From: a virus | Length of the DNA: 28,286 bases | IMG/VR virus record: IMGVR_UViG_3300011436_000003 | Coordinates: 1-28,286 of that record | Strand: one strand, 5' to 3' | Part shown: piece by piece, positions 1 to 28,286 of the stretch | Position numbering within the stretch: the stretch's first letter is position 1 | Layout of the letters: each line of letters begins with the position of its first letter | Notes under the pieces: generated by a model | What the model was told of the DNA's origin: nothing | Database searches by the model: none | What the model saw: the letters and a program-made list of their open reading frames with translations, nothing else | Translations under genes and position numbers: made by a program

Positions 1-19
1 GCTTGGCAGAGAAGGCGAG

Positions 20-238
20 ATGAAGCAACTTAGTCGCAATCTCGCACTGGTACACAGTGGGCTCGTTGCGTCGCTTACGACAGTGCGAGAGATCGAGGCT
101 GTCTTGATGCTCCCGTCGGAGCCAGAGCCGCGGCTGCCGGGTCCGTTGGACGTGGAGCAGATGGCAGCTAATAGCGCGGAGATGGTCGTCGACTTGCTGC
201 CGAGGCTTGAGAGGCTACTCGCGAGGCTGAGGACGTAG
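20..238 (+). CDS. Small hypothetical protein (72 aa)
   Basis: I do not recognise this protein. It is short and mainly alpha-helical in appearance, with a Leu/Arg-rich C-terminus and a Pro/Glu-rich middle (residues about 31-43). The start ATG follows a purine-rich AGAAGGCGAG stretch that can act as ribosome binding site. Its TAG stop is followed without a gap by the ATG of the next gene, so the two are probably translationally coupled. It belongs to a short rightward group that ends against the leftward operon, which by position would be the tail end of a rightward, probably late, transcript beginning outside the window. Confidence 0.6.
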   Translation: MKQLSRNLALVHSGLVASLTTVREIEAVLMLPSEPEPRLPGPLDVEQMAANSAEMVVDLLPRLERLLARLRT

Positions 239-523
239 ATGAATCTCGAGCTCTTGATTACCCCGTTGTTGGTCCAGCTCCTCCCCTACGTCTCCCGAGC
301 GATGATCGCGCTCTTGAACCTGCTCGTAGACGCGCTTCCAGACGAGGAACGAGACTTCATTTGGGGCTGTCTCGAGATTATTAAGCAGATCGGCCTCAAC
401 GACGCGATCCGATTTGAGGATAAGAAACGCTACGCTCGTGATGCGATCCTGGTCTTAGAGACGCACATGCATCGCATACACGACCCGACCCTCTTCGCGC
501 GCCTGTCGCTAGGGGAGGAGTAA
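239..523 (+). CDS. Hypothetical protein with hydrophobic N-terminus (94 aa)
   Basis: Residues about 3-30 are strongly hydrophobic and Leu-rich and could insert into or lie along a membrane. The rest is a charged helical region with a KKRYARDAILVLE segment. A short hydrophobic N-terminus plus a charged segment of this kind loosely recalls LLH-type phage holins, but the match is only by eye and weak. The start directly abuts the stop of the preceding gene (TAGATG), so no separate ribosome binding site is needed. Position near the end of a rightward unit would suit a lysis or tail-end accessory gene; the function remains unknown. Confidence 0.6.
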   Translation: MNLELLITPLLVQLLPYVSRAMIALLNLLVDALPDEERDFIWGCLEIIKQIGLNDAIRFEDKKRYARDAILVLETHMHRIHDPTLFARLSLGEE

Positions 524-536
524 GAAAGGACCCGAG

Positions 537-656
537 ATGAACGAGACGATTGAGAACACGCTCTATGTAACGTGCCCTCTCTGTGGGGAGCGGTATCAGA
601 AAGAGACAGTGGAGGAGGACGTACATGCATGTCCCCCAGACCGCCTCCTCGACTAG
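537..656 (+). CDS. Tiny Cys-rich protein, probable zinc knuckle (39 aa)
   Basis: An ATG preceded by an AAGGA ribosome binding site seven bases upstream opens a 39-residue frame. It holds a CPLCGERY knuckle at residues 13-20 and a second His-Ala-Cys at 30-32, enough ligands for one zinc ion (C13, C16, H30, C32). The protein is too small for an enzyme and is probably a zinc-stabilised binding module. Its TAG stop overlaps the opposing stop of the helicase-like gene inside one CTAG. A real gene is favoured by the binding site, the spacing after the upstream gene and the paired Cys ligands. Confidence 0.55.
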   Translation: MNETIENTLYVTCPLCGERYQKETVEEDVHACPPDRLLD

Positions 657-1879
657 TGTTCCTCTTCGATCAAAGCGAAGTACTCCACGTTCCCTAGCTC
701 CAGCCGCTCTAGCTTCCCAGCCTCTCGCATTGTGACCAGAGCCTTCTTCAGCTCCTCAATGTCCGTGAAGTAGCGATACATCTGGTTGTAGATAGTACGA
801 GAAGGCGCTCGCCCTCCTGTCTTACGCAGCAGGCGCTCGATCCGGTCGATGATCCGGGCGACCTGCTGCTGCCCTACCATCTGGAAGACGCGGTCAAAGT
901 CCGCCTCGACATTGCTTAGGGTTGCGTCCGCGGCAGCGAGCGTGCCGGCGTCTAGGAGCAGGTCCCCGAACTCGCTCACGCGTATGAGGGTGGCGATCTT
1001 CAGGAGGTGGTCGGGTCGGGAAGTGGGCCAGCCCTCGGTCTGGTTTAGGGGGTTGCTAGAGTAGGTACTGTACCACTCTCGGAACCACTCCTTCCCCCCT
1101 GGCGTATAGCGAATCTTCCCTTCGAGGCGGCTATACTCGATGAGGCGCTTCGCGAGCGATTCTTCGAGCGAGAGCACCCTCGCAAGCCGCGCCTTGTCTA
1201 CTTCCTCGTCGTCCACGTCCACAAGCGGATTCGCCTTCCTCCGGCGGTCGGACCAGACGAAGATCATCCGTCTGGTGAAGCCTGTCGATTGGACGTTAGT
1301 GTGGACCGATTCGCTAAGGCCGACAGGTGTCGTCGTCCCGTGGAAGGTGATGCAGATGTTGCGGGCCTCGACTTTGGAGCCGCCGATGGTGTCGTGTTCG
1401 TGGTACTCTGGGGCCCCTAGGAGCTTCAAGAGAAGGGTCGTCATCGTCTCGTTGTAGGAGCGCTTGTTTAGAAGGATCGCTAGCTCGTCCCCGTTGAGGA
1501 AGATGTGCGCGTCGCGTGGCTCTACTCGGGTCCCTATGAACGAGGGCTGCTCATTGCGAAGGGAGAGCCTCTTCATTAGCTTCTCGGGGGAGATAGAGCC
1601 AGCGACGAGATCAAGGTTGATCTCTTGCTTGACTTGGCGAAGGAGACGCATGCCGAAATCGCTAGCGGTGGTCTTACGGGACCAACCTGAGCCAGCGACT
1701 AGGACGACGGCTAGGCCCCCTGGGTAGATCTTGTAGTGGGTAACGCCTCCCGAACGGCGCTCGAGCCACACCTTGCGTCCCAGCGCGGCGGCGATGAGCG
1801 TGAGGCCGGTCCAGAAATGGAACTCCTCTGGGCTCTCTTGCTCACTTGTATACTCAAGATAGTCTCCAAGCCAGCTCAC
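653..1879 (-). CDS. DUF3987-like P-loop helicase/primase-associated ATPase
   Basis: This 408-residue protein probably acts as the replicative helicase or a related ATPase, because it is the last gene of the operon and sits directly after the DNA polymerase. The N-terminus has the SPEEFHFWTGLTLIAAALGR pattern seen in phage DUF3987-type proteins. The P-loop is a variant, LVAGSGWSRKTT at about residues 60-71, with Arg-Lys-Thr in place of Gly-Lys-Thr. A Walker B-like IFLNGDELAILL follows at about 125-136. The C-terminal 80 residues resemble a winged helix. The start is GTG, preceded by a strong GGGGAGGT site; the polymerase stop lies 18 bases upstream. Assignment to the family is good, exact activity less certain. 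Confidence 0.75.
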   Translation of the reverse strand: MSWLGDYLEYTSEQESPEEFHFWTGLTLIAAALGRKVWLERRSGGVTHYKIYPGGLAVVLVAGSGWSRKTTASDFGMRLLRQVKQEINLDLVAGSISPEKLMKRLSLRNEQPSFIGTRVEPRDAHIFLNGDELAILLNKRSYNETMTTLLLKLLGAPEYHEHDTIGGSKVEARNICITFHGTTTPVGLSESVHTNVQSTGFTRRMIFVWSDRRRKANPLVDVDDEEVDKARLARVLSLEESLAKRLIEYSRLEGKIRYTPGGKEWFREWYSTYSSNPLNQTEGWPTSRPDHLLKIATLIRVSEFGDLLLDAGTLAAADATLSNVEADFDRVFQMVGQQQVARIIDRIERLLRKTGGRAPSRTIYNQMYRYFTDIEELKKALVTMREAGKLERLELGNVEYFALIEEEH

Positions 1880-1897
1880 TATCGACCTCCCCTCGCA

Positions 1898-3208
1898 TCA
1901 GTGCACCTCTCCCCAACTCGGCCCCGACCCGATGTCGATCGGGATCAAGAGCGGGTTGCCTCTTATCGTCATCGGCGTGTTGAAGGCGGTCTGGAGTAGG
2001 CTGTAGATCTGGTCGCGGTCTTGCTTGCGGTGGTTGATAAGGACGCTGTCATGGGTCTGGGTTATGATGCGGGCCTTGGGCGGTAGGCTGGCTCGGTGGG
2101 TCCAGATGTGGATGAGGGCTTTGCTTGTGACCTGAGCGACGGTCGCCTGCGCGAACCAGCTCAGTGCCTCCCGGACCATCTCCTCGTCGAGGAGGCCGTA
2201 GAACTCTCGCTTACGACCAAGCGGGGTCTCGAGCCACGGGCTCTTCTGCAAGCGACGCCAAAAGCTATTCTGCCAGTTGACGAGGTGGTTCGAGACAACG
2301 CACCCTTTGATTCGCTCGCCTTCGCGTTCGTCGATGAAGACGCCAATCTTCCGCAGGAGCTTGATTAGCTTCTTGATACCCATCTTGTAGGCGAACGCGT
2401 GTCCGCACGTCTTGGCTACTTGCCGCTCGCTGTGGTTGCACTTGTGCTCCCCTAGGCTAGCGCAACGGGGGCAGACGACGCTGACAGAGGCAAGGAGGTC
2501 GTCGGGTGGGATACCAGACCGCGCGCTCCAGTTGTGATAGATCATACACCCGCGGATTCGGTGCACATCACGCTTCGTCTCGAAGGCCTCGATGAGGAGA
2601 GGGTCCTGTGCGTCCCAGGCTACGACCCTCGCCTCTGCCTGACTCTGGTCCGCTTGGCTGAATTCGCACTCCTCGTCGTCGGGGATGAAGATCGCTCGTA
2701 GGCTGGATGGGATGTTTTGTAGCTGAGGGCCCCCTTCATCAGCGCCCTCTGAGGAGCACCGGCCCGTCTTCGTCTTCCCTGGGTCGTAGCTAGGGTGGTA
2801 GTAGTCGTCCTTGTCCAAGGCCATCCCGAGGAAGCCACTGAGTCGGGTCCGCCTGCTTTGGATTTCGAGGCAGTTCATCAGCACATCCCGTGCGCGAGGG
2901 AATCGGCTGGCGTAGAGGATGATCTTATCTTCGTCTGCCTTGGGCCTGCCTGTGGGCGTGTAGTCTGCCTTGGTTAGCTTAACGCCGAGCTCGGTGAAGA
3001 GACGGCCCATGTCCTTCCAACTGCGGGTGTTGGGTATCCACCCTACCGCGCCTTCGATCGACTTCTCAACAACCGCGACCTCTTCTGTCAGTCGGGAGCG
3101 CATCGCCTCTAGTCGCGAACGGTCTACATGAATGCCCCTCTGCCGCATATCCATGAAGATGTCCCACTGAGGGAGCATCTCCTCTCGGTAGTAATCGTAG
3201 AGGTTCAT
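1898..3208 (-). CDS. Family A DNA polymerase, polymerase domain only
   Basis: The 436-residue protein is a stand-alone Pol I-type polymerase domain that should replicate the phage genome. Visible elements are KTKTGRCSS and LQNIP (145-166), motif A with D187 followed by QSQAEAR, motif B/O-helix R262, K266, Y274, and motif C QTHDSVL with D387. Both metal-binding aspartates are present. There is no exonuclease domain; that function is in the gene two positions upstream. Oddities: a C246/C249/H255/C257/H259 cluster sits just before the O-helix, H270 occupies the place of E. coli F762, and motif C reads HDS where HDE is usual. The ATG overlaps the upstream stop as ATGA. Confidence 0.93.
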   Translation of the reverse strand: MNLYDYYREEMLPQWDIFMDMRQRGIHVDRSRLEAMRSRLTEEVAVVEKSIEGAVGWIPNTRSWKDMGRLFTELGVKLTKADYTPTGRPKADEDKIILYASRFPRARDVLMNCLEIQSRRTRLSGFLGMALDKDDYYHPSYDPGKTKTGRCSSEGADEGGPQLQNIPSSLRAIFIPDDEECEFSQADQSQAEARVVAWDAQDPLLIEAFETKRDVHRIRGCMIYHNWSARSGIPPDDLLASVSVVCPRCASLGEHKCNHSERQVAKTCGHAFAYKMGIKKLIKLLRKIGVFIDEREGERIKGCVVSNHLVNWQNSFWRRLQKSPWLETPLGRKREFYGLLDEEMVREALSWFAQATVAQVTSKALIHIWTHRASLPPKARIITQTHDSVLINHRKQDRDQIYSLLQTAFNTPMTIRGNPLLIPIDIGSGPSWGEVH

Positions 3209-3387
3209 CCAGGTAACCTATCTACTGGTATTATCTTTCCTGGTTGATATTCGAACATGGGTGAGCCGAATAGCTCTATTGCCTTTAGTAAGACAGTTTT
3301 CTCATACTCGTTCATGTCCTTTCGCTGTTCGAGGTAAAGTTTCAAAACATGTAGCATTCCTGTTTCTTGGTCCCTTACTTCGATCAT
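3205..3387 (-). CDS. Small hypothetical protein between exonuclease and polymerase (60 aa)
   Basis: The protein begins MIEVRDQETG and is mixed charged with no recognisable domain. The longer reading frame around it reaches far into the upstream gene and is a shadow; the ATG at 3387 is chosen because it has a GAGGGAG ribosome binding site and overlaps the upstream stop as ATGA. Its own stop overlaps the polymerase ATG in the same way. Being coupled at both ends between the exonuclease and polymerase genes, it may be an accessory factor of the split polymerase, but this is inference from position only. Confidence 0.7.
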   Translation of the reverse strand: MIEVRDQETGMLHVLKLYLEQRKDMNEYEKTVLLKAIELFGSPMFEYQPGKIIPVDRLPG

Positions 3388-4511
3388 AGCTCCCTCATGT
3401 CCTCTATCATCGCATAGGCCGCTTCTAGTGTGCAGGCTGCGTCCTTGCAGTTGTACGTCCAAAACTGTCTGTCTGGCACTCGAATCTCCGATCGCCAATC
3501 CCCACTCTCGTCTTTGTAGTAGGGCTCTCGTGTGTAGATAGAGACGGTAAATTGGAGCGCGTGTGGGAGGTCGGGCGCGAGTACACGGTGCATGTGCATT
3601 AGGTCGACGTGGTTGAGCCCAGGGGTCGTGCGCACGCCGTGGCGCCAGAGGTGCCAGCTGTCGAACGGGCCATTCTGGCTTACGTACATCACCCCTTGTC
3701 GATTTAAGAGGGCGTCTATCTTCCTCCAGACCGAGGCCTCTTCGTGGACGGGCCAGTAGGGCTGGCGATTGCCTCGCATGATGGGGTAGCAGAAGGCCCG
3801 ATCGGGTCGGTCGGAGAAAGCGATGCAACTAACATGGCCTCCCCTGAATAGCTCGATGTCGTAAGAGCACACGGGAGCGGCCATCAGCTCGGCGTGCCAG
3901 TCGCAGAGTTCGTTATAGGTGGGTTCGAGATAGAAGTCTCTCGCAGGGAGGACCAGATCGGGAGTGCGCGACTCCTCCAGCGCCCGGGCCAGGTCGAACT
4001 CTACGATCGTGCGATAGCGCCACTCTCCGTGGAAGTAGAAAGAGGGGTGGTACGTGGGGACCATCTTCTTCCCGAAGCAGGTTTGGAGGATCGATCCTCG
4101 CCAGTTGCCTATCTCGTCCATGTGGAAGTTGGAGAGAGAGGCAAGAGCCTTAGCGCCCATAGCGATGACACAGTTGAGGTTGGGGAGGTTGGATAGCTCT
4201 CGGAGGAGCTCGACCTGTTGCTCTACGAGGGCTTCTCGGCTCGGCGTGGGGATGACCCAGCGTCCATCCGGCCCACGCCAGGCGTTGAAGTGTCTCTGCG
4301 CGTTGGTTAGGTAGACCTCGGAGCGAGCGGTACCGATGTTGAGCAGGTGGCGATCGACGGCCCGGCCCGTTGTACCGATGAGCGGGCGACCGATCCCGGT
4401 CTGGATTAGGTTGTCGAGTTCGTCAGGGCCGGGCTGCTCCGCGACGATTGCTAGCGAGGCCCCTTTGGGTCCTTCGGGTCCGATGTAGTATTGGTACTTG
4501 CCTTTTTCCAC
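3384..4511 (-). CDS. Uracil-DNA glycosylase-fold / DEDDy 3'-5' exonuclease fusion
   Basis: Residues 20-165 follow the family 4-like UDG pattern: AEQPGPDE (24-31), GRPLIGTTGR (41-50), LTNAQRH, VIAMGAKAL (115-123) and TYHPSFY (153-159). The Cys ligands that hold the Fe-S cluster in true family 4 enzymes are missing. Residues 213-375 form a DnaQ-like proofreading exonuclease with Exo I D218/E220, Exo II N280/D284 and Exo III Y353/D357. Two genes downstream lies the matching polymerase domain, so together they make a split Pol I. A UDG-like N-terminal domain is also known on SPO1-type phage polymerases. Start is GTG with an AAAGGAG site nine bases upstream, overlapping the HNH gene by 61 bases. 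Confidence 0.85.
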   Translation of the reverse strand: MEKGKYQYYIGPEGPKGASLAIVAEQPGPDELDNLIQTGIGRPLIGTTGRAVDRHLLNIGTARSEVYLTNAQRHFNAWRGPDGRWVIPTPSREALVEQQVELLRELSNLPNLNCVIAMGAKALASLSNFHMDEIGNWRGSILQTCFGKKMVPTYHPSFYFHGEWRYRTIVEFDLARALEESRTPDLVLPARDFYLEPTYNELCDWHAELMAAPVCSYDIELFRGGHVSCIAFSDRPDRAFCYPIMRGNRQPYWPVHEEASVWRKIDALLNRQGVMYVSQNGPFDSWHLWRHGVRTTPGLNHVDLMHMHRVLAPDLPHALQFTVSIYTREPYYKDESGDWRSEIRVPDRQFWTYNCKDAACTLEAAYAMIEDMREL

Positions 4512-4864
4512 TTCGCGCTGCTCCTTTCGAACTTCTGTCTACGGGCCTTAGGGACCCGCGGCGTGGGGACCTCCCCGTTGAGCCACCGCTCGCATAGTCT
4601 TATCAAGAGGGGGCGAAGGACCAAAGCGGCCCTCGAGGATGGGTCCCAGCCGAAGAGGTAGTGGATGTCGTAGATGTAGTGGATTACCATATGGCATTCG
4701 AAGCAGAGATTGACGCAGTCCTTGAACAGGGCGTACTCGTCGCGGATGGTGCGGTTATAGACACCGAGAAGGCCATCGCATCCCTTGTGATGCCGATGAG
4801 TAGGCGTAGCTCCGCACTTAGCGCAGGTCTTAGCGTAGGAGAGGTCAGCGTAGAGGCGGGGCAT
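4451..4864 (-). CDS. HNH endonuclease-like zinc protein
   Basis: The protein of 137 residues has the Cys/His layout of an HNH nuclease: CAKCG (14-18), HRHHKGC (23-29), then CVNLCFECHMVIHY (about 50-63). These can form a CxxC/CxxC zinc site and a His-containing active centre. The C-terminus (about 100-137) is basic and low in complexity. HNH proteins in phages can be homing endonucleases, packaging-associated nickases or recombination enzymes; the sequence does not decide. No clear ribosome binding site is present. Instead a perfect CGTTCA-N5-TGAACG dyad ends one base before the ATG, the same arrangement as at the other putative endonuclease gene (17020-17406). Confidence 0.75.
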   Translation of the reverse strand: MPRLYADLSYAKTCAKCGATPTHRHHKGCDGLLGVYNRTIRDEYALFKDCVNLCFECHMVIHYIYDIHYLFGWDPSSRAALVLRPLLIRLCERWLNGEVPTPRVPKARRQKFERSSAKWKKASTNTTSDPKDPKGPR

Positions 4865-4865
4865 G

Positions 4866-4882
4866 CGTTCAGTCTTTGAACG
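4866..4882. promoter_or_regulatory. Dyad site 1: CGTTCA-N5-TGAACG
   Basis: This is a perfect 6-base inverted repeat with a 5-base spacer. It overlaps the stop of the upstream coiled-coil gene and ends one base before the ATG of the HNH gene (leftward). The position would let a bound protein, or a hairpin in the mRNA, block translation or transcription of the HNH gene. It is one of seven copies in the window. Confidence 0.65.
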
Positions 4883-5363
4883 ATTTGGGTGCTAAGGACT
4901 CCGCGTCGAGGGCGGCGACGGCCTCATCGAGATTTGCTAGTGTGCGTAGTACATCGTCACACGCATCCTCGTTTGGACTGTCCCAATAGACGCGACTCGC
5001 CTTGGCGTGCGCTTCCAACAGCCGCAGCCGCTCGACGGCGCGGGTGGGATGGCTCAGCACGTCAGCTAGCGCAATCAAGGCGCGCTCCTGTGCGACAGAT
5101 AGGCCGGTAGCGCCGGTCGGAGAAAGTTCGCCGGGTGCAAAGGCGGCGTGCGCGAGCCGTGCAGCATGCCGCAGCGCCGCGCACTCGGCGTCGCGGGCGG
5201 CGAGCTGGGCGCGGAGGTCGGCTAGCTCCTCGGCTGCCGCTTGCGCGAGGCAGTCTGTGAACCTAGCTGAAGCGGGATACACCTTACGAAGCGCCGCCCG
5301 CACCCGCGCTAATTCATCAGCCCGCTCATAGCATTGCGTACGCCAGTCTTGCTGCTCAGCCAT
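4869..5363 (-). CDS. Ala-rich coiled-coil hypothetical protein
   Basis: The 164-residue protein is rich in Ala, Leu, Arg and Glu. Residues about 40-70 (ADLRAQLAARDAECAALRHA) show heptad-like spacing of a coiled coil. No enzyme motif is seen. The start at 5363 is chosen over an upstream in-frame ATG because a GGGAGGAGG site precedes it; it then overlaps the end of the previous gene by 8 bases, the same overlap length as seen one gene further up. Its high-GC codon use looks different from the polymerase genes, which may mark a separately acquired block (4869-6046). Confidence 0.75.
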   Translation of the reverse strand: MAEQQDWRTQCYERADELARVRAALRKVYPASARFTDCLAQAAAEELADLRAQLAARDAECAALRHAARLAHAAFAPGELSPTGATGLSVAQERALIALADVLSHPTRAVERLRLLEAHAKASRVYWDSPNEDACDDVLRTLANLDEAVAALDAESLAPKSFKD

Positions 5364-5913
5364 CGCGCCGCTCCTCCTCCCGTACAAACACGCCCGTCTT
5401 AGACAGCCATCGAACCGGCTTCCCGTGTCGGTCGGCGTACTCGATTTCTCCGCGCGTGCTCTGTCCAATATACCCATCAACGTCGAGCACGAGCACTTCG
5501 TCAGCGAGGTCGATCTTGCGTTTGTGCAGTTCGTCCAGGCGGCGCCTTTGGGCCTTCCCTTCTTCTGACTCCGGGTTGGCTAACACCATCGAATCTGGCG
5601 CACAGATGCCGATGGACAAGACGATCACTCCCGCCAAAGTCAGCTCAAGGCCCACGTCGCGGAAGGTTTCCCAAAAGCGCGTGGAGCCGCACAAGCACAC
5701 GACCTTTGGCCTGGTCATCGTTGGTACTTCGTGATGTCGGCACCATGGCGAACCGCGCTCCTGCTCCAACTCCGTGATGCGCTGCTCGGCGGCGTCTAAG
5801 GCGTCGATGTAAATAGGCAGCCGTCTCCACGCAGCCCATTGATCGTTGGCGTCAAACTTACCGAAGGCGAGCTTCCGATCCGCCGCCCGCTGCTCGGGGG
5901 TGATGCTACTCAT
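5356..5913 (-). CDS. Nucleoside 2-deoxyribosyltransferase-like (Rossmann) protein
   Basis: The N-terminal 65 residues are helical and charged. From about residue 67 the sequence KVVCLCGSTRF starts a Rossmann-like domain that continues with a conserved LDELHKRKIDLADEVLVLDV segment and GYIGQSTRGEIEYA, the pattern of nucleoside 2-deoxyribosyltransferase-like proteins common in phages. The ADE and GEIEYA regions are where the family carries its catalytic acids. Such enzymes exchange bases on deoxynucleosides or hydrolyse nucleotide-like substrates, which would fit nucleotide salvage or base modification; the true substrate is unknown. The start at 5913 has an AGGAGG site six bases upstream; upstream in-frame ATGs lack one. 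Confidence 0.75.
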   Translation of the reverse strand: MSSITPEQRAADRKLAFGKFDANDQWAAWRRLPIYIDALDAAEQRITELEQERGSPWCRHHEVPTMTRPKVVCLCGSTRFWETFRDVGLELTLAGVIVLSIGICAPDSMVLANPESEEGKAQRRRLDELHKRKIDLADEVLVLDVDGYIGQSTRGEIEYADRHGKPVRWLSKTGVFVREEERRDG

Positions 5914-6046
5914 CTCTGTCCTCCTCTCGTCGTCGGCATCTGGTACATAGATGCGCTGTCTCATTACAGAGCGGGCGCGTGCACTCAATTGCTACTCGGC
6001 AGCGAGTACACGTAGTAATGTGATTGCCTATCTGGCCGAGGCTCAT
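5906..6046 (-). CDS. Cys-rich zinc-ribbon micro-protein (46 aa)
   Basis: This short frame starts with an ATG that overlaps the stop of the cohesin-like gene (ATGA) and ends 8 bases inside the next gene. It contains CTRC at residues 13-16, single Cys at 22 and 27, and CTRC at 34-37, so it can form a two-knuckle zinc ribbon. The C-terminus is highly charged (RRREEDRDE). Coupling at both ends and the paired knuckles argue for a real gene despite its size. Function unknown; zinc ribbons of this kind often bind nucleic acid or RNA polymerase. Confidence 0.65.
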   Translation of the reverse strand: MSLGQIGNHITTCTRCRVAIECTRPLCNETAHLCTRCRRREEDRDE

Positions 6047-6483
6047 TTCGTCACCGTCACCTTCCCTCCGAGCCCAACGCACTTCTGTGCGCGCTCGTGC
6101 CCTTCTTCAAGGAGGCTCATGTCGCAGTTGAAGACGGTTATGAGAGAGCGACCGCGGGCGAGCGCTCGGGTCTGTAGACGCAGGAGCTCCCCCTTGACGA
6201 GATGGGGCTCCATACAGGCGATGGAGAACTTGATAGAGCCTTCGTTGAATAGCTTCGCTACGAGGCAATTATCGAAGCTCTCGGGGAGCGTTGCTTTGTC
6301 TATCTTCAGGGCCTCGGGGCTATATCGAACCTCGAAGTCCGCGCCCTGTAGCGTTGTGGGCTGCTCGAAGATGATGGGGATCGTGCGCGATTGGCCAGTG
6401 CGTAGTTGCTGGTTGGGGACTAGAAGGGTCTGGGCTCCCGCTGTGGTCGCGAGCAGGAGCAAGGGGCCTAGATATTTCCTCAT
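6043..6483 (-). CDS. Exported cohesin-like beta-sandwich protein
   Basis: The 146-residue protein begins with a classical signal peptide: MRKY, a Leu-rich core and AGA before residue Q18. After cleavage, the sequence LRTGQSRTIPIIFEQP and LQGADFEVRYSPEALKI follow the start of cohesin or related carbohydrate-module beta-sandwiches (GQ-x-V-x-VP, then GxDFxxxYDPxxL). Four Cys (in DNCL, IACM, FNCD, QKCV) could form disulfides outside the cytoplasm. An exported protein in the middle of a replication operon is unexpected. It may act at the cell envelope, for example in superinfection exclusion or substrate binding. ATGA overlaps couple it to the methyltransferase upstream and the zinc micro-protein downstream. 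Confidence 0.7.
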   Translation of the reverse strand: MRKYLGPLLLLATTAGAQTLLVPNQQLRTGQSRTIPIIFEQPTTLQGADFEVRYSPEALKIDKATLPESFDNCLVAKLFNEGSIKFSIACMEPHLVKGELLRLQTRALARGRSLITVFNCDMSLLEEGHERAQKCVGLGGKVTVTK

Positions 6484-7808
6484 ATCGTCATCTCCTCCTC
6501 GTCCTCGACGAAGTCAAGCCTCGGCGCTGGGGCGAGAGGCTCCTCTTCCTCGGGGTCGATGTCTACGTTGCGTAGCTTTTCTAGGGTACGTTCGTACTGC
6601 TCTGGGTCCAGTTCGCAGGCTATGTACTTCCTCCGCATGGCCTTGGCTGTCGTGGGGACGACGCCGGACCCGCAGCAGCAGTCGAGGACGACTTCGCCCT
6701 CTCTTGTCGACTGCTCTAGCAGCGCTCGAATTAAGAGCGAGGGCTTCTCTGCGATATTGCCGCGGTCGGTCGGTGGGTCGAAGTTGAAGACGTTGCTCCT
6801 CTGCGATTTGAGCTGTCTCTCCCCACTGCTGTAGAAGAAGATCGGCTCGTAGCTCGGAGCATAGCGTCGGGTCCAATCGACCGTGCCCACGCTGTTGGGC
6901 TTGGACCAGATGAGGGGGATCGGGTCTGGTGCCAGGTCGACGCCGCGGAGGAGGTCTCGGAATTCGACATAGTGCCGCAGGGCGAAGACGCAGTAGAAGT
7001 GGGCGTTGGGTCGCATGACGCGCTTGATCTCTGGGACGATTTCGGAGAGGAATTTGAGTGCATACTCTGGAGAGTCATCGAAGTGAAGTTCGCCTCGTAC
7101 GTTAAGGTCGGTTCCCCAGGGCGGGTCTATGATAACGCAGTCGACACTCTCGCTCTCGACTTGCTTTAAGAGTTCCCGCGCGTCTCCGAGCCAGACAGTC
7201 TCTGCATCGGTCGCAGCAGAGTGCCTCTTCGCAAGCTCCCTCTCGATCTCGTAGATGATACGGTCGACTGTCGCAATGGCGTTCTTCAGCGAGGGCTCCT
7301 CAGCTAGCTCTGGCATGGCCTCTAGGAGGCGGGCACCGTTGATGACGTAGGAGGTCATCGCAAGGGAGAGGTTAGCAGCGCTCGCGGTGTCCCGCATGCC
7401 CCAACCCTTCTCTTCCCCCTCAGCGGGTCTGCCAATCTGCGCTCCGTACTTCTCCTGCTTCAAGCGGTGGATCTCAGCTACGAGGCGGGACTGCTCGTGC
7501 CAAGTCATGTCCTTGCGACGGATGTTCTCTTCGAGTTCGATCTCCCGTAGGGCTAGTTCGTCGCAATCGGCGAATCGGTGGTAGGGGACATAGACCAGGC
7601 CCGCGATCTTCGAGGCTCGGTACCTCCGGCCGCCGGCCACTAGGTTGTTGTCCTGGTCTATGACGATCGGCTGGATCAAGCCAAAGCGGAGGATCGAGTC
7701 AACCAGGTCCCCTAGCTCTCCGTAGTCTGTGCGAAAGCGCGTGCCCTCGATGACTTGTTCGAGGGAGATGTACTTGTGTTGGAGATCGAGCGTCTCGAAC
7801 CAGATCAT
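6480..7808 (-). CDS. ParB-like domain / N4- or N6-DNA methyltransferase fusion
   Basis: Residues 1-120 are a ParB/sulfiredoxin-type domain with the VAGGRRYRA motif (57-65) and a following ELEENIRRKDMTWHEQ segment. Residues about 205-400 are a beta-class amino-methyltransferase: catalytic DPPWG at 228-232 comes before the SAM-binding motif LDCCCGSG (374-381), with EKPSLLIR just ahead. It would methylate adenine N6 or cytosine N4 in DNA. The acidic tail (about 415-440) is unusual. No cognate restriction enzyme is nearby, so self-protection or regulation is more likely than a restriction system. Both ends overlap neighbours as ATGA. Confidence 0.9.
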   Translation of the reverse strand: MIWFETLDLQHKYISLEQVIEGTRFRTDYGELGDLVDSILRFGLIQPIVIDQDNNLVAGGRRYRASKIAGLVYVPYHRFADCDELALREIELEENIRRKDMTWHEQSRLVAEIHRLKQEKYGAQIGRPAEGEEKGWGMRDTASAANLSLAMTSYVINGARLLEAMPELAEEPSLKNAIATVDRIIYEIERELAKRHSAATDAETVWLGDARELLKQVESESVDCVIIDPPWGTDLNVRGELHFDDSPEYALKFLSEIVPEIKRVMRPNAHFYCVFALRHYVEFRDLLRGVDLAPDPIPLIWSKPNSVGTVDWTRRYAPSYEPIFFYSSGERQLKSQRSNVFNFDPPTDRGNIAEKPSLLIRALLEQSTREGEVVLDCCCGSGVVPTTAKAMRRKYIACELDPEQYERTLEKLRNVDIDPEEEEPLAPAPRLDFVEDEEEMTI

Positions 7809-8038
7809 TTAGTCCCCCGTAGCTTATTGCGAAGGAGCGAGCCGGGCCATCTTAGCTTAACGAAGAGGTCCTCGTTCAGCTCGATTGTTGGGTATCGGTC
7901 CTTACAGGACTTACACTCTCGGATACGTCGTCGGATAGGGAGGCCCTTCAGCTCCTTAGTGAGGTAGCCTGCGTCGACAACGCGGGAGTCGAAAGAGCCG
8001 CAGGCGGGGCAGTTGATACCGTGTTGTCTCTCGGGCAT
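7805..8038 (-). CDS. NrdR-type zinc ribbon protein lacking the ATP-cone
   Basis: The sequence CPACGSFDSRVVDAG (10-24) followed by IRRRIRECKSCKDRYPTIE (35-53) matches the N-terminal zinc ribbon and DNA-binding face of NrdR, the repressor of ribonucleotide reductase genes. Full NrdR is about 150 residues and carries an ATP-cone that senses dNTPs; this protein is only 77 residues and has none. It may therefore bind NrdR boxes in the host without nucleotide control, or serve another promoter. No reductase gene is in the window. A TAGGAGACC site precedes the start, and its stop overlaps the methyltransferase ATG. Confidence 0.75.
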   Translation of the reverse strand: MPERQHGINCPACGSFDSRVVDAGYLTKELKGLPIRRRIRECKSCKDRYPTIELNEDLFVKLRWPGSLLRNKLRGTK

Positions 8039-8050
8039 TGGGTCTCCTAC

Positions 8051-8329
8051 TCAGCCGCGACTGTCTGCGGATTGTACTTCTTCGCGGATGATTTCGCGCA
8101 CGAGTTGCTCGAACGTCAGCGGTTCTGGGATGGCCTTGCCCTGCGCCTCGCGTTCCTTGCGCATCTTGTCGTGGATCGGCCACAAGCCTGTGAGCCGCAC
8201 GCACTCGTCGCACCAGTCAGTTGAGGTCGTATAGCTGGTCATATCGTCGATGCGGATGGTCACGCGGTGCAGTGCCCGTGGCACAACCGCCGCGCTGCAC
8301 CGATCACAGGTGTAGGTAGTAGTTATCAT
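8051..8329 (-). CDS. Small zinc-knuckle protein (92 aa)
   Basis: The protein starts MITTTYTCDRC and has two knuckles, CDRC (8-11) and CDEC (about 40-43), joined by a basic beta-like stretch, followed by a charged helical tail (KMRKEREAQGK). This is the layout of a small zinc ribbon. Function is unknown. The start at 8329 is chosen because an AAAGGAGG site lies just upstream; the longer frame runs into the hairpin region between this gene and the ssDNA-binding-like gene and is unlikely to be translated. Confidence 0.7.
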   Translation of the reverse strand: MITTTYTCDRCSAAVVPRALHRVTIRIDDMTSYTTSTDWCDECVRLTGLWPIHDKMRKEREAQGKAIPEPLTFEQLVREIIREEVQSADSRG

Positions 8330-8358
8330 CCTTAGCCCTCCTTTACTTACTATGGAAG

Positions 8359-8385
8359 CCCCAGGGAGCGCGGGCCTCCCTGGGG
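8359..8385 (-). promoter_or_regulatory. Strong intergenic hairpin without U-tract
   Basis: CCCCAGGGAG and CTCCCTGGGG form a perfect 10-bp stem around a 7-base loop. It lies in a 77-base gap, one of the few real gaps in the leftward operon, just after the ssDNA-binding-like gene. No T-run follows on either strand, so it is not a standard intrinsic terminator. It may cap the mRNA 3' end after processing, or reduce read-through so that upstream genes are expressed more than downstream ones. Confidence 0.6.
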
Positions 8386-8406
8386 GTGGTTGGGGCACAG
8401 GTGGCC

Positions 8407-8916
8407 CTAGGCGATAGCCGAGAATCCCTTAACGACGTTGCGCTCCTGGTCCGGGACGTTGGAGGGCTCAACATCAACGGCGACATCTGCGAACTTGTTC
8501 ATCGAGAGCCAGATGTCGGTGTCGTAGGTGATCGAGGCTGGGGCCTTGCAGTCGGGGCAGAAGTACTTCCCCTTCTCGAGGCCGTTCTCCTTCGTCCCAC
8601 GGAGGAAGAGGCGAGGTTGCTCTGGGTTGTTGCATCGGGTGCAGGACCAAGGGAAGTGGAAGGCGTCGATGAATTGCATGAGCATGAAGGTATTCATCGG
8701 CTGACCGTCCTTCTGCGTGCCTCCGATCATGATGTTTGTGAAGGTCTTGCGCCCCTTGTACTCGCCCTCGACGACCTCTAACTCGGTCCCGATCATCGGG
8801 TTGTGTGCCTCTTTGCTCTCCCTCAGTTCGAGCTTCGTGGGCCTGCAACGGTAGGTGGCCTTGGGGAGGGGCTCGCGGTCTTCGACTGTGGCTAAGCTAC
8901 TGCTTATGCGTGGCAT
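8407..8916 (-). CDS. DUF669-like ssDNA-binding protein with zinc ribbon insert
   Basis: The 169-residue protein has the pattern of DUF669-type phage ssDNA-binding proteins: PLPKATYRCRPTKLEL, then MIGTELEVVEGEYKGRKTFTN (about 41-61). This looks like an OB-fold with its conserved G-x-Y-x-G-R segment. CTRC (92-95) and CPDC (119-122) add a zinc ribbon in the second half. It probably coats single-stranded DNA during replication and recombination, which suits its place beside the Sak4-like ATPase and Fe-S nuclease. An AAGGAGACAACAG leader precedes the ATG, the same leader type as several neighbours. Family call is moderate; it could be another OB-fold protein. Confidence 0.6.
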   Translation of the reverse strand: MPRISSSLATVEDREPLPKATYRCRPTKLELRESKEAHNPMIGTELEVVEGEYKGRKTFTNIMIGGTQKDGQPMNTFMLMQFIDAFHFPWSCTRCNNPEQPRLFLRGTKENGLEKGKYFCPDCKAPASITYDTDIWLSMNKFADVAVDVEPSNVPDQERNVVKGFSAIA

Positions 8917-9475
8917 CTGTTGTCTCCTTCTCTCTGTCTGTCTGTTGGTTGGCTACGAGCTTACGGTACTCGTGCTGCTTCACGGTCCCATATTGGACTC
9001 TCCTTTCTGTCACGCCTGGTTGACGATAGCGTGTCTTCGAGTAGGCTCCCTCGAACAGAGCGCGACGCACTGCGGTGTGGGATAGTTTGAGATATTCGCA
9101 CACGTAAGGGAAACTAAAGTAGGAGTCGTCGTCTTGGTACTCCTCCATAAACCACTGAAGGGCCTCTCGCTTCTTCGATTGCCCGTGGCGGCCGCTGCCG
9201 TCGGAGATGAGACAGTTAGCGGCGTCGCGGAGGATGGCGTCGAGGAGGCGCTGCTCTGGCGTAAAGGGCCGGTAGGAGAGGAAGATTGCCTCGAAGGCGT
9301 TGGTGTCGACGAGCCGGTCCATCTCGTACCGAGTGTCCCACTCTGGCGCCCCTCTGTTAGAGGACAAGGCTGAAGTCTTGATCAACCTTGGCTGGGAGAT
9401 TCTCTCGGAATCGAGTTCCGGCGCTACGGAGACGCGAATCGGGCCTGGTTTGCCAGTAGTACCACGGTTTGCCAT
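8897..9475 (-). CDS. Hypothetical helix-turn-helix-like protein overlapping the Sak4 gene
   Basis: The 192-residue protein has a C-terminal half with DAANCLIS, REALQWFMEEYQDDDSYFSF and VCEYLKLSHTAVRRALFEG, a helical segment (about 95-140) typical of small phage DNA-binding proteins with a helix-turn-helix-like unit. A basic tail follows. The start at 9475 is supported by a GGAGACAAAAG leader nearly identical to those of the genes at 8916, 10529 and 10763. This forces a 119-base out-of-frame overlap with the end of the Sak4-like gene. A later ATG at 9322 would avoid the overlap but has no ribosome binding site. Confidence 0.7.
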   Translation of the reverse strand: MANRGTTGKPGPIRVSVAPELDSERISQPRLIKTSALSSNRGAPEWDTRYEMDRLVDTNAFEAIFLSYRPFTPEQRLLDAILRDAANCLISDGSGRHGQSKKREALQWFMEEYQDDDSYFSFPYVCEYLKLSHTAVRRALFEGAYSKTRYRQPGVTERRVQYGTVKQHEYRKLVANQQTDREKETTDATHKQ

Positions 9476-10169
9476 CTTTTGTCTCCACTCCTGTGTAGAG
9501 AACGACGGTGAAGTCCTTCGTCCAGACCGGGGGCAGGACCTTCCCTTTGAGATAGGGCACGATCTGCGTGCCACCGGAGAGGTCGTCCTTGATGATGTTG
9601 TCGTGGCCGAGCATGACGGTGAGGATGGGGAGGCCATCTAGCGACTTACGGATCTCTGTCATCTTCCCAGCGTAGAAGCCGTAGTGCGCCTGGCTCTCAC
9701 CGAGCATCCCACCGGCTGAGCCGGACATGGCGACGACGAACTCCATTACCATCTCGCTTAGGTTGGTGAGGTCGTCGATGATGATCGTGCTGGGGAAGTC
9801 GGTGGGCGAGGTAGGCTTGCCGTCGGGTCCGAGCATATCGTAGAGACGGTTGATGTCTCTCATGAGTTCCTCGAAGGGCTCTTGATTGTGGCCCGTTTTA
9901 TGCCCGACCTGGATACGGTCGCCCTTAGTGCGGTCGTAGGTGAAGACCTCTATGTGCCTGTAGCCTTCGAGGAGGGCCAGCTTGAGAAAGGAGGCACTAG
10001 CAGAGGATAGGTCAAGGTACCAGATAGGGCGACCAGCCTTCGTTGGTTGGGTCTGGAGCCACCTCATCAGCGTGATGAGAGAGCGCGTCTTCCCTGTGAG
10101 GGGAGGACCCATTATGAAGATGGAGGAAGGGGAGTCTGAGATTAGTTCAGGGGCTAGGGTGCGTTGCAT
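9357..10169 (-). CDS. Sak4-like RecA-fold ATPase (recombination)
   Basis: The 270-residue protein is a P-loop ATPase with Walker A GPPLTGKT (21-28), a Rossmann strand at about 49-54 (IWYLDL) and Walker B TIIIDD (128-133). Lengths and order fit the Sak4 group of phage RecA/Rad51-like single-strand annealing or recombination ATPases. The C-terminal YYWQTRPDSRLR is typical of this group. It lies next to a DUF669-like ssDNA-binding protein and near an Fe-S nuclease, a common recombination set in phages. The ATG directly abuts the upstream stop (TAAATG), with an AGAGGAGGA site. A general AAA-type role in replication is the main alternative. Confidence 0.8.
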   Translation of the reverse strand: MQRTLAPELISDSPSSIFIMGPPLTGKTRSLITLMRWLQTQPTKAGRPIWYLDLSSASASFLKLALLEGYRHIEVFTYDRTKGDRIQVGHKTGHNQEPFEELMRDINRLYDMLGPDGKPTSPTDFPSTIIIDDLTNLSEMVMEFVVAMSGSAGGMLGESQAHYGFYAGKMTEIRKSLDGLPILTVMLGHDNIIKDDLSGGTQIVPYLKGKVLPPVWTKDFTVVLYTGVETKDGKPWYYWQTRPDSRLRSAGTRFRENLPAKVDQDFSLVL

Positions 10170-10529
10170 TTAGTCCTCCTCTTTTAGCTCGAAGAATGTC
10201 GTTGGCGTTGGATGGTTCCTCTTGATTCGGAGGAAGGACAAGACCTCCCGGACCGGGTCGGAGCCTAGGCAGGCCTGGAGGAGCACGCGCTCGATTGGAG
10301 TTAGGTCTTCGCCTTCTACCTCGAAGTAGACATGCTCTCCTCCGTTGCGAGACGTCGTTGTCATTCGATAGCGGATGTCATAGCCATTCTTGACTAAGCT
10401 GGCTAATACGTTGTCATTGATTTGAGCGCCATCGTCTAAGTCGAGAAATAGCTGTCTCGGCCCAGGTAGGACAACTTCGCAGTTCGAGGGGCAGTCTTTG
10501 TAGGGGTCTCTGTCTAGTCTACTTGCCAT
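10170..10529 (-). CDS. Small protein with primase-polymerase-like (AEP) motifs
   Basis: The 119-residue protein shows LFLDLDDG (27-34) and TSRNGGEHVYFE (59-70). Taken together these resemble motif I (hDhD) and motif II (sGGxH) of archaeo-eukaryotic primase-polymerases. A helical segment with LGSDPVREVLSFLRI follows. The length is well below a full primase-polymerase and no motif III acid is evident, so it may be a reduced or inactive relative, or an unrelated protein with a chance likeness. Its neighbours (Sak4-like ATPase, nuclease) place it in DNA metabolism. A GGAGACACAG leader precedes the ATG. Confidence 0.5.
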   Translation of the reverse strand: MASRLDRDPYKDCPSNCEVVLPGPRQLFLDLDDGAQINDNVLASLVKNGYDIRYRMTTTSRNGGEHVYFEVEGEDLTPIERVLLQACLGSDPVREVLSFLRIKRNHPTPTTFFELKEED

Positions 10530-10541
10530 CTGTGTCTCCTC

Positions 10542-10763
10542 TTAGTTCTCGTTAGCTAGATAGTCGTTGGTTGCAATGATTTTATTGTACTCCATACGAG
10601 TAGCCTCGCCAGAGCCGATCGAATTTCCTTGCGCCTCTTTTTCTCTACAGACTTTAAAGAAACGTAGAGCAGCACGAACATATCCTTGGACTGAAACACC
10701 TCCGTTCAAGTGTTGCTGAACGGCGTCTTCGAGTTCATTATCGAGTTCGATCGAGAGTTTCAT
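10542..10763 (-). CDS. Ribbon-helix-helix (CopG/Arc-like) DNA-binding protein
   Basis: Residues 1-40, beginning MKLSIELDNELEDAVQQHL and continuing GGVSVQGYVRAALRFF, fit a ribbon-helix-helix fold: a short basic/hydrophobic strand, helix A, a turn and helix B. Such proteins bind operators as dimers through the N-terminal strand. The C-terminal 30 residues are polar and unassigned. It is a candidate for the protein that binds one of the repeated dyads in this window. A 7-base inverted repeat (CCGTTCA-N8-TGAACGG, 10702-10723) lies within its own coding sequence. An AAGGAGACAAGCAA leader precedes the ATG. Confidence 0.75.
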   Translation of the reverse strand: MKLSIELDNELEDAVQQHLNGGVSVQGYVRAALRFFKVCREKEAQGNSIGSGEATRMEYNKIIATNDYLANEN

Positions 10764-10775
10764 TTGCTTGTCTCC

Positions 10776-11717
10776 TTATTCTAGCGGTATCCAGGTCCGC
10801 GGTTGGTAACGGTCGAGCTGGTAGGTCGGGCCGACCCAACAGAGGTCGTAGAAAGAGCAGAGGCCGTAGTCAGTGCAGGCGCTCGTGCGCTGGTAGAAGG
10901 TGCCTAATTGTTCAGTGAGTGAACAGGTCAGCATACGCCCGACCCGCTCGCGCCAGCCCTGGACGATCTCGATCGTCTGCCTCCTCCACTGATCTAGGTC
11001 CTGCCGGCTCTTGTGGAAGGTGTCTCTCTGCGCTTCTCGCTTATCGGGTGCGACGAGAAGGACGTTGCCAATGACGCCGGCGACGTGTCTCTGGGGGGCT
11101 AGCTCCTGGAGAGTGTAGCAGTAGCCAGTGCCTTGCCTCTCTGTGCGGAGTTGTTTGAGACGCCGGTCGACGCCGGAGCCCGTCGTCTTTGTCTCGAGGA
11201 CGAACCACTCTCCCGTCCGTACGTGCTCTAGGACGATATCCATACGGACGACGTAGTGGAAGGGCTCTTGGAAGTGAGGTGGGTCTCCATCGCGGGGCTC
11301 TATCTTCACGATGGCCCCGAGCTCTGGCTCTATCACGCGGTAGTAGCGGTCGAGCTCCTGGAAGCGGTCGAAGTAGTCGTCGAGGATGGTGAGGCCGTTG
11401 TCCTCTGTATGCTTAGAGCAAGGTTTGCCCTTCTCGATGCAACCAGAGGGGAAGAGCTCTGTGTACTTGCGAGCGAAGGCGCGCATCGCCGCGAGACGGC
11501 GCTTGGAGTCCTCGGCGCCTTGTTGGGTCAGTTTGTAGTAGACCGCGAGCCCTTCGTGGACACAGGAGCCAAAGTGCGCCCCTGGTCCCACGGCGTTATC
11601 GAGGCCACCGCGGTAGAAGAGGTAATAGAAAGCCTTCCGGGGGCAGCTAAGGATTAGTTCGAGACGGTGGTTGTCGTACCACTCTAGCCTCTCTAGTAGT
11701 TCGCGAGGGGTGGTCAT
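10776..11717 (-). CDS. Cas4/AddB-like Fe-S PD-(D/E)XK nuclease
   Basis: This 313-residue protein has the features of RecB-family nucleases with an iron-sulfur cluster: C25 near the N-terminus (SCPRKAFYYL), H54 in SCVHEGLAVYY, D160 in VVRMDIVLEH, E175 and K177 in LETKTT, and a C-terminal C281-x5-C287-x5-C293 set. The four Cys bracket the nuclease core as in Cas4 and AddB. It should degrade or resect DNA ends to make single strands, working with the ssDNA-binding-like protein and Sak4-like ATPase downstream. The start overlaps the stop of the upstream 79-residue gene as ATGA. Confidence 0.88.
   Translation of the reverse strand: MTTPRELLERLEWYDNHRLELILSCPRKAFYYLFYRGGLDNAVGPGAHFGSCVHEGLAVYYKLTQQGAEDSKRRLAAMRAFARKYTELFPSGCIEKGKPCSKHTEDNGLTILDDYFDRFQELDRYYRVIEPELGAIVKIEPRDGDPPHFQEPFHYVVRMDIVLEHVRTGEWFVLETKTTGSGVDRRLKQLRTERQGTGYCYTLQELAPQRHVAGVIGNVLLVAPDKREAQRDTFHKSRQDLDQWRRQTIEIVQGWRERVGRMLTCSLTEQLGTFYQRTSACTDYGLCSFYDLCWVGPTYQLDRYQPRTWIPLE
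10909..10925. promoter_or_regulatory. Dyad site 2: TGTTCA-N5-TGAACA
   Basis: A perfect 6-base inverted repeat with a 5-base spacer lies inside the 3' part of the Fe-S nuclease gene, about 150 bases before the ribbon-helix-helix gene in the direction of transcription. It is the only copy not close to a gene boundary. It could control read-through into the genes below, or be a bystander copy. Confidence 0.5.
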
Positions 11718-11953
11718 TGTAGATCGACCTTTGTGAGAGCGAAGCTGCTCTCGTTCTCAGCGAGCCAATTGACAATCCCGGCGAAGGCGATGGGCCACTG
11801 TGCAGCGTCGCCTGTGGCTTCTAGTTGGCTTCGGACGATCATGTAGATCGCGAGGCCAAGAGCCTCTATCGCCTCGTGAGGGTTGATGGTCGGGTCGTGG
11901 CGGACTAGTTCGTAGAGTTCGTTGGCCTTAGAGAAGATTTTTTGGTTGTTCAT
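11714..11953 (-). CDS. Small hypothetical protein (79 aa)
   Basis: The protein is helical by appearance, with an acidic-polar N-terminus (FSKANELYELVRHDP) and a mixed hydrophobic region around AIEALGLAIYMIVRSQL. No known motif is seen. It is coupled at both ends by ATGA overlaps, to GroES upstream and the nuclease downstream, and has a GAGGAGACCGA leader inside the GroES coding end. Function unknown. Confidence 0.7.
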   Translation of the reverse strand: MNNQKIFSKANELYELVRHDPTINPHEAIEALGLAIYMIVRSQLEATGDAAQWPIAFAGIVNWLAENESSFALTKVDLQ

Positions 11954-12231
11954 TCGGTCTCCTCTTCGTTGGTTAGTTCGAGAAGTAGCTCTCGCTCGTG
12001 GGTCAGTTCATAGGTCTCCCCCTCTAGCTGAATGCGCCGGTCTGAGAACTTCGGGAACATGACGAGAGAGCCCTCGGCTAGGTCCGAGCCTAGGGACTTA
12101 GCTACTAGCTCCCCTAGTTGAGGGCGCTCTTGTGCGCTCGGGGGGAGGTAGAGGCCGCCCTTGGTCTGGGAGGGGGGCGGTCGGTGCTTGATGAGGACGC
12201 GGCCTTTGAGAGTGCGGATACGACGGGTCAT
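11950..12231 (-). CDS. GroES-like co-chaperonin
   Basis: The 93-residue protein matches Cpn10/GroES along its length: TLKGRVLIKHRPP at the N-terminus, the mobile-loop region SQTKGGLYLPPSAQERPQLG (21-40), the central EGSLVMFPKFSDRRIQLEGETY and the terminal ERELLLEL strand. Phage GroES relatives such as T4 gp31 replace or modify the host co-chaperonin so GroEL can fold the capsid protein. No GroEL gene is in the window, so a host GroEL would be the partner. The ATG at 12231 has a GGAGAGGA site and overlaps the upstream stop; the longer in-frame extension is a shadow. Confidence 0.88.
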   Translation of the reverse strand: MTRRIRTLKGRVLIKHRPPPSQTKGGLYLPPSAQERPQLGELVAKSLGSDLAEGSLVMFPKFSDRRIQLEGETYELTHERELLLELTNEEETE

Positions 12232-12422
12232 TCGTCCTCTCCTTCTCCCTCCGACCCGACCGGCCCTTCGATGATAAAGGGCAGGTCCCCAATGGTGACC
12301 CAAAGGCCGCTCTCGGTCCGGAAGGAGACGGTGAGTGGGTTCACGTCGAACTCGAAGTCAGAGACGTCTTGGTACTGCTGGAGCAGTGTGCCTTGTTGTG
12401 TGTAGATTGAGATCGTCTTCAT
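12228..12422 (-). CDS. Small hypothetical protein (64 aa)
   Basis: The protein begins MKTISIYTQQGTLLQQYQDV and looks beta-rich, with an acidic Gly/Glu tail (GSEGEGEDE). No family is recognised. The start at 12422 has an AGAGGAG site; the longer frame is the shadow of the zinc-ribbon gene upstream. Overlaps couple it to that gene and to GroES (ATGA). It could be a small partner of the co-chaperonin, but only position suggests this. Confidence 0.7.
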   Translation of the reverse strand: MKTISIYTQQGTLLQQYQDVSDFEFDVNPLTVSFRTESGLWVTIGDLPFIIEGPVGSEGEGEDE

Positions 12423-12586
12423 CTCGATTCTCCTCTTTGTAGTCGTTGCGCGGTCGCCAAGAGAGGGGCTCCGCAATTGTAGCAGTCTGGCCACTCGATC
12501 TCCGTCGGCCCTTCGGGCTCTATCTTCCCGCTAGGGAGGAGACGGACGCGGTGGGAGATAGGGCAGTTAGGGCACTTGAAGGTCAT
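12419..12586 (-). CDS. Zinc-ribbon micro-protein (55 aa)
   Basis: An ATG-initiated frame of 55 residues holds CPNC (5-8) and CYNC (35-38), a clear two-knuckle zinc ribbon, with a Pro/Glu-rich middle. Its stop overlaps the ATG of the next gene (ATGA) and its start lies 20 bases inside the gene above. Only a weak ribosome binding site is visible, so translation is likely coupled. Function unknown; it belongs to the group of small Cys-pair proteins in this operon. Confidence 0.65.
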   Translation of the reverse strand: MTFKCPNCPISHRVRLLPSGKIEPEGPTEIEWPDCYNCGAPLLATAQRLQRGESR

Positions 12587-12812
12587 TATAGGGCTCTGCG
12601 TCGCAACATTCGTTCATTTGAGGAAGAATGGGGCAGCAAGTAGGCATCGGAGCAGGGCCGCAGTTTACGTACTTCGGCGTGCCCGTCTTCATCGGATAGC
12701 CAGCGTCCATCTCGAATTGCTCTTCCTCTTCTTGTCCGCTGGTTAAGTAGACGAGAGCGAGGCCCAATGAGAGCCAAACCAGGAGCCCCGCAAGGACGGC
12801 GAGCGCTCTCAT
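12567..12812 (-). CDS. Membrane-anchored or exported Cys-rich peptide (81 aa)
   Basis: Residues 1-25 (MRALAVLAGLLVWL followed by more hydrophobic residues) form a single membrane segment or uncleaved signal. An acidic stretch (EEEEQFEMD) follows, then a C-terminal part with C53, CC pairs at about 61-62 and 70-71, a spacing that would allow disulfides outside the cytoplasm. The start at 12812 has a CTGGAG site and overlaps the stop of the gene above as ATGA. The extended frame upstream is a shadow of that gene. Function unknown; an envelope-located phage accessory protein is the simplest reading. Confidence 0.65.
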   Translation of the reverse strand: MRALAVLAGLLVWLSLGLALVYLTSGQEEEEQFEMDAGYPMKTGTPKYVNCGPAPMPTCCPILPQMNECCDAEPYNDLQVP

Positions 12813-12970
12813 GCCGTTGACTCCAGAGGCCACGTTACGACACAACCCTGCTCGTCGAGCCATTCGAGCGTCTCCTCCACGCAGGGCTGGCAAGTGCCGT
12901 TGAGACGGGAGCGAGACCAGCGCAGGCAGAAGCGGCAACGTCCCCAGCCGCGGAGCCATTGAGGGATCAT
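12809..12970 (-). CDS. Zinc-ribbon micro-protein (53 aa)
   Basis: The 53-residue frame has CRFC (12-15) and CQPC (27-30), two zinc knuckles separated by a strongly basic segment with many Arg, followed by an acidic helix. Its ATG overlaps the stop of the gene above (ATGA) and its stop overlaps the ATG of the gene below (ATGA). Double coupling plus two knuckles make it very likely real. The basic stretch suggests nucleic acid binding; nothing more can be said. Confidence 0.7.
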   Translation of the reverse strand: MIPQWLRGWGRCRFCLRWSRSRLNGTCQPCVEETLEWLDEQGCVVTWPLESTA

Positions 12971-13188
12971 AGGATGTCCTCCCCGTCGATGAAGTCGTCC
13001 CTCTTGGTGGAGACGGAGGCGTTGCCGACGGGTGCTCGCTTCTTCGCTTTGACGCCGGGCGCCAGGCGCGCACCGCGGAGGAGGGTGAGCTTCTCCTCCA
13101 GCTCGGCGTCGGTCATCTCTACGATAGGCTTGTCGATGAGACGGAGGATGGCGGAGGGGGAGCCTTGTTGGCTAGTTAGTCGGGGCAT
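12967..13188 (-). CDS. Small hypothetical protein (73 aa)
   Basis: The protein begins MPRLTSQQGSPSAIL and has a helical middle (EMTDAELEEKLTLLRGARL) and a basic region (KAKKRAP) before an acidic end. No family is recognised. The start at 13188 is supported by an AAGGAGAAGAGGACA leader; the longer frame is a shadow of the neighbouring gene. It overlaps both neighbours, by 17 bases above and 4 bases below. Confidence 0.7.
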   Translation of the reverse strand: MPRLTSQQGSPSAILRLIDKPIVEMTDAELEEKLTLLRGARLAPGVKAKKRAPVGNASVSTKRDDFIDGEDIL

Positions 13189-13627
13189 TGTCCTCTTCTC
13201 CTTCTTCGTCGGTACAGACAACAGACTCATACTCTTCGACTCGCTCCGGCTGTGCGGGGATGGTGCGGGTCTGCTTGACAACGCAACAAGTGGGGGGTAG
13301 GTAGGAATGGAGGTAGATGTCGATGTTGAGGTTGCTGCGAGAGGAAGGCCAGCAGACGTAGAGCCGTCCGTTGCTCTGCTCTTTGTCGCCTTTGCAGGCG
13401 AGGAGCCTCGTGAACTTGAGAACGAGCGCACGAGCGGCTTCCGACGGGGCTTGCTTGTCGAAGAAGAAGTCGAGAGAGGAGCTGTAGCAAGATGCCCCGG
13501 CGAGGAGGGTGAGGTCCTCGTCTGTGAGTTCGCCTGTGAGGTGTACGAAGGCGCGTTTTGCCACGAGCAATCTGTCGATTGTTTCGTCGATGGATGCTAG
13601 CTCTATTGCGATTATGCCTCGATTCAT
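13172..13627 (-). CDS. Hypothetical protein (151 aa)
   Basis: This is a mixed alpha/beta-looking protein with a helical N-terminal half (IASIDETIDRLLVAKRAF-like) and five scattered Cys, including a CC pair near residue 115. No domain is recognised. An AGAGGAG site precedes the ATG, which overlaps the stop of the gene above as ATGA. The acidic C-terminus (CTDEEGEEDN) overlaps the start of the next gene by 17 bases. Function unknown. Confidence 0.7.
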   Translation of the reverse strand: MNRGIIAIELASIDETIDRLLVAKRAFVHLTGELTDEDLTLLAGASCYSSSLDFFFDKQAPSEAARALVLKFTRLLACKGDKEQSNGRLYVCWPSSRSNLNIDIYLHSYLPPTCCVVKQTRTIPAQPERVEEYESVVCTDEEGEEDNAPTN

Positions 13628-13995
13628 ATCAAAATCTCCTCTTCGTCTATTAGCTCCCCTCTCGTTGCCTCTCGACGGTCGAACGTCTGCGAGCCCCTCA
13701 GCGTTGAGCGGACCAGAGGGGGGCCGTGGGCCTCGAGGACGGGTCCGATCTCCAGGGCGAGAGTGAAGGAGCAGGCTGTGTAGTCATCTTGGTAGAAGGT
13801 TAGTTCGAGACGGGGTGGGTCCGTCTCGGAGATACCGAAGGCGCAGGCCCGGACCCGGAGGGCGGTGAAGTCTGGGTAGGGCGCGAGGCGGTCGGTGAGC
13901 GTGGGGTTGAAGGGGTTCGTGGTGGCTCCTTTCTGTTCAAAGGCTGAACGGTTAGCGTTCGTATCTATCCTGCCACCGGCGTTCTGCCTCGTCAT
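13624..13995 (-). CDS. Hypothetical protein, start uncertain (possible ACG start at 13920)
   Basis: The product is beta-rich by appearance (RLELTFYQDDYTACSFTLAL) and of unknown function. The first ATG (13995) lies 44 bases inside the preceding gene and has no good ribosome binding site. A strong AAAGGAG site lies instead at 13926-13932, five bases before an in-frame ACG codon at 13918-13920. A copy of the repeated dyad (13934-13950) fills the short gap between that site and the upstream stop, as at other gene starts here. No in-frame ATG, GTG or TTG exists between these points. A shorter product of about 98 residues, starting at ACG, is therefore plausible. Confidence 0.6.
   Translation of the reverse strand: MTRQNAGGRIDTNANRSAFEQKGATTNPFNPTLTDRLAPYPDFTALRVRACAFGISETDPPRLELTFYQDDYTACSFTLALEIGPVLEAHGPPLVRSTLRGSQTFDRREATRGELIDEEEILI
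13934..13950. promoter_or_regulatory. Dyad site 3: TGTTCA-N5-TGAACG
   Basis: The inner 5-base arms GTTCA/TGAAC are perfect, with a 5-base spacer; the outer pair differs. The site begins right after the stop of the zinc-ribbon gene (13952) and ends one base before the AAAGGAG site of the following gene, so it sits where an operator or a translational control hairpin would be expected. Confidence 0.6.
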
Positions 13996-14248
13996 CGTAG
14001 AGCGCTTCTTCCCAGGCTTGGTAGGTCTCTTGGCCTATGGAATAGGCGTACTCCTGGTCGACGGGGGTGCCGCAGCTAGGGCAAGCGTCGGGAAAGTTGT
14101 CAACGCAGCCGGCCTCCCCTGGGTCTCCGTAGGCTGGGGAGCTGGGGTTGGAGCAGGGTGGGGGAGGCCGGTCGGGGGAGAAGGCAGCGTCGGAGGCGAC
14201 GACCGCGTCGCATTCGAGACAGCGGAGTTCGAAGGTGAAGGGCTTCAT
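13952..14248 (-). CDS. Zinc-ribbon hypothetical protein (98 aa)
   Basis: The start MKPFTFELRCLECDAVV carries the first knuckle CLEC (10-13), and CPSC (about 56-59) provides the second, separated by a Pro/Gly-rich loop with two more Cys. The C-terminus is an acidic, aromatic helix (YQAWEEALYDDEAERRW). A GAGGTGG site precedes the ATG, which overlaps the stop of the gene above. Function unknown; a small zinc-binding adaptor is likely. Confidence 0.7.
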   Translation of the reverse strand: MKPFTFELRCLECDAVVASDAAFSPDRPPPPCSNPSSPAYGDPGEAGCVDNFPDACPSCGTPVDQEYAYSIGQETYQAWEEALYDDEAERRWQDRYER

Positions 14249-14628
14249 ATCGCCACCTCATCCACCAGCTCTCGCGCCTCCGGCTCCTTTTGCTGTCGAG
14301 TGGGTCGAGGGGGAGCGGGCTCCCCTTTGATGATATAGCGATGCCCTCCCCCTTGAGAGGCTTGGAGGTGGAGGTGGAGTTCGAGCCAAGTGGCCGTGGC
14401 CAGGCCGCAAGAGCAGCGGTGGAGGACGGAGCGGTAGACGGAGAGACGGCGGCCTTCGAGCCGGTGGCTCGAGACGAGTCGGGCCAGGGCGGACTCGTTC
14501 GCGCTCTGCTCTTCTAGAAGAGCCTGTCGGAGAGCGAGACGAGGGGAGATCTCAAGGAGCCAGTGGCAGTCGAGACAGAGGCCGTCGATCTGGGAGGGGA
14601 GGGGGCAGTTGCGACAGGGGTTAGACAT
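14245..14628 (-). CDS. Cys-rich hypothetical protein (127 aa)
   Basis: The N-terminus MSNPCRNCPLP with CLDCHW (18-23) forms a zinc knuckle pair, and a further CSCG lies at about 72-75. The region between is helical and Arg/Leu-rich. The C-terminal 30 residues are Pro/Glu-rich and probably disordered. A GAAGGAGCC site precedes the ATG. The protein overlaps both neighbours (8 and 4 bases). Function unknown. Confidence 0.7.
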   Translation of the reverse strand: MSNPCRNCPLPSQIDGLCLDCHWLLEISPRLALRQALLEEQSANESALARLVSSHRLEGRRLSVYRSVLHRCSCGLATATWLELHLHLQASQGGGHRYIIKGEPAPPRPTRQQKEPEARELVDEVAI

Positions 14629-14782
14629 CGCTTGGCTCCTTCTTGGCTAAGAGTATAAGCTTATCGAGGTCCTCGATAAACTCTTTTTTATACTCTTCAA
14701 CCGCCGGAGCCCACTCGAAAAGAATCTTGTCATAGAGTTTCTCTAGTTCCGTTTTGACTCTCTTTGTGCCGCGTGCGTTCAT
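14621..14782 (-). CDS. Small charged helical protein (53 aa)
   Basis: This protein begins MNARGTKRVKTELEKLYDKI and continues as an almost continuous charged amphipathic helix rich in Lys, Glu and Leu. It may dimerise or bind a partner. The start at 14782 has an AAAGGGGAC site and overlaps the stop of the gene above as ATGA; the far longer frame containing it is a shadow. Its local base composition is richer in A/T than that of its neighbours. Function unknown. Confidence 0.7.
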   Translation of the reverse strand: MNARGTKRVKTELEKLYDKILFEWAPAVEEYKKEFIEDLDKLILLAKKEPSDV

Positions 14783-15078
14783 TGTACGGTCCCCTTTCGA
14801 ATGGCGAGAAGGCCAGAGGGGCCGACCTCGATGAGGCGAGCGCCGACCGCGAGGGCGATCGAGGCTATGTCGGCTACGACGGTAAAGGGAGAGTTGAGTC
14901 GCTGTTGTTGATCGTGGGTCTTGCAGGTTTCGCAGATTGTGGGGTTGCATCGGGAGATGAGTTCGACGCTGGAGACAGCGCGTAGCCGCCGGGAGCGGAG
15001 GCGAGCAACGGTCTCGGGTCGGTGCGTGTGGAAGATGGTGCCGCTGACTAAGCGGACGCTGAGGATCTGAGTGGTCAT
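14779..15078 (-). CDS. Hypothetical protein with CxxC (99 aa)
   Basis: Residues 1-20 look like beta strands (ILSVRLVSGTIFHTH); a Cys-containing segment RCNPTICETCKTH lies at about 43-55 and could bind zinc with the downstream His. A hydrophobic stretch follows (VVADIASIALAVGARLIEV). No family is recognised. Both ends overlap neighbours as ATGA. Function unknown. Confidence 0.7.
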   Translation of the reverse strand: MTTQILSVRLVSGTIFHTHRPETVARLRSRRLRAVSSVELISRCNPTICETCKTHDQQQRLNSPFTVVADIASIALAVGARLIEVGPSGLLAIRKGTVQ

Positions 15079-15380
15079 ACGAGGCCTCCTTCATCATCGA
15101 ACTCGAAGCGATTCTCCTCGTCCTCGGAGATAAAGGTCTCAACGCCGTCCCCCTCGACGACGCGGCGCTCTGCCGCGGCGGGGATGATGCCAAAGGTCGG
15201 GCTCGTCGTTGACTCCCGGCGGAGCTTCGCGGCGCTCTTGATCCGGATGGAACGTCCAGAGTGCATGTTGGTCGCGAGCCAGCCACCGTAGGGGCTAGGT
15301 CGGTCGAGACGGACAGGGACTAGGACGCCGCTGATCCGAGCGATGTAGATACTCCCTATCTGTACGTCAGCTTTGAGCAT
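15075..15380 (-). CDS. Conserved-type phage hypothetical protein (101 aa)
   Basis: The start MLKADVQIGSIYIARISGVL followed by PVRLD, GGWLATNMHSGRSIRIKSAAKLR (part of about 20-55) has the look of a small beta-barrel family often found in phage early regions, in which a GW-x-A-x-N-x-x-[TS]-GR stretch and an IKSAAxLR helix recur. Its function is not known to me. The C-terminus is very acidic. The ATG at 15380 has an AGAAGGAGG site; it overlaps the preceding 32-residue gene by 14 bases. Confidence 0.75.
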   Translation of the reverse strand: MLKADVQIGSIYIARISGVLVPVRLDRPSPYGGWLATNMHSGRSIRIKSAAKLRRESTTSPTFGIIPAAAERRVVEGDGVETFISEDEENRFEFDDEGGLV

Positions 15381-15465
15381 CGGTGGCCTCCTTCTGCTGC
15401 TGAGAGGCAAGTTCACACGCTCGACGAAAGACCGCGTTGGTCTCTCCGTACTGCGCGTTGGTCAT
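15367..15465 (-). CDS. Micro-protein (32 aa)
   Basis: An ATG with a GAGAGGAG site seven bases upstream opens MTNAQYGETNAVF and ends after 32 residues, overlapping the next gene by 14 bases. The longer frame above it lacks a ribosome binding site and crosses the intergenic gap, so the short form is preferred. It is helical and Gln/Ala-rich near the end. No function can be given. Confidence 0.5.
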   Translation of the reverse strand: MTNAQYGETNAVFRRACELASQQQKEATDAQS

Positions 15466-15688
15466 ATTGGGGCTCCTCTCGCCACTGGTACACTTGGCTG
15501 TGCTACCTAGGGCTGCTACCGAGCCGGTCAGGGCGCGGTAGTGTTCAATTGGCGGATTGTCCCATATCTGGGGAAAAAAGGGAAGTGAAAAGCGTTCACT
15601 CTTTGGACCTGGGGCATTAGGCCGCCTAAACGCCAATTAAATGCCGGGTCAGGTCCGCTCTCTCGCATCGTCCACCAGCGCCCAATAC
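15466..15688. other. Gap in the leftward operon without a confident gene
   Basis: This 223-base stretch is the largest gap inside the leftward operon. An open frame crosses it on the - strand but has no ribosome binding site. A degenerate copy of the dyad, CGTTCA-N5-TGGACC, lies at 15593-15609. A short CCCA-TATC-TGGG hairpin (around 15560) is followed by an A-run, which is not a terminator in the leftward direction. A secondary promoter for the genes below is possible but I see no convincing -35/-10 pair. Confidence 0.4.
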
Positions 15689-16057
15689 TCATCCCACTCT
15701 GCGTCGGGGGCCTCCGGGTCGGGCCGCGCTGGGCGCTCTATCAAGGCGTTCGATACAGCGGACGTAGCCAACGATATCAACGAGATTGTCCTCGTGTCCA
15801 TGGCCAGTGGCCTCCCTTGCGAGCTTCGTAGCGATCTGACAAAGGCAAACTTGCCTCGGGGACACCCGATGCCCGAGGACGACGGACCAGAGGCGCGCGA
15901 TAGCTACGATGTTGATTTCAGGGGGGCCGTAGACCTCAGCCCTACCATCAACCGCGGCTAGGGCCGCGTCGAAGATGGCTGAGTCGTATCTATCACGAAC
16001 ACCTGGCCCGTGCTGCGCACGGGTTCGGGGTCTCTTGGTGCGTCGTTGGGTGGGCAT
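15689..16057 (-). CDS. DUF6378-like phage protein
   Basis: After a basic N-terminus, the sequence VYGPPEINIVAIARLWSVVLG (in part, about 42-62), VSPRQVCLCQIATKLARE and HEDNLVDIVGYV follow the pattern of the DUF6378 family found in many phages: YGxPxxNFxxIAxLW, then a middle helix and a final DxxVDxxGY. The family is of unknown function; its His/Asp pattern hints at relation to all-alpha nucleotide pyrophosphatases, which is inference. A TAGGAC site precedes the ATG, and dyad site 4 lies 11 bases upstream of the start. Confidence 0.75.
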   Translation of the reverse strand: MPTQRRTKRPRTRAQHGPGVRDRYDSAIFDAALAAVDGRAEVYGPPEINIVAIARLWSVVLGHRVSPRQVCLCQIATKLAREATGHGHEDNLVDIVGYVRCIERLDRAPSAARPGGPRRRVG

Positions 16058-16063
16058 CGGGTC

Positions 16064-16336
16064 CTATTTGTTCAAGGGTTGAACATCTGCATTGGTCTCA
16101 GAGCGCGACTCGGAGAGAGACTCAATCGACTCCCACTCCTCAGCCTCGAATAGGGCGGGGGGCCCAGCCTCCGAGCCTGCGACCGAAGCAGGCGTCCGAT
16201 CGGCTGAGTCGAGATAGACGTAGATAAGGCGAGCTACGAGAGCGGAGACAGAGACGCCCGAGTCGGCCGCACGGCGGGAGAGACGGGCAGCGTCCCCGAG
16301 GGGGAGGTAGGTGTCTATGCGCTTGCGCTCCCTCAC
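16064..16336 (-). CDS. Ribbon-helix-helix-like DNA-binding protein (90 aa)
   Basis: Residues 1-45 (MRERKRIDTYLPLGDAARL, then SGVSVSALVARLIYVYL) fit a ribbon-helix-helix fold: a basic strand with IDTYLP, helix A, a G-V-S turn and helix B. The C-terminal half is acidic and Ser-rich and may be disordered. It probably represses genes in this phage and is, with the protein at 10542-10763, a candidate binder for the repeated dyads. Its stop lies just beside dyad site 4 and its ATG overlaps the upstream stop. Confidence 0.7.
   Translation of the reverse strand: MRERKRIDTYLPLGDAARLSRRAADSGVSVSALVARLIYVYLDSADRTPASVAGSEAGPPALFEAEEWESIESLSESRSETNADVQPLNK
16069..16085. promoter_or_regulatory. Dyad site 4: TGTTCA-N5-TGAACA
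   Basis: A perfect 6-base inverted repeat with a 5-base spacer overlaps the last codons of the ribbon-helix-helix gene and ends 11 bases before the ATG of the DUF6378-like gene, next to that gene's TAGGAC ribosome binding site. Confidence 0.65.
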
Positions 16337-16581
16337 GGCTGAGGCTCCTCGACGTCGAGAGCTATGGAGGCTGTCCCGTCTTTGTAGACGACAACGAGAA
16401 GCTGGGGTAGGTCAGGTTGGAGATTCGGACCCTGTTTGAGATAGTAGGGAATCACGAGGAGGTCCTTTCGAGAGAGGTCCTCGTTCACAGCCTTGCGGAG
16501 GGCAAAGAGCCGTGGGGCAGAGACAAGGACCAAATCAGGGATGCCGAAGTCTAGGAGCTGTTGAAGGGGGCTAGAAGTCAT
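16333..16581 (-). CDS. Small hypothetical protein (82 aa)
   Basis: The protein alternates hydrophobic strands (LVLVSAPRLFALRKAV, LLVIPYYL, QLLVVVYKDGTASIAL), giving a beta-rich look. No family is recognised. Its ATG lies 11 bases inside the Dps-like gene and its stop overlaps the next ATG. Function unknown. Confidence 0.7.
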   Translation of the reverse strand: MTSSPLQQLLDFGIPDLVLVSAPRLFALRKAVNEDLSRKDLLVIPYYLKQGPNLQPDLPQLLVVVYKDGTASIALDVEEPQP

Positions 16582-17023
16582 CTTCCACCATTGAGTTGAG
16601 GATAGGGGCGCGAGGGGCCGGTTGCTGTGTAGCTAGGCGCTGGCGGAGGAGATAGACAGCTCCCTCATGCCGGTCCGCGATGCCTTGGACTAGGTTCTGC
16701 GTCCCAGGGGAACAGGCGGTCTGGTTGTCTTGGATAAGACGGAGGATAGCAGCCTCCTGGCGGAGGGCGGTGGGGAATGGCGTGTCGGTCTGGTTAGGAA
16801 AGAGGCTGGCTACCATAGCAACCTGACCGGCGAGAGAGCCGCCGAGACCTACCAGGCGCTCCGCGAGGGGGTCGATGTCCGCTTCGGTCGTATCGTAGAG
16901 CCGCCCCAGGAGCAAGTGATCGGCGTAGTTCGGGGAGGCGAGCCAATGTGCCTCTTCGTAGAAGAGGGCTAGCGCTCGCAAGCGAGCGAGGAGAGAGAAG
17001 AGGAACTCGTTGGTGGGGGTCAT
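16571..17023 (-). CDS. Dps/ferritin-like protein
   Basis: Of 150 residues, the first 60 follow the Dps pattern: LALFYEEAHWLASPNYADHL, then RLYDTTEADIDPLAERLVGLGG. The residues that in Dps form the ferroxidase site are present as H26, H36, D51 and E55; the 15-residue step from H36 to D51 and the 4-residue step to E55 equal those of E. coli H63, D78 and E82. Dps proteins oxidise iron with peroxide, store it and shield DNA. A phage version could protect phage or host DNA, or be a related fold without storage. It is the second gene of the operon, its start overlapping the endonuclease-like gene by four bases. Confidence 0.75.
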   Translation of the reverse strand: MTPTNEFLFSLLARLRALALFYEEAHWLASPNYADHLLLGRLYDTTEADIDPLAERLVGLGGSLAGQVAMVASLFPNQTDTPFPTALRQEAAILRLIQDNQTACSPGTQNLVQGIADRHEGAVYLLRQRLATQQPAPRAPILNSMVEDDF

Positions 17024-17406
17024 AGAGACTCCTTTCCGTGTAGGGCTAGGACAGACGCAGCGAAGAGGAGAAGCTGCGCTGTCGTAGCGTTTTGTTTCAT
17101 TCGGTTAGCGAGGTCGGAGACGACTTGCACGTTGCCTTTGGTATAGCCGAGGGAGGGGTCGATCTGACTCAATGTTGAGTTAGTTGGTAGTTCGTGTTCT
17201 AAGTCGTGGGTGAGAGGGATATGAAGGTAAGGGCAGATGCGAGGGATAATTACGTCTCCTATCGAGATAGAGAAAGGGAGCTTCGCTCGCCTCGCGTGGA
17301 GCTTAGCAGCTTGCCAGAGCCAACGTTCACGACAGAGTAGGTAGTGAGCACGGACCTTTCCTGGGTTCTCTCTGTGCCACTTTATTTGACCCGCTTTAAT
17401 AGGCAT
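17020..17406 (-). CDS. Putative HNH/endonuclease VII-like protein, first gene of the leftward operon
   Basis: The product (128 residues from 17406) has ICPYLHIPLTHD, then STLSQIDPSLGYTKGNV and ANRMKQNAT. This order (CPxLxIxL, SxLxxIDxxxGYxKGNVxVxS, AxxxKxxAT) is common in phage HNH-like endonucleases where D and N of the second motif belong to the active site. The N-terminal 40 residues are basic. Two starts are possible: 17406, with an AGGTGA site inside dyad site 5, or 17463, with GAGAGGACA. I prefer 17406 because the HNH gene at 4864 has the same dyad-C-ATG arrangement. If real, it is the first gene made from the operon. Confidence 0.65.
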   Translation of the reverse strand: MPIKAGQIKWHRENPGKVRAHYLLCRERWLWQAAKLHARRAKLPFSISIGDVIIPRICPYLHIPLTHDLEHELPTNSTLSQIDPSLGYTKGNVQVVSDLANRMKQNATTAQLLLFAASVLALHGKESL

Positions 17407-17407
17407 G

Positions 17408-17423
17408 TGTTCACCTATGAACA
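17408..17423. promoter_or_regulatory. Dyad site 5: TGTTCA-N4-TGAACA
   Basis: A perfect 6-base inverted repeat with a 4-base spacer ends one base before the ATG at 17406. In the mRNA the AGGTGA ribosome binding site lies within the loop and right arm, so either a bound repressor or the hairpin itself would hinder translation of the first operon gene. Confidence 0.65.
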
Positions 17424-17521
17424 GTTTTATTGAGGGGGCGGTCGGAACGCCGAGTGAGCACATTGTCCTCTCTTACAGGGAGCGACACAAGACGAAAGAA
17501 AGGCGAAAGCTTTCTAAAATT

Positions 17522-17535
17522 CCCCACATGTGGGG
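17522..17535. promoter_or_regulatory. Perfect 14-bp palindrome CCCCACATGTGGGG
   Basis: The palindrome lies about 60 bases upstream of the first leftward gene (from 17463) and next to an AT-richer stretch. Its place suits an operator for the leftward operon. Nothing in the window shows which protein would bind. Confidence 0.4.
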
Positions 17536-17578
17536 GCGAATATTCAAGTGTGCCCGTACCTCTGCGGTTTTTGAATGA

Positions 17579-17668
17579 TGTGTTCCTCTGTCTCTCCCTC
17601 TCTATCTCTTCTTTTTTTTTTTTGTTTTTAGAAAGAGAGAGAGACAGTAGGGGAGAGAGGGGAGCACA
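17579..17668. repeat. Long inverted repeat with pyrimidine/purine arms and T12 loop
   Basis: The left arm 17579-17598 pairs with 17651-17668 over 18 positions (two G-T pairs) with a 2-base bulge. An inner, competing arm pair, 17588-17602 with 17633-17647, shares the CTGTCTCTC core. The loop holds T12 (17612-17623) and T5. From 17584 to 17629 one strand is almost all pyrimidine, then almost all purine. It could be a replication origin element, a DNA structure, or a two-state RNA hairpin in a leader. Confidence 0.6.
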
Positions 17669-17934
17669 TCGAGCCGAAACCGTGCGCTTGCACGCAAGCT
17701 TGAGAAAATGCCCCTACGGGCAGGCATAGGAGGGGCCGTTTTCGCTCTTTGTGCGCTTTGCGCGTGGGTCTTGAACACTTCCGAGGGAGCGAAGGAGCCT
17801 AGGACGGAGCCTAGACCATTGAGCATAAGCGAGGGTGCGCCTAGGGAGCGCGTCGCGGCCCTGCGACATTAGATAGCGTCGCACCCTGCTAATGCCGGGA
17901 TGAACGCAATTCACCTGCGAGAGAGCGAATATGC

Positions 17935-17964
17935 TTGACACTGTAGGGGCGCGGGCTGTACAAT
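17935..17964 (+). promoter_or_regulatory. Sigma70-type promoter P1 (TTGACA-N18-TACAAT)
   Basis: A perfect -35 (17935-17940) and a 5/6 -10 (17959-17964) are separated by 18 bases. Transcription would start near 17971 and run into the small gene at 17993. The match is among the best in the window. Confidence 0.75.
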
Positions 17965-17992
17965 CCGCAGTATGGAGAAGGGAGCACAAGCT

Positions 17993-18109
17993 ATGAGGCG
18001 AATTGAGACACAGACGACAACGGGGCCGTTGCGCTTTACCACGTACGCCGATGGGACACGCCTCGTAGAGCGCTACCTCTGCGGCGCTTGGCTCCCTATC
18101 GCCGCGTAG
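17993..18109 (+). CDS. Promoter-proximal micro-protein (38 aa)
   Basis: An ATG with an AAGGGAG site eight bases upstream, about 20 bases downstream of promoter P1, opens MRRIETQTTTGPLRF and ends IAA after 38 residues. An upstream in-frame ATG at 17972 lies at the expected transcription start and is less likely. The protein is basic at the N-terminus, with one Cys and aromatic residues, and matches nothing I know. Strong promoter plus good ribosome binding site suggest early, high expression, as for phage micro-proteins that interfere with host factors, but this is inference. Confidence 0.55.
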   Translation: MRRIETQTTTGPLRFTTYADGTRLVERYLCGAWLPIAA

Positions 18110-18119
18110 CGCGTGCCTC

Positions 18120-18148
18120 TTGACACGTGAGAGCGCGCTTGCTATATG
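18120..18148 (+). promoter_or_regulatory. Sigma70-type promoter P2 (TTGACA-N17-TATATG)
   Basis: A perfect -35 (18120-18125) is followed after 17 bases by TATATG (18143-18148), a 4/6 -10. It begins 11 bases after the stop of the micro-protein and serves the gene at 18308 through a leader of about 150 bases. Confidence 0.7.
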
Positions 18149-18307
18149 TAGTGCCCCTCGGTTGACTATCGAGGGAGAAAGAGAGGAGTGAACGGATTCG
18201 CGCCTAAGGCGTCCGGTCTGAAGGCAAGGAACGCGGCTACTTAGCAACCTGAGACAAGGCGAACATCGGCAACGTGCGAGACAAGGCATGTAGAGGAAAC
18301 TCATACC
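18149..18307 (+). promoter_or_regulatory. Untranslated leader of the 18308 gene
   Basis: The leader opens with a 6-bp hairpin CCCTCG-N9-CGAGGG (18155-18175) right at the predicted 5' end, and carries a direct repeat of GAGACAAGGC (18251-18260 and 18278-18287) shortly before the start codon. A 5' hairpin can stabilise an mRNA. I cannot assign a known riboswitch. Confidence 0.4.
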
Positions 18308-18718
18308 ATGGCATACAAACTCGGATTCAAGCGCGTCGGGAGTCTGTTGACGGCAGAGAAGGCGACCGATGGGAAGGAACACAGACTGGCGCGGTTTGTA
18401 CCTTTCATCCGTGGCGAGGGGACCGAAACGAAGGAAGACTTGCAGAAGGGACTCGGCGCGCTCTACGACGCCTGGGCGAAGTTTGACCAGTCGAAGAAGG
18501 GACGGAAAGAGACTAACGGGAAGGTCGAACCGGCGGATGTCGACTATGCTTCATTCGGGAACACATCCCCTGCAACGCCGGAGCGCTTTCTCGCGGCCCT
18601 CTGGCGTGGTCTGAGCCTGGACCACACGCCGGAGATGCAAGCTGCGCTTGCGCAGTTCCACAAGGGACGGGGAGAGAAGAAGGCAAGCGCCGGACGCGCT
18701 GAAAACTTCGTCGAATAG
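18308..18718 (+). CDS. Hypothetical protein in its own promoter-terminator unit (136 aa)
   Basis: The protein is basic and helical, starting MAYKLGFKRVGSLLTAEKA, with Lys-rich segments (SKKGRKETNGK; KGRGEKKAS) and a central aromatic stretch. No family is recognised. It stands alone between promoter P2 and an intrinsic terminator 22 bases after its stop, so it is a single-gene, probably strongly expressed unit facing the late genes. A GAGGA site lies ten bases before the ATG. The Lys content would suit a nucleic-acid-binding role, but that is only a guess. Confidence 0.75.
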   Translation: MAYKLGFKRVGSLLTAEKATDGKEHRLARFVPFIRGEGTETKEDLQKGLGALYDAWAKFDQSKKGRKETNGKVEPADVDYASFGNTSPATPERFLAALWRGLSLDHTPEMQAALAQFHKGRGEKKASAGRAENFVE

Positions 18719-18739
18719 GAACCGACGAAGCAGCAAGAG

Positions 18740-18764
18740 GGGCGCCCATAGGGGCGCCCTTTTT
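18740..18764 (+). terminator. Intrinsic terminator GGGCGCCC-ATAG-GGGCGCCC-T5
   Basis: A perfect 8-bp GC-only stem, a 4-base loop and a T5 run fit a rho-independent terminator. It ends the unit of the 18308 gene and separates it from the late region. Confidence 0.9.
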
Positions 18765-18776
18765 GTGTCCTTGGGG

Positions 18777-18836
18777 TGCTAACCTTAGTTAGCTGCTAAC
18801 TTTGGTTAGCAGAGGGGGTGCGTACCCGAGTTAGCA
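18777..18836. promoter_or_regulatory. Array of GCTAAC-N4-GTTAGC palindromes
   Basis: Two palindromes lie in tandem, GCTAAC-CTTA-GTTAGC (18778-18793) and TGCTAAC-TTTG-GTTAGCA (18794-18811), with centres 17 bases apart. A third, imperfect one, TGCGTAC-CCGA-GTTAGCA (18819-18836), follows 25 bases on. The GCTAAC/GTTAGC halves occur only singly elsewhere. Such clustered dyads are typical of operators for a repressor or of replication iterons. The site is just past the terminator and upstream of the packaging genes. Confidence 0.65.
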
Positions 18837-19116
18837 CTCTCGCCAGTCTCTAAGGCGAAACGCTCCGGGCTGCTTACCTGCTTCCCTCGCCTTCTCTGTC
18901 TCACCTTCCGACCGACCTTCCGACCGGCCTACGAGGCAGGTCACTTGACACCGATACTTGACACGTTACTCGTTTAGTGACCGGCGGGTCGGCCTGAGGC
19001 GCTCGACATGCGCCCCCATGCCAGCTTGCGCCCATGCCCTTGTCGATGCACAGGGCCGCGCCAGCGGCGCGATCGAAGGCAGACCCGACCGTGGGCCTTG
19101 CCTTGCGCTCGCACGC

Positions 19117-19174
19117 GCCCTAGGGCACCGCAGCGCCCAGGGGGGCCGGCCCCAACCGCGCCCCCTAGCGGGGG
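19117..19174. repeat. Cluster of three GC-rich palindromes
   Basis: GCCCTAGGGC, GGGGCCGGCCCC and CCCCC-TAGC-GGGGG follow each other within 58 bases, roughly 290-340 bases before the small terminase gene. Two contain a CTAG core. They could be recognised by the terminase or form cruciforms; the high GC of the region makes chance palindromes more likely than elsewhere. Confidence 0.4.
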
Positions 19175-19418
19175 CAGAGCTATCACCTAGACCCCCCACT
19201 CTCTAAAACTCTCTCTCATTCCTTCTGCCTACGTCGAAACGACGCGAGGCATTGGGAGGCGCGTCTGCGACGCGATTGTGAGGGGGCAAGCGGGGTGGGT
19301 CGGGGTGGGTGAACGATTCTGGACTACTGACAGGGAATTTCCCGGTATATGGGCCTTGCTATTCGTCGTAGGCGAGAGGACAATGTGAGGTAGAGTGGGA
19401 CCGGACCCGAGCTAGTTG

Positions 19419-19434
19419 TGTTCACCCTTGAACA
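19419..19434. promoter_or_regulatory. Dyad site 6: TGTTCA-N4-TGAACA
   Basis: A perfect 6-base inverted repeat with a 4-base spacer lies 26 bases before the ATG of the small terminase gene, on the rightward unit. It shows that the repeated dyad is shared by both transcription directions. Confidence 0.65.
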
Positions 19435-19460
19435 GTTCGGTCCCTAACGCAGAGAGACGC

Positions 19461-19937
19461 ATGGCAGCCTGGGAACCAAGAAAGCTCAACCCCTCGCACT
19501 ACCGCATCCTAACGCTCCACTGGCGCGGGCTTCCCCACGGGGAGATAGCCCTTGAGGTTGGTGTCACGACGCAGACGGTGTCTAACGTCGTTACGAGCGA
19601 GTCGGGTCAGGCGGTATTGGAGGAGTTGGCGCGCCGCACGTTAGATACGGCGCTAGATGTACAGACCGTCGCACAAGCCTACGCCCCCGGGGCTCTAGAG
19701 GAGCTGGTTAAGCTGGCATTCTCGAGCCGGGATGAGCGGGTTAAGAAGACGGCGTGTACGGACATCTTGGCTATGGCTGGGCATGCTCCGGTCCGGAGGG
19801 TGTCGATCGAGCGACCCGACCCTGTCGACGAGCGTTTCAAGGGCAAGAGCGAGGTCGAGATGCGGGCCGAGATCCTGAAGAGGCTCGGCTACGTAGAGGA
19901 ACCAAGCGATGCACCCGAAAGCTCGACCCTTCATTAG
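19461..19937 (+). CDS. terS: Terminase small subunit-like protein
   Basis: The 158-residue protein has a helix-turn-helix near its N-terminus (LTLHWRGLPHGEIALEVGV, then TTQTVSNVVTS; about 13-42), followed by helical segments ending in VKKTACTDILAMAGHAP, a pattern found in phage small terminases that repeat a short helix before a disordered tail. It would recognise the phage packaging site and deliver DNA to the large subunit encoded about 500 bases downstream. The ATG at 19461 is preferred to an upstream TTG that lies inside the dyad; its GAGAGACGC leader is a weak ribosome binding site. Function rests on fold pattern and context. Confidence 0.7.
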   Translation: MAAWEPRKLNPSHYRILTLHWRGLPHGEIALEVGVTTQTVSNVVTSESGQAVLEELARRTLDTALDVQTVAQAYAPGALEELVKLAFSSRDERVKKTACTDILAMAGHAPVRRVSIERPDPVDERFKGKSEVEMRAEILKRLGYVEEPSDAPESSTLH

Positions 19938-20218
19938 GCCCCTTCCTCGTTTTCGTTTGTTTCGTGTTTACCAAGAGGCGATGGACCTAACCTCCTGTTT
20001 GTTCTTTTGTAGTTGGGTTGGGTTTGGCTTTTTCGTCCCTCTTAGAAAGAGCAAGGTAGTAAATTCAGCGATGGTAAGGGGGCCAATGTGGTACAGGCGT
20101 GGGTTCGGAGTCGTCGTTGATTGGCTCCCTACGCGAAGGCGGCTCTCTCCAGGGGTGATAAATACGCTCTTTATCAAAGACAGTTGGTCCCACGCGCCCT
20201 TTGACTGGGGTAAGGAAA
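19938..20218. other. Gap between the terminase genes without a confident gene
   Basis: This stretch is less GC-rich than its surroundings. An open frame crosses it in continuation of an ATG at 19909 but has no ribosome binding site. It holds a perfect inverted repeat TGATAAA-N7-TTTATCA (20156-20176). The sequence around 19909 and that around 20219 look alike for about 20 bases (both read ATGC...AAAG-TCGACCCT), which could be a small duplication. Confidence 0.45.
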
Positions 20219-20449
20219 ATGCGTAAAGTTCGACCCTCCACTAGCAAGCCGATGCTGGGTCTCGTCAACCTGGCACGAGGGGCATTTGCATCCCTCCTAC
20301 GCGTGCAAGCGTCGCTGGTGGAGATTAAGCGGTTCGGGCCGCCCCTCGGCCGCTTCTCCTCTGTCCCTCTGAGGCAACCCTGCCGCAGGCAGGGACAGGT
20401 AACCTGGGTCTTGGCAATAGCGATAGCATCGAGGTTGGGTCGGTGGTAA
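20219..20449 (+). CDS. Possible small basic protein (76 aa)
   Basis: The frame starts MRKVRPSTSKPMLGLVNLAR and ends 7 bases inside the large terminase gene. A TAAGGAAA stretch directly precedes the ATG, at rather short spacing. The protein is strongly basic with no known motif. The overlap with the terminase start and the lack of another gene in this gap support it; the odd composition and short spacing speak against it. Confidence 0.4.
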   Translation: MRKVRPSTSKPMLGLVNLARGAFASLLRVQASLVEIKRFGPPLGRFSSVPLRQPCRRQGQVTWVLAIAIASRLGRW

Positions 20450-21951
20450 GCAAGATACCGAGGTCGTTTGTGGATAGGGTGGTTGCGTCGCTGCTCCCGA
20501 CGAGGGAGGCAATTCGCTCTATGCCTCTCGATAAGCTCGCGCTCTTAGACGAGGAGGAGAAGGGCCTTCGCGGTCTGGTTGAGCGGGACCCGATCCGCTT
20601 CTTCCGGCCCACGCCCGGAGGGCAGCTCGCTTTCGCTACTTGCGACGACCCCACGGTCCGCGTGCGCGGCTACTTCGCCGGCAACAAGAGTGGCAAGTCC
20701 ACGATCGGGGGCGTCCGTCTTCTAGAGCGCTTGAACGGTGCCCCGCTCTGGGACCGCGACAATCGCCACTACGAGGCCAAGATTCCCTCTCGTTGCTGCG
20801 TCTTCGCAGAGGACTTTGACTCTCACAAAGAGACTACCATCCCCACCATTATGAGCTGGGCTCCGAAGGGCTTTCTCAAGAAGACCAATCGGAACCCAGC
20901 AGGGCACATTGTCGAGATGGTAGCGGCCAATGGCTCTATTGTCCACTTTCGCACCTACGACCAAGGGTCGGACAAGGCGGAGGGCAAGGATTGGGACCAT
21001 GTCTGGTGTGATGAGCCTCCGCCTCGCGACATCTACACAGCGATCTATCGCGGTCTGGTTGCCCACGATGGTCAGCTTGACATCACGGCGACGTTGCTCA
21101 AAGAGGCGTGGCTCTGGGACGAGGCAGAGCGCCCCTCGTTTAAGATCTTCAGCGGCTCTATCAACGACAACATTTGGCTCCAAGACGCAGCGAAGGCTGA
21201 CTTCCTTGGCTCGCTCACTGACGAAGAGCGCATCGTACGGGAGACGGGCCGACCCACGACGCTCACTGGCCTCATCTACAAGTGCTTGAAAGACGACCGC
21301 CCCTACATCCTCCCCCCTGACGAGCTCCCAAACCCGACCAACTGCCCCACCGTCGTCGGGATCGACCCTCACGAGCGCAAGCCCATCTTCGCGATCTGGG
21401 CCTACGTCACTGAGAGAGATCAACTCGTAGTCTTCGACTACGCACTCATCCACTCCTCAGGGCACAACAGCCTAGCGCAGATCAAGACGCAACTCGAGCA
21501 GAGGGAGCTAATGCACCTCACGAAGCCTCGCATCTGCGTTATGGACCCAAACCGCGGGAGAGCGAAGCAGCTCGGCGGCTCTTCGTGGGCAGAGACGTTC
21601 GAGGACTTCGGCTACGACGTCACGATGGGGGATGACAACATCCACGATGGGCATACGGCGGTGACGCACGCGCTCGTCGAGGGCAAGCTCCTCTTTAGCG
21701 AGAATTGTCGTGGTCGAGGCGGGCCAATCTGGCAAATGCTTCGCTACGGTTGGGAGGACTGGGCCTCGAAGACGATGCGGTTTGCTAGGACACCGAGGGA
21801 GGTCCCGAAGGACCTCTACAAGGACTTCCCTGATATTATCCGCTACCTCGTCAAGTCCAACATCAAATACGATGAGTTGTTCTTCGGTCTCCCGGTCGTG
21901 AGCACGCTCCCTGAGGGAGTGCGAGATAGGGAGTTGCGAGCGTACATTTAG
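20443..21951 (+). CDS. terL: Terminase large subunit
   Basis: The 502-residue protein is the DNA packaging motor. The ATPase half has a Walker A FAGNKSGKST (78-87) and Walker B HVWCDEPP (186-193). The nuclease half starts at TVVGIDPH with D308, followed by ICVMDPNRGR with D368, the metal-binding acids of the RNase H-like fold that cuts concatemers. Length is normal for the family. The start is GTG (20443) with a GAGG eight bases upstream; it overlaps the preceding small frame. Dyad site 7 follows the stop. Confidence 0.93.
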   Translation: MVSKIPRSFVDRVVASLLPTREAIRSMPLDKLALLDEEEKGLRGLVERDPIRFFRPTPGGQLAFATCDDPTVRVRGYFAGNKSGKSTIGGVRLLERLNGAPLWDRDNRHYEAKIPSRCCVFAEDFDSHKETTIPTIMSWAPKGFLKKTNRNPAGHIVEMVAANGSIVHFRTYDQGSDKAEGKDWDHVWCDEPPPRDIYTAIYRGLVAHDGQLDITATLLKEAWLWDEAERPSFKIFSGSINDNIWLQDAAKADFLGSLTDEERIVRETGRPTTLTGLIYKCLKDDRPYILPPDELPNPTNCPTVVGIDPHERKPIFAIWAYVTERDQLVVFDYALIHSSGHNSLAQIKTQLEQRELMHLTKPRICVMDPNRGRAKQLGGSSWAETFEDFGYDVTMGDDNIHDGHTAVTHALVEGKLLFSENCRGRGGPIWQMLRYGWEDWASKTMRFARTPREVPKDLYKDFPDIIRYLVKSNIKYDELFFGLPVVSTLPEGVRDRELRAYI

Positions 21952-21956
21952 TGAAC

Positions 21957-21973
21957 TGTTCATTAACTGAACG
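21957..21973. promoter_or_regulatory. Dyad site 7: TGTTCA-N5-TGAACG
   Basis: Inner arms GTTCA/TGAAC are perfect, with a 5-base spacer. The site fills the gap between the large terminase stop and the AGAGGAG site of the exported Thr-repeat gene. An extra TGAAC half overlaps on the left side, giving a second, everted dyad TGAAC-T-GTTCA. Confidence 0.6.
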
Positions 21974-21992
21974 GATTACCAGAGGAGCTAAG

Positions 21993-22448
21993 ATGAGCGA
22001 AAGATGGAAATGGTTGGGCCTCGCGGGATTAGCGGCGGGTCTGGTCGGGTTGCTGTTCATTCCGCAGTGTGCGCAAGCGCAGGAGACCGCGACTCCGACG
22101 GCTTCGCATACGCCTACCGCGACGCAGACGGCGACGCAGACGCCAACGATCACGCACACTGCGACTAAGACGCATACGCCGACGCAGACCCACACGCCCA
22201 CTGTTACGCCGACCAAGACGGCAACGGGCGCTCCGGAGAAGGCCTCCCACGTGCATGCGCTTGAGTTGACGATGCTCGATACCAACTCCAACCTCCCAGA
22301 CCATGCGGATCAGTGCATCGCGGAGAGTTACGACCCGAAGATGCCGGATACGTGTCGGTGTGTCATGTACATCGTCTACGCGGCAGGGACGAAGCACCTG
22401 CGGGTCCGGTGCCCGGATGGGGTCGTGGCGACGATAGCGAGTTGGTAA
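21993..22448 (+). CDS. Exported protein with alternating-Thr linker
   Basis: The protein of 151 residues has a signal peptide or anchor (MSERWKWLGL to about residue 29, AQA cleavage-like site), then a stretch from about 32 to 78 in which nearly every second residue is Thr, with Pro, Ala, Gln and His between. A small C-terminal domain follows with C108, C121, C123 and C140. Thr/Pro linkers of this kind join surface modules in exported bacterial proteins and may be O-glycosylated. Finding it between large terminase and portal is unusual. The ATG at 21993 has an AGAGGAG site. It may act on the cell surface or be displayed on the virion. Confidence 0.75.
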   Translation: MSERWKWLGLAGLAAGLVGLLFIPQCAQAQETATPTASHTPTATQTATQTPTITHTATKTHTPTQTHTPTVTPTKTATGAPEKASHVHALELTMLDTNSNLPDHADQCIAESYDPKMPDTCRCVMYIVYAAGTKHLRVRCPDGVVATIASW

Positions 22449-22452
22449 GCTA

Positions 22453-24825
22453 GTGAGCGTAGACGATACATACCTCCCAGAAGAGGCCGTTGAGGGAGAA
22501 GGCGAGAGCGTCTTCTCCCAGGATGAGGCGGACCTTCTAGGGACGCTCGTCTCTCGCGCGTATGAGAAGAGGCAGATTCGTCTCTCTTCCGAAGAGGAGT
22601 CTCTGATCTCTCAACGCGTACTGAACGACTTCAACAGCGGGGTTGGGGACAACATCGAATTTCAGAACCTCCACGTCCAGTTGATGAAGAACTGGCGGGC
22701 TACGCCAGAGCCGAAGGACTTTCCCTACCCCAACGCCTCCAACATCAAGGTCCCTCTTACTTCTTTCCTCGTAGAGCAGACCGCAGCGCGCCTCGTAAAG
22801 GCCATCCTCGGAGACGATCTCTACGCACGCTTCTCAGCCCTCGACGAGCGGGTCCGGCCTGAGGAGCTTGACGCGCTCAATAAGTGGTTTCACTACGAGC
22901 TCTCGGAGGTTGTTAAGCTAGAGACGGTGCTCGACACTTCGTTCCAGTCTGTGTGCCTAGATGGCTTCGACCTCCTCGTGGCTCTCTACGAGAGGAAGAC
23001 GGGCTACGTCAATCAGCACTACGAGGTCCAGATCGAGGACAATCAGCGTCTCACGGTGCAGATGAACACGATGCTCGAGGATATGTTCCGGGACTTCGAG
23101 ATCGGGGCCGTGAAGCAGCCGCAGGCTGGCGTCTTTGACGTAGACTTGGAGAAGGATGGAGAGAAGCTTAACGCCGTGGTGCGGTTCTCGATCGAGTCGA
23201 CGAGGCTTGTTGCTGATGTACTGCTCGAGGACATTGTCTTCGATGGGGTCTGTGTCGATTCGCTCCCGCTGGAGCGCGTTGTTATCGTTAATACGGGGCC
23301 GACCGTCGACGAGCTTCCTTTCTTCGGCCTTCAGCTCTGGTACGATGTGCTCGGCTTCGAAGACCTCTGCGACGGGCGCTATTTTAGGAAGCTCTCGAAG
23401 GCAGACATCGAGACCGTTAAGGCGCACGGGGTCAACAAGAGGGGCAACGTCGTTCAGAGGAAGTGGTCGGATGAGCTGGACAAGGCTGAGGGGACGGAGA
23501 CGACAGGAGCGAGTCTCTATCGGTTCGATAGGAAGTGGGTAGAGGTTTATCGGTGGGAGGGCCGGTGGGAGGTAGATGGCCGGGTGCAGGATGTCGTGGT
23601 CTGGTACGCGGCAATGTCTCAGAAGATTCTGAGCATTCAGTATCTCGCGGACCTGAGCCCGGATGGCTGTCGGACCCCGACCAAGATTGACTGTATCCCT
23701 GTGAAGGGTAGGTTCTACTCAATCGGGATGGCTGAGTGGCTCCGACATGTACAGGCGGAGATGGACGGCATCCACAATCAGCGCCTAGACGCTGGTATCT
23801 TCGCTAACTCGCCGTTCTTCTTCTACGAGGCTGGTGCCGGTCTCGACAAGACGGTCATCCAGACCGAGCCGGGTAAGGGCTACCCCGTTAAGGACGTATC
23901 AAAGGTCCTCTTCCCCAAAGTCAACTGGAGCCCGATCTGGTCCTTCCAAGAAGAGGAGCTAGCCCGACGCAACGCAATGGACCAGGCTGGGTACGACGAT
24001 ACGAGCCTCGGTTCGTTGGCCTCGAAGCGCATGACGGCGAGCGAAGTCATCGGCGCGGCGGAGGCGACTAACCTAAGGACGGAGCGACTTGTCCGTCGAA
24101 CTCTTTTATCTTTAACGTCCCTCATTCGGCGAATCTTTGCGCTCTATCAGCGTCACTTACCTGACAAGCGCGTTTATGAAGTCTCAGGGATTGATGGGAC
24201 CCGTGTGATGCAAGTGCTCGAGCGCCGGCTGCTCAATTCGAAGGTTGCTCTGCATCTTACAGGGGACGTGCGCAAGATCAGCGCTCAGATCGAGCGAGAC
24301 GTGGCGATGAATATGCTCTCGGTCTTGCTCAATCCTCTCTTGCTCCAGATCGGCGTTACAAAGGGAGATACGATCTACAAAGCGGTGGAGAAGGTAGTAC
24401 GGGCGTTCGACTACAAAGGCGTCCCTATCCATATGCCAGACTTGCCGCCCGATTCACTCCCGCCTGCGAGTGAGGAAGCCTTGATGTATCGGGAGGAGCA
24501 GGTAGAGCCGTCCCCAACCGAAAATATGCAGCTGCACCTAGCCCACCATATGCGCCAACTCGCAGACCCGACCCTCGAGCAATGGACGCCGATTGGCCGA
24601 CAGCTCCTCATGGCCCACGTTCAGAAGACGATGCAACTCCAGGAAGTTGTCCAGATGATGAACCAGCAGCGCGCAGCGATGGCCGCGCAGATGCGCCTCT
24701 CGATGGAGGAGCAGGGCGTTCGTCCTGGTAAGGCGGGCTCGCAACAAGTGGGTGGCCAGGCTGAGGGCGGGTCAGCTGAAGAGGGCGTTGAGGGCGCACC
24801 AGCGGAAGGGCAGGCGTTGCAGTGA
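22453..24825 (+). CDS. Portal protein
   Basis: This 790-residue protein follows the terminase module and contains the portal-typical FPYPNASNIKVPLTSFLVEQ segment (about 90-109) and a long helical core with many Tyr/Phe, ending in a Gln/Gly/Glu-rich disordered tail (about 735-790). The portal forms the ring at one vertex through which DNA enters and leaves the head. It is longer than the common 450-600 residues, as in some larger phages. The start is GTG with a poor ribosome binding site, four bases after the preceding stop, so coupling is likely. Confidence 0.85.
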   Translation: MSVDDTYLPEEAVEGEGESVFSQDEADLLGTLVSRAYEKRQIRLSSEEESLISQRVLNDFNSGVGDNIEFQNLHVQLMKNWRATPEPKDFPYPNASNIKVPLTSFLVEQTAARLVKAILGDDLYARFSALDERVRPEELDALNKWFHYELSEVVKLETVLDTSFQSVCLDGFDLLVALYERKTGYVNQHYEVQIEDNQRLTVQMNTMLEDMFRDFEIGAVKQPQAGVFDVDLEKDGEKLNAVVRFSIESTRLVADVLLEDIVFDGVCVDSLPLERVVIVNTGPTVDELPFFGLQLWYDVLGFEDLCDGRYFRKLSKADIETVKAHGVNKRGNVVQRKWSDELDKAEGTETTGASLYRFDRKWVEVYRWEGRWEVDGRVQDVVVWYAAMSQKILSIQYLADLSPDGCRTPTKIDCIPVKGRFYSIGMAEWLRHVQAEMDGIHNQRLDAGIFANSPFFFYEAGAGLDKTVIQTEPGKGYPVKDVSKVLFPKVNWSPIWSFQEEELARRNAMDQAGYDDTSLGSLASKRMTASEVIGAAEATNLRTERLVRRTLLSLTSLIRRIFALYQRHLPDKRVYEVSGIDGTRVMQVLERRLLNSKVALHLTGDVRKISAQIERDVAMNMLSVLLNPLLLQIGVTKGDTIYKAVEKVVRAFDYKGVPIHMPDLPPDSLPPASEEALMYREEQVEPSPTENMQLHLAHHMRQLADPTLEQWTPIGRQLLMAHVQKTMQLQEVVQMMNQQRAAMAAQMRLSMEEQGVRPGKAGSQQVGGQAEGGSAEEGVEGAPAEGQALQ

Positions 24826-25043
24826 GTCGCGTTGATAGAATGCGCCTGGAGGCCTTGCCTGAGTACCAGCTCGTGATCGGTCGAATCGTGCGAGAGGCAC
24901 AGGACAGTAACGACTTCGCCGCCGATGCGCCCTCGATGGAGCGGAAGGAGTACTACCGTGGGATGCGTGATGGCCTACGTCGCGCCCTCGCGATCCCAGA
25001 GGAGATCTTGAACAACGAGGAAGGGAGTACCGAGGATGAGTGA
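24822..25043 (+). CDS. Small hypothetical protein between portal and scaffold (73 aa)
   Basis: This protein starts at a GTG that overlaps the portal stop (GTGA) and is helical and charged, with an Arg-rich middle (YYRGMRDGLRRAL) and an acidic tail (NNEEGSTEDE). No family is recognised. Its place between portal and scaffold genes points to a head-assembly role, but nothing in the sequence proves it. The next gene begins 8 bases before its stop. Confidence 0.7.
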   Translation: MSRVDRMRLEALPEYQLVIGRIVREAQDSNDFAADAPSMERKEYYRGMRDGLRRALAIPEEILNNEEGSTEDE

Positions 25044-25869
25044 GCAAACGTCAGCCACGCTGCCTGAGTCTGGGCAGAGTGAGGTAGACCGACTCCTAGC
25101 GGAGTTGGGAGGGGACCCAGAGGCCGAGACGCCACCGGCGCCAGCGGAGGAGACACCCCCTGCGCAAGAGGAGCCGAAGGAAGAGACCGCGGAGGAGCTC
25201 AAGACGCGCCTACATGATCTCGAGAGCAAGCTCGCGGGTCAGAGCGCGGAGATCTCGATCCTGCGGGATTTTGCTACTCGGCCAACGACGGCTCCTGCGG
25301 CGACGGAGGAAGAGCCCGAGATCGACGTCGTAGGCCTTCGCAAGAAGCTGGAGACGGCGCCAGTTGAGACGATCCTCGAGATCGTCAACAAGGCGACTGA
25401 GCGCACGGCTCGTAAGGTACGAGAGGAGACGCTCCGAGAGTTCGATGGGAGAACGAAGGCTCGTGATCTGCTGCAAGAGGACCGCGATACCGTGCTGCGC
25501 GAGTACCCGGCGATCATGACCGATTCGGACTTCCAAGCTGAGGCATCGGCTGAGTTCTCGAAGATTCAGCGTCTGCGAGGGGGCCAGACGCTCCCAGGGG
25601 ATATGTACGCGGCTGTCTCAGCCGCAGCGGCCAAGCGGGTCGGGAAGGTGCCTGTGAGGACGAACGGACGTAGAGAGCTGGTCAATCCGATGACGCGCTC
25701 GGCCAACCCACCGGCTGGTGACGAAACGCGCCCTGAGGGAGAGTTCAAGCCCCACGAGATGGCCGCGATCGAGAAGACCTGCAAACAGTACGGTATCTCG
25801 AAAGAGCAGTACATGGCTCGCTTCGCGGCGAATAGGAAGAAGGATCGGTCGTTTGGGAGGCCCGCATGA
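25036..25869 (+). CDS. Scaffolding-like protein
   Basis: This 277-residue protein has an acidic, Pro/Glu-rich N-terminus (about 30-55), a coiled coil (EELKTRLHDLESKLAGQSAE, about 53-72), further helical regions and a basic C-terminus. This composition and its place between portal and capsid genes are typical for capsid scaffolding proteins, which shape the procapsid and then leave. No protease motif is seen. The ATG overlaps the gene before by 8 bases and its stop overlaps the next ATG. Confidence 0.7.
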   Translation: MSEQTSATLPESGQSEVDRLLAELGGDPEAETPPAPAEETPPAQEEPKEETAEELKTRLHDLESKLAGQSAEISILRDFATRPTTAPAATEEEPEIDVVGLRKKLETAPVETILEIVNKATERTARKVREETLREFDGRTKARDLLQEDRDTVLREYPAIMTDSDFQAEASAEFSKIQRLRGGQTLPGDMYAAVSAAAAKRVGKVPVRTNGRRELVNPMTRSANPPAGDETRPEGEFKPHEMAAIEKTCKQYGISKEQYMARFAANRKKDRSFGRPA

Positions 25870-26381
25870 GTGAATCAACTGTCTCTGCGCAAGAGATCGA
25901 GGTCGCAGGGGAGATCATTGACGAGTTCACGGGAAAGAGGTGGGCTGTCCCCGTCGACAACTGCGACGACCTCAGCGACCGGACGATCCCTAACCCGCTC
26001 GCGATGCCGGAGGATCGGCGGGACCCGCGGTTCGAGTACCAGTGGATACGAGAGAACCAGTGGACCGAGTACAGCGCCATTGGGTGCGTGCGGGTGACGA
26101 GACAGGAATTCAACGGCGAGAAGCCTCATGCGCTGGATGATGAGTACGGGACTCCCGTCGGCTCGTACGTCGAGTACGAAGGCGCCATTATGATCAAGAT
26201 GCCGAAGCACGTCTTCGAGCTGAGGCAGCGGCAGCAGAACAACGAGGCGAGACTCGCTATGCAGGACGTAGCGAAGCAACAGAGTAGGCAACAGCGCGGC
26301 GGTGCCCGAGGCACAGTCGAAGAGACGGAGGAAACAGTGTTGTCAACTGCGGAGGAGCGCCCCCGCGGGAGACGTCGATAG
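25866..26381 (+). CDS. Hypothetical structural-module protein (171 aa)
   Basis: This is an acidic protein with a compact first part (TGKRWAVPVDNCDDLSDR; QWIRENQWTEYSAIGC) and a C-terminal, Gln/Arg-rich coiled or disordered tail (about 118-171) that ends RPRGRRR. No family is recognised. The ATGA overlap with the scaffold-like gene suggests a head-related role. Confidence 0.7.
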   Translation: MSESTVSAQEIEVAGEIIDEFTGKRWAVPVDNCDDLSDRTIPNPLAMPEDRRDPRFEYQWIRENQWTEYSAIGCVRVTRQEFNGEKPHALDDEYGTPVGSYVEYEGAIMIKMPKHVFELRQRQQNNEARLAMQDVAKQQSRQQRGGARGTVEETEETVLSTAEERPRGRRR

Positions 26382-26402
26382 GAACGGAGAAGGAGAGAGA
26401 CA

Positions 26403-26912
26403 ATGCCTCTAGCGAATCAGGATACTCCGTTCGGCTTTAAGCTGTATCGCTCTTCGAAGGTGGGTGTGCACCGGCAGAATCGTACAGCTTCGGCAGGACG
26501 GGCGAAGGATCTGATGGTAGGGGATGCCTATAAGGATGCAGGGGACGGGACCGTTGTGCGGGCGACCGCGAACAACGACACGATCCTCGGCATCGTCGAG
26601 GGCATCAAGGTGAACCCGATCGCGGCCTCGCCGCAGGGTCCGGTGTCGCAGGACTACATCCCCGCGGCGGACGCTGGCGAGATCATCGGTATCGAGGACA
26701 AGGATGCGGAGTACATGGTGCAGATCGACGATTCGACGGGCGAGGCGCCGGGGACGGCTGTCGGGCTCGTTGATGCAGATGGCTCTCAGCTCTTCCGGCA
26801 GAGCCGGCAGACCGTGGCCACCGCAGGGACCCAATTCACCGTGACGGAGATCCCGCTGCGAGCCGATAACCAGGCAGGCTTGCTCGCGAAGATCATCGTG
26901 CGGCAAGCGTAA
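26403..26912 (+). CDS. Head decoration-like protein
   Basis: The start MPLANQDTPFGFKLYRSSK, then DLMVGDAYKDAGDGTVV and ILGIVEGI, is the pattern of small beta-rich proteins encoded just before the major capsid protein in many phages and thought to stabilise the capsid. The whole protein (169 residues) is Gly/Ala/Asp-rich and beta-like. It has an AGGAGAG site and precedes the capsid gene by 15 bases. Decoration is inferred from pattern and order. Confidence 0.65.
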   Translation: MPLANQDTPFGFKLYRSSKVGVHRQNRTASAGRAKDLMVGDAYKDAGDGTVVRATANNDTILGIVEGIKVNPIAASPQGPVSQDYIPAADAGEIIGIEDKDAEYMVQIDDSTGEAPGTAVGLVDADGSQLFRQSRQTVATAGTQFTVTEIPLRADNQAGLLAKIIVRQA

Positions 26913-26927
26913 GGAAGGAGGATCGCG

Positions 26928-27836
26928 ATGTCTGTGATGAGAGCGTACTTCCAGCGATTCCTCTTCCCTGGAATCGAGGAAGTTCTACACAACGCGTTTG
27001 CGGAGATACCGCTCAGCTACCCGGGTATCTTCAACATGAAGACGATGGACGGGGCGTTCGTAGAGGATATGGGGTGGGTCGGTACGACCCTCTTTAGCGT
27101 CCTCGAAGAGAACGGAGAGGTGCCTGAGGATGACTTCCTGCCCGGGCTGCCGAAGCGTTACCAGTTCATCGAGTACGCGAAGGAGATCGGCTTCTCCTGG
27201 CGGATGATCAAGGATGGAAAGGTACCGCTGTGGAATGATCGAGTGTCGGACATGGGATTCAGCGCCCGGCAAACGATGGAGGTCATCCACGCGGATACCT
27301 GGAACAACGCCTTCTCAGCGACGGCCCCGTACGCGGGGCCCGATGCCAAGGCCCTCTGCGCTACGGACCACCCATTCTGGCGAGGTGGTGGTGCACAGAG
27401 CAACGTTATGACCCCGGCGGCCACGATCTCGGTCCCGGCGATTCGGCAGATTCTCATCCAGTTCCGTCGGCAGTTCGACCACACCGGCGTCCGTCGTATC
27501 AACGTTGTCCCGGTCAACTTGATCCATCCACCCGAGGAAGAGTGGAACGTCAAGGAGATCTTGAAGAGCTCGGAGCGGCCCGACACGGCCAACCGAGCGA
27601 CGAACGTCCTCAACAACGTGCTCACGCCTGTGATGTACCCGTATCTCACGAGCGCGAAGCGCTACTTCGTCACCTGCGACAAGGGTCGGCACAAGGTGAA
27701 GTCGTTCACGAGGGAGGCCTTCCACACCTCCGAGCGTGAGGACGAGAAGCGACGCATCAACTACGCGCAGGCGTTCTTCGCCTGCGCAACGGGCTTCTCG
27801 GACTACCTTGGCATCATCGGCGCGAATCCCGCTTAA
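26928..27836 (+). CDS. Major capsid protein
   Basis: At 302 residues with the sequence order LFPGIEEVLHNAFAEIP, a central ALCATDHPFWRGGGAQSN loop (about 142-159) and INVVPVNLIHPPEEE, this fits HK97-fold major capsid proteins of the Mu gpT-like type, where a (T/S)-x-HP-x(n)-G-x-QSN turn is common. The gene order (scaffold, decoration, capsid) agrees. AAGGAGG precedes the ATG at ideal distance, in line with very high expression. This is the likely client for the GroES-like protein. Confidence 0.85.
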   Translation: MSVMRAYFQRFLFPGIEEVLHNAFAEIPLSYPGIFNMKTMDGAFVEDMGWVGTTLFSVLEENGEVPEDDFLPGLPKRYQFIEYAKEIGFSWRMIKDGKVPLWNDRVSDMGFSARQTMEVIHADTWNNAFSATAPYAGPDAKALCATDHPFWRGGGAQSNVMTPAATISVPAIRQILIQFRRQFDHTGVRRINVVPVNLIHPPEEEWNVKEILKSSERPDTANRATNVLNNVLTPVMYPYLTSAKRYFVTCDKGRHKVKSFTREAFHTSEREDEKRRINYAQAFFACATGFSDYLGIIGANPA

Positions 27837-27983
27837 GGCGCAGGATGGTGTTCTGGCTGAGGTGGGCTAGCGAGGATGGTAGGCTAGGGCTACCGACACC
27901 TGGCTTGCTGACGGGTCTGGGATGGCGTGTGGTGAGGCGACATCCAAACTGGCCCACCTCTATCTTGATGAGAAAGGACGAAG

Positions 27984-28286
27984 ATGGCGACGACACTGTT
28001 GAGCAATGCGGGGGCCGGGACGACGGGGCCTTGGTTCAACATCCGAGTGGTGAGCCGAGGGGCCGACTTGGCGAAGAGGTTTCACGCGTGGGGGTCGTAC
28101 AACGAGGCGATCACGATTGAGGGCTCGCATCTCGTTGATGATGATTCCGATGTGCACACGCTAGGGACGATCGCCCCTGGTGGCGGAGACTTCGACCTCT
28201 TGATGCCGATCGAGCGCGTACGGGCGAAGACGGGAGCAACGCAGGCGCCAGGGACGGGAGCGAACGTACAGCTCTCGATGGGGTAC
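27984..28286 (+). CDS. Structural-module hypothetical protein, cut by window end
   Basis: An ATG with an AAAGGA site five bases upstream opens MATTLLSNAGAGTTGPWFN and stays open for 101 codons to the window end. The visible part is beta-like and Gly-rich (LGTIAPGGGDFDLLMP). By position after the capsid gene it could be a head-completion or minor head protein. The 147 bases between it and the capsid gene hold no gene I can support. Confidence 0.6.
   Translation, partial: MATTLLSNAGAGTTGPWFNIRVVSRGADLAKRFHAWGSYNEAITIEGSHLVDDDSDVHTLGTIAPGGGDFDLLMPIERVRAKTGATQAPGTGANVQLSMGY

Follow-up and report, generated by a model that had tools for sequence, protein, structure and literature searches.

A short inverted repeat, GTTCA-N4/5-TGAAC, occurs seven times in a 28,286-nt record that represents a fragment of a virus genome (hereafter the window, that is, the whole stretch of DNA analysed). 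The presence of these dyads in both operons raises the question of which molecule recognises them and what the set may do for the phage. A first-pass annotation had viewed the dyads either as a phage-wide regulon or as RNA hairpins controlling translation.

Seven dyads in a phage genome fragment

The early arm of the phage encodes a primase, DNA polymerase, ParB-methyltransferase, SSB-like protein, Sak4-like ATPase, PD-(D/E)XK nuclease, ribbon-helix-helix (RHH) protein and endonuclease, and the late arm carries genes for the small and large terminase, a portal-like protein and the major head protein. No near relative was found among annotated phages, and a profile search with the large terminase revealed no copies in host genomes. 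Relatives in IMG/VR shared approximately 46–50% of large terminase residues and displayed a similar layout. Searches with single PolA and portal sequences returned almost no matches; alignment queries were needed to recover relatives, and profile searches with the polymerase and head protein added approximately 150 further loci.

Exact matches to GTTCA-N4/5-TGAAC start at 4867, 10910, 13935, 16070, 17409, 19420 and 21958, and the coordinates of the first-pass annotation run 1 lower, with the flanking Y counted in. Dinucleotide shuffling gave 0.04 expected matches and seven were reached in 0 of 100 shuffles, thereby bearing out the excess over chance that had been claimed. The spacer is 5 bases long in five sites and 4 in two, no copy with any other spacer in the range 3 to 6 was found in the record, and the outer Y..R is kept at all seven sites. 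The half-sites follow the order GTTCA..TGAAC, and the earlier statement that this is not a LexA box (GAAC-N4-GTTC) was correct.

The sites, to which no strand is assigned, were placed relative to the open reading frames (ORFs) as follows. Site 1 (4867..4881, GTTCAGTCTTTGAAC) lies 2 nt before the ATG of the minus-strand ORF at 4451-4864 and overlaps the stop of the upstream gene. Site 2 (10910..10924, GTTCAGTGAGTGAAC) falls within the PD-(D/E)XK exonuclease ORF, approximately 147 bp upstream of 10542-10763 (minus strand). Site 3 (13935..13949, GTTCAAAGGCTGAAC) is 2 nt past the stop of 13952-14248 (minus strand), and falls inside the next ORF if 13995 is the start of that ORF. Site 4 (16070..16084, GTTCAAGGGTTGAAC) extends into the 3′ end of the RHH gene and is followed by TAGGA and an ATG at 16057. 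Site 5 (17409..17422, GTTCACCTATGAAC) heads the early operon and lies within a longer ORF, 2 nt ahead of a possible ATG at 17406; site 6 (19420..19433, GTTCACCCTTGAAC) heads the late operon, with the small terminase gene 34 bp downstream. These two sites have the 4-base spacer and flank the divergent noncoding stretch that separates the early operon (minus) from the late operon (plus); by comparison with LUZ24, this stretch is probably where the genome ends are joined. Site 7 (21958..21972, GTTCATTAACTGAAC) separates the large terminase gene from the gene that follows, and is adjoined on its left by a degenerate copy (21942..21956, GTACATTTAGTGAAC, no strand assigned) with 2 mismatches within YGTTCAN5TGAACR. 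The claim that six of the seven sites lie at gene boundaries is clear at 4867, 16070, 19420 and 21958; it is slightly generous elsewhere, as 13935 and 17409 depend on the start chosen and 10910 is inside the exonuclease ORF.

Palindrome arrays in related phages

The window array was absent from all of the first five relatives. The scan of related genomes revealed three distant relatives (G011, G013 and G015) with 6, 8 and 9 copies, respectively, of exactly GTTCA-N5-TGAAC, and approximately 15 further podovirus-like relatives with arrays of another, genome-specific palindrome. G002 carries CTATT-N9-AATAG eight times, with a ninth place off-pattern; G006 carries six perfect copies and one near copy of TATGCA-N3-TGCATA; G009 and G012 have words of the TGTCC/TGTCCA types, G014 has TGTCAA-N5-TTGACA, and the annotated Desulfofustis phage LS06 has GTCCC-N5-GGGAC. 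Arrays of differing words also occur in G008 and G010, the words of G026 and G028 are loose, and the array of G018 is doubtful (TTATC-N4-GATAA has a p of 1e-8, yet an arm-8 scan gives 2 copies only). Array genomes hold about 5-11 copies each. In several genomes, the flank of one half-site is systematically unlike that of the other. No palindromic arrays were found in G001, G004, G007, G016, G017, LUZ24, MelJY34, Kuura or ctLwi270, and the best Markov-shuffled control across 138 loci reached 8e-7. When only arm-7 mismatch scans are used, the window array goes undetected, since GC-rich palindromes arising by chance dominate the output. The array words are genome-specific, each phage lineage having its own version, and no description of such palindrome arrays was found in the literature.

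Gene calls for site placement came from a simple script and their boundaries are approximate; on these calls, 75 of the 94 sites in the 13 genomes first tabulated lay in noncoding DNA or at gene edges (12.5 expected), and 51 had a start no more than 60 bp downstream (8.0 expected). Gene junctions shared between phages but marked by different palindromes were counted in 28 genome pairs, where chance would give 7.7±3.7 (4/20000 permutations). The clearest shared junction follows the major head protein gene and is occupied in G010, G011, G012, G013, G014 and G015; among the phages with that head-protein gene pair, 6 of 7 have a site directly after the major head protein gene, with differing sequences. 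The spacing of sites was evener than that of random junctions (summed CV 4.91 vs 10.83, 0/5000), and even spacing was seen again when an independent genome set was compared with random positions (9/5000); it was not seen in the window itself, which is a fragment. Sites within long genes occur in G010 (30802), G012 (19045), G014 (21449), G015 (27592) and the window (10910). Such mid-gene sites are in very long genes where no junction exists. No orientation rule was evident when G002 and G013 were judged by eye. The proposal of a phage-wide specific site set in both operons is supported, and positions are conserved among relatives though the sequence changes.

In favour of the alternative that the repeats act as RNA hairpins controlling translation starts, many sites stand just ahead of an ATG or a ribosome binding site. 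However, sites also occur inside genes, the 4- and 5-base loops are not conserved, and there was no Rfam match. Within genomes, C..A mismatches outnumber G-U pairs at the outer symmetric position; one inner pair of G002 is never Watson-Crick, and one flank position of G013 is mismatched in every site. The compensatory pairing expected of an RNA hairpin operator is absent, with same-base and C..A mismatches at the outer and inner pairs. These variants break RNA pairing and therefore indicate double-stranded DNA sites; the hairpin proposal was not supported, and we regard it as highly improbable. It is very probable that a phage-linked protein recognises the repeats as specific sites in double-stranded DNA.

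Candidate readers of the sites

The leading candidate reader is a fusion of ParB_N, an HTH-like stretch and an N6/N4 DNA methyltransferase (6480..7808, minus strand), identified using Pfam, PHROGs and co-occurrence with the arrays. Pfam analysis of the window fusion gave ParB_N at 8.2e-10, above the cut-off, and N6_N4_Mtase at 9.1e-20. A box II motif (GGRRxRA-like) is largely kept in the fusion alignment, and an HTH-like stretch is aligned in the fusions, with a weak Pfam HTH_ParB match (0.03-0.04) in 2 of 5 proteins scanned. The fusion gene was present in 13 of 13 tabulated array genomes, one of which has a doubtful array; G015 is included, its frame containing no stop other than the terminal one.

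Among the polymerase loci, arrays were found in 10 of 47 with the fusion gene and in 0 of 27 without it. A prediction was written before 16 further full records were fetched, namely, 8 with the fusion gene and 8 without. At a preset strict threshold, arrays were detected in 5 of the 8 records with the gene and in none of the 8 lacking it (p=0.026), two of the five positives being clustered rather than dispersed and three being clear. A more sensitive scan, which was run after the preset one and from which the cut-off of at least 6 copies stems, gave 7 of 8 against 0 of 8 (p=0.0014), with 6-11 copies in the seven positives, at most 5 in the 8 negatives and up to 4 in controls. The genomes in these co-occurrence counts are related and hence not independent. 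The fusion gene was also found without an array in G001, MelJY34, ctLwi270 and ctMlz233, three of which have a divergent HTH region, and the gene-positive test genome G029 had 4 copies only.

An alternative reader is a phage RHH repressor made early in infection, for which the sites would be operators and transcription roadblocks (stoperators); a dimer or dimer pair would occupy each palindrome, repress the promoter next to its own gene and halt RNA polymerase at the other sites. RHH proteins bind short palindromes, and the window encodes one at 16064..16336 (minus strand) with a weak Pfam RHH_5 match. Its fold is backed by profile and structure searches: its profile matched only RHH proteins in the PDB, and the best Foldseek matches were RHH proteins such as CopG and Arc. 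The second small RHH-like ORF (10542..10763, minus strand) had no family match. The RHH gene is followed by a site, within approximately 70 bp on its 3′ side, in the window, G006, G012, G014, G015, G027 and G028, that is, in 7 of 15 genes against approximately 12% expected (p about 0.001), although this adjacency was noticed first and counted afterwards. Perfect sigma-70 promoters stand approximately 20 bp ahead of the RHH-adjacent site in G014 and G015; however, a strong promoter was near only 8 of 94 sites (approximately 3% at random positions), and sigma-70 promoters were not found at most sites. Moreover, promoter control needs neither even spacing nor sites inside long genes.

RHH proteins are present in most array genomes, and their co-occurrence with arrays nearly equals that of the fusion. 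A profile of RHH-like family B matched 6 of the genomes from which it was built, as well as G011 and five genomes of the test set, and no test genome that was ParB-negative. Against this, family B is without Pfam or PDB support, its fold is unconfirmed and its model had no Foldseek match; the RHH profiles had no match in the array genomes G009, G025 and G026, and G017 has an RHH match yet no array. Presence of the fusion, a protein that the first-pass annotation had left out of account, tracks the arrays better than RHH presence does. The DNA-reading residues of neither protein track the word, and the putative recognition helices of the fusion are unlike one another in four phages that share GTTCA-N5-TGAAC. 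Overall, an RHH protein, as the first-pass annotation had suggested, is the most serious rival to the fusion, although we consider it a rather unlikely reader.

MatP is itself an RHH protein that acts on dispersed palindromes, and it was among the weak Foldseek matches of the window RHH protein. The sites may accordingly be compared with matS or a plasmid centromere set, serving DNA organisation, packaging or partition through another phage or host protein, with no direct role in transcription or methylation. Even spacing, mid-gene sites and the bracketing of the divergent noncoding stretch by window sites 5 and 6 are consistent with such a function. However, a private word that changes between phages speaks against a host protein, the link to the ParB-methyltransferase is left without explanation, and neither parA nor integrase is annotated in Desulfofustis phage LS06. 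This explanation is unlikely in our judgement.

In the reading that we favour, the ParB-methyltransferase fusion would be a loading protein. The seven dyads would be double-stranded recognition sites of one phage-encoded dimeric protein, located every few kilobases and mostly in gene gaps. Each palindrome would be an entry point for the fusion, which would load there in the manner of ParB on parS or KorB on its operators and then spread, thereby covering the genome; this coverage may serve methylation (self-marking against host restriction), transcription silencing or both. The half-site TGTTC also occurs in Bacillus subtilis parS. A separate word for each phage lineage is expected if site and reader coevolve. 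On co-occurrence and domain content, we infer that the sites are parS/KorB-operator-like loading sites for the fusion, a reading to which we give about as much credence as doubt. A further step is more tentative: private words may load a ParB clamp-methyltransferase that spreads over and modifies, and perhaps silences, its own genome, only word-bearing DNA being treated as self.

Comparison with known systems and significance

KorB of plasmid RK2 is a ParB-type clamp that acts from dispersed palindromic operators (PMC11790492). The present arrays resemble KorB operators (OB) and ParB-parS in that a short palindrome is repeated round the same genome that encodes a ParB-type N domain with box II. 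They differ in that the word varies from phage to phage and the ParB domain forms part of a DNA methyltransferase fusion. A further difference is that no ParA turned up in the scan of the window genes or in the annotation of Desulfofustis phage LS06.

The first-pass annotation had compared the layout with the stoperators of L5-like mycobacteriophages. The likeness holds for the layout, as cluster A (L5) stoperators are also numerous on both arms, often in short gene gaps, and genome-specific in sequence (PMC6550527). The form does not agree: L5 stoperators are asymmetric 13-14 bp sites of a monomeric repressor, with 20-30 per genome oriented with transcription (PMC6550527), whereas the sites here are evenly spaced palindromes with extended symmetric flanks and 5-11 copies per genome. 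No temperate repressor was found in these phages. Cluster K ESAS are imperfect 17-bp inverted repeats with long spacers, confined to nonstructural genes and tied to the 13-bp SAS GGGATAGGAGCCC (PMC3203893). They are likewise inverted repeats by starts, conserved by gene family, with a consensus that varies between subclusters (PMC3203893); the sites here also occur in late operons and inside genes.

Dispersed specific sites whose sequence varies between relatives also occur among phage nicking sites. Phage tf has 14 nicks at genome-dispersed sites, and its relatives have other recognition sequences at similar positions (PMC3517423). Cutting by a phage nuclease, as in Pseudomonas phage tf and T5, would suit the distant relationship of tf by genome layout and the HNH/endonuclease VII-like proteins that these phages encode. 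However, the tf/T5 sites are asymmetric and act on one strand only, whereas the palindromes here are present on both strands, and LUZ24 has no palindromic array; we therefore regard nicking as very unlikely.

A 2025 survey reported, in the part available, that the ParB-methyltransferase domain pair is frequent in phages, with a role that is unknown and perhaps anti-defence, and this part gave no DNA target or site array (PMC12704722). Phage ParB-methyltransferase fusions are common and have no known target or role, and the private-word arrays give those encoded in the same genomes a concrete candidate target. If the fusion reads the sites, a DNA-binding protein would be coevolving with 6-11 sites simultaneously, without those sites losing their places in the genome. 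Whichever of the two leading outcomes holds would be new, be it loading of ParB or the use of RHH stoperators by phages that have no recognised lysogeny module.

Split DNA polymerase I

DNA polymerase I of the window (1898-4511, minus strand) was present as two ORFs rather than one, namely, an N part (3384-4511, minus strand) and a C part (1898-3208, minus strand) with a 60-aa ORF between them, whereas it was a single ORF in the related phages G001, G004 and G006.

Repeats in related phages

The outer flank of the palindrome was systematically asymmetric in the arrays of five relatives (G002, G008, G012, G013 and G014), and the half-sites differed from each other at one fixed position. Other repeated words were also detected: TTCGGGCCGG and GCGGGCCGGC each occurred eight times in 50 kb of G002 (loci L013-L015; null 4-5), and 12-mers of the CGAGCAGCCCGA type occurred at 12 places in G001 (L011-L012; ≤1 mismatch; null 6). 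The dyad CAGTAT-N15-ATACTG was located at 4406, 7319 and 9687 in relative G020 (L216), and three copies are too few to judge.

Noncoding stretches of the window

A weaker copy of the window dyad, CGTTCACTCTTTGGACC, with two mismatches was observed at 15593 within noncoding 15467-15688. A promoter-like match (TTGACA-18-TACAAT) was found at 17935 (plus strand) inside the 2-kb low-coding divergent region (17464-19460). This region probably represents the joined genome ends.
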